A stretch of 51,019 bases of DNA from Elusimicrobiaceae bacterium (GTDB taxonomy: Bacteria > Elusimicrobiota > Elusimicrobia > Elusimicrobiales > Elusimicrobiaceae): the NCBI GenBank assembly GCA_017961585.1, contig JAGCWX010000029.1, positions 1 through 51,019 on the forward strand. Reading direction: 5' to 3'. The translations under genes and the position numbers were made by a program. A model generated the notes under the pieces. That model saw nothing but the letters and a program-made list of their open reading frames with translations. It made no database searches and was not told the origin of the DNA. Shown piece by piece: positions 1-51,019 of the stretch. Position 1 is the first letter of the stretch; each line of letters opens with the position of its first letter.

Positions 1-420
1 CACGCTCTCTACTTCGTAGCGTAAACTACCCCACGCATATACTAAAGCAGGATCTCCTTGTTCGCCTTCTTCTACTTGCGCCTTCTTGAGCTCTTCCCAG
101 CTGATCCCTTCGGCCACTGCTTCACGTAATTTGCCCGCGGCGTATTGAATCACTTGTTCCCCACTGGCAGACCCTACCGCTTGCGCTGCGGCTGCAATCC
201 ATGCTTGGGGGGTGTTGGGAATATTTGGATTAGAAGAGAAAATTTGCTGCCACTGCATCATTTCTTGCATAATGATACGGCGCTGTACCTTTTGAGCCAT
301 ATCTGCAGAAAGAGAAATAGGTTGATTGGATTGATGAGAACGGGATACTTCAGCTAGTGAAGGGGTTACGCTGGTAAAAATAAGAGTGGCACTTAAAAAT
401 AGGGATAGAAATTTTAGCAT
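1..420 (-). CDS. Exported protein of unknown function, C-terminus off the window
   Basis: The frame is open for 140 codons from an ATG at 420 to the left edge, so the gene is partial. GAGGAGA lies just upstream of the ATG as a strong ribosome site. The N-terminus is a signal peptide: MLKFLSLFLSATLIF followed by TSVTPSLA. After it comes a Gln/Met-rich stretch and then Ala/Glu-rich helix-forming sequence (QVIQYAAGKLRE, ISWEELKKAQVEEGE). I recognise no family. Its promoter carries the dyad element shared with the other exported-protein genes of this window, which suggests co-regulation with the helical exported proteins at 33396-51019. The gene is transcribed in the same direction as the pilin operon behind it but has its own promoter. 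Confidence 0.82.
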   Translation of the reverse strand, partial: MLKFLSLFLSATLIFTSVTPSLAEVSRSHQSNQPISLSADMAQKVQRRIIMQEMMQWQQIFSSNPNIPNTPQAWIAAAAQAVGSASGEQVIQYAAGKLREAVAEGISWEELKKAQVEEGEQGDPALVYAWGSLRYEVESV

Positions 421-454
421 AAGTTTCTCCTCAAAAACACTTCCTTATACTTTC

Positions 455-523
455 AGTATAAGCCAAAAAATATGTGAAAGCAAGGGTCTAAAGGCCTAGA
501 CAGGTCCTAGGCCTTTTGGTACC
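455..523 (-). promoter_or_regulatory. Promoter with shared dyad operator (copy 1 of 7)
   Basis: Read on the minus strand, a perfect 10-bp inverted repeat AAAGGCCTAG (507-516) / CTAGGCCTTT (490-499) surrounds a 7-nt centre. It is followed by AGACCC, a -35 TTGCTT (478-483), a 17-bp spacer and a -10 TATACT (455-460). The predicted start of transcription lies about 28 nt before the ATG at 420. The dyad lies upstream of the transcribed region, so it is a DNA site and not an attenuator of this gene. Confidence 0.75.
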
Positions 524-538
524 TTTACGGAGAATTTT

Positions 539-1636
539 TTAGGGGATTTGAACAGTTACGTTTTTAACCGAAGCACACCGACGTGCTTTGAGGGAAGCCG
601 TTACGTTATACAGGACGATATTGGAAGTCTCTGGAACGGCTATTTTTTCACTTAAAGTGCAGGAAGTGTAGCATGTTTCGGAAGAAACATAACACTCCTC
701 GCCAAGTTTTACAAAATCTTCACATGGATGTTCCTGCAGCAAACGGTCACATAATGTATCCACGTCCGAAGGATAGAGGCCTTCTTCGTGGTGGGTTTGC
801 GTACGGAGTGCCTCCCAACGCGATGGCAAAATACAATTTTGCACAGCATCGTAGGAGCAAGTTTCTTTGTTCCAGGTAAACAGCACCGACCCTTGAGTTC
901 CCGCTTGGTAGTTGGAACAAGATTCCATATAAAAGGTCCCCTTTTCTGCGAGGGGTTGACACGCATCTTGCGGCTGCGTTTCTTCTTCGGGTTTGGCAAC
1001 ATCCGCAGCGGCTACATCGGCCAACGCCACTCGCGGATCATCTGAGGAATCGTCATCTTCTTGATCTTCGTAAAAATCTTCTTCTTGATCAACAAATTCT
1101 TGCGTGTCCGCCATGTTTTTGGCAACGGGTTTTTTCCCTTCTTTATCCGTAACGGGCGAAGCATCTTCTTCAGGTTTTTTAACGGCATCAAAGGAGCGGC
1201 AACCTGGATCTGCCTCTATAAAATCGGGTCTTCTTTGCAAAGAACGGCACGAAGAATATTTGCGACTTAGTTTGTTGCAATTATTGCAGCAAATCCGTCC
1301 ATCCGCATAAGACGGCATTTGAAGCGTATAGCCATATACACCGCTGTGAACGGAAATTCCTTCCCCGCTGGTAAGATCATACGCAACCAGCTTGCTTTGT
1401 TTATCATGTTTTAAAAAAGATTTTAAATAGCGGGGGGAACTGGCGTAGCGTTTGCCATCAAAGCAGCGGTCTTCTTGCTCATTGCGCACCAGGCGCATAA
1501 ATTCTTCCGCCTGCCGCGCTTGGCCGGTACCATTGCGACGGGAGAAGGCGGATACCAACACCCCGGCAAAAACAATTGCCAGCACCAACACAACCACCCA
1601 ATTTTTCCACCAAGAATCTTTGTTAAACTCTATCAT
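539..1636 (-). CDS. Pilin-like membrane-anchored Cys-rich protein lacking a prepilin motif
   Basis: 365 aa from an ATG at 1636 that overlaps the stop of the upstream pilin gene as ATGA, implying translational coupling. A longer TTG start is less likely. One hydrophobic helix (about residues 13-33) follows a short N-terminus with Trp-Trp, without the usual G/A|FTLxE cleavage site. The body shares two signatures with the neighbouring pilin: MRLVRNEQEDRC near residue 50, and MPSYADGRICCNNC near residue 110. These mark it as a diverged paralogue. A very acidic linker (about 160-225) then leads to a second Cys-rich domain with roughly a dozen cysteines, suggesting disulfides outside the cytoplasm. 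It is probably a minor pseudopilin or pilus-associated adhesin. The role is inferred. Confidence 0.85.
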   Translation of the reverse strand: MIEFNKDSWWKNWVVVLVLAIVFAGVLVSAFSRRNGTGQARQAEEFMRLVRNEQEDRCFDGKRYASSPRYLKSFLKHDKQSKLVAYDLTSGEGISVHSGVYGYTLQMPSYADGRICCNNCNKLSRKYSSCRSLQRRPDFIEADPGCRSFDAVKKPEEDASPVTDKEGKKPVAKNMADTQEFVDQEEDFYEDQEDDDSSDDPRVALADVAAADVAKPEEETQPQDACQPLAEKGTFYMESCSNYQAGTQGSVLFTWNKETCSYDAVQNCILPSRWEALRTQTHHEEGLYPSDVDTLCDRLLQEHPCEDFVKLGEECYVSSETCYTSCTLSEKIAVPETSNIVLYNVTASLKARRCASVKNVTVQIP

Positions 1637-2115
1637 GGTAAGCAATCAGCCGTAACGGTATCAAAATCTTCCCGCGCCATTAGATCGGCACATTCCTCGT
1701 AATCTCTATTTAAGCCATCACAATTATCGCAGCAAATTCGCCCATCCAAAAAAGAGGGCATTTCCAACGTAACATTGTTTTTTAAATCCGTGGCCATTAT
1801 CCCAACAGGTTTGGACTGCGCATTGAATTCAAATTCATATTCAAAGTTAGACGTAACGTAACTGGCTCCGTCCGCCAATGAACTGGCGCCGGCTAATACG
1901 GAAATTTGATTAAAATTTTGAGCATACTTTTTATCGAGCGTGCAACGCTGCTCTTGATCGTTACGCACCAAACGCATCACATTTTCCGCTTCCATGAGGC
2001 GGTAAGAATCAATCACGTTAGCAAATTTGGGCAGCACCATAGTGGCCAAAATCCCGGCCAAAATCACCACTACCAATAGTTCCGTTAATGTATAAGCTTT
2101 ATTATTTAATTTCAT
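1633..2115 (-). CDS. Type IV pilin-like (pseudopilin) protein
   Basis: 160 aa. The N-terminus has a class III prepilin signal: basic leader MKLNNKA, predicted cleavage after Ala7, then YTLTELLVVVILAGILA with the conserved Glu at mature position 5, and a hydrophobic helix to about residue 30. The body carries MRLVRNDQEQRC (about 47-58) and MPSFLDGRICCDNCDG, the same cysteine signatures as the downstream gene. It would be processed by PilD and assembled into a pilus or type II secretion pseudopilus. No assembly ATPase or peptidase gene lies in this window. It is the second-to-last gene of a leftward operon, 31 nt after the FGGY kinase, and may also have its own promoter. Confidence 0.9.
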   Translation of the reverse strand: MKLNNKAYTLTELLVVVILAGILATMVLPKFANVIDSYRLMEAENVMRLVRNDQEQRCTLDKKYAQNFNQISVLAGASSLADGASYVTSNFEYEFEFNAQSKPVGIMATDLKNNVTLEMPSFLDGRICCDNCDGLNRDYEECADLMAREDFDTVTADCLP

Positions 2116-2126
2116 AACCTGGTTTT

Positions 2127-2135
2127 ATTATAGCA
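2127..2135 (-). promoter_or_regulatory. Possible extended -10 promoter for the pilin pair
   Basis: On the minus strand TGC directly precedes a consensus TATAAT (2127-2132), 11 nt before the pilin ATG. The -35 region is poor (GGTAAA at 17 bp). If it is used, the leader would be only a few nucleotides long. Confidence 0.35.
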
Positions 2136-2146
2136 AAAATAAACCT

Positions 2147-3589
2147 TTATTTACCACGACATTTTGCCACAAACTCCTTCCAAGCTCTCCGTTCCGCTTG
2201 AGATTGCTCTGCACTCACATTGGGAAAAACGGTTTCCTGCTGAGCCAGTTGCCAGTTTAGTGGGCTTTTAATTAACCGCTGCCAAGCAAGCAGTGCCGTC
2301 CCCAATACGGTGGCTTCGGTTTGATTTTGCCGATATAACGGCACCTTCAAAAAATTGGCCTGACATTGCAATAGATAAACGCTTTGACTCAAGCCGCCGG
2401 ATACTTCTACCGTTGTTACAGCTTGGGCATTCACACGTAAATAGTCGGTTATATCGGCCACTAAATGAGCGATCCCTCTTAGCGCACCGGCCACCCAATC
2501 TTGCGGAGTTTGTGCGCCATCTACCTTCTGCGGAACAGGCCCCACATTATAATCCCAGTATGGTGCCCCTAAGCCACCCAACGCGGGTAAAAAGGAAACG
2601 GGATGCTTGGCTTTTGTGCACAAATTATCTACTTGCGTCGGATCTATATAAATTCCTTGGCTTTGCAACCATTGAAATACACTCCCCGCGGCAAACACGG
2701 GGCCCTCCAATAAAAAAGCACGTTGTTCCACAGAGGTTGTGGCAGCTACGGAGGAAAGCATCCCTGGCAAAACAATTAATTGAGAACCTGTATGATGCAA
2801 CACAAAGGCCCCAGTACCATAATTGACACTGGTTTTCCCTGAAGTAAGACCGTGGTAAAAAGCGGCAGCTTGCTGATCGGCCACACAAGTGTAAATTGGA
2901 ATAGAAACCCCTTTATAAAGGTAAGAACCGTAATCCGCTGCGCTCGCACGTAAGGAAGGCAAACTAGATAAGGGAACCTCAAACGCCCGGCATAACGTTT
3001 CGCTCCAATCTCCAGTTTGAATATCCCATAGCAAAGTACGTTGCGCTAGGGTCGGGTCTACAGCAAAGGTACTCCCTTGGGTCAACTGCCAAATAAAATA
3101 CGAAGCCACCGGCGCTACGCACAAAGTATTGGCCCGGGCAGCTTGCGCGGCCTCGGGAAAGTTTTTTAAACACCAAGTTATTTTAGGCGCAGAAAAATAC
3201 GGCGTCTTAAATAACCCCGTGACTTGATGAACTTGCGCCTGAGAAAGAGGCGCCTGGTTGGATTCTTGTTGGGCACGGCCGTCTTCCCACGTAAGTACAG
3301 GAGCTACCGATTTGCCCGTATTTTTATCCCACAAAACTACCGTAGAACGCTGGGAACAAACAGCCAAGGCCGCCACCTGTTGAGGGCCTATTTCGTCCAA
3401 TAATCCATTTAATACACTAGTTTGCGCGGCCAATAAATCTTCCGCCCGATACTGGGACAATCCCGGTGCTTGCCGCACGGGGGAAAACTGCACACTGCGT
3501 TGCGCGCGGATATGTCCTTCTTGGTCCACCGCCATGGCGCGACAGCTGGAAGTTCCCTGATCTAATGCTATAACAAAAGGTGAAGTCAT
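2147..3589 (-). CDS. FGGY-family carbohydrate kinase, glycerol kinase-like
   Basis: 480 aa, close to the usual length of about 500 for glycerol kinase. The phosphate-binding motif DQGTSSCRA is at residues 10-18. DQQAA (238-242) and the NYGTG motif (256-260) match the GlpK ATPase core. Of the glycerol contacts known in E. coli GlpK, Arg (R81), Trp (W101), Tyr (Y131) and Asp (D238) have counterparts. The Glu that normally follows the Arg is Ser (S82), so the substrate may not be plain glycerol. The ATG overlaps the stop of the LtaS-like gene by 4 nt, so the two are coupled. A glycerol-phosphate link between them is plausible: the kinase makes glycerol-3-phosphate and the neighbour transfers phosphoglycerol. 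Confidence 0.85.
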   Translation of the reverse strand: MTSPFVIALDQGTSSCRAMAVDQEGHIRAQRSVQFSPVRQAPGLSQYRAEDLLAAQTSVLNGLLDEIGPQQVAALAVCSQRSTVVLWDKNTGKSVAPVLTWEDGRAQQESNQAPLSQAQVHQVTGLFKTPYFSAPKITWCLKNFPEAAQAARANTLCVAPVASYFIWQLTQGSTFAVDPTLAQRTLLWDIQTGDWSETLCRAFEVPLSSLPSLRASAADYGSYLYKGVSIPIYTCVADQQAAAFYHGLTSGKTSVNYGTGAFVLHHTGSQLIVLPGMLSSVAATTSVEQRAFLLEGPVFAAGSVFQWLQSQGIYIDPTQVDNLCTKAKHPVSFLPALGGLGAPYWDYNVGPVPQKVDGAQTPQDWVAGALRGIAHLVADITDYLRVNAQAVTTVEVSGGLSQSVYLLQCQANFLKVPLYRQNQTEATVLGTALLAWQRLIKSPLNWQLAQQETVFPNVSAEQSQAERRAWKEFVAKCRGK

Positions 3590-5511
3590 TTTTTATCGTT
3601 GCTCAACGCTGGATCATACCAGCGGTTTTCTTTTAAAAGCGTATAAGCGGCTTTGCTCAAAGATAGTAAAGTTTCTTCAGCTGCCGCGCTGTCAAAATCT
3701 TCGGTATAAGGTTCTACGGTCAACAATTTGCTGCCCGTGTGACGCACCGCCCCTTGCGGAGTAATTACTCCAAAATTGTTACCTTCGGCCACTAACGCAA
3801 CCTGCGGCGCTTGCGGATCAAATATACTACGCCCAAACGCCGTATAAGAAGGGGTCAACCCGGCCAGATCATATAAGGTAGGGGCCAAATCCAACTGTGA
3901 AACCACCCGCGAAATCGTTTGCGCTTTGAGCAAACCCGGAGCATAAATTACCAGCGGAATTTGGAAATGATTTTTAAGTGTATTTTCCGCTGGACCGCCG
4001 GAGGTATGATCCGCTACAAACACAAACACAGTGTTTTGGAGCCAGCCGTCTTTTTCGGCCCGGGCCAATAATTGCCCGATAGACCAATCTGCAAATCCCA
4101 AAGTATTTAAGAATCCGTGTTCCCAGTTATCATACGGATACTTATCAAATTGCGGCAAAGTGGAAACGAACGGCTCGTGCGTGATGCCGGTAAATACCAT
4201 GGCCATGAACGGTTGATCTTTGTGTTGGGCAATTTTGTCGGCGGCAAATTCAAACGCGTCATGATCGTAACCAAAGGGAGCTTTCTCTTTATAATCAAGC
4301 CGCTGCGGAATATCCTCCCAACCAAAACTGTCTTGCATTCCCAAGTAAGAGGCCAACGCACAAAGGCGGTACGAATCGCGGTGGGAAGTTTGTGCAAAAA
4401 GCGTGTAATAGCCGGCATCAGAAAAGTGTTTAGGAAGGGGGGATAACGCATTCATTTCCAACCCATAGCCAAACATAGGCAACCCCGGGATCAGCGGCAC
4501 ACTGGCTAGCACAGCGGCAAATCCAAAAACACTGCGCTGCCCAGCGGCATACGCGTTTGTAAAATTGACACCCTCTTCAATAATTTTGTCAAAAACAGGC
4601 GTTACCCCAAAACCTTTGTGCGAAAGTCCGTCTATATAATAAGGATGCCATCCTTCCAGCAACACAATGAACACATTGGGATGTTGATCCCCTGCGAAGG
4701 GCTTTATTTTTTGGCGTTCAAGTGGAAATTGTTCACTAAGCACTTTCTCGGTGGGAGCAATCCACATTTTTTGCGTGTTTTCAATAGCTTGCTGAGTTGG
4801 ATAAGTATTGGTAAATTCCTGTGCGCCTTTGCGCCCAACTTGATACGCCGTAAACGCGCCGTTTAGCGTAAGAGCGGCCCCATTGGCATTTTGAGCATAA
4901 TTATATACGTCGGCCACTCCTAAGGGTTTTCCACCGTGCAAATGCCCGCGCAGGCCCAATCCTATCAGCACCACAATCACAACTAAAATAAGAGTGGTCT
5001 TTTTCCAGCTGCGCACCGGACATGCTTGGCGGCCAATCCAGCGGCATGCCTGCCACAAAGCTACGCCAAAAGCCGTAAGCAACAAGGCCAATTGCCAGCC
5101 CAATTCTGTAAACGTGTAAGAAACCAAATATCCGACATCGCTAGAAACTTGAATAATCTCTTCGGCAATATGCCGGCCTACTTTAGGAAAGTAAACCGCA
5201 TCTGCCACCAAAAAACCAATCAACACTGTTAGTTCAACCAGTAGCACTATGGTCCAAAGTTTAACCCAACGCAAAGATTTTACCGGGCAGTTAAGCAGCA
5301 AAATAATTGGCCCTAACAACAATGCGGTCATGTAAAAATCAAAGCGAAGTCCATTGAAAAAAGCCGAAAATACTTCGGCACCAGATAAATCAGCAAACAA
5401 GGTAGGGTTGGCCCAAAAAATCCCCAATCGCGCCACGCTAAACGCAAGCATGGCCGTAAAAACAGCTGCCAGTGAAATCCATAAACGCAAATCACGCTCT
5501 TTACCGGGCAT
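3586..5511 (-). CDS. LtaS/MdoB-type membrane phosphoglycerol transferase (sulfatase fold)
   Basis: 641 aa. Five hydrophobic helices occupy about residues 10-185, followed by a large extracytoplasmic alkaline-phosphatase/sulfatase-type domain from about residue 277. Visible signatures are PNVFIVLLEGW (metal-ligand Glu about 286), a nucleophile region GQRSVFG (Ser about 327, where Thr is usual in LtaS) and a metal-binding VADHTSGG near 500. Family members transfer sn-glycerol-1-phosphate from lipids to glycans such as lipoteichoic acid or osmoregulated periplasmic glucans. Because waaA and heptosyltransferases are present, the acceptor here is more likely a periplasmic glycan or LPS than teichoic acid. 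The start ATG overlaps the upstream stop by one base (TAATG). An ordinary sulfatase cannot be excluded, but the membrane anchor argues against it. Confidence 0.85.
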   Translation of the reverse strand: MPGKERDLRLWISLAAVFTAMLAFSVARLGIFWANPTLFADLSGAEVFSAFFNGLRFDFYMTALLLGPIILLLNCPVKSLRWVKLWTIVLLVELTVLIGFLVADAVYFPKVGRHIAEEIIQVSSDVGYLVSYTFTELGWQLALLLTAFGVALWQACRWIGRQACPVRSWKKTTLILVVIVVLIGLGLRGHLHGGKPLGVADVYNYAQNANGAALTLNGAFTAYQVGRKGAQEFTNTYPTQQAIENTQKMWIAPTEKVLSEQFPLERQKIKPFAGDQHPNVFIVLLEGWHPYYIDGLSHKGFGVTPVFDKIIEEGVNFTNAYAAGQRSVFGFAAVLASVPLIPGLPMFGYGLEMNALSPLPKHFSDAGYYTLFAQTSHRDSYRLCALASYLGMQDSFGWEDIPQRLDYKEKAPFGYDHDAFEFAADKIAQHKDQPFMAMVFTGITHEPFVSTLPQFDKYPYDNWEHGFLNTLGFADWSIGQLLARAEKDGWLQNTVFVFVADHTSGGPAENTLKNHFQIPLVIYAPGLLKAQTISRVVSQLDLAPTLYDLAGLTPSYTAFGRSIFDPQAPQVALVAEGNNFGVITPQGAVRHTGSKLLTVEPYTEDFDSAAAEETLLSLSKAAYTLLKENRWYDPALSNDKK

Positions 5512-6743
5512 TAGTCGGTTTCCTCCAAGGTTAGTTCTTCACCGGATTGCACACTTAACAATTGAGTCAATTGATCCTTAACTTCTTGCGAAACTTGCGG
5601 ATCTTTCAACAAAGCCAAAATCGTAGTTTGCGTAGGCACTAAAGTCTTATTAAGCAACTGGTGCTTACGCAATAATTCCAACACTTTTTGTTTATCCGCA
5701 AAAGTAGTTTTTTGCGTGGGTGTAAGATGTGCTTGATAGTGCGTGGAAAAGTGGCGCACAAATTGCTGTTTATGCATCAGCTCCACAATTTCTTTGCGTA
5801 ACGTTTTTTGTTCTTTTTCTAACGAACCTAAACGATCTATTTTTTCGGAAAGAATTTCGGCTTCGCTTTTAACCGCATGCTCAGGGGCAGACGTTGGTTG
5901 CGCCGCCGCGGGCAAACCTTCCTTTAAATAAGGCAACGCAGCTGCCCCGGACGGACCCGTGTATTCCCGGCCGGTATAGACGGGACAAATGTTGCGATAA
6001 TCACACCAGCGACACTGATTCTCTCCGGGAGTGGGGGCAAAATGCCCCGCGCGGATTTGGTCCGCCACATCTAACACACCACGCCAAAACTGTACAATTT
6101 CTTTATCGGGTGCGCGCTCAAAAGTCATTTCGGTCAAGCTGGGCAAGTGATAAAAGGATAACTGTTCCACCCGTACTTTTTTAACACCGGGATCTTGCTG
6201 CTGCACCAGGGCTTTAATGGTGGGGGAAGTTTCGGCCACTTTTTGGTACATGTAAAGTTGGTCCGGCTCGCGCTGGACGGTTTTGCCGGTTTTATAATCC
6301 AAAATTTTAATTTTTCCGCCACCCAAATAATCCATACGGTCCAAAATGCTAATTAAGCTTAGGCCATCTATTTCCAAGGTACTTTTCATTTCTACCGATA
6401 AGGGTTTAACAAACGTAGCCGCATGTTTAGCGTAATAGGATTCTATCTCGTGGCGTCCTTCGGCATAGCCGGCCAGTTCTTTTTCTACGCTGGCATATCC
6501 TTTTTGTTCGTACGTGGTTTTGTTCCAAATTTTGTCAAAATATGCTAGGGCTTGCGCCAGTGTGGGGAACCCGGAACGGGCAGGATCGTAAATAAATTCC
6601 ATGACACTATGAAGGGCAGAGCCAAAGGCGAAATAGTATTTGGGCAACTCAGGAATAAGGTGCACATAGCGAAACTTATACTTTTGCGGGCACTCTTTAT
6701 ACATGCCCATTTTGGAGTAAGAAAACGATAAATTTTTTGTCAT
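5511..6743 (-). CDS. Stand-alone PD-(D/E)XK nuclease, RecB/AddB C-terminal type with Fe-S cysteines
   Basis: 410 aa. The N-terminus SFSYSKMGMYKECPQKYKF is the usual entry motif of RecB/Cas4-like nucleases and supplies the first cluster cysteine. The catalytic motifs are LDRMDYLG (Asp near 135) and ILDYKTGK (Asp and Lys near 148-150). The other three cluster cysteines are in CRWCDYRNICP near 245-255, giving a 4Fe-4S arrangement as in AddB and Cas4. The last 110 residues are a Glu/Lys/Gln-rich helical tail. No helicase or cas gene is adjacent. It heads the leftward operon and is probably a DNA-repair exonuclease. Confidence 0.88.
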   Translation of the reverse strand: MTKNLSFSYSKMGMYKECPQKYKFRYVHLIPELPKYYFAFGSALHSVMEFIYDPARSGFPTLAQALAYFDKIWNKTTYEQKGYASVEKELAGYAEGRHEIESYYAKHAATFVKPLSVEMKSTLEIDGLSLISILDRMDYLGGGKIKILDYKTGKTVQREPDQLYMYQKVAETSPTIKALVQQQDPGVKKVRVEQLSFYHLPSLTEMTFERAPDKEIVQFWRGVLDVADQIRAGHFAPTPGENQCRWCDYRNICPVYTGREYTGPSGAAALPYLKEGLPAAAQPTSAPEHAVKSEAEILSEKIDRLGSLEKEQKTLRKEIVELMHKQQFVRHFSTHYQAHLTPTQKTTFADKQKVLELLRKHQLLNKTLVPTQTTILALLKDPQVSQEVKDQLTQLLSVQSGEELTLEETD

Positions 6744-6770
6744 AAAAACCCTTTGGCGATAGTTAGTTTT

Positions 6771-6779
6771 ATTGTAGCA
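6771..6779 (-). promoter_or_regulatory. Extended -10 promoter of the nuclease-pilin operon
   Basis: On the minus strand TGC precedes TACAAT (6771-6776), 27 nt before the ATG at 6743. The -35 is weak. Its upstream region abuts the dyad element of the divergent gene at 6924, so a protein bound there could affect both directions. Confidence 0.45.
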
Positions 6780-6802
6780 TTTTTACACTTGCGCCCACCA
6801 GC

Positions 6803-6871
6803 GGGACCAAAGGACCTAGATAGGGCCTAGGTCTTCAGACCCTTGTTTCAATCAAAATTTAAAGTCATAAT
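6803..6871 (+). promoter_or_regulatory. Promoter with shared dyad operator (copy 2 of 7)
   Basis: An imperfect dyad of AAGGACCTAG (6810-6819) and CTAGGTCTT (6827-6835), with one bulged G, surrounds a 7-nt centre. The outer GGGACC is at 6803-6808 and CAGACCC at 6836-6842. The -35 TTGTTT (6843-6848) follows directly, then a 17-bp spacer and the -10 CATAAT (6866-6871). The leader to the ATG at 6924 is about 46 nt and AT-rich. Confidence 0.75.
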
Positions 6872-6923
6872 TATGGTATATGAGTATATATATATTTATA
6901 TATCTAACTGAAAAGGAAAATTT

Positions 6924-9900
6924 ATGAAAACGCATATTTCATTTGCACACACGACGATCTCTCTAGTTTTATCCGCTTGTATTTTACTCAATACCGTATC
7001 TGTTAGTTTTGCACAAACCCGGCCCGGCCGTCGCTCTTCCCGAGTCCCTCGCGTAAGCACTCCGCCACAGTCCCGCACCCGCTCTTACGTGGCGGAACCC
7101 GATGCTATTTCCTCTCGGGCCACTTCTTACCCGCAACTCAACCGGAATTTTGCCCGGGAGGCCCTGGGTTCCCTTACAGAAGATCAGAAAAAACGTTTGC
7201 ATGAAATCACCACCATGTTTACGCCAGCCGCCAACGGGAGAGAATCCAAGTCAGACTTTGAACAATTTCAAGAACTTTACACCAAACAATTGAACGAAGA
7301 ATTTCAACGTGAGAAACAAGCCCTTGCCGATGCCGTAGCTCAAACGGAGCTCAAAATTACCGAACAAGCCAACGATTACCGCAAAGAAATTTATACACCC
7401 CTTGTCAGAGAGATTGCCAACGCCGCACTCAATGAAAAAAAGATTACCAACAAAGCGGATTTTTCTAACAAAGTATTTGAAGCCCTAAATAAATTATCCT
7501 TTAACCCTAACAAAAGTTTAGACTCCCAAATTTCCGACCTTACCAAACAATATAGACGTTCTGAAAATATAGTAACCGCCCTCAATCTAATTGCCCAACA
7601 AACCAAAGAAAATTCTGATTACCTCTCCCGGGAAAAAGCCGTCCTGGATTGGAAAAAACAAGCCCAGGAAAAACTAAAAAGTTGGCATAAACAAAACCTG
7701 CAAAAATTAAATGAATGGAAATCCTCCAACAGCCGCAATGCAAAACAGGTTTTTGATTCTCAATATAGTTCCGACCTTCTTAAAGAACGTGAACAAATGG
7801 TTGCCCAAGCTGTTAGTGACCTGTGGCTTTACAAAGACAAATCTTACAAAGCGAAATCCATCTTACTAGAAAATGTGGCCCTTACGGTGCTTCCTATGCA
7901 AACCATGGATGGCAAATCGTTTTTCACCAAAGCTCAAAAAGAGTGGTTGCATAAAAAATATCTTGAAGTCCTTAAAAATGGAAAAGACTGCGGAAACAGT
8001 TCATCTACTACCTGTAATTTGCAATTAGCGGCCCTCATTGGGATCAGCATGCTAAGCAATTCCTTTGATGATGTGGCGGCTATTACCACCTTTATGCACG
8101 CTAAGGAACGCTCTGCTTACTCGGTCCCCGCGTTGTTAACCGGGGCCAGTGCTTTGTTATCCATGAAGCAATACCGTGCATTAAATGGGTATATCCACAC
8201 AGCCACCATTCATGAACGCTCTTTGGAAGGGGTAGATTTATTAAGTGTAGAAACCTATGTAAATATAGCCGCAAATACCAACGGTCAATACTTGGGAGAT
8301 ATTTCTAAATATACTCAATATCCGCTGCATGAAAACCCCAACGACCAAACCGCCCTGGGAAACGCCTGGGAAGATTTGGCCTACCTCCTGGCCGAAGAAG
8401 GTTCCCCGGAAGCATTAAAAATGCTGCGCAACTATGGGGTAGAACAATGCCGTGCTTATATCCACACAAAAGCCAATTTAAAGAAAGTCATCCGCTTAAG
8501 CTGTACAGGGATTATCCCTTTCTTAGCCGGGGCATTGGCCAGCGGAAAAAGCGGAGCCAATCAATACGATTTAACTTCTCACGCGGTGCCAACAGGTTAC
8601 CTAGCCACCAATTACGGCAACATTTATATTGATGCCCGCCGCGCTAGCGAAGAACGTAAAAAATTGGCCAATTCTAATGCTACTTTTAAACAATACTATT
8701 CTTCCATGAATTTGAGTCCCGCCGCTGCTATTGCGCGGGATTTATTTTTGCAAAGTATGGGAGATTTAAATGCTGAATCTGAATTACGTTTAGATACTAG
8801 CCTATATAAGGTATATAAAGAATCGGCTTCCAGAAAAACTCCCAATGCAGGGTATGCTATTTCTCCTTATACACGCGGTTCAGCTGAGTATAATGCTAAA
8901 CGTGCCCGACAGGACCGTACACAAATTTTCCGTAAGATAGCTCGCTGGGTGGATGTGGCTATCCTGGTATGGTGTGTGGTAGACTTAACCAAATGGGCTA
9001 CTTCGGGCGTGAAAATCTTTAGAGCCATCTCCAAAGCTTCAAAAATGGCCCGTACCGGGGCTACCGTTGCCCAACGTGCCATGATGTTACGCAAATTAAA
9101 CATTGCCCCCAAATTGCGCAAATTTATTAGCGTACCAACCAAAATAAAAAACAGCGTGGCCCCCGTGGTACTACCGGATTTGCCATTATTTACTTCTCAA
9201 ACCGTTGGACTGCCCAAAATAGCCGGATTTGTGGAAGCCCCCGGGCGCGTCATTGCACAAGGGGTGCGTTTCTCCGGCGAATCGGGCCTTGTATCTGCCG
9301 AAGTGGCCAGCTTGGGCGAAAGTGCAAAAGCGGCAGTGGCTCCTAAGAAACTAGAAGCCGTTAACACTGCCTTGGCTACGGCTTCGGAAAATGCCAACAT
9401 AGCATTTGCAAACCGCTCTTGGTTTAAACGCTTCTTCACGTGGAATGAAAATGCAGCATACCGCTCTTACCTTACCCGTGAAATCGCCAAACTGGAACCG
9501 TCTTTCCGTTTATCCCACGCAGATTTTGCCGATATGCTCTACAACGTCAAAAATTTGCGCATTTCCGTGCCGGAAAATATTCTCACGTTCAAAAACCCCA
9601 AACTTTTTAATATGTTACCCGGGGCCGAGGGGGGACTACTTCCTAAAACCAACACACGCGGCTTAAGACAAGTAATGACCGGTGCATTCGGCAAAGCCCC
9701 TACCGCACAGGAAGTTTCTTATACACAAGGATTGCTCAATACCGCTTTGGAAAATACCAACGTTCAATTTGCCAACCGCGGTTGGTGGGCTCGCTTATGG
9801 GGACTAGTTCCCGGTCGTTCAACCCGACAATATAAAAATTTATTAACCGACAATATAGCCGCTGTATTTGATAAAGAAGGCAAAATCTTTACCGATCAGT

Positions 9901-12380
9901 TACAATATAACCTCTTAGAACGCCTGCTGGGCACCCTAGAATATGACAAATATCTAAAGGCCCCCACGGGATTGGGAACTTTAACCGCGGAAGGTATAGC
10001 TGGCCGCTTTAAATTGATGGGGAAAACAGTTCTCTCGTTTAAAGATCAAACCATGCCGCAATCCGTACCGATCGTGTTCCAATTTAAGCAACGCAAATTA
10101 TTTGGAAGCAGAGGGATTAAAGGGCTCAGCAACGGGTATCAGCGCGTGATTATCACCGAGAAAGACGGCAAGCTGATGTTCGGTTTTGGTAATGATCTTT
10201 CTAACCCGATTACGCCCCAATCATTCAAAATTTCGCTCACCGCGGAGGATTTACCGGATTTGATCCGCGCGGCCCAACATTATTCCGGCACGCCATTGCA
10301 AATTAAACTGACTGCCAATACTTCCGGCGGGATGTTTAGCCGTTCGTTCTACCGCAACCGTTGGACTGCTTGGCGCCAAGCTAGAGAAGACGGAACAATG
10401 AGCCAATTGAGAACCCTGTGGCGCGGCAAACAAAACGTCTATGCCCACGATATTCCGGTCCAAATCCGCTTGGCGGACGGAACTTTGCAAACCGTTCCGT
10501 TAACCTTTAAGGTAGACTCGTACTTAGGGCTCAAAAACGCCTCGGCCGTATTGGAACAAAGCGGAAAAATTTCTTGGTTCCAAGAAGGTAAATTGTTAAG
10601 CGAATTGCCTGAAATGCGTATTGGCCTACCCAAAAATCAATTAAGATCATTCTTAGAATTAGCCCGTTCGGCCAAACTAGAGCGGCCATTTAGTTTAACC
10701 GTACAGGGCGGTGTCAACAAAATCCAACCGCTGATGTGGGCCACCGGTTTAAGCTTAAGCTCTGCTTCCGTGGGCTTAATTGCTCCGTTGGAAAACGTTT
10801 ACAAGGACCGCGTGGACGAAACGGACAAAACTCTGATTTCGTTAGCATTCCCTTATTTGCCGTCGTTGGCAGCGCCGTTATTCTCGCCTTTGGTTATGAA
10901 AATTGGCGCGCTTAGAACCTTAAAATTTGCCTTGGGTGTTTCCACGGCAGGGTTGGCCTTTGCGGCTTATGAAGGGTTCCGCGGAAAACTGGATAACAAC
11001 AATCTACCACCTATTTGGCCGTTGTATGTATCCGGGGCTGCTATTGGGGTATCCTCGGCATTGTCCCGCTCGGGCTTGAACTTGCTGATTGACTCCATGG
11101 GCGGCGGCGGAACGTTGTTAAAGAGTATGGCTTACAAAAACATTGGTTCCTTTGCCTTATTGGTACCTCCGTTTGTAGCCAACTTTATTGATAAAGATAT
11201 TGACTTTTCGTTGGCATTCCCTGTGTTAGGAACGTTGTCCGCCGGGGCATTGACGTGGGTATCTACCTCTCGATTGAACCCTAGAATCGGGATGAAAGAG
11301 GGATTTATGCCCCTTTCCAAGTTCTCACTTTCTCGGCCGTTGACTTGGCCCAAAACATTTGCCACCAATACTTGGTCCATCCTCAAATCTACCGGGAAAG
11401 AAACGTGGAGTACTATCCGCTTACTAGGCACCAAACAAGTATTCCCCTTGGTGCTAGCCGCTACCGCATTTACCGGATTTGAGGCCGGGGCTTTTAGTAA
11501 AGCGGGCAACCAAATGATACGTCCTGAAATCAAAGGTTCCGATATGCCTGGCTTTATCCCGGAAACCAACCGCAATAACTACACTTCCATGTTAACTAAC
11601 TTAAGTGTGATTGCGTTCCCGTTGTTTACCCGTTTATTGGCAAAACCGTCGCTCAATCTACTCAAAACGGCTAAAGCCGGGGATGAGTACCGCCGTATGT
11701 TGGGCTTATCATTTGCGCTCAATGCTACGGGGGCTGGGTTACTCTATGCCAACAGTTCCGATGGTTTAACCGCTACAGGTATGTTAGGGATTGGGCTAAT
11801 GGGTATTGGTACAGCCAATATGACGCAGTCCTTCCAAAAACTTTCTAACATCAGTGTAACCGGCAGCCGCTACGCCAGTATCCTCTCTAAGGGGAAAACC
11901 GGCGAAGAATTAATCTCTCTAAACAAAAGTTTGGTTACCAAAACCATGACTGGTTTCCCCATGCAACAGTTAGGGATTGCCATTGTGCCCACCTTGGTCA
12001 GTTCTTATACAGACCAGCAAATTGATCAGGGTACTATCCGTAAGAAAGAAGCCGCGCATTCTTCACTATGGTTGCCTATTACGTCCTTAGCATTATGTTT
12101 TGGGCTTTCCATGCCAGCTCTACGGTTATTACCTACTTCCGTTCCTAGAGGAACGTTTGGGCTGACCAAAGGGCTTATTGGTTCCTACCCGGGTGCAGTG
12201 AATCAGTTCCTTACGCCACAGTTCTACATTGAGGAACCGATCTTTGGGGTACCTTCGCATTTCTCACCCATTCCAACGAATCCCATCTTAAAAATCAGTG
12301 AGATTATACCTTCACGTGATGTGATGGAAAAACGGGAAAAAGAGTTAAAAAACGAAGAAAACCCCGACGGGAATAAATAG
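6924..12380 (+). CDS. Giant exported protein with coiled-coil N-terminus and MFS-like C-terminal membrane domain
   Basis: 1818 aa. A signal peptide of about 30 residues ends in SFA|Q and is followed by a basic, RVPR-containing tract. Residues about 75-290 are charged coiled-coil sequence. A middle region contains two internal duplications. One pair shares NxxFANRxW motifs near residues 820 and 935. A second pair of about 90 residues lies near 1050-1150 and 1175-1265. From about 1280 to 1780 there are roughly ten to twelve hydrophobic segments with Gly-rich helices resembling a major facilitator superfamily transporter. An ordinary transporter is about 400-450 aa and has no cleaved leader of this kind. 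AAAAGGAAAA precedes the ATG as a modest ribosome site. Function unknown; a membrane-anchored surface or periplasmic machine is possible. Confidence 0.88.
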   Translation: MKTHISFAHTTISLVLSACILLNTVSVSFAQTRPGRRSSRVPRVSTPPQSRTRSYVAEPDAISSRATSYPQLNRNFAREALGSLTEDQKKRLHEITTMFTPAANGRESKSDFEQFQELYTKQLNEEFQREKQALADAVAQTELKITEQANDYRKEIYTPLVREIANAALNEKKITNKADFSNKVFEALNKLSFNPNKSLDSQISDLTKQYRRSENIVTALNLIAQQTKENSDYLSREKAVLDWKKQAQEKLKSWHKQNLQKLNEWKSSNSRNAKQVFDSQYSSDLLKEREQMVAQAVSDLWLYKDKSYKAKSILLENVALTVLPMQTMDGKSFFTKAQKEWLHKKYLEVLKNGKDCGNSSSTTCNLQLAALIGISMLSNSFDDVAAITTFMHAKERSAYSVPALLTGASALLSMKQYRALNGYIHTATIHERSLEGVDLLSVETYVNIAANTNGQYLGDISKYTQYPLHENPNDQTALGNAWEDLAYLLAEEGSPEALKMLRNYGVEQCRAYIHTKANLKKVIRLSCTGIIPFLAGALASGKSGANQYDLTSHAVPTGYLATNYGNIYIDARRASEERKKLANSNATFKQYYSSMNLSPAAAIARDLFLQSMGDLNAESELRLDTSLYKVYKESASRKTPNAGYAISPYTRGSAEYNAKRARQDRTQIFRKIARWVDVAILVWCVVDLTKWATSGVKIFRAISKASKMARTGATVAQRAMMLRKLNIAPKLRKFISVPTKIKNSVAPVVLPDLPLFTSQTVGLPKIAGFVEAPGRVIAQGVRFSGESGLVSAEVASLGESAKAAVAPKKLEAVNTALATASENANIAFANRSWFKRFFTWNENAAYRSYLTREIAKLEPSFRLSHADFADMLYNVKNLRISVPENILTFKNPKLFNMLPGAEGGLLPKTNTRGLRQVMTGAFGKAPTAQEVSYTQGLLNTALENTNVQFANRGWWARLWGLVPGRSTRQYKNLLTDNIAAVFDKEGKIFTDQLQYNLLERLLGTLEYDKYLKAPTGLGTLTAEGIAGRFKLMGKTVLSFKDQTMPQSVPIVFQFKQRKLFGSRGIKGLSNGYQRVIITEKDGKLMFGFGNDLSNPITPQSFKISLTAEDLPDLIRAAQHYSGTPLQIKLTANTSGGMFSRSFYRNRWTAWRQAREDGTMSQLRTLWRGKQNVYAHDIPVQIRLADGTLQTVPLTFKVDSYLGLKNASAVLEQSGKISWFQEGKLLSELPEMRIGLPKNQLRSFLELARSAKLERPFSLTVQGGVNKIQPLMWATGLSLSSASVGLIAPLENVYKDRVDETDKTLISLAFPYLPSLAAPLFSPLVMKIGALRTLKFALGVSTAGLAFAAYEGFRGKLDNNNLPPIWPLYVSGAAIGVSSALSRSGLNLLIDSMGGGGTLLKSMAYKNIGSFALLVPPFVANFIDKDIDFSLAFPVLGTLSAGALTWVSTSRLNPRIGMKEGFMPLSKFSLSRPLTWPKTFATNTWSILKSTGKETWSTIRLLGTKQVFPLVLAATAFTGFEAGAFSKAGNQMIRPEIKGSDMPGFIPETNRNNYTSMLTNLSVIAFPLFTRLLAKPSLNLLKTAKAGDEYRRMLGLSFALNATGAGLLYANSSDGLTATGMLGIGLMGIGTANMTQSFQKLSNISVTGSRYASILSKGKTGEELISLNKSLVTKTMTGFPMQQLGIAIVPTLVSSYTDQQIDQGTIRKKEAAHSSLWLPITSLALCFGLSMPALRLLPTSVPRGTFGLTKGLIGSYPGAVNQFLTPQFYIEEPIFGVPSHFSPIPTNPILKISEIIPSRDVMEKREKELKNEENPDGNK

Positions 12381-12388
12381 AACTCATA

Positions 12389-12418
12389 TTTACAACCCAA
12401 CGCAAATTTTGCTAGAAT
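12389..12418 (+). promoter_or_regulatory. Promoter of tRNA-Arg
   Basis: TTTACA (12389-12394), an 18-bp spacer ending in TGC, and TAGAAT (12413-12418) lie 9 nt before the tRNA. Confidence 0.55.
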
Positions 12419-12427
12419 ACCAGCGTT

Positions 12428-12499
12428 GCCCCCATAGCTCAATGGATAGAGCACCTGCCTTCTAAGCAGGGGATTACAGTTCGATTCTGTATGGGGGTA
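12428..12499 (+). tRNA. tRNA-Arg (anticodon UCU)
   Basis: A full cloverleaf folds. The acceptor stem is GCCCCCA with TGGGGGT (G-U at the end). The anticodon stem CCTGC/GCAGG encloses loop CTTCTAA with anticodon TCT, which reads AGA/AGG. The T arm is TACAG-TTCGATT-CTGTA. CCA is not encoded. Confidence 0.95.
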
Positions 12500-12544
12500 G
12501 TTTTGATATATTATGGATCCGCAAGATACACCGTTGGGTAAATT

Positions 12545-13483
12545 ATGAAAGCCCCCCAAAAAATTTTATTTTTCCGCTTAGACGCCCGCGTGGGGGACTG
12601 TATTGTTCACTTATTTTTCTTGCGGGAACTTAAAAAATTATTCCCTAACACGCACATTACTGTGGCTACCTTTGCCCCTAGCGAAGTTTTCTTTCAAAAC
12701 AACCCTTTTGTAGACGAAGTAAAAGTATTGCCCAAACTGGCGGCCAACGACAGTTATTTGCGCCCGGCCGTATTGTGGGGATTACTCAAAATGTTAGTGC
12801 ATAGCCGCACGGCCGGATATGATTATATTATCGTGAACCCGGTACGAGCTACTTGGCGCAACAAACTGTATTGCCATTTACTGCCCCACACGCTGTGGCC
12901 CCAATTTGATTATACAAAGCATATTACCCACTCATACGCCCAATTTCTGCGCCAGTTAGGGGCAAAAGAAGTGGATACTTCTTACGCGCTGGACTTGCCG
13001 GTAGATGCTAAAAACTATGCCCAACAATTTTTGCACGAGAACAACTTACAACCCGGCCAATTTTGGATAGTAAACCCGGTGGGGTCCTCCCCTGCACGGA
13101 ATTGTTCCGCACAACAAATTCAAACGTTGATAAAAACTATTTCCCAGGCCGGGCATAAAGTTGTACTTTTGGATTATCAAAACCAATTTGCCTCTTTACA
13201 CCTGCCTTGCCCGCGCTACACTGCGCACGCTATTTTTCAAACGGCAGCCCTCATTGAACAAGCTTCCGCCGTAGTAACCGTAGACACCGGGATTGTGCAC
13301 TTGGTAGATTGTTTTCATAAAAAGATGTTTGTTTTGTACGCAGCCGATCACTACAGCTTAAACCATAACTGCGTGTTTTGGGCCTCCCGCCAAGATACTA
13401 CCCGGTTTTTGCAAGGCACAAATACCGTGCAAGATATTCCGGTAACGCAAATTGAACAAATGCTAAAAAGGGAGTTTTTATGA
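12545..13483 (+). CDS. GT9-family glycosyltransferase (heptosyltransferase-like)
   Basis: 312 aa. The N-terminal Rossmann start ILFFRLDARVGDCIVHLFFL corresponds to the IRxxxxGDxxxxxP motif of ADP-heptose:LPS transferases. The second domain holds the nucleotide-sugar region NPVGSSPARNCS (about 178-189) and VTVDTGIVHLVD (about 243-254), where the usual motif is TxDTGxxHLAxA. Such enzymes add heptose or a related sugar to LPS core on the cytoplasmic face of the inner membrane. The gene overlaps the next GT9 gene by 4 nt (ATGA). GC content is normal for the window, unlike its partner. The exact sugar cannot be read from sequence. Confidence 0.85.
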   Translation: MKAPQKILFFRLDARVGDCIVHLFFLRELKKLFPNTHITVATFAPSEVFFQNNPFVDEVKVLPKLAANDSYLRPAVLWGLLKMLVHSRTAGYDYIIVNPVRATWRNKLYCHLLPHTLWPQFDYTKHITHSYAQFLRQLGAKEVDTSYALDLPVDAKNYAQQFLHENNLQPGQFWIVNPVGSSPARNCSAQQIQTLIKTISQAGHKVVLLDYQNQFASLHLPCPRYTAHAIFQTAALIEQASAVVTVDTGIVHLVDCFHKKMFVLYAADHYSLNHNCVFWASRQDTTRFLQGTNTVQDIPVTQIEQMLKREFL

Positions 13484-14478
13484 AACCCAAACGGATTTGT
13501 TTTTTCCGGCTCAACAATCACATAGGAGATGTTCTTGTTACTAGTTTTTTTATAAGAGAGCTAAAAAAACGTTTTGTTAACGACAAATTAACTGTAGTAG
13601 CTACCTCCCCAATAGACCAGCTCTATCAAAACAATCCCTACATAGATGATTTGCTTTGTTTACCTCCCATATGCTATCTAAAAACTTCCAATATGAATGC
13701 AAAGACTCCCCTTATCCTTAATTCCAAAGTACTGTGGGGATTATTTCAAATTCTATTAGAAATTCGCAAAAGGCATTATGATTTAATCATTACGGATGCA
13801 ATCATCCCTACCTGGCGTAATAGATTATATTTCAAATTATGTGGTGCTAAACAAACTATTTTACCCATTTTGGACAACACAACCTTTCGTCAACACATAA
13901 GTGTATTTTATAAGGAAGTCCTTGTAAAATTGGGAGTTAAAGATGTCAACTGTTCCTACGAAATATATATTTCCCCACAAGCGCAAGAAGAAGCCAACAA
14001 ATTTTTAAGAACAAATTCTTTAACGAACAATTTTGTAATTTTCAACCCATTGGCCTCCATAGAAGCTCGTTCCATGTCTAACTGCCAAATTGAACTGATT
14101 CTGGATTCAATTACACGCCTTTATCCCAATTTACCCGTCGTATTATTAGATTACAAGCAACAATATCAGCAGTTTGCAAAAAAAGCAATTTTGTGCCATT
14201 TAGATATAGAAAGTGTGGCCGCATTATTTAAACAAGCCATGGGCATAATTACAGTAGACACTTCTACTGTACATTTGGCGGACGTATTTCAAAAACCCAT
14301 GCTCAGCATTTATGCACACAATAGATATTCATTCCCCAACAATATCTACATCTTTGGTTCTACAAATCCAAAAACAATTTTCCTTCAAAGCCACGATAAA
14401 GTGGCCGATATCCCTTTAAACTTACTAGAAGAAAAATTGCAACAATTTTTGGACGGTTTGCCCGGGGGCAAAAAGTAA
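13480..14478 (+). CDS. GT9-family glycosyltransferase, AT-rich paralogue
   Basis: 332 aa. It has the same architecture as the gene before it: ICFFRLNNHIGDVLVTSFFI at the N-terminus, NPLASIEARSMS in the middle and ITVDTSTVHLAD near residue 255. The ATG overlaps the upstream stop (ATGA), so the pair is translationally coupled and probably acts in sequence on one glycan. Base composition differs sharply: sampled lines are about 35-37% GC against about 53% in a line of the partner. This suggests that it was acquired separately or is evolving under different constraint. Probable cytoplasmic LPS-core or surface-glycan transferase. Confidence 0.85.
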   Translation: MKPKRICFFRLNNHIGDVLVTSFFIRELKKRFVNDKLTVVATSPIDQLYQNNPYIDDLLCLPPICYLKTSNMNAKTPLILNSKVLWGLFQILLEIRKRHYDLIITDAIIPTWRNRLYFKLCGAKQTILPILDNTTFRQHISVFYKEVLVKLGVKDVNCSYEIYISPQAQEEANKFLRTNSLTNNFVIFNPLASIEARSMSNCQIELILDSITRLYPNLPVVLLDYKQQYQQFAKKAILCHLDIESVAALFKQAMGIITVDTSTVHLADVFQKPMLSIYAHNRYSFPNNIYIFGSTNPKTIFLQSHDKVADIPLNLLEEKLQQFLDGLPGGKK

Positions 14479-14493
14479 TTGTTTTGTTTTTGA

Positions 14494-14499
14494 TATAAT
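14494..14499 (+). promoter_or_regulatory. Probable -10 of the PPi-PFK promoter
   Basis: A perfect TATAAT sits in the 52-nt gap before pfp, 31 nt from its ATG. No good -35 is visible at 17 bp. Confidence 0.4.
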
Positions 14500-14530
14500 A
14501 TAAGAAAATACTTCTCAAGGAGGGGTACTC

Positions 14531-16216
14531 ATGCCCGTAAAAAAATGTGCTTGTTCGCAGTTGCAATCCGAACGTGCTAAATTCCAGCCCGTTCTACCTA
14601 ACATCCTTAAAAAAGGCCCGGCCTTTGTAAAACCCAAATTCGGCAAACCTACTAAGTCCGTAGCCGATCAGGCCACCGTCAAAAAGATTTTCCCCAACAC
14701 GTACGGTTTGCCGGCCGTAACCTTTGTAAAAGGCAACAACCAAGCCCTGTGCAAAAAAGCCGTGCGCGTGGGAGTAGTACTTTCCGGCGGACAAGCCCCG
14801 GGCGGGCACAACGTAATCGGTGGGCTTTTGGATGGACTCAAAAAAGCCAACGCCAAAAATAAACTTTTTGGTTTTTTGGGCGGTCCCAGCGGTATTGTGG
14901 ACAATAAACTGGTGGAAATCACCCCGGCTGGGATGAAAGACTATCGCAACACCGGCGGGTTTGATTTAATTCAATCCGGCCGCACCAAAATTGAAACAGC
15001 CGAACAATTAGCCGCTGCCAAAAACAATCTGCTTAAAAATAAAATTGATGCCCTGGTGGTAGTGGGGGGGGATGACTCCAACACCAACGCCTGCGTCATT
15101 GCCGAATATTTGAAACAAAAGAAAGTAGACATTGCCGTTATCGGCGTACCGAAAACCATTGACGGGGACCTCAAAAACGAGCATATTGAAACTTCCTTCG
15201 GGTTTGATACCGCCACCAAAATCTATGCCGAATTAGTGGGCAATATTGAACGCGACATGAACTCCGCCCGCAAATACTGGCACTTTGTACGCTTGATGGG
15301 GCGTAGCGCCAGCCATATCACGCTGGAAGTAGCTTTTAAAACGCACCCCAACGCCGTGCTCATTGGGGAAGAAGTACTCGCCAAAAAAATGACGTTAAGC
15401 CAAGTGGTCAACCAATTGGTGGACCTGATTGTCAAACGTGCCAAGGCCGGCAAGAATTACGGCATTGTGTTGGTACCGGAAGGCCTGATTGAATTTATTC
15501 CGGAAATGAAAGAACTCATCAGCACCCTAAACGATGCCCTAGCCGATAATGAAGCCGCCCTGGCTAAACTAAACACCTTGGCCGAAAAGAAGGAATTTAT
15601 CTTGCGCAAACTACCTAAAAAACTGGCGGATTTGATGCAATCCTTGCCGCCGGCCATTGCCGGGCAGCTGATGTTGGATCGGGATCCGCACGGTAACGTG
15701 CAAGTGTCCTTGATTGAAACCGAAAAGCTGCTGGTGGATATGATCAAAACCCGCTTGGCCGAACTTAAAAAACAAGGCAAATACATGGGCAAATTTGCTG
15801 CCATTACGCATTTCTTTGGTTACGAAGGACGCTGCGGCGTACCTTCCACGTTTGATGCCAACTACACCTATGCATTGGGTTACAACGCCGCGGTACTGGC
15901 GTTGAACAAATGCACCGGGTATTTGTCTTCCATCAAAAAGCTGACCAACAAAGCGCAAGACTGGGTAGCCGGTGGCGTGCCGTTAACCATGATGATGAAC
16001 ATTGAACGGCGCAAAGGCAAAGAAAAACCGGTTATCAAAAAAGCACTCGTTGAGCTGAAAGGCAAGCCGTTTGCATACTTGTCCAAAGTGCGTGCCACGT
16101 GGGCAACACAGGACCAGTTTGTCTTCCCCGGGCCGATTCAGTTCTTTGGCCCTGCCGCTGTGACGGATATTACCACCGTTACGTTGCAACTGGAAGCCGG
16201 CAAAAAAGTCAAATAA
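14531..16216 (+). CDS. pfp: Pyrophosphate-dependent 6-phosphofructokinase (long form)
   Basis: 561 aa, the length of the long plant/spirochaete-type PPi-PFK rather than the 320-aa ATP enzyme. It catalyses the reversible phosphorylation of fructose 6-phosphate to the 1,6-bisphosphate with PPi in the cytoplasm. The donor site VVVGGDDSNTNA (about 175-186) has the GGDD signature; the second Asp is the residue taken to favour PPi over ATP. PKTIDGDL (about 207-214) supplies the catalytic Asp, and MGRSASHITLE (about 255-265) binds the sugar phosphate. A near-perfect ribosome site AAGGAGG lies 7 nt before the ATG, and a strong terminator follows. Using PPi saves ATP, which suits a fermentative anaerobe. 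Confidence 0.95.
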   Translation: MPVKKCACSQLQSERAKFQPVLPNILKKGPAFVKPKFGKPTKSVADQATVKKIFPNTYGLPAVTFVKGNNQALCKKAVRVGVVLSGGQAPGGHNVIGGLLDGLKKANAKNKLFGFLGGPSGIVDNKLVEITPAGMKDYRNTGGFDLIQSGRTKIETAEQLAAAKNNLLKNKIDALVVVGGDDSNTNACVIAEYLKQKKVDIAVIGVPKTIDGDLKNEHIETSFGFDTATKIYAELVGNIERDMNSARKYWHFVRLMGRSASHITLEVAFKTHPNAVLIGEEVLAKKMTLSQVVNQLVDLIVKRAKAGKNYGIVLVPEGLIEFIPEMKELISTLNDALADNEAALAKLNTLAEKKEFILRKLPKKLADLMQSLPPAIAGQLMLDRDPHGNVQVSLIETEKLLVDMIKTRLAELKKQGKYMGKFAAITHFFGYEGRCGVPSTFDANYTYALGYNAAVLALNKCTGYLSSIKKLTNKAQDWVAGGVPLTMMMNIERRKGKEKPVIKKALVELKGKPFAYLSKVRATWATQDQFVFPGPIQFFGPAAVTDITTVTLQLEAGKKVK

Positions 16217-16233
16217 TGTAGGTTTTCAAAAAA

Positions 16234-16259
16234 GCCCCTGCCCCAGCAGGGGCTTTTTT
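16234..16259 (+). terminator. Intrinsic terminator of pfp
   Basis: Perfect 8-bp stem GCCCCTGC / GCAGGGGC with loop CCCA, preceded by an A run and followed by six T. Confidence 0.93.
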
Positions 16260-16263
16260 ATGT

Positions 16264-16328
16264 AGGTCCAAATTCCCATAAAATTGCCCCAAAGGGCCCA
16301 GGTAAAGTTTCTCTTCGTTTTCTATGAT
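16264..16328 (+). promoter_or_regulatory. Promoter with shared dyad operator (copy 3 of 7, most degenerate)
   Basis: AGGTCCAAA (16264-16272) matches the left outer arm of the other copies. CCCCAAAGGGCCCAGG (16287-16302) matches the right arm. The inner AAGGCCTA half-sites are mostly lost. The -35 AGGTAA (16300-16305), 17-bp spacer and -10 TATGAT (16323-16328) keep the fixed geometry. The -10 ends 6 nt before the ATG at 16335. Confidence 0.6.
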
Positions 16329-16334
16329 ATAAGT

Positions 16335-17630
16335 ATGAAAAAAATAATATTGACATATCTGTTGTGTGTATTGATAACTCCCCTTTGCTACGCACAAGGG
16401 AAAATCCCTTCTCCCAAAGCCAGGAAGGTAACATCTCTTGCTACACTTAAAAAAACAACTGTAGCCAAACTTCGGGCCCCTTTTCGCATATCGGTCCGTA
16501 GACGTCTTTTACAAAACCCTTCCAGGGTAACTACTATTCTTGAACGCCGCGCAAAAGAGAGTGTACAACGTGCCCAAATAGCGCGTGAAGTGGTCGCCAA
16601 TACCTTCGGTTTTAATACAGGCCTATACGAAACAAATATCCTTGTGTCCGCACAAACGGCCCTTACGCCCGAATTTTTCAAAGATCTTTACCCTTCCGTA
16701 GAACCGTTTATTACGGATTCCACACAAGCCGAGCAATATATCATAGCTAGCAACAACCGTAGAGCTTCCGTACAAGAGAAAAAAATGGCTCAGGTACGCC
16801 AAAAAATTGAACAATCTATCCCGCAATTAAAAGAAGCGCTACTTCCCGTTACTCAATCCGCAAGCGAAGATATATCCTCGTTGATTCAACAAGTGGCACC
16901 GGATACGAACTACGTGTTGTTGGGTGAATTTCACCATTCGTCAGCTATTATTGGGCAAATGGGAAAAACCCTCCAAGCACTGCGAGAGCAATTCCCCAAT
17001 CGGAAGATCATTTTAATGACGGAAGTTTTATACGAGGGAACTTCTTTAGATCCAAAGGATGTTGTGGAAGTTGAACCTTTTTTGACGCATTATCTTCCTT
17101 TGCTTGAAACAGCTCAAAAATTACAAATGCCTGTACGGGGATTGGAACTTAGACAACTAAAAAACCAACCGCTCTTTAGATATGATGGTTCCTCTGTGAA
17201 CACATTTGATGCTACGACAGAAGCTGTAACGGTACGTAATCAACGGTGGCTAGAACAGATCCAACGGGTGCACAAACAGAACCCTGATGCTCTTGTTGTG
17301 ATTCATTCTGGGCTGTTGCATTTGGATTATACGTATCCTAATTCGCTGGGCGCCGCATTAAAAAAAGAAGACGGGCACACATTTTTGGCCGCGTTCGTGC
17401 CGGGGTATGAATCGTTTAACTCCTTTCCCGGAATATCTTCTTATATGCTGCTATTCCCCTGGATGAAAGATCTGTACATTAAATCCGGTGAATTCTTACC
17501 CTTTTCCAATTTTGACCTTGTTTCCCAGGGAATATTCCCACAACGTATCGTGCAATTTAAAGATGAAAATGGGAATAATTTCTCGGATATTACCGGCTTT
17601 GACGTACAAATTAAAGTGCCCGGAAATTGA
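16335..17630 (+). CDS. Exported ChaN/TraB-like protein, first of a tandem pair
   Basis: 431 aa from the ATG at 16335. A longer TTG start would run through the promoter. The signal peptide MKKIILTYLLCVLITPLCYA is followed by Gln and a very basic stretch with repeated Arg/Lys (to about residue 75). The mature domain shows VLLGEFHHS near residue 195, ILMTEVL near 230, VRNQRWLEQI near 300 and VIHSGLLHLDY near 322. A GExH / Glu / RNxxW / GxxH pattern of this kind occurs in the ChaN/Tiki/TraB/EreA-type fold, whose members bind metal or haem or act as hydrolases. Assignment is by motif only. The predicted mRNA is leaderless or nearly so. The C-terminus is almost identical to that of the next gene. 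Confidence 0.82.
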   Translation: MKKIILTYLLCVLITPLCYAQGKIPSPKARKVTSLATLKKTTVAKLRAPFRISVRRRLLQNPSRVTTILERRAKESVQRAQIAREVVANTFGFNTGLYETNILVSAQTALTPEFFKDLYPSVEPFITDSTQAEQYIIASNNRRASVQEKKMAQVRQKIEQSIPQLKEALLPVTQSASEDISSLIQQVAPDTNYVLLGEFHHSSAIIGQMGKTLQALREQFPNRKIILMTEVLYEGTSLDPKDVVEVEPFLTHYLPLLETAQKLQMPVRGLELRQLKNQPLFRYDGSSVNTFDATTEAVTVRNQRWLEQIQRVHKQNPDALVVIHSGLLHLDYTYPNSLGAALKKEDGHTFLAAFVPGYESFNSFPGISSYMLLFPWMKDLYIKSGEFLPFSNFDLVSQGIFPQRIVQFKDENGNNFSDITGFDVQIKVPGN

Positions 17631-17632
17631 AT

Positions 17633-18913
17633 ATGAAAAAAATACTAAACGTTCTGCTGGTTTTGTGTTTGGCGACTGGGGGAGGATTGGCTCAAGTTGG
17701 CCCCATTAAAACGGTCGCTCGGACCGCTAAACACGTAACACGCACGCAGCTACGCCAAAATCCCAAACAAGTTTCTTCCATTTTACGTCGACGTGCTTGG
17801 AAAAGTACCCGTCAAGCTTCCCAGTTAGAGCGGAACCTATCCGCCAAAGTCAACAAAAAATATCATTTTTTACAACGCGAAACAATAGTTCCCGTCTATA
17901 CACAAAAGATGGATGTTTCCTACCTAAAACAACTATACCCAGAAATGGAAGGGATCATTACGACGGATGCTCAATTTTCTCATTATTTTACTGCCCGCAA
18001 TAACCGTGAAGTTCTCAAAATTACTCCTCAAATTTACGAACAATATCAACAAATAAAACGGGCAGTACCTATTTTAAAATCGGCCTTCGTTCCCTTGTCC
18101 CATCCTATTAGCGAGGATATGTCCTGGCTTTCTCGGCAAATTCCACAGGACACCGAGTATTTGTTTTTGGGAGAAAAACATATCCCTTTTATCCAAAAAC
18201 AAATTGTTTCTTTTATTCCACAGTTACGCAAGCAGTTCCCAGATCGGGAAATTATTATGTTTACGGAATTTTTGCCTGCTTACTTGAAATATTCCAACGC
18301 TACAATTGCAATTTTACAAGAAACTTACTCCTTTCTAAAACTATACGCCCCAATATGGGAAAATGCATTAAAAAATGATATTTACACGATAGGTTTGGAA
18401 TTTCCCGACACACATGAAATGCCAGGCCAAGCATTCACCGCACGGCCTCATCTCTCTTGGTTGCCGACTCCCATGTTTGGACCTAACCTGGAAAGCATTC
18501 GCCTTAGAAATCAAAAATTTCTTAGCATATTACAAGAGTATCGACAAATTCACCCAAACGCATTGTTTGTGGTACATGCCGGCTTTGGGCACGTTGGTTA
18601 CCACAAACCCTACTCAATTTCTAGAGCATTGCAAGAACAACAAGCCAAAACTTTTGTGGTAGACTTTCTGCCAGGGTATACAAAAGAGCAAATTGCTCCT
18701 TACAGCAAAACAATCCTGGAAAACACTCCATGGCTTAGGCGCTATCATTTTTCTCCTGATGAATATTTTCCTGTTTCTGGTTTTGATTTTGTTACCAAAA
18801 AAAATTTTTTGCAACGCATAGTACAATTTAAAAATGCCAATGGGGATAACTTCTCGGACATTACCGGCTTTGATGTACAAATTAAAGTGCCTGCGCTCAA
18901 AATTCTTAATTGA
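17633..18913 (+). CDS. Exported ChaN/TraB-like protein, second of a tandem pair
   Basis: 426 aa from the ATG at 17633, two bases after the upstream stop. It is a paralogue along its full length: a signal peptide ending GGLA|Q, a basic tract with QNPKQVSSILRRRA (compare QNPSRVTTILERRA upstream), FLGEKHIPF near 182, IIMFTEFL near 209, IRLRNQKFL near 289 and VVHAGFGHVGY near 313. The last 25 residues (IVQFKNANGDNFSDITGFD onward) nearly match its partner at protein and DNA level, so the duplication is recent or the ends are under gene conversion. It presumably shares the dyad-controlled promoter at 16264. Function unknown. Confidence 0.82.
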   Translation: MKKILNVLLVLCLATGGGLAQVGPIKTVARTAKHVTRTQLRQNPKQVSSILRRRAWKSTRQASQLERNLSAKVNKKYHFLQRETIVPVYTQKMDVSYLKQLYPEMEGIITTDAQFSHYFTARNNREVLKITPQIYEQYQQIKRAVPILKSAFVPLSHPISEDMSWLSRQIPQDTEYLFLGEKHIPFIQKQIVSFIPQLRKQFPDREIIMFTEFLPAYLKYSNATIAILQETYSFLKLYAPIWENALKNDIYTIGLEFPDTHEMPGQAFTARPHLSWLPTPMFGPNLESIRLRNQKFLSILQEYRQIHPNALFVVHAGFGHVGYHKPYSISRALQEQQAKTFVVDFLPGYTKEQIAPYSKTILENTPWLRRYHFSPDEYFPVSGFDFVTKKNFLQRIVQFKNANGDNFSDITGFDVQIKVPALKILN

Positions 18914-18932
18914 GTTCTCAAGTAGATGGGGC

Positions 18933-18961
18933 TTGTGCAGCACACTATTTTGCTTTATGAT
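18933..18961 (+). promoter_or_regulatory. Sigma70-type promoter without the dyad
   Basis: TTGTGC (18933-18938), 17-bp spacer, TATGAT (18956-18961). The ribosome site AAGGAG of the next gene (18962-18967) lies between the -10 and the expected start point. Transcripts from here would therefore begin at or after it. Confidence 0.5.
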
Positions 18962-18971
18962 AAGGAGTACT

Positions 18972-20204
18972 ATGAACCATTTGTTAATGCGTTTTCTTTG
19001 TAGTATTTTGCTAGGCGCGGTAACTGCCGCACCGTTGTGTGCGCAAATTACCCCGGCCTGGACGCGAAAACTCTCTCCCGAGAAATGGAAACAAGTAGTA
19101 AAAGCTACCCCTTTTCAACATGCGGGAAATACTAAATTTATCAACCTTTCACGTCGTGTGATGTATCCGGCAAAACCCATTTCTACCGCTCGTAAATACA
19201 TCTATCACAATGTTCATTTCAAACAGATATTTTCCAAACAAGAAGCCAATGTTTTACTGGCAGAGGCAGCCCCGCAAGTTACTTTGGGTAAAATTCTATT
19301 TTTACACAACCAACACGCTGCTTTCTATAATCAATTAATTCAACAACACCCGGACGCTATTGACAGCAAGGCCTTTGAGCTACACCAACAAACTTTAAAA
19401 GAAATGCTCGTCCGTTTGGAAGATTACTACGCACCCATGCAACAAAAGCTATTCTCTTCTCAAGTATTTTCACCCCAGCAAATTGCCCAATTGCAAACGG
19501 CTCCTTCCCAACCGCGGGCTTATGCTTTTGGCACAAATAGCTTTGTACAATTTGCACGACTTCCTTCTTTAGGAGCGCAACAAAATTGGGTTGAGCGTAG
19601 CATCAACACGTTACAATGGGATCAAAACGTATTGCTAAAACGGCCGTTGGATCAAATATCACCACAGCAGTTTAAAAATTATTACCTCAATCAAATCCGT
19701 TTAGATTATCTTACACAATTAAGCAAAGTGTTAGCCAAATCAAATACCAAACGGCTTTCTCTAATTATGCGTTTTAAAGACCATTTTCTAAGCCAAACCG
19801 AACTATTGACAGACGCCCAACGTGCTGGGAAAACCCTTTTTGAAACAAACACTTTTGGCTTTTCTTATCCCAGCAAATCTTGGCAACTCCAATTTGAAAA
19901 AACCTACGGTCCTTACGCTGTGGCGGAGGCATTGAATCTTCCCTATGAATTTGTACTGAAACATGGAATGTATAATCCGGAATTATTATCTGATGGCAAG
20001 TATTTACGCGCATTAGAACCGCGCGCTTGCTTGCAACAAGTGCAACCCCGTATTAGAAATCTAGAATCAGAACTTAATCACATGCATATACAAGATCCCA
20101 CTGGGAATGATTTTTATGTACAATATTTTCGCTTGTATGCGCAGTTACAAATTTACAAAGGATTAGAGGCCCAATCGCTGTTTTTTATTCATAACGAAAG
20201 ATGA
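18972..20204 (+). CDS. Exported helical protein of unknown function
   Basis: 410 aa from the ATG at 18972, preceded by AAGGAG. The signal peptide ends in PLCA|Q, like the neighbours. The mature chain is Gln/Leu-rich and helical (FELHQQTLKEMLVRLEDYY, RLDYLTQLSKVL), without transmembrane segments or cysteine clusters. No family recognised. Its stop overlaps the start of the methyltransferase by 4 nt (ATGA), an odd coupling of a periplasmic or surface protein with a DNA-modifying enzyme; this may only reflect genome compaction. Confidence 0.8.
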   Translation: MNHLLMRFLCSILLGAVTAAPLCAQITPAWTRKLSPEKWKQVVKATPFQHAGNTKFINLSRRVMYPAKPISTARKYIYHNVHFKQIFSKQEANVLLAEAAPQVTLGKILFLHNQHAAFYNQLIQQHPDAIDSKAFELHQQTLKEMLVRLEDYYAPMQQKLFSSQVFSPQQIAQLQTAPSQPRAYAFGTNSFVQFARLPSLGAQQNWVERSINTLQWDQNVLLKRPLDQISPQQFKNYYLNQIRLDYLTQLSKVLAKSNTKRLSLIMRFKDHFLSQTELLTDAQRAGKTLFETNTFGFSYPSKSWQLQFEKTYGPYAVAEALNLPYEFVLKHGMYNPELLSDGKYLRALEPRACLQQVQPRIRNLESELNHMHIQDPTGNDFYVQYFRLYAQLQIYKGLEAQSLFFIHNER

Positions 20205-21844
20205 CACTTTCTACGCTGCACCGGGAGCGTAAACAAACCGGCTCTTTTTACACACCGCCACGTCTAGCCAAACTGCTGGCGCAAGAAGTTTTTTGCGCGT
20301 TTGAAAAAGTCCACCCACAAGTAGTATGGTCCCAACTTACGGTATTGGATCCCGCCGCCGGAGAGGGGGAACTTTTACTGGCCGCAGCGGATTTATTACT
20401 CTCACGCCGCTTGGAACAAGAAACACACGCAACACCCGCCCAAATTGAGCGCGATATTTTTACCCGCCAACTCTTTGCCGCCGATATCAACGCCACGGCG
20501 TTGGCCGTTTATGCCAAACGGGCCAACCAACGCGTAGGCGTTTGCGCGCTAAATTTATATTGCACGGACGCCTTGGCCGCACAAAATGGGCAAAGCATGC
20601 TGGCAAACTGGCACAAACCCGGGTTTGATATGGTACTGGCAAATCCACCCTATATTGGGCAGAAAGGCCATGCCGATTTGTTTAGAGCCCTGCGGGGAAA
20701 CCCGCTGTGGCAGCCCTACGCCACACCCAAGAGTGATTTATCTTATTACTTTTTTTATTTGACTTTGCAATTACTCAAACCGCAAGGCGTAGCCGGATTT
20801 ATTACGCCACCGTACTTTTCTACTGCGCAAGGGGCACAACTGCTACGCCGTACTCTGCGTGAAAACGCAACTTTTCTGCGGCTAATTAACTTTGGAGAGC
20901 GACACATCTTCCCGGGGCTAGGCCAGCATACGTTAATAAGCGTATTTGCCCGTGGAGCGGTTAATTTACCCTGCCACATGGGAATCCAATCGTACCCCCA
21001 AGCGCATACTACTTTGTTTTACGGGCCCGATTTATTTCTGCGCACTCTTCCGCCCGGCAAGGAAGAAACTTTACTGACCCGGATGAATCAAGCCACCCAC
21101 CGCCTGGAAGAAATAGCCACCGTATCCAACGGACTGATGACCGGTTGTGACAAGGCCTTCATTTTGACAGACGAACAAAAAAAGAAGCTTCCTTTGACGA
21201 CGTGCGAAAAAGCAAAACTAAAACCGTTTTTTAAAAATTCGGACATTGTTACCTATGTACCCAATCAAAAGGCGCGTTTGTGGCTGATTGATTTTTTCTA
21301 TCCCAATGACCGCAATACAAACATAAAAAATTACCCGCACTTACTAGCACACTTAATGCAGTTTAAAGACAAGTTACTATCACGCAAGCAAAACAATAAC
21401 GGCATTGATAAGCAACTGGCGTTGGGCCGTTTTTGGTTTGGTTCCGTGCGGCGCAAAATGGATTTTGAAGCGGAAAAGCTGGTTCTTCCACACCGGGCTG
21501 CCGCCGTTACCGCAGCGTATGCACCCGGCCCGTGGTATGCCAGCAGCGACGTTTATTTCATTTCCGCCGCGCGTGCCCCGTACACCTTGTGGACTCTTTT
21601 AGGGCTTTTAAACAGTGCCCCTTATCAAACCTGGCTGGCCGCCAACGGCAAACGAAAGGGGAAACTCTTGGAGCTTTACTCCGCCCCACTTAAGCAGTTG
21701 CCCATCCCGGCCTTAACCCCACTGCAACAAACCCAATTAGAAGAATTAACCCATACTATTTACCGTCTAAAAGCACAAGGACACGCGGAAGATCTCTCTC
21801 CCCTACAAAATCGTTTAGACACCTTAGTGGCAGCTCTTTTTTAG
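20201..21844 (+). CDS. N6-adenine DNA methyltransferase (TaqI/Eco57I-like)
   Basis: 547 aa. The N-terminal TGSFYTP (13-19) and DPAAGEGELL (about 51-60) are motifs X and I (S-adenosylmethionine binding), followed by the catalytic motif IV ANPPYIGQ (about 146-153). The order X-I-IV is that of the gamma class. The C-terminal 250 residues contain the TaqI-like target-recognition region (VSNGLMTGCDKAF, LKPFFKNSDI, YASSDVYF). It would methylate adenine in a specific DNA sequence. No restriction endonuclease is adjacent and the protein is too short for a fused type IIG nuclease, so it looks like an orphan methylase. The start is fixed by the 4-nt overlap with the previous gene. Confidence 0.88.
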   Translation: MTLSTLHRERKQTGSFYTPPRLAKLLAQEVFCAFEKVHPQVVWSQLTVLDPAAGEGELLLAAADLLLSRRLEQETHATPAQIERDIFTRQLFAADINATALAVYAKRANQRVGVCALNLYCTDALAAQNGQSMLANWHKPGFDMVLANPPYIGQKGHADLFRALRGNPLWQPYATPKSDLSYYFFYLTLQLLKPQGVAGFITPPYFSTAQGAQLLRRTLRENATFLRLINFGERHIFPGLGQHTLISVFARGAVNLPCHMGIQSYPQAHTTLFYGPDLFLRTLPPGKEETLLTRMNQATHRLEEIATVSNGLMTGCDKAFILTDEQKKKLPLTTCEKAKLKPFFKNSDIVTYVPNQKARLWLIDFFYPNDRNTNIKNYPHLLAHLMQFKDKLLSRKQNNNGIDKQLALGRFWFGSVRRKMDFEAEKLVLPHRAAAVTAAYAPGPWYASSDVYFISAARAPYTLWTLLGLLNSAPYQTWLAANGKRKGKLLELYSAPLKQLPIPALTPLQQTQLEELTHTIYRLKAQGHAEDLSPLQNRLDTLVAALF

Positions 21845-21866
21845 CATTTTTCAAAAATGCTAGAAT
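21843..21866 (+). promoter_or_regulatory. Palindrome overlapping a leaderless promoter
   Basis: A perfect 9-bp inverted repeat AGCATTTTT / AAAAATGCT around one C (21843-21861) covers the -10 upstream region, and its last base is the first base of the -10 TAGAAT (21861-21866, with TGC before it). The ATG at 21874 follows 7 nt after the -10. The palindrome could be a repressor operator for the exporter or a weak terminator of the methylase gene. Confidence 0.5.
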
Positions 21867-21873
21867 AGAGAAT

Positions 21874-23247
21874 ATGACCTTCCGCCTCAACCGCAAATGG
21901 ATGATTTTTACCGTAACCGCGAACGGGACGTTTATGTCCACACTCTCGGCCGGGATTGTCAACATTGCCTTGCCTACTATGTCGGCGCAGTTTGGCGTTT
22001 CACTGGAAAACATTCAATTGGTCGTAAGCTTTTATTTACTGGTACTGACGTGTTTGCTACCGGTATTTGGAAAATTAAGCGACAATTACAGCCGCAAATG
22101 GATGTACTTGGGCGGATTTATCACCTTTGGGATAGGTGCATTGCTAGGGGCGTTGTCCGGTTCGCTTCCCATGATGCTTTTTGCACGAGGGGTGCAAGGG
22201 GTGGGTTCTTCTGCCATGATGGCCACCTCACAAGCGTTGGTAGCGCAAATCTTTCACGGCAAATCGCGCGGACAAGCGTTTGGAGCCATCGGCGCGGTGG
22301 TAGCCGGGGGTTCGCTGGCGGGGCCCGCGGTGGGTGGCGCGCTCATCCAAGCGTGGGGATGGCAATCGGTCTTTTGGATTTGCATCCCGATTGCGATTAT
22401 CGGCGTGTGGAGGGGAATTTACCTCATCCCGCGTTTTAACGTGCACAAACGCACCAAAATGGACTGGCCCGGTGCCGCATTGTATGCAGTGGCCAGTTTT
22501 GCGTTTTTATTTGCCCTCAACAACGCCGCAGATAAGGGATGGGGACACCCACTTATTTTAGTATGTTTTGCGTTTTCACTGGGGATATTTTTAGCGTTTT
22601 ATCGGCGTGAAAAAATAGCCAAGCATCCATTTTTGGAAATTGCCGTCTTTCAAAATAGAACCATTTTCTTAGGATGCTGGGTGGCCCTTTTGGGATATAC
22701 GTCCTTATTTACTAACTCGGTACTCTTGCCGTTTTATTTGACCGATATTATGCACCTAGACCCCATTAAAATCGGATTGCTCATTGTGCCCTTCCCGATT
22801 ACGCTAGCGATTGCCAGCGCCGTAAGTGGCACGTTAAACGCCAAGTGGCCCGCCCGTATTTTGACAACGGCCGGTTTTGTCTTACTGTTAATTTCCACGC
22901 TGATGTTTGCTTTCATTGGGGCCGAACCCAGCATTTCTTACATCATTTTAGCGCAATTAATTATGGGAGCCGGAAGTGGTACATTTCAAGTGCCTAACAA
23001 CAACACTGTGGTTAGTGCCGCACCCAAGGGGAAACTGGGTGTAGTGGCTAGTGTAAATGCATTATGCCGCAACGTGGGAATGATTTTAGGGATCGCGCTT
23101 TCGGTAGCTATTTTCACCGGTGTGCAACACGCCGCCCTTGCACACGGGCAAAGCACGCAAAGTGCATTTATCCACGGGTATCAAGTAGCACTGCTTTTTG
23201 GAAGTGTATGCGCCGTGGCGGGGGGAATTTTATCTGCCAAACGGTAA
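21874..23247 (+). CDS. MFS transporter, DHA2 (EmrB/QacA)-like
   Basis: 457 aa with about 14 hydrophobic helices. Typical markers are an N-terminal helix with LSAGIVNIALPTMSAQFG (motif D1 region of drug:H+ antiporters), GKLSDNYSRKWMYLGG (motif A, between helices 2 and 3), RGVQGVGSSAMMATS (motif B region) and GSLAGPAVGGALI (motif C of antiporters). It would export drugs or small metabolites across the inner membrane using the proton gradient. There is no Shine-Dalgarno, and the -10 box ends 7 nt before the ATG, so the message is probably leaderless. A palindrome abuts the -10. Confidence 0.88.
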   Translation: MTFRLNRKWMIFTVTANGTFMSTLSAGIVNIALPTMSAQFGVSLENIQLVVSFYLLVLTCLLPVFGKLSDNYSRKWMYLGGFITFGIGALLGALSGSLPMMLFARGVQGVGSSAMMATSQALVAQIFHGKSRGQAFGAIGAVVAGGSLAGPAVGGALIQAWGWQSVFWICIPIAIIGVWRGIYLIPRFNVHKRTKMDWPGAALYAVASFAFLFALNNAADKGWGHPLILVCFAFSLGIFLAFYRREKIAKHPFLEIAVFQNRTIFLGCWVALLGYTSLFTNSVLLPFYLTDIMHLDPIKIGLLIVPFPITLAIASAVSGTLNAKWPARILTTAGFVLLLISTLMFAFIGAEPSISYIILAQLIMGAGSGTFQVPNNNTVVSAAPKGKLGVVASVNALCRNVGMILGIALSVAIFTGVQHAALAHGQSTQSAFIHGYQVALLFGSVCAVAGGILSAKR

Positions 23248-23267
23248 GAAATTTTTCCATTCTATAA

Positions 23268-23300
23268 ACACAGCCCCCAACGTAAGATTGGGGGCTGTGT
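23268..23300. terminator. Bidirectional hairpin between convergent genes
   Basis: Perfect 13-bp stem ACACAGCCCCCAA / TTGGGGGCTGTGT with loop CGTAAGA, lying between the exporter and rubrerythrin genes. Neither side has a long T run. Confidence 0.8.
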
Positions 23301-23327
23301 GCAAAATATAAGCTGATAAGACGGAAT

Positions 23328-23867
23328 TTAATAATTTTCCGGGTGGATCATAAAGTACGCTTGCGGATGCGCACACACAGGGCAGACCTCGGGGGCCTTT
23401 TCGCCAATGTGCACGTGACCGCAGTTGGCGCATTCCCACATCACAATGCCGGCCTTTTTAAATACTTCTTTGGCCTCTACATTATGAAGCAGTTTGCGGT
23501 AGCGTTCTTCGTGCATTTTTTCAATTTTACCCACGGCTTCAAACAAATACGCCAGTTTGTCAAAACCTTCTTCTTTCGCGGTTTTGGCAAAGCCAGCATA
23601 CATGTCGGTCCATTCATATTTTTCACCTTCCGCGGCATCAAATAAATTGGTGGTTGTGGCCGGGATTTCACCGTCGTGTAAATATTTAAACCACAGTTTG
23701 GCGTGTTCTTTTTCGTTATTGGCGGTTTCTTCAAAGATTTTGGCAATTTGTACAAAACCTTCTTTTTTGGCCTTGGATGCATAATACGTATATTTGTTAC
23801 GCGCCTGCGATTCGCCGGCGAAGGCAGTCCATAAGTTTTTCTCGGTTTGAGATCCTTTAAGTTCCAT
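23328..23867 (-). CDS. rbr: Rubrerythrin
   Basis: 179 aa, the usual size. The ferritin-like four-helix domain carries the di-iron ligands in [18 protein letters not shown] and EKMHEERY. The C-terminal rubredoxin-like domain has [10 protein letters not shown] and [10 protein letters not shown], giving the Fe(Cys)4 site. It reduces hydrogen peroxide to water in the cytoplasm of anaerobes. GGAGAAAATT precedes the ATG. The gene lies 23 nt downstream of a PerR-like regulator and is probably co-transcribed with it and controlled by it. Confidence 0.96.
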
Positions 23868-23890
23868 AATTTTCTCCTATAAAAAGCCCG

Positions 23891-24346
23891 CTATTTGGGC
23901 TGGCAGCAATTTTTACAAATTCCCTTAAACTGCACATTGATTTGCTTGATTTGGCCAATTTCGCGTGCCGGCATGGGGCAAGCAATTTGTTCATTTTCGT
24001 TTGGGAAAATATCATACACTTCCCCGCATTGTGTGCATACAAAATGGCAGTGTGGGCGCAAATCCCCGTCGAAACGGGCTTTAGAACCCAACCCCACCCG
24101 CATCAACAGCCCCATTTCTTCTAGCGAAGAAAGCGTGCGATATACCGTATCTAGCGAAACGTTGGGCAAGCTTTCGCGCACACTAGCAAACACGGCTTCT
24201 GCACTGGGGTGCAAGTTGGATTGTGCCACCGCGCGGAAAATCTCTTGGCGCTGGCGCGTAACGCGCAGCCCAAGCTCTTTGCAGCGGGTTTGGAAATAAT
24301 CCAACCGCATTTGTACGTCGGCAGGTTCGGTCAAAGTTAGAAGCAT
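23891..24346 (-). CDS. Fur-family regulator, probably PerR-like
   Basis: 151 aa from the ATG at 24346, chosen because GAGGAAA precedes it; the longer TTG reading has no support. The winged-helix N-terminal domain contains LGLRVTRQRQEIFRAVAQS and SLDTVYRTLSSLEEMGL, the recognition helix of the Fur family. The dimerisation domain has HCHFVCTQCGEVYDIF and a C-terminal CKNCC, the structural zinc cysteines. Being in one operon with rubrerythrin suggests peroxide sensing (PerR) rather than iron or zinc uptake control, but the metal-sensing residues alone do not settle this. Confidence 0.9.
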   Translation of the reverse strand: MLLTLTEPADVQMRLDYFQTRCKELGLRVTRQRQEIFRAVAQSNLHPSAEAVFASVRESLPNVSLDTVYRTLSSLEEMGLLMRVGLGSKARFDGDLRPHCHFVCTQCGEVYDIFPNENEQIACPMPAREIGQIKQINVQFKGICKNCCQPK

Positions 24347-24374
24347 TTTTCGTTTTTCCTCACAAGCTGTTTTT

Positions 24375-24383
24375 AGTATAGCA
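24375..24383 (-). promoter_or_regulatory. Extended -10 promoter of the perR-like/rbr operon
   Basis: On the minus strand TGC and TATACT (24375-24380) lie 28 nt before the ATG at 24346. The -35 is weak. I could not see a convincing palindromic Per or Fur box in the 80-nt divergent gap. Confidence 0.5.
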
Positions 24384-24411
24384 TATTTTTTCAAATTTCT
24401 TCGTAATTTTT

Positions 24412-24420
24412 TGCTACCCT
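24412..24420 (+). promoter_or_regulatory. Leaderless extended -10 promoter of the YhiN-like gene
   Basis: TGC followed by TACCCT (24415-24420) lies 6 nt before the ATG at 24427. No Shine-Dalgarno is present. Confidence 0.4.
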
Positions 24421-24426
24421 ATATAT

Positions 24427-25584
24427 ATGTTAACGTATCATACGGTGATTATCGGGGGCGGAGCCAGCGGATTGTTTTGCGCGGGCAGTTTTGACAAGCC
24501 CAAACTAATCCTGGAGCACAATAAACGCCCCGGCGCAAAAGTGCGTGTTTCCGGCGGCGGAAAATGCAATTTCACCCACACACCCTTAAGTGCGGCGGAT
24601 TATGTATGTTCCCAAAAACATTTTTGCAAAAATGCCTTGGCGGCTTTCAAACCGCAGGATTTTACCACCTTATTGCAAGCGGCAGATGTGGATTATGAAA
24701 CCCGCCCGGATGGATGCTTGTTTGCCCAACGTGCCGGAGATATAGCTGATTTTTTAGAACGCCGCGCCCGGCAAGCCCATAGCGATTTTTCCCTAGATAC
24801 ACAAGCCCTGGGGTTGGAAAAAACAGATGACGGTTTTTTTGTGTGTACTTCGGCCGGCACAATTCAAGCGCAACAAGTAGTGCTGGCGTGCGGAGGGTTG
24901 TCGTACCCCAAACTAGGCAGCAGTTCCTTTGGCATTAAAGTGGCCCGCCAATTCGATTTAAATATTGTGGAGCAACGCCCGGCTTTGTGCGGATTAACGG
25001 TACAAAAACCGCTGCGCGCTGTATGTAAAGCATTGGCTGGGAATAGTACGCCCGTACAAATTCGCACCGGGGAGCAGAGTGCCACAGGCCCCCTTTTATT
25101 TACGCACGAAGGATTTAGCGGCCCGGCGGTGCTGGATATTTCACTTTATTGGAAGGAAGGATCCCCCGTTACGATTAACTTTTTGCCCGAGATAGATGTA
25201 CGTGCACTTTTAGCCGCACACAAGCAAGAAAACAAACGCATTTCCAGCGTGATTGATTTGCCGGGGCATATTGCAGCGCAGCTATTGGGGAATAATGACG
25301 CAGTGCTTGCCAACGCTACCAAACTACAGCTTGAAACAGCCGCCCGATTACTAAATGGATTTACGTTTATCCCGGTAGGCACGTCGGGCTACATCAAGGC
25401 CGAGGTTACCGCTGGCGGCGTGGATGTGCGCGAAATCAACCCCTCTACTTTTGAAGTTAAAAAAGTACCCGGGCTGTACGTAATAGGCGAACTCTTAGAT
25501 GTAACCGGTAAAGTAGGCGGATACAATTTACACTGGGCATGGGCATCGGGCTATTGTGCGGCCCAGCACTTAGCCAAAAAATAA
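24427..25584 (+). CDS. HI0933/YhiN-family flavoprotein (NAD(P)/FAD-dependent oxidoreductase)
   Basis: 385 aa, near the family's usual 390-400. The N-terminal dinucleotide-binding motif is VIIGGGASGLFCA, with the acidic end of strand 2 in LILEHNKRPGAK. The family hallmark VRVSGGGKCNFTH follows at about residues 39-51. A second FAD motif VLACGGLSYPKLGS is near 155, and the C-terminal VIGELLDVTGKVGGYNLHWAWASG is near 357-380. The physiological substrate of this family is not established. The gene is transcribed divergently from the PerR-like operon and its message is probably leaderless. Confidence 0.9.
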   Translation: MLTYHTVIIGGGASGLFCAGSFDKPKLILEHNKRPGAKVRVSGGGKCNFTHTPLSAADYVCSQKHFCKNALAAFKPQDFTTLLQAADVDYETRPDGCLFAQRAGDIADFLERRARQAHSDFSLDTQALGLEKTDDGFFVCTSAGTIQAQQVVLACGGLSYPKLGSSSFGIKVARQFDLNIVEQRPALCGLTVQKPLRAVCKALAGNSTPVQIRTGEQSATGPLLFTHEGFSGPAVLDISLYWKEGSPVTINFLPEIDVRALLAAHKQENKRISSVIDLPGHIAAQLLGNNDAVLANATKLQLETAARLLNGFTFIPVGTSGYIKAEVTAGGVDVREINPSTFEVKKVPGLYVIGELLDVTGKVGGYNLHWAWASGYCAAQHLAKK

Positions 25585-25626
25585 CCTAAATATCGCGGAA
25601 AATTTGCACCACTCAAAAATTCCTTT

Positions 25627-25635
25627 TGCTATAAT
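25627..25635 (+). promoter_or_regulatory. Extended -10 promoter of the membrane protein/AsmA operon
   Basis: TGC plus a consensus TATAAT (25630-25635) lies 18 nt before the ATG at 25654. GGAAGGAGA is in between as a strong ribosome site. Confidence 0.55.
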
Positions 25636-25653
25636 AAAAGGAAGGAGATTTTT

Positions 25654-26859
25654 ATGAACTTATACACACGCCAATCGCTACCGAATTTGTGGCTTTACAG
25701 TTTTTCCGTCACCAACCGTGCGTTGCCGCGCTTGTTGGCTATCGTATTAGGAACGTTTCTCTTGTTGAGCGCAATGGGGTTTGTGGTATTCCGGTTTGTA
25801 GTGCCCAACCTGGATCAATCCATAGGAGCACCCCTAATCGTACTGTTGATTTTGGGGTTGTGGCTAATCGTTGTACCCGTATGCACGTCTATTATTTCCG
25901 CCCTGTCCGTGCGCGTTTTGTGCGATACAGCCCTGGAGAAAAAAACTTTACTCTCTGAAATGTTGCAGGACAGTTTAAAGCCGGCCTTTTCTTTATTTGT
26001 AGCCGGTTTGGTGATATCCATTGTATCCATACCGATATCCTATATTGCGCACAAATCACAATTATTGGGGGGGATTTTAAACCTGGTTTTGTTCTTTGTG
26101 TTTTACATCCGCTTTACCTATTTGCAGGGCGTTATTGTCTGCCGGCGCACCGGGCCGATAGAAGGCCTTGTGGAAAGCTGGCGCTTAACCAGCGGCAACG
26201 GATATGTGGACACATTGCTGATGTGGATTTTAATTTTTGTTACCTGTGTCATCTACGGGATTATGATCGCCTTGTGTATAGGGTCGTTGTATTTCGTTAT
26301 CCCGCTGCATTTTGCCAACTGGTTTGATTTAAGTCAAGGATTTTCGGGCTGGCTGGTGCTGGGATTGCTGGGCTTGCTGATTTTGTTTTTCTTAACGTGC
26401 CAAGTGTGGGCATTTATCTTGGTTACTTACTTAAACCGCGATCAATCCCTCTACACTTTCTCGCCGGAAACCAGCGTGCCGCTGCCCGCCGTGAACGTGA
26501 ACGCGTTTGAAGCGGACGAACACGTAGAAGATGGCCTTCCGCCGGATGCACGGCCTGCCGGTAATACGCCTACCGGGAATACGCCCCGATCCATTGATTT
26601 GGAAAATTTGCAAGTGACTTCTTCTTCCGTCAACACGCAAGAACACGATGAACAGCAAATATCCGAACATTTAAAACAAGTCTACACACCCGATCAAAAG
26701 CACGAAGTGCAAAAAGGCGATGAAGACCGTATGCCCACTATTTTATTTGACGATTTGATGGCCCAGGAATTGGAAAAGAATGCCCAGGCCTTTGCCCCTA
26801 AAGAGAAAACAGACTCCGACCCGGACGAAGATATCGGCTCCATCAAAATGTCTAAGTAA
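25654..26859 (+). CDS. Multipass inner-membrane protein with acidic cytoplasmic tail
   Basis: 401 aa. About six to seven hydrophobic helices occupy residues 20-265, with the arrangement of DUF975-like or glycerophosphodiester-phosphodiesterase membrane domains (GPIEGLVESWRLTSGN sits in a conserved-looking loop). A polar, Asp/Glu-rich tail of about 130 residues follows. GGAAGGAG precedes the ATG. It starts an operon with a DUF1232 protein and an AsmA-like protein, both membrane-linked, which suggests a role in envelope maintenance. The family call is tentative. Confidence 0.8.
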   Translation: MNLYTRQSLPNLWLYSFSVTNRALPRLLAIVLGTFLLLSAMGFVVFRFVVPNLDQSIGAPLIVLLILGLWLIVVPVCTSIISALSVRVLCDTALEKKTLLSEMLQDSLKPAFSLFVAGLVISIVSIPISYIAHKSQLLGGILNLVLFFVFYIRFTYLQGVIVCRRTGPIEGLVESWRLTSGNGYVDTLLMWILIFVTCVIYGIMIALCIGSLYFVIPLHFANWFDLSQGFSGWLVLGLLGLLILFFLTCQVWAFILVTYLNRDQSLYTFSPETSVPLPAVNVNAFEADEHVEDGLPPDARPAGNTPTGNTPRSIDLENLQVTSSSVNTQEHDEQQISEHLKQVYTPDQKHEVQKGDEDRMPTILFDDLMAQELEKNAQAFAPKEKTDSDPDEDIGSIKMSK

Positions 26860-26886
26860 AGAGGAAAACCGCACAGGAACTTACGT

Positions 26887-27210
26887 ATGAACTTGACCCC
26901 GGTTACACTTTTAACGGACGTTAAAACTTTCTTTGCTATGACACGCGCCGTTGTAAAAGGACAATACAAAATGCCCTGGAAGACGTTCTTTTGGGTGCTG
27001 CTGTGCGCGGTATATTTTCTCTCGCCCATTGATATGCTGCCCGATATTGTGCCGTTGTTAGGTTTTGCCGACGACAGCGCCTTCATCATCTTTGTACTCT
27101 TACTGGTGCATCAAGATTTAATTGCTTTCCGTCAAGCGCAACAAACGCCCAAAGAAACCATCATTGAAGCCGAAATTGTTGACGAGAAGGACCCCAAGAA
27201 ACATGATTAA
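26887..27210 (+). CDS. DUF1232 (YkvA-family) membrane protein
   Basis: 107 aa. The hallmark YFLSPIDMLPDIVPLLGFADD (residues about 39-59) is the DUF1232 signature, flanked by hydrophobic helices. The last 20 residues are acidic (EIVDEKD). Function of the family is unknown. The gene starts 27 nt after its upstream neighbour with CAGGAA as ribosome site, and overlaps the AsmA-like gene by 8 nt. Confidence 0.88.
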   Translation: MNLTPVTLLTDVKTFFAMTRAVVKGQYKMPWKTFFWVLLCAVYFLSPIDMLPDIVPLLGFADDSAFIIFVLLLVHQDLIAFRQAQQTPKETIIEAEIVDEKDPKKHD

Positions 27211-29569
27211 AAAATTAACGAAATTTTGTTTTATTGCCGCCGTGGCGGTGGTACTTTTGGCGGCAGGAGCGTTGTTTACCCTGTACAAGCTCTATCCGCC
27301 TGCCCGTCTGAAACTGATGGCCCAGCAGTACGTATCTACCCATTGGCAGCGCGAAGTAACGTTTGATAAACTCTCTTTTACATGGATTGGCTTTAAGTTT
27401 ACCAATGTGGCTCTATCCGAAAATACCACATTTGCCAACGGTACTTTTGCAAAAGCCAAAAAGTTAACCGCACATGTGGCGGTAAAGCCACTCCTGCAAA
27501 AACGTATTGAAATTACTACCATTGAGGCCGATGGGCTAGAAGTAAACTTGGTTCAGAAAAAAGACGGAAAATACAATTTTGACACTCTGTTACCCGATGG
27601 TACTGATGAAGTTGCACAACCGCAAGCAACCCCCACTTCCGGTCAGGAACAAGTCCCGCTGGTAGTTACCGCACAACGCATTACCCTTAAAAGTTGCAAT
27701 TTAATTTACCGCGACGAAAACACCGGCCTGCACATGGCCGCCAACGATCTCAACATCGTCATCAATCAATTTGATTTGGCAAAGCCGTTTGAGTCAACTC
27801 TCTCGTTTACCTCCAATATTTCCGTATTGGGTCAGCCGCGTGTAACGGTACCGGTGGAAATTACCCTGCAAACCTTCTTGGCGAATTTAGATTTGCCGCA
27901 GGCGTACGCCCACATTACCCAGGCCTCGGCCCGCTACAACGCCGTGCAAGTGGGGTGGAAGGGGGAAATCAACAATTTTGAAAATCCGTCGCTCAATCTT
28001 TCCGGCACAATCACCGGCTTATCAAGCCAACAACTTAAAGCCCTCGCGCCGGATTTGCCTGCCTTCAACTTGCCACCATTACAATTAAGCGTGCAAGCGC
28101 AAGCGGATTTAGACAAAAATTCCGCTCAAATTTCACAAGCAAAACTGGCGGTGCAAAACAGCTCACTCTCGGCCCACGGAACGGTGGATTGGGGGAAAGC
28201 AACCCCTACGTGGTCGTTTACCGGTTCCCTTAAAGCCATTTTAGAGGAACTGGTAGAAATGACCGAATCCTGGGATGATTTCCGCCCGGCGGGGACTATT
28301 TTGTCCAACTTAACAGTTTCCAGCCGTCCTTCCGGCACGGATACCCACGGCACTGTTACATTGCAAGACGTAAGTCTTTGGTATGATCCCTTTACCATTA
28401 CACACGGCAATGGAACGATTACTTTAGCGTCGCTGGATAAAATTTCCAGTCCAAAGCTTACGGGTAAATTAAACGGCGAACCGTTTACCGGGGCGTTTTC
28501 GTATGAAAGTACACCACAGGTAACGGATTGGACCGTTAATTTGAATTTGGATAAACTGGTCTTAAAATCGTGGCCGGATTCGGACGATGCCCAATCTTCT
28601 GCGGAGGGCTCCAACACTTCCGCCAATAATGCCTCCGCTCAAAATGATGCCACCCCTTCGCGCACTAACTTGCAGGCCGATATACAAATTGGTGCGGTGG
28701 ATATCCCGTACGTACAATCGGAGGGATTCAGTGCACAGGCACGCTTGCGCGACATGACCGACTCTCTAGCCGGCACTAACGGGACCGTTTCATTTGAACT
28801 GCAGCCCGGCAAAATTACCAATTTAGATACGTTTATCAACCAAAGTAAAGTGGCTAAAATTTTGCTGTTGCCCGTATCGGTCGTACGCAAAACTTCCGGC
28901 ATGCTGGGGCTGAAACTTTTTGCCGAGAAGGATGAAACAACCGGCACCTCTATTGCCTTTACCAAGGGGGAAGGTAGTTACACTTTTACCAACGGCGTTA
29001 TGAACCTGGATAAAACCGCACTTACCTCCAGCGTGACGGATCTATCCGCCAAAGGGACCGTTGATTTTAACACGGAAGAATTGAATATGAAAGCCACCGC
29101 CACCTTACTTACGCAAGCTGCACCGGTCGCTTTTAAAATTACCGGTACGCTTAGCAACCCAAAAGGCAAGTTGGACGTAGTCAACACGGTTACTTCCGTA
29201 GTGGGGGGACTTTTGAATGGAACGGCCCTCAAATCCGCCACAAACGGGGCCACGTCCGCCACGACTACTGCCGGCAAATTGACCGTAAACACCGTCAAAG
29301 GTACGGTGGACACAGCTACCAGCGTCATCAAAGGGATCGGCGGTTTATTCAAGAAGAAAGATCCCTCCGCCGAAGAGGAACCCACCTCTTTCTCCGGCGC
29401 GCAAGAACCCACCTCTTCCAGCGAGGAACCCGCTTCTGCCGGTGAGGAGCCAGCGCCTACCGCCCAATCCGCTTCTGCCGAAGAACAAGCTCCGCAAGAA
29501 CCGCAAGAACCGGCCGAAGAACAAGTGGCCCAAACAACGGACGAAGATCCCATTTCAACCTCGGATTAA
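27203..29569 (+). CDS. AsmA-family envelope protein
   Basis: 788 aa from the ATG at 27203, which overlaps the preceding stop. One N-terminal helix (KFCFIAAVAVVLLAAGALF) anchors a long periplasmic domain. The early KLSFTWIGFKFTNVALSEN and IEADGLEVNLVQKKDGKYNF are typical AsmA beta-repeat sequences, and the AsmA C-terminal type region is around residues 540-680. These proteins form hydrophobic-groove bridges thought to move phospholipids toward the outer membrane. The final 70 residues are a Glu/Ala/Pro/Ser-rich low-complexity tail absent from typical AsmA. A bidirectional terminator follows. Confidence 0.88.
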   Translation: MIKKLTKFCFIAAVAVVLLAAGALFTLYKLYPPARLKLMAQQYVSTHWQREVTFDKLSFTWIGFKFTNVALSENTTFANGTFAKAKKLTAHVAVKPLLQKRIEITTIEADGLEVNLVQKKDGKYNFDTLLPDGTDEVAQPQATPTSGQEQVPLVVTAQRITLKSCNLIYRDENTGLHMAANDLNIVINQFDLAKPFESTLSFTSNISVLGQPRVTVPVEITLQTFLANLDLPQAYAHITQASARYNAVQVGWKGEINNFENPSLNLSGTITGLSSQQLKALAPDLPAFNLPPLQLSVQAQADLDKNSAQISQAKLAVQNSSLSAHGTVDWGKATPTWSFTGSLKAILEELVEMTESWDDFRPAGTILSNLTVSSRPSGTDTHGTVTLQDVSLWYDPFTITHGNGTITLASLDKISSPKLTGKLNGEPFTGAFSYESTPQVTDWTVNLNLDKLVLKSWPDSDDAQSSAEGSNTSANNASAQNDATPSRTNLQADIQIGAVDIPYVQSEGFSAQARLRDMTDSLAGTNGTVSFELQPGKITNLDTFINQSKVAKILLLPVSVVRKTSGMLGLKLFAEKDETTGTSIAFTKGEGSYTFTNGVMNLDKTALTSSVTDLSAKGTVDFNTEELNMKATATLLTQAAPVAFKITGTLSNPKGKLDVVNTVTSVVGGLLNGTALKSATNGATSATTTAGKLTVNTVKGTVDTATSVIKGIGGLFKKKDPSAEEEPTSFSGAQEPTSSSEEPASAGEEPAPTAQSASAEEQAPQEPQEPAEEQVAQTTDEDPISTSD

Positions 29570-29595
29570 TTCAGCAAAATTGGACAAGATGATAA

Positions 29596-29628
29596 AAAAT
29601 TCCCCGGCCTTATAGACCGGGGAATTTT
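29596..29628. terminator. Bidirectional intrinsic terminator
   Basis: Perfect 12-bp stem AAAATTCCCCGG / CCGGGGAATTTT with a 9-nt loop between convergent genes. The A and T ends serve both directions. Confidence 0.9.
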
Positions 29629-29648
29629 GAAATAAACGGTCGCAAAGT

Positions 29649-30347
29649 CTACAGCTCGTATTTTAAACATTTCAATGATGGTGAACCATCAGGAGCGAAC
29701 CAGTTTACAGACTTTCCTGCTACCCCGAGGGATGCTCTATTATCCCCTGCGAACTGATATTTACCCGCCGTATCAGGAACCCCTATTTGCAGGGATACTT
29801 CTCCAGGAGCGTCACCGTCACTAACCACTTTTAGTGTTTTAACATATGTATCCCCTCGGACGTCAAGCGCGTTTGCTGTTATAGTAAGAGAGTTACTGGG
29901 AACGATGATTTTGCTTACTATTAACGAACTAACCGTTACATCGGCCTCATTACCAATGGTTAACTTGTTCGTTTGCCACGCTGTGTAATCCTCTCCATCT
30001 CTTCCTATAGAAAGTGTGGCATTGTCACCGACCGGAGAAAGCTCAGTGGTACTCATTTTTCTACGCAAATTAACTCTACCACCACCACCCCTAAAATTGT
30101 TCCCAATGGGTGTAAACCCCACTTGAACAATCCCATCACAACCACCAAGAGTGCCTGTTACATTTCCTTCTGCATTGTACTTCAAGCCACTTTCAAGGCA
30201 CAAACTCACCTTGTCAGAAGACGTGGTTTCCACAATATTAAATGAAGCCATCGGCACGGAAAATACCGTTGTAAAATTCATATTTACCGCGTCTGCCGGC
30301 ATAGCCAGCAACGCCATGTATAACAAAACCCATCCTGCTTTACGCAT
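29649..30347 (-). CDS. Small exported protein of unknown function, probably beta-rich
   Basis: 232 aa from the ATG at 30347, with AGAGAGG upstream; an in-frame TTG two codons earlier is less likely. The signal peptide KAGWVLLYMALLAMPADA is followed by a Gly/Thr/Val/Ser-rich chain without coiled coils (LTIGNEADVTVSSLIVSKI, LTITANALDVRGDTYVKTL) that suggests beta structure. There are three cysteines in the mature part. It differs from the other exported proteins here: no basic N-terminal tract, no helical repeats and no dyad element. No family recognised. Confidence 0.78.
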   Translation of the reverse strand: MRKAGWVLLYMALLAMPADAVNMNFTTVFSVPMASFNIVETTSSDKVSLCLESGLKYNAEGNVTGTLGGCDGIVQVGFTPIGNNFRGGGGRVNLRRKMSTTELSPVGDNATLSIGRDGEDYTAWQTNKLTIGNEADVTVSSLIVSKIIVPSNSLTITANALDVRGDTYVKTLKVVSDGDAPGEVSLQIGVPDTAGKYQFAGDNRASLGVAGKSVNWFAPDGSPSLKCLKYEL

Positions 30348-30377
30348 AGTCAACCTCTCTATGAAAAATCTTCTTTA

Positions 30378-30406
30378 AGTATAGCTAAAATTCACTAAAA
30401 AAACAA
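30378..30406 (-). promoter_or_regulatory. Sigma70-type promoter
   Basis: On the minus strand: TTGTTT (30401-30406), 17-bp spacer, TATACT (30378-30383), about 24 nt of leader. The dyad is absent, which makes it a useful in-window control for the element. Confidence 0.7.
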
Positions 30407-30448
30407 GCCCTTTTTACTCGCTTGCGCTGCGCAGAATTTAAAATTTCG

Positions 30449-30454
30449 TATAAT
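30449..30454 (+). promoter_or_regulatory. Leaderless -10 box of waaA
   Basis: A consensus TATAAT lies 6 nt before the ATG at 30461. The intervening AAGGAT resembles a Shine-Dalgarno but would lie upstream of the transcription start if this -10 is used. Confidence 0.45.
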
Positions 30455-30460
30455 AAGGAT

Positions 30461-31744
30461 ATGGGACTTGTACTGCTGTGCCTAACCAATTTGATTTTTC
30501 CGCTGGCTGCACTGGGGGTTGTGCTGTCGTTCTTGCTCTCCCCAAGGCGTAAACTTATCGCTCATTTGTCTAGCGAACTCAAAGAGCGCTTTGGTCTCAT
30601 CCGTGCGGACCAAGTGCCCCCGCAAGCCGTGTGGCTACACTGCGCCAGTGTAGGGGAAGTCAACGCTGTACGCGGATTGATCAAAGAGCTTAAAACCGTC
30701 TATAAAAAACCTATTTTAGTAACCACCTCCACCCAGGCCGGCAAAGAAACCGCCCAAAAAAACCCGGACATTGCCTGTGCTCTACTCGCCCCGTTGGATT
30801 TCTATCCTTCTTGCGCCCGCTTTATCCGGGTGGCCCAGCCGTACCGGCTTTTTGTAGTAGAACGCGAAATTTGGCCCAATATGCTGCAGGCCGCCCACCA
30901 AGCGCACCTGCCAGCCGCCTTAATCAATGGACGTATCAGCCAAAAATCTGCCCGCGCTTACGGGCTGATTAAACCCCTTTTCAAGCAGGTACTTTCCCCA
31001 TTGGCATTTGCCGCCTTGCAAACACAAGAGGATGCAAAACGTTATGAGGCACTGGGCATCCCAGCGGATAAAATCCACGTACTGGGCAACGTCAAGTACG
31101 ACGCCCTTAGCGATAAGCCCGCTCAACTGCCCCGCGCACACGAAATTTTGGAAAAACTGGGCTGGTTGGGGCACCCCATCTTTGTGGCAGGCAGCACACA
31201 TCCCGATGAAGAAACCCTGCTGCTACGCACCGTACCCGAGCTGCTTAAAAGCGGAACCAAACTGATTTTTGCCCCGCGCCACTTGGAGCGCATGAGCGAA
31301 ATTGAACACACCCTGCAACAAAGTGGCCTACATTATGCGTTGGCCGGGCAGGATTCATTTGACAAAAGTGCCGACGTACTTTGCGTCAACGTGATGGGGC
31401 TTTTGTGTGCGTTTTACGCGTGCGCTACGCTTACATTTGTAGGGGGATCCATTGTGCAAAAAGGCGCGCACAATTTATTGGAACCCGCCCTTTTGGGCAA
31501 AACCGTTTTGTTTGGCAAGTATTTTTTTAATACGCCCGATACCGCCAAAGCCCTGTTGGAACACGGCGGGGGGGTATTGGTCAGCCCAACTAATTTTAAA
31601 GAGACGGTGGTGCGCCTGCTGGCGGACCGCGAGCAGCTAGATAATATGAATGCTCATGCCCGGCAAACCGCGCAGAGCTTTCAAGGCGCTACCGCAAAAA
31701 CAATAGGAGTTATTACTGCTTATGAACAACGAACAAACGCCTAA
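30461..31744 (+). CDS. waaA: 3-deoxy-D-manno-octulosonic acid (Kdo) transferase
   Basis: 427 aa, the normal length. It transfers Kdo from CMP-Kdo to lipid A precursor at the inner membrane. An N-terminal anchor helix is followed by the family motif WLHCASVGEVNA (about 59-70), VTTSTQAGKETA, and VEREIWPNML (about 140-149), where ETELWPN is usual. The C-terminal GT30 domain has GNVKYD, FVAGSTHPDEE, IFAPRHLER and GGSIVQKGAHNLLEPA (about 328-343). The ATG at 30461 is preferred over a TTG at 30422. The gene overlaps the heptosyltransferase by 23 nt, so LPS core assembly genes are coupled. Confidence 0.95.
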   Translation: MGLVLLCLTNLIFPLAALGVVLSFLLSPRRKLIAHLSSELKERFGLIRADQVPPQAVWLHCASVGEVNAVRGLIKELKTVYKKPILVTTSTQAGKETAQKNPDIACALLAPLDFYPSCARFIRVAQPYRLFVVEREIWPNMLQAAHQAHLPAALINGRISQKSARAYGLIKPLFKQVLSPLAFAALQTQEDAKRYEALGIPADKIHVLGNVKYDALSDKPAQLPRAHEILEKLGWLGHPIFVAGSTHPDEETLLLRTVPELLKSGTKLIFAPRHLERMSEIEHTLQQSGLHYALAGQDSFDKSADVLCVNVMGLLCAFYACATLTFVGGSIVQKGAHNLLEPALLGKTVLFGKYFFNTPDTAKALLEHGGGVLVSPTNFKETVVRLLADREQLDNMNAHARQTAQSFQGATAKTIGVITAYEQRTNA

Positions 31745-33245
31745 TATATTGGTGATTCGTTTATCTTCGCTGGGGGATATTGTGTTATCCTCGCCGGTGT
31801 ATAAGAACATCAAGGCCGCCTGGCCCAACGCGCGCATTACCTTAATGGTAAAGCCGGCCTTTTCGCAAGCGTTAGCCGGCCACCCGGATATTGACGAAAT
31901 TTTAGTCGCCAAACCCAGCTTGTGGGGCTGCATCCGCCAAGTGCGCGCCGGGAATTATACCCACTTGCTTGATTTGCACGCCACTCTAAAAAGTATGCTC
32001 ATTAGCTTTTTTAGCCGTGTGCCCCACCGCGCTCGCTACGATAAAAACACGTTGGCGCGCCGGATATTTGTGAAATTTCACAAATCGTCCCCGGTGTTGG
32101 AAAAACACACGCTGGAAAAATACCTAGCCGCCTTAAAGCAGTGGAACATTCCTGTTAAATATAACGAACCCAAACTGGGCGATTGGGCCTACCGCCACAC
32201 GGAAACCACCGGTCAAAAAATCAACAAGATCGGCATTTTCCAAACCTCTTTTATTGGAGACAGCGTACTTACCACGCCGCTCATTCAAAAGACCAAAAAA
32301 CTTTTCCCCGATACCAAAATTGTGGTCATCACTCGCCCGCAAACCGAGGATATTTTTAAACCATTACCCGAAGTGTCCGAAGTTATTTTGAACGACAAAC
32401 GCGGCTGGAATAAAATTGCCGGCGTGTGGAAAACCGCCCGGGCAATTAAAAAATCCGGCATAGACATTTTGCTGGTGCCTCACCGTAGCTTCCGCAGTGC
32501 ACTTATTGCGTGGCTATCGGACGTGCCGGTACGCATCGGGTTTACTTCCAGCGAAGGGTGGTTCTTCTACACTAAAACCGTTCCGTTTAGCTGGATGATT
32601 CACGACGCGGAACGCAACTTATCCTTGCTGCAAGGTATTGCCAAGGAAAAATTCGGCGGGGAAAAACTTTCTATGTCATACACGCCTTCCGCCGAAGAAA
32701 ACGTAGAACGTTTGCTTAAGGATTTTAACTTGGAAGGCAAAAAGTTAGTGGGCATTCACGCGGGTTCTGCCTGGCCGACCAAATGCTGGCCGATGGATTA
32801 TTATGTAAAACTTATCAGCAAATTGCAAACCGAACTGGGGGTACAAGCGGTGTTGATTGGCGGTGGCAAAAAAGATGCTGACCTGGGTGAAAAAATCTGT
32901 CAATTAGCTCAAGGCCACGCCGCTAACTTGTGCGGAAAAACCAGCTTGGCCGATTTGATGGCACTGATGAAACATTTAAGCTTGTTTATCACCAACGACT
33001 CGGGCCCTATGCATATTGCCACTGCGTTTGATGTACCCACGCTGGCTATCTTTGGCCCTACCACGCGCGAGCTGGGTTTCTTCCCTTACGGAAAAGGGCA
33101 CCGGGTGCTGGAAGTAAAAGATTTACCCTGCCGCCCTTGTGCGTTGCACGGGGGGAAGAAATGTCCTATGGGGCACTTTAAGTGCATGAAGGATATTTCG
33201 CCCGACGAAGTATTTAAAAATGCCAAAGAAATGTTGGGCGCGTAA
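31722..33245 (+). CDS. Heptosyltransferase II-like protein with an extra N-terminal GT9 domain
   Basis: 507 aa, against about 340-350 for a normal ADP-heptose:LPS heptosyltransferase. Residues 1-160 are a GT9 N-terminal Rossmann domain (ILVIRLSSLGDIVLSSPVYK, DIDEILVAKPS, LLDLHATLKS). A second complete enzyme starts near residue 167 (IGIFQTSFIGDSVLTTPLIQ), continues through GIHAGSAWPTKCWP (about 345-358) and ITNDSGPMHIA (about 425-435), and ends with the WaaF-like Cys motif CRPCALHGGKKCPMGHFKCM. It looks like an in-frame duplication of the acceptor domain or a fusion. It starts inside waaA, so it probably acts next in inner-core synthesis. Confidence 0.9.
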   Translation: MNNEQTPNILVIRLSSLGDIVLSSPVYKNIKAAWPNARITLMVKPAFSQALAGHPDIDEILVAKPSLWGCIRQVRAGNYTHLLDLHATLKSMLISFFSRVPHRARYDKNTLARRIFVKFHKSSPVLEKHTLEKYLAALKQWNIPVKYNEPKLGDWAYRHTETTGQKINKIGIFQTSFIGDSVLTTPLIQKTKKLFPDTKIVVITRPQTEDIFKPLPEVSEVILNDKRGWNKIAGVWKTARAIKKSGIDILLVPHRSFRSALIAWLSDVPVRIGFTSSEGWFFYTKTVPFSWMIHDAERNLSLLQGIAKEKFGGEKLSMSYTPSAEENVERLLKDFNLEGKKLVGIHAGSAWPTKCWPMDYYVKLISKLQTELGVQAVLIGGGKKDADLGEKICQLAQGHAANLCGKTSLADLMALMKHLSLFITNDSGPMHIATAFDVPTLAIFGPTTRELGFFPYGKGHRVLEVKDLPCRPCALHGGKKCPMGHFKCMKDISPDEVFKNAKEMLGA

Positions 33246-33267
33246 ATTTCACCAACAACTTGCAAAA

Positions 33268-33301
33268 AATCCTCAGGTTATACCACCTGGGGATTTTTTT
33301 A
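33268..33301 (+). terminator. Intrinsic terminator of the waaA operon
   Basis: 11-bp stem AATCCTCAGGT / ACCTGGGGATT (one G-T pair), loop TATACC, followed by an eight-base T run. Confidence 0.9.
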
Positions 33302-33308
33302 CGCACGA

Positions 33309-33378
33309 TACCCAAAAGGCCTATAAACCCACGTAGGCCTTAAAGCACCTGGTAGAACATTTCCCAATTATCTATCAT
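33309..33378 (+). promoter_or_regulatory. Promoter with shared dyad operator (copy 4 of 7)
   Basis: Perfect AAGGCCTA (33316-33323) / TAGGCCTT (33334-33341) with a 10-nt centre. The right outer arm is GCACCTGG. The -35 TGGTAG (33350-33355), 17-bp spacer and -10 TATCAT (33373-33378) follow. The leader is about 11 nt and contains TAGGAGA. Confidence 0.8.
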
Positions 33379-33395
33379 ATAGGGTAGGAGAAAGT

Positions 33396-34403
33396 ATGAA
33401 TAAATTACAAAAGGCAAGTATCGTTGCTCTCATCAGCACTTTGATTTTGGCCGGTTTATCACCGGCGTGGGGCCAAAGATGGCGGCCCAAAAAATTCAAA
33501 AAAGCCAGAATTGAAAATAAGCTTAAACGCAAAATAACGCTTAGAGATTTACGTTCCCGCGGGAAACATTTCAATCCAAACTTTAACAAGTTAGGGCCGA
33601 ACCATCCCATTACGTATGCGTTGCAAACCGGGCTGAGCGTTGCACAAGTAAAAAAGAACGCCCGCTTTGCGGCAGCAACGTCCCTGCAAGATGCACAAGA
33701 AGCACTTACCGAACCTTATGCCGACGTTGCCGTTACCGCCGCGAAGCAGGCCTGGAATGACGCAAAATTAGCCGGCCTGCGGGGGGAAGAATTAACCCCC
33801 TACCGAGCCGTGCTGCAACAAGCCAATGACCGTCTTTGGGGAAAGCGTTCCCTTTCTCAACAAGCCAAGTTAGATGCCGCAAAGTTTTTCTTTGATGATG
33901 CAAAAAAAGATTTTTTCGCCGGGAATACGGTGGATGCTTTGTATCAGGCCGGGTTAGGGGTTAAGTTTGCAGAAGAAGCCGGCCTCACTGGCGAAGCATT
34001 GGCCCCTTACCAAAAGATGTTGGAGGAAGCCAAACAAACCTTAACCGATGAAACACAAGCCAGCGAAATGGCATTTGACTTTGATCCGTTGCATTCGGGA
34101 GTTCCGTTTACCCGCTTGCAAGAACTTCTTTACCGGGCTAAAATCTATGAGTTGGAAGGCACAGAAATTGATGCCTTGGAAAATCTGGTTAAAAAAATTG
34201 AACCGGCGCAAAAGTTCTTGATGGAAACAGCCAAAGAAAAATTGGAACATGTCAAAAAATTAGCGGAAGCCGCCTATTATGAAGGGGCATTAGTGGAGGC
34301 CGAATCCGCCCTGGAAGATTTGCGAAATGCCGACTTCCCGGAAGAAGGTTTGAAAAAGCACGAACAACTCATCAGAATATTAAAAGCAATCCTGAATATG
34401 TAA
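33396..34403 (+). CDS. Exported helical-repeat protein with AGLTGEALAPY module
   Basis: 335 aa. The signal peptide MNKLQKASIVALISTLILAG ends LSPAWG|Q, followed by a very basic segment (about residues 28-55). Two copies of the helical module are visible: one with AGLRGEELTPYRAVLQQA (about 127-144) and one with AGLTGEALAPYQKMLEEAK (about 200-218). Each is preceded by an amphipathic helix pair with TPR-like spacing of Ala. The rest is Glu/Lys-rich helix. It is the smallest member of the exported family that fills the right third of the window. TAGGAGAAAG is the ribosome site. Function unknown; a periplasmic or surface scaffold is plausible. Confidence 0.87.
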   Translation: MNKLQKASIVALISTLILAGLSPAWGQRWRPKKFKKARIENKLKRKITLRDLRSRGKHFNPNFNKLGPNHPITYALQTGLSVAQVKKNARFAAATSLQDAQEALTEPYADVAVTAAKQAWNDAKLAGLRGEELTPYRAVLQQANDRLWGKRSLSQQAKLDAAKFFFDDAKKDFFAGNTVDALYQAGLGVKFAEEAGLTGEALAPYQKMLEEAKQTLTDETQASEMAFDFDPLHSGVPFTRLQELLYRAKIYELEGTEIDALENLVKKIEPAQKFLMETAKEKLEHVKKLAEAAYYEGALVEAESALEDLRNADFPEEGLKKHEQLIRILKAILNM

Positions 34404-34447
34404 AAACAATCCAACCGATACACAGCAATCATTAAAATATTACCAAC

Positions 34448-34475
34448 AAATCCCCGGGCACTCGCTCGGGGATTT
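34448..34475 (+). terminator. Probable terminator hairpin
   Basis: AAATCCCCG / CGGGGATTT stem with a 10-nt loop, 45 nt after the stop of the 335-aa protein. The T run is short. Confidence 0.65.
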
Positions 34476-34510
34476 GTGTTCCTCGTGCGTTGGGCCCCTC
34501 GCTAAAACCT

Positions 34511-34577
34511 AGGTCTAAAGACCTAAACCAAGATAGGCACAAAGACCCTGGAAAGAATTTCCTTTATTGTTTATTAT
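34511..34577 (+). promoter_or_regulatory. Promoter with shared dyad operator (copy 5 of 7)
   Basis: AGGTCTAAAGACCTA (34511-34525) matches the left arm of copy 7 at 13 of 15 positions. An 8-nt centre is followed by TAGGCACAAAGACCCTGG (34534-34551). The -35 TGGAAA (34549-34554), 17-bp spacer and -10 TATTAT (34572-34577) follow. The leader is about 13 nt with AGAGGAGA. The right inner half-site is degenerate. Confidence 0.75.
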
Positions 34578-34596
34578 TAAGGTAGAGGAGAATCGT

Positions 34597-36171
34597 ATGA
34601 ATAAACTGCAAAAAGGTTGTGTCGCACTCAGTAGTTTTATCGTGCTGGTTGGGTTTTCGCCGGCTTTCGGACAAACCCCCCGGGTACCTAGAAACGTCAT
34701 CCGAACTACCACCAGTGCCAAAATCAACAAATTTGTTGAAAAGAAAGTTCGTCACGAGAATACCCGCCGAGGGATTGCCGAACATAAGGTCAACCGCCAA
34801 GCCATCCGTCAGGCAAATGCAAATCGTGGTGCGCGCGTTGGAGTTTGTGCTACCCGTGTATCTCACGCCGAAATAGCGCAGAAACATTTAGATTTTGCGC
34901 GGGAACGTTACCACCGTACAAATCCGTTGTTTGAAGTGAACCGTTACAATAAGGAACAAGCTTTGTATCACGCGCAAGAAGCTTTGAACGAAGCCCTCTC
35001 AGCCGAGTTTTCCGAGAAACAGTTAACCGTTTATAAGGAAATGTTGGACAAAATTACCAAAGACATTACTGCTCAAGCCACTAGAGAATTAGAACGGGCT
35101 CAAATAACCAAAGATCCTGTAGAGGCGTGGGACCATGCTTCTTCGGCCCTGGAATTGGCAGAAACAGCTAACATGTCTCCCATACACTTAATTCCTTATG
35201 AGAACGTGCTGAAACAAACCCAAAAAGCCGTGGCAGAAAATTTCTTAAAAGAGGCCCAAAAATGGATAGAAGAAAAGCACTTCTTGTCCCTCTCTTATGC
35301 CGAATTTGCCGAAAGCTTAGCCAAAGAAGTCGGTTGTACCGCTGAGGAATTGGCTGCGTACGAAGAAATCTTCAAAAAAGCCCAGGAAGAAACGGATATC
35401 ATTGAAATTGAAGACGCCCTGGCCGATCGTCATTCCGCAGAAGTAAACCTGGCTCAACGCACTGAAAAAGAAGTCAACAAAGCCGAAAAAGAAATCCTCA
35501 AAGAAGAAGCCAAGCAACGTGAAGCCGAAGAAGAAGCGAAATACCGCGCACAGTATTACAAAGTAACCGACCTGCGCGACCAGTGGAAAAATGCTCCCAC
35601 CAAAGATCGCCCGGCAATCGCACGAGAATGGCAAAAACAAGCTAAAATCCTTGAAAACCAGTACGGCAACGGTGATGCACTAGAGCAAGCAGAAGAAGCA
35701 GTGGCTACTTCCGTCACTGAAATTAAAGCCCAACAAAGAGCGCAGAAATTTGCCGACATGTCCAACCAAATGATAGAAGAGTTAAACCAAATGCAAGCGC
35801 GTTACGATGCTATGCCAGCTATGAGTGAAAAAGATATCCAATTTTCCCAATACATACAAAAGGCAAAACAATACTCAACGCGCATACACCAACGCATGAG
35901 CGCCAAGCACCCCACCGTAAATGAGTTTACTTGGGTGGAAGAGTATGCCTATCAACTCAAATACAATTTGGAACAGGCCAAAATAATCTATCAGGAAAAA
36001 TTATCCTTCACCGAACAAATTGCCGAACATGAACTTTCGGAAGGCAAGGGAGCCGAAGAAGCTGCTGCCGGTGCCGACAAAGCAATGGAAGGAAAACAGT
36101 TCACAAGCGTAGAGCAATACGTAAATGAATTATTGGAATACTACGACGAGCTGGACCTCACCCAACCTTAA
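34597..36171 (+). CDS. Exported coiled-coil/helical-repeat protein
   Basis: 524 aa from the ATG at 34597; a longer TTG reading crosses the -10 box. The signal peptide MNKLQKGCVALSSFIVLVG ends FSPAFG|Q and is followed by the basic tract TPRVPRNVIRTTTSAKINKF. Three diverged copies of the family module can be traced by PYENVLKQTQ, AAYEEIFKKAQ and TVYKEMLDKI with their preceding Ala-rich helices. The centre (about residues 280-330) is a Lys/Glu coiled coil (KEVNKAEKEILKEEAKQREA). No membrane segment apart from the leader. It has its own dyad promoter and terminator, so it is a single-gene unit within the exported-protein array. Function unknown. Confidence 0.87.
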   Translation: MNKLQKGCVALSSFIVLVGFSPAFGQTPRVPRNVIRTTTSAKINKFVEKKVRHENTRRGIAEHKVNRQAIRQANANRGARVGVCATRVSHAEIAQKHLDFARERYHRTNPLFEVNRYNKEQALYHAQEALNEALSAEFSEKQLTVYKEMLDKITKDITAQATRELERAQITKDPVEAWDHASSALELAETANMSPIHLIPYENVLKQTQKAVAENFLKEAQKWIEEKHFLSLSYAEFAESLAKEVGCTAEELAAYEEIFKKAQEETDIIEIEDALADRHSAEVNLAQRTEKEVNKAEKEILKEEAKQREAEEEAKYRAQYYKVTDLRDQWKNAPTKDRPAIAREWQKQAKILENQYGNGDALEQAEEAVATSVTEIKAQQRAQKFADMSNQMIEELNQMQARYDAMPAMSEKDIQFSQYIQKAKQYSTRIHQRMSAKHPTVNEFTWVEEYAYQLKYNLEQAKIIYQEKLSFTEQIAEHELSEGKGAEEAAAGADKAMEGKQFTSVEQYVNELLEYYDELDLTQP

Positions 36172-36196
36172 ATTCATATCCTAACTCCTACCTACG

Positions 36197-36223
36197 CGGC
36201 CCGCTTACAAGCGGGCCGTTTTT
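36197..36223 (+). terminator. Intrinsic terminator
   Basis: Perfect 10-bp stem CGGCCCGCTT / AAGCGGGCCG with a 2-nt nominal loop (about 4-6 nt in practice), followed by five T. Confidence 0.9.
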
Positions 36224-36320
36224 GTGTGGAAAAGGACAGCGGTGTACTAGCTCCTAAACAGGAACCTATGCTATTGGCTTTAGGAAATATAAGTGAAGGA
36301 ACGGTAAGCGAGTGGGGGGA

Positions 36321-36785
36321 TTAGAAATCCACATCCGGCGTTTCATCAATGGCGGCCAGCGTGTCGGCAAACAGCTTTCGTACAACATCCCATTGGCTAA
36401 GCGGCAGCAAAATGCCCTTGGTGGTAAACCCTTTGTCTTCTTCCCATTGGCGCAGTTCCAAGCCGCGCACGGTGCCCGCTTCCACGATAGAAACTACTAC
36501 ACAAATGCCCGGGCGTTTGGCAAATTTGCCCACCTCGCCCAGCTTTAATTGCGTAGCATCTTGCGGAAGTGCCAGCACCACCGGCACCAACACGCGCACC
36601 ATTTCGGGGCTCAACGTGACCCCTTGCTGCGTGGGCATGGGCAAAATTTCATTCAACAAAAATTTGCGCACCGACACGTAGCGATACCCGCGGTACGCGT
36701 CAATGGAAAAGCGCACTTCCTCCTGCGCATTAAGTTGCAAAGAACCAATGTCTCTAAGTAGTGTAAAACTGCTCTCTAACCCCAT
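36321..36785 (-). CDS. Tandem PC4-like (p15 coactivator fold) nucleic-acid-binding protein
   Basis: 154 aa. The C-terminal half (about residues 100-145) has GLELRQWEEDKGFTTKGILL followed by PLSQWDVVRKLF. This is the PC4 pattern of a beta sheet (here LRQWEEDKGF, KGILLPLSQW) followed by one helix. The N-terminal half shows the same pattern in weaker form: VRFSIDAYRGYRYVSVRKFL, then GVTLSPEMVRVLVPVV. One chain could therefore form the ssDNA/RNA-binding unit that normally needs a dimer. Cytoplasmic; a role in transcription or ssDNA binding is inferred. It is transcribed leftward and divergently from the kinase gene, with AGGGG upstream of the ATG. Confidence 0.78.
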   Translation of the reverse strand: MGLESSFTLLRDIGSLQLNAQEEVRFSIDAYRGYRYVSVRKFLLNEILPMPTQQGVTLSPEMVRVLVPVVLALPQDATQLKLGEVGKFAKRPGICVVVSIVEAGTVRGLELRQWEEDKGFTTKGILLPLSQWDVVRKLFADTLAAIDETPDVDF

Positions 36786-36866
36786 GTTACAAACCCCTAA
36801 AAATATGATATGATACCTGTATATATATTGTAGTGGTTAAAACTCAAAAAATCAAGGGTGTTTATT

Positions 36867-39191
36867 ATGGCACAGGAACAATCGCAACAGCCGTCTTTAG
36901 TAGGGCAAGAGATTTCCGGTTGTGAAATTTTACAAAAAATCGCCGTCGGTGGAATGGGGGCCGTATACAAAGCCCGCCACAAAGCGTTAGACCGCATTGT
37001 GTGTGTAAAAATTTTATCCCCGGCACTCACCAACGATAAAAAAGCCGTGGAACTTTTCCTGACCGAAGCCCGCGCCATTGCCGAACTGGAACACCCTAAT
37101 ATTGTGCAGGTTTATAACGTCGGGCGTGAAAAGGGCTACTACTTTATTGTAATGGGATTTATTGAAGGGCAGACGCTCTCGCAGTTGGTCAAGCGCAACA
37201 AAACCTTGCCGCTGGAAACCATTTTAAAACTGTTTGAAGAAGTGCTTTTGGGGCTGGATGCCGCCCACGCCAAAGGGATTATCCACCGCGATATTAAACC
37301 CTCTAACATTTTAATTAATACCGACGGGCAAGCTAAAATTGTGGACTTCGGTATCGCCAAAAAAGTAGATAAAGAAAAGGGGACCACTAAAACCACCGAA
37401 TTAGCCGGCACCGCATATTTTATTGCGCCGGAACAAGCCCTCGGGAGGGAGTTAGATACCCGTGCCGATTTGTATTCCGTCGGTGCTAGTTTATACTACG
37501 TACTAACGGGTCAATTCCCTTACAACGGCAAAAATACTATTGACATTATCCAAAAACATATCAATGACCCCGTTCCCAACCCGGCGGCCTTACGCCCGGG
37601 AATGCCCGCGTGGCTAAGTGCGGCCGTCCAAAAATTGATGGCAAAAAAACCTGAAGACCGCTTCCAAACCGCCAAGGAAACCTATGTCTATTTCCAAAAA
37701 GCGCGTGCTGAAGAACAATTGCGCATTCAAAAAGGGTCTTCCATTAACTTGGGGGATAACAGCTCCCTTAAATTAGTGCAAGAAGAAAAATTTTCAACTA
37801 CCGAATTGCAACGCAAACGCCAGGCCGAAAAGAGCTTAAAAAAATCCACACAGTCCAATAAACCCTCACTTTTACCGTCGGTAGATAAAGCTGCCGTGTT
37901 GCCGGTAACAGCTAACGCTGCAAAACCGGTGGACCCGTCTTCTATTGCATTGCCCACGGCCTCGGAAGCAGCCACCAAGGGGATTTATTCCAACCCGGCT
38001 TCCGGTGCGTTGGAACATGCGTTGCGACAAAAAGCCCGCTGGGTTGGCGGCTTGCTCAAAGATTTACTGATCAAACTACCGATATTTATCCTATTTACGA
38101 TAGGCGTAGGATACGTATTTTATCACTTGGGAAACATCTGTTCGGCGGGGATTATTGAACACGACGGGCTGCTTGCCAATTTGATTAACCCGTTCTTTGC
38201 TAAAACCTTCCAACCGCAACAATGGCTTTACATGTTGCTGGGTGTAGTAACGCTGGGGCTCATTTTTGCCAGCGCAGCAGTAAAAGAATATTCCCGTGCA
38301 ACAGTTACACTGTTCCTGCTAGCGTTTGTATCGTATATGGCAGGGTTGTTCTCGCCGCAGGTACCTTTCTTGCAGACGGGGCACATTTGGGAATTTTTAT
38401 TCACACCGCAATATTATTTGTGTTACTTGGTGGTGGCGTTTGCTGGGGCAGTAGCCGTGTGCTCCACGTACAACCGCACCATTTTACAAGGGGCACTGGG
38501 CGGCGCGTTAGTCATTTTGGTAGTGGCACTGGCGTATTTATCTTCGCACTTATCCATTCCACCGGCCGAACATGTGGTTCAATTTCAAATCTTGTTCTTT
38601 GCCGGGCTGTTTGCCACGGTGGTAGCGGTGTATTACTTGCTCAACCGCGAGGAACGCACCAGCGTGATTATGCCCCTGTTTATCTTGCTCTTGGCGATGG
38701 GATGTTTGTGGGTGTATAACGTGTCAGGATTGGTGCAAACGGCCAAGCACACTTCCGAAGCGTTGGTACAAAACATTGACGTGAAAAACTTATTCCGTGA
38801 AGCACCAGCCCCTTTACCCGAAGAGGACTATGGCCTGCCCAACCGGCCCAAAAGCCCCTTCGTGGCTAAGGATAACACCAACGAAGTTTCTGTGATGGAA
38901 GATCAGCAAGCGCACGACTTTTTAGCCAGCCAGTTTGCAGTGCTGGCCCCAAATGCTTTTGACGGAGAAAATACTGCCCTCTTCTCGCGCCTGTTGCGGC
39001 GCTACTATAAGGGGGGGCAAAGCAACTTAAATACTACGCTATGGGAATATGCACTTACGTTGCCACTGCATCGGTTCAACCAAAACGCACAAACCAACAG
39101 TGCCTACACGTTTTTAATGCTGCTACTTATGATGTTAAGTGTAGGATTTTGTGTATGTGGAATTTTCTTTAAGTCGGAAGAGGAAGAATAA
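36867..39191 (+). CDS. Membrane Ser/Thr protein kinase (Hanks type) with multipass C-terminus
   Basis: 774 aa from the ATG at 36867; a GTG three codons earlier is possible. The kinase domain (about 15-280) is complete: glycine loop GGMGAVYK (28-35), catalytic Lys48, Glu67 in the C helix, HRDIKPSN (140-147), DFG (160-162), APE (187-189). A low-complexity Lys/Ser linker follows (about 295-375). Then come about seven hydrophobic helices (about 400-625) and a last one near the C-terminus (about 750-770). PASTA repeats, common in bacterial kinases of this kind, are absent. It is followed 3 nt later by a PP2C phosphatase, making a kinase/phosphatase switch amid the exported-protein array. Confidence 0.93.
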   Translation: MAQEQSQQPSLVGQEISGCEILQKIAVGGMGAVYKARHKALDRIVCVKILSPALTNDKKAVELFLTEARAIAELEHPNIVQVYNVGREKGYYFIVMGFIEGQTLSQLVKRNKTLPLETILKLFEEVLLGLDAAHAKGIIHRDIKPSNILINTDGQAKIVDFGIAKKVDKEKGTTKTTELAGTAYFIAPEQALGRELDTRADLYSVGASLYYVLTGQFPYNGKNTIDIIQKHINDPVPNPAALRPGMPAWLSAAVQKLMAKKPEDRFQTAKETYVYFQKARAEEQLRIQKGSSINLGDNSSLKLVQEEKFSTTELQRKRQAEKSLKKSTQSNKPSLLPSVDKAAVLPVTANAAKPVDPSSIALPTASEAATKGIYSNPASGALEHALRQKARWVGGLLKDLLIKLPIFILFTIGVGYVFYHLGNICSAGIIEHDGLLANLINPFFAKTFQPQQWLYMLLGVVTLGLIFASAAVKEYSRATVTLFLLAFVSYMAGLFSPQVPFLQTGHIWEFLFTPQYYLCYLVVAFAGAVAVCSTYNRTILQGALGGALVILVVALAYLSSHLSIPPAEHVVQFQILFFAGLFATVVAVYYLLNREERTSVIMPLFILLLAMGCLWVYNVSGLVQTAKHTSEALVQNIDVKNLFREAPAPLPEEDYGLPNRPKSPFVAKDNTNEVSVMEDQQAHDFLASQFAVLAPNAFDGENTALFSRLLRRYYKGGQSNLNTTLWEYALTLPLHRFNQNAQTNSAYTFLMLLLMMLSVGFCVCGIFFKSEEEE

Positions 39192-39194
39192 CTC

Positions 39195-40022
39195 ATGCAG
39201 ACTTTTGATATTGAATTTGCCGCCGTTACAGATATTGGTAAAATCCGCGAGAAAAATGAAGACAATGTGCTTATTTCTTCGGATTTAAGTTTGGGCGTAG
39301 TGGCCGACGGTATGGGCGGGCATAGCGCGGGCGAAATTGCCAGCAATATTGCCGTGTCCGTCTTAGCCGAAACGGTGCGGAAAATTAACACCGGGGCGTT
39401 GAAAATCCCCGATAATTTCTTGCCGAAACTTTCTCTGTCTGAGCGTAAAATTTTGTTAGCGGCTAACTTGGCTAATGCCGCTATCTATTCCACCGCCCAA
39501 TCGGCCGATACCTACCGTATGATGGGCACCACGCTTACGGGCGTGCTGTTGGAAGACAACCTGGCCACCGCCGTACACGTGGGCGATTCGCGCCTGTATC
39601 TGCTGCGTAACGACAAGATTATCCAAATCACTACCGACCATTCCCTGGCTATGGAACACATCCGCCGCGGGTTGCTTACCAAGGCCGAGGCCGACCATTC
39701 CAAAATTCAAAACATCCTTACCCGCGCCATGGGCATTAAAAAGAATATTGAGTTTGATTTACTCAAATTCCCCGTGCACGAGGGCGACATTTTACTGCTC
39801 TGTTCCGACGGGCTCTACAAGGGCTTGTCCGAAGAACAGATTGGCGCACTTTTGCGGGCCGGGCGGCATACGCCGCTGGTCAAGCTGTGCAAGCAGCTGG
39901 TGCACGATTCTAATATGCACGATGGGCAGGATAACATTTCCTGCGTACTGCTTAAGATCTTGCCACCGCAAAAACTCAGCTGGACTCAACGCCTCAAGCG
40001 CTTCTTTAAACATTCCTGTTAA
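39195..40022 (+). CDS. PP2C-family Ser/Thr protein phosphatase
   Basis: 275 aa, normal for the bacterial Stp/PrpC type. Metal-binding motifs are present in order: TDIGKIREKNEDN (about 13-25), VADGMGGHSAGE (about 37-48), GTTLTGVLL, VHVGDSRLYLLR (about 128-139), CSDGLYKGL (about 203-211) and DGQDNISCVLL near the C-terminus with the last metal-binding Asp-Asn. It removes phosphate from Ser/Thr in a Mn/Mg-dependent reaction and should reverse the action of the kinase encoded immediately upstream. GGAAGAATAACTC links the two reading frames. A strong terminator closes the operon. Confidence 0.95.
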   Translation: MQTFDIEFAAVTDIGKIREKNEDNVLISSDLSLGVVADGMGGHSAGEIASNIAVSVLAETVRKINTGALKIPDNFLPKLSLSERKILLAANLANAAIYSTAQSADTYRMMGTTLTGVLLEDNLATAVHVGDSRLYLLRNDKIIQITTDHSLAMEHIRRGLLTKAEADHSKIQNILTRAMGIKKNIEFDLLKFPVHEGDILLLCSDGLYKGLSEEQIGALLRAGRHTPLVKLCKQLVHDSNMHDGQDNISCVLLKILPPQKLSWTQRLKRFFKHSC

Positions 40023-40037
40023 TTGTCTCTCTAAAAG

Positions 40038-40076
40038 AGAATCCCCTGCACCTTATGGGTGCGGGGGATTCTTTTT
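40038..40076 (+). terminator. Intrinsic terminator of the kinase/phosphatase operon
   Basis: 15-bp stem AGAATCCCCTGCACC / GGTGCGGGGGATTCT (one G-T pair) with a 5-nt loop and a T5 tail. Confidence 0.93.
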
Positions 40077-40134
40077 GTGCTGTCTTGCAAAAAACCTCTT
40101 TTCCGCGAAGATCACAATTGAGAATTTCCACCGC

Positions 40135-40206
40135 GGGCCTAGGCCCAAATAACCCTGTGCTCTAGGCCCAAAGGCCCTGGCTGCAATAAACACTTATTTT
40201 TAGAAT
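40135..40206 (+). promoter_or_regulatory. Promoter with shared dyad operator (copy 6 of 7)
   Basis: GGGCCTAG (40135-40142) / CTAGGCCC (40162-40169) form a wider dyad. TAGGCCCAAAGGCCCTGG (40163-40180) is the right arm common to all copies, and AGGCCCAAA (40141-40149) is the left outer arm. The -35 TGGCTG (40178-40183), 17-bp spacer and -10 TAGAAT (40201-40206) follow. The ATG is 10 nt after the -10 and has no Shine-Dalgarno. Confidence 0.75.
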
Positions 40207-40216
40207 ATAAGTAGCT

Positions 40217-43200
40217 ATGGAAAATATTGCTTCTAAACTGATTTCATTGGTGGTCAGCACTTCGTTGCTGGCTGGGATGATTCCTGCCTACGGGCAGTCC
40301 GTTTCGCTTCAAAAATCCGTGGAAAGAGCCGTCGTACGCGCGCAGGGAGACTCGTTTTCACATGTAGTGAATACGTTGCGTGAGGCGGTAGGGGAAACCC
40401 CTACGCAAGAGGAAATCAAATCCGCTCAGATAACTACTTTCGTATCGCCAACAACGAAATTGGAGGCCTACCTAGCTATTGCGTTACGTGTCGTAGTGGA
40501 CCGGGGAACGTTTGAAAATCCGCCGCAGACCGCGCAATTTGTGCAGGACGTTACCTATCTGGTTACGTACTTTGCCCCGCAAGTACAAGAACACTACACG
40601 GTGCTGTTTAATTACCTGCTTAGCGTGCCCGAGCAAGCCAAAAAGCAGTGTCCGCTCAACAAATCCGACACGCCGCTTTGTGAGGCCTACGCCAAAGCGT
40701 TGCCGGCGTTACAGGCATTTGCTCACCCGGGGAAAGACTTAAGTCATGCCGAAGATGCAATCCGTGCGTTTTTCTTACATCGTTATAAACGCCACCTCAA
40801 ACACACTCCGGCAGCCCCGTTGGGACGCACCGACCCAAACCAAAATTATTTTGAATTTCGCCCGCAACAAACCGCACCCGCGCTAGACGGTCAAACCGTC
40901 ACACAACTGCTCACTCCCGCCGGTGGCATTGTGCCGCGCAAACCCAAAGTCCGCAAGAACCGTTCTACCACACCGCGCACCACACGACGCACACGCGTGC
41001 CGCGCAACACCACCCGCGTTCCCAGAGTGGCAAACCGCACCGCGCCACGCCACACAACTTCGGCTGTTTCCCCGGCAACAAACGCTCCGTTGCAGACCGT
41101 CGTCCCGGACAAAATGGTCAAGTGGGAAAAACTATCGCCCGATCAACATCTCAACGCGCAGGCCTTTCTGCAAGCGCGCCAAAGCAGCTTGCAAACCGCG
41201 CAAGTCTATCAGCAATTGCAAACCGCCCTGCAAGCCCAATTAGACGCACTCAAACGGTTAGATTTGGCCCAAACTGCGCCGGAAATTTCCGCCGCGCAAT
41301 TGGTCTACGATCAATCCACCGCTCACGCACAAACGTTGTGGAAAAGCGCACAGCAATCTACCCGTTTGACCGGCGATAAATGGCTGCAAGTGCGTTATGA
41401 TTTTTCACCCAAAAGCCCGCTGTTTAAATTGCAAAATTTTGCCCAGGAAGGCCGGCTGGAAGAAGTCCGCTCCCAGGGGAGAGCAAGTCTGTTGCAGGAC
41501 CAAATTTCCGATTTGTTAGAAGAGCGCGAGATGCGCGCCTTGCGCCTGCGTCTGCGGCTTAAACAGGTGCAATCGCTCAAAATAGACCCCGCGCAACCGA
41601 TCCAAATTGTGGAAGAATCCGCCAACGGCTTTACCTTATATAGTAGCATCATTCCGCCTTTTTGGGAGTGGTTCAAAAAGAAAAAAGCGCCCGAAGTTGA
41701 ACCCGTGCCTGAAGTAACCCCCACGCCCGAAGAAGAATCCGCTTCCGCCCAGCCGCAAGCACAATCCAACGTAGTGCCGCTTCATTCTATGGAGCAAACG
41801 CATCAGGCACAAATTGTTCCCTTTGAACCCGCACCGGGAAAGGCCAAGAGAACCCCCTTTCAGGAATTGGCACAACATATTGACCAGTCCTTTTCGCCAT
41901 TGCAAAAGGATCTCTTTATTGGTAGCTCGTTGATTGTAAGCAGTTTTTTGGGGCTTCCCCTGGGGCTGATTTGGGTACCCACACCCGATTTTGTCAAAGC
42001 CATTAACGCCGCCCAAGCCAAGGTGGACATTTACAAACCCATCACCCTGGGACGTAAAATTAACCGGCTGCTGCGCTTGAAATGGGCCGGCCTCAAACGT
42101 CAATTTAATGAATTTACGCAAGAGGTAATGGAAGACGAGGAGGATACTGAATTGGACGAACCGGATCCGTCGGACAATCCGCAAGGCCCCAACACGCCCA
42201 CCCCTAAAAAACCTACGTTGTGGCAGCAACACAAAGACAAATTGCCCGCCATCGCTGCGGTGGGATTATCCAGCTGGCTAATTAACAAAGGAATCGGCGG
42301 AGCCGAAGGCGTAGCCGTGGCCGGCATTTTCGGAGGGGGACTTTCAAACATTTGGAAAAACCTCAAGCTCAAATTTTCGCAAAAAGAGAAGTTGAAAAAA
42401 GAATATAACGAAAAACGCGTAGCCCTGCAGCAACTTTATATTAAATGGTTGGATGCATCCAAAGAGATATCGCGCACGCCGCTGGCAGTGGAATACTTGG
42501 AAGAAGTTCAAAAACTAACAACCTTCGCCAATGAAAATAATCTTGATGTCACAGTTCCCTCAATGCGAACCGCCAAAGATGCGGTTGAACTTTCGCACAA
42601 AGAAGATACCTTCCGCTCTATCGTGGAACAACAAACACCCGCCCAACGCACGGCCGCGCTGGAGGCCTATCAAGCCAAATTAACAAGGGCCAAAAACGCT
42701 CAAAGAACTCATTACAATGGGAGGATGTCCAACACGGCTACGGCGAAACAATTTTTAAAAGAAGCCCAAGAGCTGGCGGAATTGGCCAAAGAAAAGGGCA
42801 TCGCAGAAATGGAATCCGAACAGTTGCTGGAGCAAGCCCAACAAGCCGTGGAACAAGCCCAACGCCTAGAACTTGACGCCATAAAACTTGACCTGGATAA
42901 ACGCTATAACAAAATGTATGATGAAGCCGTAAGAAGTATGGTAGCGTGGAAATCTGCTCGGGATGGTTCTCGCCTCAAAAAAGCCCGCAAATGCCTGCAA
43001 AACTTGCAAGGGTTAGCCGAACTCAATCGTCAACGTGGCGTAGAAGAAGAATGGCTTAACGAAGCGTTAAAACAAGCCCAAAATGCGGTGGAAATTTCGC
43101 TGCGCGAAGATGAACTGCGGCGGAGGAACAAGGCATATGACAAACAAAAAGCGCAAGAAGAAAAAGCCAAAAAAGCAGCCGCCAAACAACGCCGCAAACG

Positions 43201-44104
43201 GCTAAACAAACCCGCCACCGCGGAATATCACGCCGATCCGATCGCGCCGCAGCAGCCCGTCGTCAAAACGAAAAAAAATCTTGCGGGGGAATTTTCGCCG
43301 CGAGAAAATTTTAAAAACTGGCTTTATCAAGTTCAAAACAATCGCATGCGCAATGTTGTAGATGAAAAAACAACACACGCACTTTATGCTATCAGCCACG
43401 CGGTAGGGGAAGATTGGACCAAGCACACCTTGCGCCCCGAAGTTACCGCCCTGGTGGATCGTTTGGAAACATTAAATCAACTCATGGGCGATCACGGTTC
43501 CCTACGCTACCGTTTGCAGTATCAAGCCCCGTTTGAACCGGGTCAAAGCGAGCTACCGAAACCGGAAAATTTTGTCCTCACTGTTGATTTAGCAGGCCTG
43601 CCTGCGGATAGTCCCTCGGTAATCCGCACTGATAAACTGATTCAGAAACGTTTAAAGCAACGTAATTCGTTGAATATTATTTTACTGCAGGAAGGTGAAC
43701 AAATTATTGGGATACGCTTCTCACAAGATGCCAATTTAGAAAAAGCCAACCAAAATTTACGCACCGTTATTGCTTCTCTTACGCCCGAAGGTTACACCCC
43801 GCGCATGGGTCTACATGAAGTGGGTTTAAGTTCCGCCAGTGATTTGGCGCACTTTTCCAATGGTTTTGTTCACATACACTTTGACCGCCCGGCAAACGTG
43901 CTGGACGAAATCCCGGTGGAAACCAACATTTCTCTCAATATCAACGTGATGTCCTTTACCGGGGCCCGTTATCCTGGAGAGATGGTCATTCCTTATTCGG
44001 CAAAAAAAATAGCCCAAGTCTATTGTAAATTATTTGACGGGTTGCTCACCCCACAAGCGCAGGCCGAACTCACACGCATGGCCAATTACGAGGTACCAAA
44101 CTAA
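40217..44104 (+). CDS. Large exported coiled-coil protein with a central hydrophobic region
   Basis: 1295 aa. The leader is followed by SLLAGMIPAYG|Q, then a globular-looking region to about 190. A strongly basic Arg/Thr/Pro tract (about 235-275) repeats the RVPR motif seen at the mature ends of its relatives. Glu/Gln-rich helices follow. A proline-rich spacer is followed by two hydrophobic segments (about 570-590 and 675-705) that could form a membrane hairpin. Long Lys/Glu/Ala coiled coils (about 715-985) lead to a C-terminal domain (about 1000-1290) with more mixed sequence. No known domain recognised. It shares a transcript with the 398-aa gene that starts one base after its stop. Confidence 0.87.
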   Translation: MENIASKLISLVVSTSLLAGMIPAYGQSVSLQKSVERAVVRAQGDSFSHVVNTLREAVGETPTQEEIKSAQITTFVSPTTKLEAYLAIALRVVVDRGTFENPPQTAQFVQDVTYLVTYFAPQVQEHYTVLFNYLLSVPEQAKKQCPLNKSDTPLCEAYAKALPALQAFAHPGKDLSHAEDAIRAFFLHRYKRHLKHTPAAPLGRTDPNQNYFEFRPQQTAPALDGQTVTQLLTPAGGIVPRKPKVRKNRSTTPRTTRRTRVPRNTTRVPRVANRTAPRHTTSAVSPATNAPLQTVVPDKMVKWEKLSPDQHLNAQAFLQARQSSLQTAQVYQQLQTALQAQLDALKRLDLAQTAPEISAAQLVYDQSTAHAQTLWKSAQQSTRLTGDKWLQVRYDFSPKSPLFKLQNFAQEGRLEEVRSQGRASLLQDQISDLLEEREMRALRLRLRLKQVQSLKIDPAQPIQIVEESANGFTLYSSIIPPFWEWFKKKKAPEVEPVPEVTPTPEEESASAQPQAQSNVVPLHSMEQTHQAQIVPFEPAPGKAKRTPFQELAQHIDQSFSPLQKDLFIGSSLIVSSFLGLPLGLIWVPTPDFVKAINAAQAKVDIYKPITLGRKINRLLRLKWAGLKRQFNEFTQEVMEDEEDTELDEPDPSDNPQGPNTPTPKKPTLWQQHKDKLPAIAAVGLSSWLINKGIGGAEGVAVAGIFGGGLSNIWKNLKLKFSQKEKLKKEYNEKRVALQQLYIKWLDASKEISRTPLAVEYLEEVQKLTTFANENNLDVTVPSMRTAKDAVELSHKEDTFRSIVEQQTPAQRTAALEAYQAKLTRAKNAQRTHYNGRMSNTATAKQFLKEAQELAELAKEKGIAEMESEQLLEQAQQAVEQAQRLELDAIKLDLDKRYNKMYDEAVRSMVAWKSARDGSRLKKARKCLQNLQGLAELNRQRGVEEEWLNEALKQAQNAVEISLREDELRRRNKAYDKQKAQEEKAKKAAAKQRRKRLNKPATAEYHADPIAPQQPVVKTKKNLAGEFSPRENFKNWLYQVQNNRMRNVVDEKTTHALYAISHAVGEDWTKHTLRPEVTALVDRLETLNQLMGDHGSLRYRLQYQAPFEPGQSELPKPENFVLTVDLAGLPADSPSVIRTDKLIQKRLKQRNSLNIILLQEGEQIIGIRFSQDANLEKANQNLRTVIASLTPEGYTPRMGLHEVGLSSASDLAHFSNGFVHIHFDRPANVLDEIPVETNISLNINVMSFTGARYPGEMVIPYSAKKIAQVYCKLFDGLLTPQAQAELTRMANYEVPN

Positions 44105-44105
44105 T

Positions 44106-45302
44106 ATGAACCTAATCAAAAAAATCAGTGTAGTTGCCGTAAGTACGCTCTTTATTTTTGCCGGATTATCGCCGGCTTTTGGGCAAAAATTAAAACGAGT
44201 CCCCAAGAAAAAAGCCGTCGTCAAAACGGAAGGTGCGCGCCTACACACTAGTGCACGCAGCCCGCGTGCCAAACCGCAATTTCCTGTTAGCACTACCTCC
44301 CGCATCCATACGGCTACCCAAATAAACCGCGTGGCACAAATGGCACCCACAAAGTTTACGCCGATTCAACTTAACATTCCACAAACTTCGGTGTGGGGGG
44401 AAAAAGCTTTGCAAAAAGCGCAAGAAGCTGCTGTGCGCCAAGTGCTTGACACCTATGCCCCTACTTGGAAGCAAGATATTTTATTTGCCAACAATGTAGC
44501 TCCTTATTCTGAATTGCAAGAAATTTATCCACAACGGGTGGTGCAAGCCCTCCTGCGAACTGAAAAACATTTTGAGCAAACTGGCTTGCCACTTACTCTA
44601 GGCGAATATGAAAAAACATTTCAAATGCTTTTGCTGGAAACTTCTTCTAAACGTTTTGTAATCAATGTGATGGGAACCATCCCCATGCAATCTTTTTTTA
44701 AGCTACGTGCCCCGGAAGAACAACAACCTGAGCCCATGATTGAAAAGTCCGTTCCTGTAAGAGTTAAAGGGCCCCTGAACGCTACTATCTTTGAAATTTT
44801 ACAATCCCGCGCGGATGACTTACAAGCATTATTAGCGGGTATCAGCTATAATACTAAGGGCGAAACTTCTGCACCGGTATCTTACCCTTTTGGAAAAATT
44901 TATAAGCAAACTGTTTCCGTGCTTAACGCACTGGAACGCATTGAAGTGTACGAAAATCAAGCGGCCTTACATCAACGCACTAAAAACACAACCCCTTACA
45001 TTCGGCTTATGGAAAAAACCTTATTGACTTTATCCAACCGATTAGACAATTTGATTACTGCGCACGATACATACAGTTTTAAACTCAGCACACACCCGGA
45101 TGTGCAAAATAACCACATAAATTGGGGAACCGCCAACCGCGCGTTGGAAAGGCAATCCAAGCAACTAGCCGAAGTGACTGAGCGGATATCTAAGATATAT
45201 CGTGGCAAACGTTTGTACGATGCGCTTGGCCGCGCCCGGCAAGTTGTGCGCGATGCAAAAACCGCCCAACAAAGAGGTATCAACAAACACGGTGCCCAAT
45301 AG
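44106..45302 (+). CDS. Exported protein of the GLSPAFGQ-leader family
   Basis: 398 aa from the ATG at 44106; the longer open frame overlaps the preceding gene. The signal peptide MNLIKKISVVAVSTLFIFAG ends LSPAFG|Q and is followed by the basic tract LKRVPKKKAVVK. The body has two mixed regions (LQEIYPQRVVQALLRTEKHF, PTLGEYEKT-like) and a C-terminal helical part rich in Arg/Gln. The LTGEALAPY module is not seen, so only the leader and the basic tract tie it to the family. Its stop codon abuts the dyad operator of the next gene. Function unknown. Confidence 0.85.
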   Translation: MNLIKKISVVAVSTLFIFAGLSPAFGQKLKRVPKKKAVVKTEGARLHTSARSPRAKPQFPVSTTSRIHTATQINRVAQMAPTKFTPIQLNIPQTSVWGEKALQKAQEAAVRQVLDTYAPTWKQDILFANNVAPYSELQEIYPQRVVQALLRTEKHFEQTGLPLTLGEYEKTFQMLLLETSSKRFVINVMGTIPMQSFFKLRAPEEQQPEPMIEKSVPVRVKGPLNATIFEILQSRADDLQALLAGISYNTKGETSAPVSYPFGKIYKQTVSVLNALERIEVYENQAALHQRTKNTTPYIRLMEKTLLTLSNRLDNLITAHDTYSFKLSTHPDVQNNHINWGTANRALERQSKQLAEVTERISKIYRGKRLYDALGRARQVVRDAKTAQQRGINKHGAQ

Positions 45303-45367
45303 GTCCAAAGGCCTACTGTTCAATAGGCCTTAAGACCCTGGAAGATTTTCCTTTGGTTACCTAATAT
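45301..45367 (+). promoter_or_regulatory. Promoter with shared dyad operator (copy 7 of 7, most symmetrical)
   Basis: A two-tier symmetrical dyad: outer GGTC (45302-45305), two bases, inner AAGGCCTA (45308-45315), 8-nt centre, TAGGCCTT (45324-45331), two bases, GACC (45334-45337). CCTGG follows and runs into the -35 TGGAAG (45339-45344). A 17-bp spacer leads to the -10 TAATAT (45362-45367). The leader is about 10 nt and is mostly GGAGGAGA. The element starts within the stop codon of the preceding gene. Confidence 0.82.
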
Positions 45368-45383
45368 ATAGGGAGGAGAAATT

Positions 45384-48300
45384 ATGCCCAAACCAAAACA
45401 AATCTTGTGTATCGCATTAAGCACGCTTTTTATTTTTGTCGGATTATCGCCAGCTTATGCTATTACTCCAAAACCTAGAAAAATCAACACAGGCAAAGCC
45501 AAAGTTCAGAAGTCAGGGGTAGAACGTAAGACCAAGTTGGGTGACGTGCGCCGCAACCGTTCCGTTGCCGGACGTAACATTACCCGTTCCGCACAAGCTG
45601 GGCGCAATGCGTCTAGGCAGGCGGCTGTTTCCACCGCAACAAGATCCACCACGCACGTGGCGCCGCAAGTCGTTCATTTTCAAACGATAGGCAACCAAAC
45701 AGGGCAAGTGGCAGGGCACGCGCCAACACAAGCTCAGTTGCAAGCACAAGTGCAAGCACGCATTGAAGCCGATATGTCCAACCAAATCCGCAACTCTGCT
45801 AAAAATTCCAGAGGGAAAAATGGGGTGGTTCAACCCACGCCGGCCTCAAAAAAGGTAACACAAACTCCGGCGAAAAACACCGCGCAATCCGTAACGCCTA
45901 CGCCGGCGCCAAAGGAGCCAACGCCCACACCGCAACCCGCCGCGCAACCGTCCACACCGCAACAACCGGTGGTGGCACAATCTTCCGCCCGTCCGGGCAA
46001 TTTGTACGGTGGCTTTGGATTTGTTTTTGATTGGTTAAAAAAGCGCGATGCTAAAAAAGAAGCCAAAGCTTCTTTAGAAAGTGCACAATCTTATGGCGAA
46101 GCGAACCCGGAAATGTGGGAAAAAGAAGCCCAAAAAGCGTTTCAAAAAGCGCAAGAGGGGGGCTTAAAAGGGGAAGATTTAAAACCCTATCAAGAAGAAT
46201 TTGAAAAAGCCAGCCAAGCCCGTGCCAAAGCGGAAGCCGAAGCGAAAGCCAAAGCGGAAGTGAAATTGGCTGATGCACAAGACGATTTGATAAATGACTT
46301 CCCTTACAGCGCAGTTGATCATGCTGAAAGCGCCCTCATCCATGCCAAAGAAGCCGGCCTCACCGGCGAAGCATTAGCTCCGTACGAGCAGACCTTGGCC
46401 AAAGCAAAAGAAGCCCATACCCAAGCACAAGCTCGCGCAAAAGCTGAGGAAGCCCTTGCAAAAGCGGAAGCGAAAGCCAAAGCCGAAGCGGAAGCTAAAG
46501 CCGAAGCTAAAGCAAAAGCCGAAGCGGAAGCTAAAGCAAAAGCAAAAGCCGAAGCGAATGCAGAACAGTATTTGGCTAATGCACAAGACTATTTGGAAAG
46601 GGATCTCACGTACTTCGCAATTGACTATGCCGAAAAAGCCCTCCGCTATGCCCAAAAAGCCGGCCTCACCGGCGAAGCATTAGCTCCGTACAAGCAGACC
46701 TTGGCCCAAGCAAAAGCGAAGGCAAAAGCCGAACCGTATTTGGCTAATGCACAAGACTATTTGAAACGGGATCTCCCGAACTTCGCAATTAACTATGCTG
46801 AAAACGCCCTTAGCTATGCCAAAGAAGCCGGCCTCACCGGCGAAGATTTAGCTCCGTACGAGCAGACCTTGGCCAAAGCAAAAGAAGCTCATGCCCAAGC
46901 ACAAGCTCGCGCAAAAGCTGAAGCCGAAGCGAAAGCCAAAGCCGAAGCGGAAGCCCGCGCAAAAGCAAAAGCGAATGCAAAACAGTATTTGATTTATGCA
47001 CAAGACTATTTGAAACGGGATCTCACGAACTACGCAATTGACTATGCTGAAAAAGCCCTCCGCTATGCCCAAAAAGCCGGCCTCACCGGCGAAGATTTAG
47101 CTCCGTACGAGCAGACTTTGGCCGAAGCAAAAGCGAAAAAAGCGAAAGCCGAAGCGGAAGCTAAAGCGAAAGCCGAAGCCATAGCAGAAGCTCAAGCGAA
47201 AGCCGAAGCGGAAGCTAAAGCTAAAGCCAAAGCCAAAGCCGACGCCAAAGAGGAAGCTAAAGCCAAAGCAAAACAGTATTTGGCTGATGCACAAGACTAT
47301 TTGGAATGGGATCGCCCGAACTCCGCAATTAACTATGCTGAAAACGCCCTTAGCTATGCCCAAAAAGCCGGCCTCACCGGTGAAGCATTAGCTCCGTATG
47401 AGCAGGCCTTGGCCGAAGCAAAAGCGAAGTTTAAAGCCAAAGCAAAACAGTATTTGGCTGCTGCACAAGACTATTTGAGAAGGAATTTCCTGAACAAAGC
47501 AATTGATGTTTCTAAAGACGCCCTCAACTTAGCCAAAGGAGCCGGCCTCACCGGCGAAGCATTAGCTCCGTATGAGCAGGCCTTGGCGGAAGCGGAAGCT
47601 CGCGCAAAAGCAAAAGCGAAGTTGGTTGAAGCACAAAACGATTTGGAACGTGGTTTCATAACCTTCGCAATTTACAATGCTGAAAGCGCCCTCAACTTAG
47701 CCAAAGGAGCCGGCCTTACCGGCGAAGCATTAGCTCCGTATGAACAGGCCTTGGCGGAAGCAAAAAAAGTAAAAGCCCGTGCCAAAGCGGAAGCCAAAGC
47801 AAAAGCAAAAGCCGAGGCGGAAGCTAAAGCAAAAGCCGAGGCGGAAGCTAAAGCAAAAGCCGAGGCCAAAGTCAATGCACAACAGAATTTGGCTGATGCA
47901 CAAAATTATTTGGAAAATAATTCCCTCAATAGCGCACTTAGCTCTTCTCAAAACGCCCTTAGCTATGCCCAAAAAGCCGGCCTCACCGGTGAAGCATTAG
48001 CTCCGTACGAGCAGACCTTGGCCAAAGCAAAAGAAGCCCATGCCCAAGCACAAGCCCGTGCAAAAGCCCTCCAGTTGGCTCAAGCCAAGGGCGCCCCGTT
48101 AAACTTAACAAACAAAGTGGAAAGAGCCGTGTTTAATACGTTGCAAGAAAGCCGCGAAACGCAGATAACTGCCATGCAAAAAATGAATAACTGGTTGCAA
48201 GCCATCCTGAGAAACAACAAAAACACTTCCCGTAGCTTCCCATTCTTGCTGGATTTTGCCCGCAGAGAGGGGGTAGTCTCATGGGAAGAATATGAACTTC

Positions 48301-49400
48301 TCACCGGTTGGGAAACACCCCACTCAACAATCTCCTTTTATGTCTGGAAAATCTCCTTTTATTCCTGGAACACTATTTATGATTCCATCAATAAATTGCT
48401 GACCTGGGTGCAAGAAGAAAAACAATTTTGGCACGATGCACGCATTAACTATCAAAACCCCAATCAAACGGCTTTGGTAGAAACCACCCGCACCGCTCTG
48501 AGTGAACTTTCCACTCGCTTGCAAGAGGAATTAAGACACCTAGAGGGCCTTGTAATCCGCTATCACAATCAACCTACGGAATCTTTGCTTGAAAAAATTG
48601 AATCCTTGCAAGAGCAAATCAAACAGAAAGCCGCCCAATTAGAACAGCTGACGCAAAAAGTAAATACCATCTACGGGAACGAACTTTCGGTGGAAATTTC
48701 CCAAACGCAAGAAGTGTTGCAAGAAGCCACGCGCGTTTCCCAAATACAAAACCTGCAAACCCAGCTGGAAATGGGGGAACAGTTTGCCATTCACCTTACC
48801 GAGAATGCAGGGGAAAAACCGCAAGCACGCCGTTTGAACCCCAAAAAGTTGACTGCGCAAGAGTTGAAACTCTATAACAAGGTGCAAACAGCATCCGCGC
48901 GGTTGGCCGATTGGAAAAAAGCGCACCGGGGCAAAACCCCTTCGTGGGGTTCAACCGACCCGGTAGAAAAAACCCTGTATACTCTAGTTACGAGCGTTTT
49001 GTCCGACGCCGAAAAAGCCGGTTGGGGGGATACCACCTTGGTGCAAAAATTAAGAAAACAATCCGGGTTGCGCAAGTGGTCTTCTTCGCAGCAATTGCTT
49101 GAAGAATATAAACGCTTCCGCGTTCAAAATCCGCACCGCAACCCCAATTCCAACGACCCGGCCGAAGCCAAATTGCATATGGCTATGAAAAATCAATTAA
49201 ACATCCACCGGGCCGAGCTGGAAACGAACCCCCTGTTCCGGGAAATGAACCGTTTGTGGAACACGGTACCGTTGGAAGGGGAAGAATTAATTCATCTGCA
49301 AGCCGAAGTATACGCACGTGAAGCCGTCAACGACCCAGTCGTTTTAGAAGCAGAGGAAATGTGGCAGAAATTTTTGAAACGTCAACAACGCGGGCAATAA
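45384..49400 (+). CDS. Large exported helical-repeat protein with TolA-like Ala/Lys/Glu linkers
   Basis: 1338 aa. The signal peptide ends LSPAYA and is followed by a basic tract and an N-terminal domain shared with the next gene (PTQAQLQAQVQARIEADMSN near residue 115). A Pro/Thr spacer (about 150-205) leads to residues 230-900. There eight clear copies of a helical module containing AGLTGEALAPYEQTLAKAK, plus one diverged copy, are separated by Ala/Lys/Glu linkers of varying length. Each module pairs YLxxAQDYL with an Ala-rich AINYAENALSYA helix, a TPR-like spacing. The last 430 residues are coiled coil and mixed helices with an aromatic patch (ISFYVWKISFYSW). No membrane anchor is visible. 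A cell-surface or periplasmic spacer/scaffold is the most natural guess. Confidence 0.88.
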   Translation: MPKPKQILCIALSTLFIFVGLSPAYAITPKPRKINTGKAKVQKSGVERKTKLGDVRRNRSVAGRNITRSAQAGRNASRQAAVSTATRSTTHVAPQVVHFQTIGNQTGQVAGHAPTQAQLQAQVQARIEADMSNQIRNSAKNSRGKNGVVQPTPASKKVTQTPAKNTAQSVTPTPAPKEPTPTPQPAAQPSTPQQPVVAQSSARPGNLYGGFGFVFDWLKKRDAKKEAKASLESAQSYGEANPEMWEKEAQKAFQKAQEGGLKGEDLKPYQEEFEKASQARAKAEAEAKAKAEVKLADAQDDLINDFPYSAVDHAESALIHAKEAGLTGEALAPYEQTLAKAKEAHTQAQARAKAEEALAKAEAKAKAEAEAKAEAKAKAEAEAKAKAKAEANAEQYLANAQDYLERDLTYFAIDYAEKALRYAQKAGLTGEALAPYKQTLAQAKAKAKAEPYLANAQDYLKRDLPNFAINYAENALSYAKEAGLTGEDLAPYEQTLAKAKEAHAQAQARAKAEAEAKAKAEAEARAKAKANAKQYLIYAQDYLKRDLTNYAIDYAEKALRYAQKAGLTGEDLAPYEQTLAEAKAKKAKAEAEAKAKAEAIAEAQAKAEAEAKAKAKAKADAKEEAKAKAKQYLADAQDYLEWDRPNSAINYAENALSYAQKAGLTGEALAPYEQALAEAKAKFKAKAKQYLAAAQDYLRRNFLNKAIDVSKDALNLAKGAGLTGEALAPYEQALAEAEARAKAKAKLVEAQNDLERGFITFAIYNAESALNLAKGAGLTGEALAPYEQALAEAKKVKARAKAEAKAKAKAEAEAKAKAEAEAKAKAEAKVNAQQNLADAQNYLENNSLNSALSSSQNALSYAQKAGLTGEALAPYEQTLAKAKEAHAQAQARAKALQLAQAKGAPLNLTNKVERAVFNTLQESRETQITAMQKMNNWLQAILRNNKNTSRSFPFLLDFARREGVVSWEEYELLTGWETPHSTISFYVWKISFYSWNTIYDSINKLLTWVQEEKQFWHDARINYQNPNQTALVETTRTALSELSTRLQEELRHLEGLVIRYHNQPTESLLEKIESLQEQIKQKAAQLEQLTQKVNTIYGNELSVEISQTQEVLQEATRVSQIQNLQTQLEMGEQFAIHLTENAGEKPQARRLNPKKLTAQELKLYNKVQTASARLADWKKAHRGKTPSWGSTDPVEKTLYTLVTSVLSDAEKAGWGDTTLVQKLRKQSGLRKWSSSQQLLEEYKRFRVQNPHRNPNSNDPAEAKLHMAMKNQLNIHRAELETNPLFREMNRLWNTVPLEGEELIHLQAEVYAREAVNDPVVLEAEEMWQKFLKRQQRGQ
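46263..48075 (+). repeat. In-frame tandem repeat array within the 1338-aa gene
   Basis: The DNA word GCCGGCCTCACCGG (or one-base variants) recurs at 46353, 46659, 46827, 47076, 47367, 47541, 47709 and 47976. The intervals are 306, 168, 249, 291, 174, 168 and 267 bp, all multiples of three. The minimum of 168 bp (56 codons) is the bare module. Longer intervals carry extra runs of GCxAAA/GAA codons encoding Ala-Lys-Ala-Glu linkers. Confidence 0.9.
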
Positions 49401-49432
49401 GTAAAGCCCATTAAAAGGAGAAACAACGAACT

Positions 49433-51019
49433 ATGAACAAACTACAAAAAGCATGTACAATTGCACTAAGCGGTATGATTGTGCTTACCGGTTTGTCCCC
49501 AGCGTGGGGGCAAAGACGGCCCAAACGCATTAAAAAGGGTCACAAGATTGAAGGAACTGTAGAACGCAGAACCACATTAGGTGAATTACGTCGCACACGC
49601 CGTTTGGAAAGACGTAGCCCGATAAGAAAGAACAAATCTGTATCCACCGTGCCGCAAAACACGCACGTTACGCCTAGGGAAGTTACCCGCGTTACAACCG
49701 TGGGGAACCAAGTGCATACTCCTACCGTAACGAATAATGCACACACGGGAACTTCTCACACACCTACGCAAGCCGAGTTGCAAGCGCAAGTGCAACAACG
49801 CATTGAGACTGAAGTGGGGAATCAAATTCGTAATTCTTCTATGCCGCGTACGTCAGTAACTCCCGCGGCAAGCACACAGGGGAAAACCCCGATAGTAGTA
49901 GATGAACAGTTACCTTTATCTACCGGCTCTCCCGCTAATTTAGAGGCCACCATGGCTAAGTGGGAACAAAAAATTAAAGCCAGTAATCAAGCTCAATCTT
50001 CTTTGGAAGCTGCCCAAGCCGCTTTGGGAAAAAACGACTTAATGCAAGCGTATAAATCCGCGCAAGATGCAGTTGCAAACGCCCAAGAAGCGGGGGAAAT
50101 AGCTGGGGAGTTATCTACCTATCAAGCGGTATTGGATCAAGTCAAAAAGCGCTTAACTCAACAAATATCCGATGCTCGCGAACTAGTCAATTCTACTCCG
50201 GCCGCCGTAGTGGACTATGCCGAAAAAGCTCTTAAGCAAGCCAATGAGTTAGGGCTCACCGGCACGGAAATTACCGGTTTGCAAAATCTGCTCAAACAAG
50301 CCCGTGAAATGCAAGAATTGCTAATTGAATCATCCAAATTAACTTTACAAGAGTTAGATTGGGATATTGTTGACGGAAAATTTGATCAAGCCATAGAAGC
50401 CGCCAACGATGCAATTATAGATCTGCGCAGAGCCGGCGTAAATGGCAAAGAACTTGCCCCATTTGCAAACAAAGTCAGACAAATCAGGGGAGACGCCACC
50501 GCAAAAGCCATGGCCGATACCAATTTGCATATGGCTCAAACGGAACTGATGGCCACCGGAGAGGATTTTGACCCCGTTGCCGCAATGGAATATGCGCAAG
50601 ATGCTTACGAAGCCGCACAGGAAGCTGGCTTGATAGGTAAAGCCCTGGCCCCGTACGAGGAAGTCCTCAAACAAGCCAAAAGCCGCACCAACGCTAAAGT
50701 ATTGGCCGAAGGGTACTTACAATATGTCACCGAAGAATTATCCCTTAACCCGGACATTTTTGATTATGAATACGCACTAGAACAGGCCATCAAAGCCCTT
50801 GACTATGCTGAAGAAGCCGGGCTCACCGGTGAAGCACTTGCCCCATACCATGACGCTCTCGTGCAAGTGGAAGATGTGGCCAAAGGGAAAGCCGAAAAGT
50901 ATTTAAAAATGTCTCAATGGGCAGCGCAATCCGGCAACGTAAGCGGTGCTATTAGCTCAGCTGAAAAAGCTATGAAGTACGCCCAAGACGCCGGATTATT
51001 TGCCGAAGAGTTAGCCCCG
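49433..51019 (+). CDS. Exported helical-repeat protein, paralogue of the 1338-aa protein, runs off the window
   Basis: The frame is open for 529 codons from the ATG at 49433 to the right edge, so it is partial. AAAAGGAG lies 12 nt upstream. The signal peptide MNKLQKACTIALSGMIVLTG ends LSPAWG|Q and is followed by a strongly basic tract. Residues about 105-135 match the N-terminal domain of the previous gene (PTQAELQAQVQQRIETEVGN), and the spacer layout is similar. About five complete modules follow, ending in forms such as AGLIGKALAPYEEVLKQAK and AGLTGEALAPYHDALVQVE, with short linkers instead of long Ala/Lys/Glu runs. Only 32 bases separate it from the upstream stop and no dyad is present, so it is probably co-transcribed with that gene. 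Confidence 0.87.
   Translation, partial: MNKLQKACTIALSGMIVLTGLSPAWGQRRPKRIKKGHKIEGTVERRTTLGELRRTRRLERRSPIRKNKSVSTVPQNTHVTPREVTRVTTVGNQVHTPTVTNNAHTGTSHTPTQAELQAQVQQRIETEVGNQIRNSSMPRTSVTPAASTQGKTPIVVDEQLPLSTGSPANLEATMAKWEQKIKASNQAQSSLEAAQAALGKNDLMQAYKSAQDAVANAQEAGEIAGELSTYQAVLDQVKKRLTQQISDARELVNSTPAAVVDYAEKALKQANELGLTGTEITGLQNLLKQAREMQELLIESSKLTLQELDWDIVDGKFDQAIEAANDAIIDLRRAGVNGKELAPFANKVRQIRGDATAKAMADTNLHMAQTELMATGEDFDPVAAMEYAQDAYEAAQEAGLIGKALAPYEEVLKQAKSRTNAKVLAEGYLQYVTEELSLNPDIFDYEYALEQAIKALDYAEEAGLTGEALAPYHDALVQVEDVAKGKAEKYLKMSQWAAQSGNVSGAISSAEKAMKYAQDAGLFAEELAP

What the first reader, a model, noticed from the sequence alone, without database searches (positions are those of the whole stretch)
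33396..51019. An expanded array of exported helical-repeat proteins with a common leader
Genes at 33396, 34597, 40217, 44106, 45384 and 49433 share leaders ending (G)LSPAxGQ or close variants, sizes from 335 to over 1300 aa, and in at least four cases a module marked by AGLTGEALAPY. The modules have TPR-like helix spacing but the signature is not one I can assign to a named family. Tandem placement, separate promoters and graded divergence point to lineage-specific expansion, as seen for surface or secreted proteins that meet a host or partner. This may be an undescribed surface-scaffold system.
Basis: partly seen in the sequence, partly recalled or inferred. Interest (0 to 1): 0.75.

Follow-up and report, generated by a model that had tools for sequence, protein, structure and literature searches.

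The report
Species-specific array of exported TPR-like rods
A gut or rumen Elusimicrobiaceae bacterium carries, wedged between housekeeping genes that sit side by side in its relatives, a cluster of exported proteins built from chains of a 56-residue TPR-like helical module; the cluster is real and nearly unique to this species, and its proposed role as a binding scaffold outside the cytoplasm is untested.

Summary
The array is real, with corrections. The window is one contig of a 1.49 Mb gut/rumen Elusimicrobiaceae genome. Five of the six genes (not 40217) share a signal peptide and a basic first ~25 mature residues. Four of the six carry the 56-residue module (19 copies here, 33 hits genome-wide). 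A three-module model (pLDDT 96) gives a TPR-type hairpin plus an extra helix that runs on into the next module. The AKAEA-rich linkers fall in that helix and so probably act as rigid spacers. Module sequence is below Pfam's TPR cut-offs.

The module is absent from 80 relatives (48 congeners) and, beyond short TPR-like matches, from 294 genomes across the phylum. In 35 of 36 relatives PP2C and groES are adjacent; here about 11 kb of array lies between them. So this is a species-level expansion in a conserved slot.

Gene 40217 differs: it carries an unnamed C-terminal domain found only in Elusimicrobiaceae, with a near-invariant R-x-x-x-H-E…H-x-H-x-E motif. In other species that domain also sits beside PP2C/groES or pnp.

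Most likely Sec-exported binding or scaffold proteins of periplasm or cell surface. Surface location, a host role and separate promoters are not shown.

The parts
33396..34403 (+). exported module protein, 335 aa: leader plus 2 modules
   Evidence: leader profile; module hits 33672-33830 and 33879-34040
34597..36171 (+). exported module protein, 524 aa: leader plus 2 diverged modules
   Evidence: leader profile; module hits 35074-35229 and 35233-35391
36321..36785 (-). PC4-domain protein, conserved flanking gene, not part of the array
   Evidence: Pfam PF02229 E 7e-10; synteny
36858..39191 (+). PknB-like Ser/Thr kinase, conserved flanking gene, not part of the array
   Evidence: Pfam PF00069 E 6e-52; 40 relatives
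39195..40022 (+). PP2C phosphatase, conserved flanking gene; groES follows it directly in relatives
40217..44104 (+). exported 1295-aa protein without the module; possible transmembrane segment at residues 567-585; belongs to a separate protein type
43304..44071 (+). unnamed Elusimicrobiaceae C-terminal domain of 40217 with R-x-x-x-H-E and H-x-H motif
   Evidence: profiles A6 and A8
44106..45302 (+). exported 398-aa protein: shared leader, no module; starts 1 bp after 40217
45384..49400 (+). exported 1338-aa module protein: leader, 9 modules, A/K/E linkers, C-terminal domain shared with C13b (45% over ~200 aa)
46059..48041 (+). module and linker region of 45384; linkers at about 46458-46568, 46893-46985, 47121-47276 and 47754-47888
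47268..47783 (+). three contiguous modules used for the structure model
   Evidence: AlphaFold2 pLDDT 96.1, all helical
49433..51019 (+). exported module protein, cut by the contig end (about 542 aa with C32): leader plus 6 modules

Best explanation
A species-level expansion of Sec-exported helical-repeat proteins inserted beside conserved housekeeping genes. Each protein has a type I signal peptide (read from sequence) and, in five of six genes, a shared strongly basic mature N-terminus; four window genes carry two to nine modules (C13b elsewhere in the genome has thirteen). Each module is a TPR-type helix hairpin plus a third helix that is continuous with the first helix of the next module (shown by model). 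A/K/E-rich linkers lengthen that shared helix (inferred), so the long members should be extended, semi-rigid rods with several TPR-like grooves. Most likely (inferred) they work as multivalent protein-binding scaffolds in the periplasm or at the cell surface, growing and diversifying by tandem module duplication. Gene 40217 is a co-located member of a different, family-wide exported protein type defined by its C-terminal domain.
For: Leader family restricted to seven genes of this genome. Module: 33 hits here, none in 80 relatives. Model of three modules with pLDDT 96 and a continuous helix across module borders. Nearest solved structures are mostly TPR domains, e.g. CHIP at 57 residues, rmsd 1.1, 32% identity. 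Conserved small residues at TPR positions 8, 20 and 27. Insertion between PP2C and groES, adjacent in 35 of 36 relatives. DNA-level tandem repeats of 168-249 bp. Turn motif conserved (pN/pS 0.17) against helices A-B (1.52).
Against: No ligand, no localisation data, no expression data. The Pfam TPR cut-off is not reached by any module. High Z-scores are common for helical repeats (note). The pN/pS contrast for helices A-B is not significant (bootstrap 0.95-3.18). The C15-C32 join rests on a 133-bp overlap only.
Confidence: 0.6

Rival explanations
1. Periplasm-spanning structural rods, analogous to TolA domain II: long A/K/E helices and helical hairpins bridge envelope layers or bind the wall through the basic N-terminus, without specific ligands.
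For: A/K/E-rich linkers of 31-52 aa; the only NCBIfam hit of 45384 is TolA, E 0.0011, far below cut-off and in the low-complexity part; mature N-termini carry net +9 to +14.
Against: TolA has an inner-membrane anchor, which the module proteins lack after signal cleavage; 33396 and 34597 have the module but no such linkers; the variation lies in helices A-B, where a ligand groove would be.
Confidence: 0.2
2. Secreted effector or toxin-like system: the C-terminal domain of 40217 is an enzyme and the repeats are delivery or binding arms.
For: The domain keeps R, H, E, H, H, E in 20-21 of 21 distinct copies at about 20-30% identity; it ends exported proteins with variable N-terminal regions.
Against: Polymorphic toxins usually vary at the C-terminus, here the C-terminus is the constant part; no Pfam or PDB relative; no immunity gene was identified; only 40217 of the six window genes carries the domain.
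Confidence: 0.1
3. Relaxed, largely non-functional repeat expansion: module copies spread by unequal crossing over, with little selection.
For: Strong internal DNA repeats; absent from congeners; pN/pS near 1 over whole modules (1.04).
Against: All six long frames are open; clear purine-rich ribosome-binding sites precede 33396, 34597, 45384 and 49433; the turn motif is constrained (0.17); two genomic loci keep related leaders and modules.
Confidence: 0.08

Closest known systems
Tetratricopeptide repeat superfamily (Pfam TPR_1, TPR_2, TPR_8)
   Same: Antiparallel helix hairpin with small residues at positions 8, 20 and 27; model matches TPR domains such as CHIP
   Different: 56 instead of 34 residues; an extra helix continuous with the next module; conserved AGLTGEALAPY turn; below Pfam cut-offs
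TolA domain II
   Same: A/K/E-rich helical stretches in an envelope protein
   Different: Here the stretches separate TPR-like modules; no membrane anchor or TolA C-terminal domain was found
Spectrin-type repeats (including SbsC spectrin-like repeats of S-layer proteins)
   Same: Third helix continuous with the first helix of the next repeat; one module hits SbsC_spectrin-like at E 0.058 only
   Different: About 56 rather than about 106 residues per repeat (the latter from general knowledge); the best structural matches are TPR
Helicobacter cysteine-rich (Sel1-repeat) proteins, from general knowledge
   Same: Paralogous exported alpha-repeat proteins expanded in one lineage
   Different: Different repeat; those are disulphide-stabilised, whereas these have 0-4 cysteines each

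Membership tests
TPR superfamily | Sequence match above a curated TPR cut-off | tested here: not met
   No TPR model above its gathering score for any window protein or any of 23 modules; my own consensus reaches TPR_8 20.7 bits against a cut-off of 25.7
TPR superfamily | Helix-turn-helix hairpin with TPR geometry | tested here: met
   Model with pLDDT 96; matches to TPR domains down to rmsd 1.0-1.5 over about 55-60 residues, with the caveat on helical repeats given there
TPR superfamily | Small residues at positions 8, 20 and 27 | tested here: met
   Nearly invariant A9, A21, A28 of A1, offset by one
TPR superfamily | 34-residue period | tested here: not met
   Period 56 residues (168 bp) or longer with linkers
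TolA | Match to the TolA model above cut-off | tested here: not met
   18.3 bits against a cut-off of 59.45
Spectrin-like repeats | Three-helix bundle of spectrin geometry | tested here: inconclusive
   Continuous helix between modules is present, but no spectrin chain is among the 50 rows shown
Polymorphic toxin | Known toxin domain and a neighbouring immunity gene | tested here: inconclusive
   No Pfam toxin domain in the 40217 C-terminal domain; neighbours were not systematically examined for immunity genes
Phage or plasmid cargo | Homologues in phages or plasmids | tested here: not met
   No PHROGs match for four of the proteins; no match of 33396 in plasmids or of the 40217 C-terminal domain in phages

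The most novel reading that the evidence does not exclude
Elusimicrobiaceae share an undescribed exported-protein system that uses preferred chromosomal slots (beside PP2C/groES and beside pnp). Each species fits its own helical arms, here TPR-like rods, next to or onto a conserved C-terminal domain with an active-site-like R-x-x-x-H-E / H-x-H-x-E signature; the arms select partners outside the cytoplasm and the domain acts on them.
Probability: 0.2. Interest if true: 0.65.

Novelty: new variant of a known kind. Interest (0 to 1): 0.42.

Why it matters
Uncultured gut and rumen Elusimicrobiaceae have small genomes (about 1.1-1.8 Mb in the congeners), yet this species spends about 14 kb here, and more at a second locus, on exported proteins that its congeners lack. 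That makes them candidates for species-specific contact with the surroundings. The continuous-helix module joined by A/K/E spacers is a natural design for long rods with regularly spaced binding sites, and the associated C-terminal domain is an uncharted family with a strict motif.

Tried and rejected
Module as a known Pfam or NCBIfam repeat: rejected at sequence level. Module profile in viral contigs: could not be run, no block was conserved enough. Phage or plasmid origin: no support. Functional link of the array to the kinase/PP2C pair: not supported as specific, since the pair is conserved without the array in the relatives. Separate promoters: not above chance. Structure of the 40217 C-terminal domain: poor model from two sequences (pLDDT 47), so no fold search was made. 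Profile searches of that domain against PDB and Pfam: nothing significant. Diversifying selection on helices A-B: suggestive, not significant. Literature: four searches with Elusimicrobia terms and one on exported repeat proteins listed no paper that by title or abstract describes these proteins; one paper was checked by keyword only.

Full report
WHAT THE WINDOW IS. The window is contig C15 of a 1.49 Mb, 36-contig genome, 98% complete. The kinase at 36858 finds its relatives in gut and rumen MAGs named Elusimicrobium, Elusimicrobiaceae or Elusimicrobiales. The 3' end is not the end of the array: the last 133 bases equal the first 133 of contig C32, where the frame of gene 49433 stops shortly after and groES-groEL follow. 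The join is inferred from this overlap and needs long reads.

THE GENES. Six exported-protein genes lie on the + strand at 33396, 34597, 40217, 44106, 45384 and 49433, with a PC4-domain gene, a PknB-like kinase and a PP2C phosphatase between the second and third. Five of the six share a leader whose similarity extends past the cleavage site into a basic stretch (net +9 to +14 in 40 residues). A profile of this leader gives E <= 3.4e-22 for seven genes in this genome and no better than 3.6e-6 in 60 relatives. The profile was built from those seven genes, so the contrast with the relatives is the informative part. Gene 40217 does not match it. The short ending LSPAxGQ is a habit of the genus, seen in unrelated exported proteins of other species.

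A SECOND LOCUS. The same genome has related genes on contig C13 (C13b, 1459 aa to the contig end, with leader and 13 modules; C13a, 948 aa, with other repeats) and at the start of C5 beside pnp (a leader 72% identical to that of 45384). C13b runs on into the end of C25 (44 identical residues).

THE MODULE. The 56-residue unit has 33 hits in this genome: 9 in 45384, 6 in 49433, 2 each in 33396 and 34597, 13 in C13b, and one on C32 that overlaps the last one of 49433. No relative out of 80, 48 of them in the same genus, has one at E <= 0.001. In 295 genomes drawn across the phylum, this one included, two others give short matches of about 30 residues, as any TPR protein might. AlphaFold2 on three contiguous modules gives pLDDT 96.1 with helices of 12, 17 and 28-30 residues; the long helix crosses the module boundary. 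The four A/K/E-rich linkers of 45384 (31-52 aa) fall at module boundaries and would lengthen this helix; that is inference, since the linkers were not in the model. Structural matches are mostly TPR domains, CHIP among the tightest (57 residues, rmsd 1.1, 32% identity), with the caveat that helical repeats score well in general. By sequence the module stays below Pfam's TPR cut-offs; a consensus that I wrote comes close to TPR_8, which leans towards TPR by construction.

HOW IT ARRIVED. In 36 relatives with both genes on the locus, PP2C to groEL is 419-714 bp in 35 and 1646 bp in one; here it is about 11.7 kb if the C32 join holds. The gap between the heptosyltransferase and PC4 genes varies from 75 to 3054 bp and, where I inspected it and found a gene, holds pilins or other secreted proteins. 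So the array sits in slots that tolerate insertion. Module copies in 45384 differ by 12-29% at synonymous sites. The AGLTGEALAPY segment is constrained (pN/pS 0.17), while helices A and B are not (1.52, bootstrap 0.95-3.18, not significant).

GENE 40217 IS A DIFFERENT KIND. Its last ~256 residues form a domain found in 18 of 101 genomes searched, this one included. Across 341 genomes of the phylum it occurs in 21, all in the genus or its family. It ends exported proteins with differing N-terminal regions, next to PP2C and/or groES (G092, which carries the same protein as L040, and G017) or next to pnp or the radical SAM gene found on the pnp contig here (G004, G011, G015, G022, G032, G041). 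In about 21 distinct copies the residues R, H, E, H, H, E of the motif R-x-x-x-H-E ... H-x-H-x-E are kept in 20 or 21. No Pfam or PDB relative was found. The pattern suggests a functional site, but its nature is open.

INTERPRETATION. Shown: signal-peptide-like leaders by sequence reading, module repetition, predicted module fold, restriction to this species among the genomes searched, conserved flanking order. Inferred: rod shape, spacer role, multivalent binding, location in periplasm or at the surface, and any link between the rods and 40217.

Noticed in passing
6924-12380: An 1818-aa exported protein whose C-terminal third reads like a multi-span MFS transporter; in congeners, giant proteins with similar membrane parts carry the 40217-type C-terminal domain (L114, L117).
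   Followed up: partly
L017:1-2847 (C13a): Tandem repeats of the type WAEEHGRMPRQ...LGKKLNNALQNWDKESPEYKALVDL; the whole protein scores above the Pfam cut-offs for HNH_repeat and 3HBD although no single stretch passes. Similar sequence is found in proteins of several congeners.
   Followed up: partly
33376-33395 and 45364-45383: The bases just before the start codons of 33396 and 45384 are nearly identical (ATATAGGG(T)AGGAGAAA), as if 5' regions were duplicated with the genes.
   Followed up: no
L092:2826-3540 (G017): A C-terminal-domain gene between PP2C and groES is split into two frames with a stop between, so a broken copy sits in the same slot in another species.
   Followed up: no
16284-18913: Two tandem exported proteins with closely similar sequences and C-termini (about 430-450 aa), another local duplication of exported proteins.
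   Followed up: no
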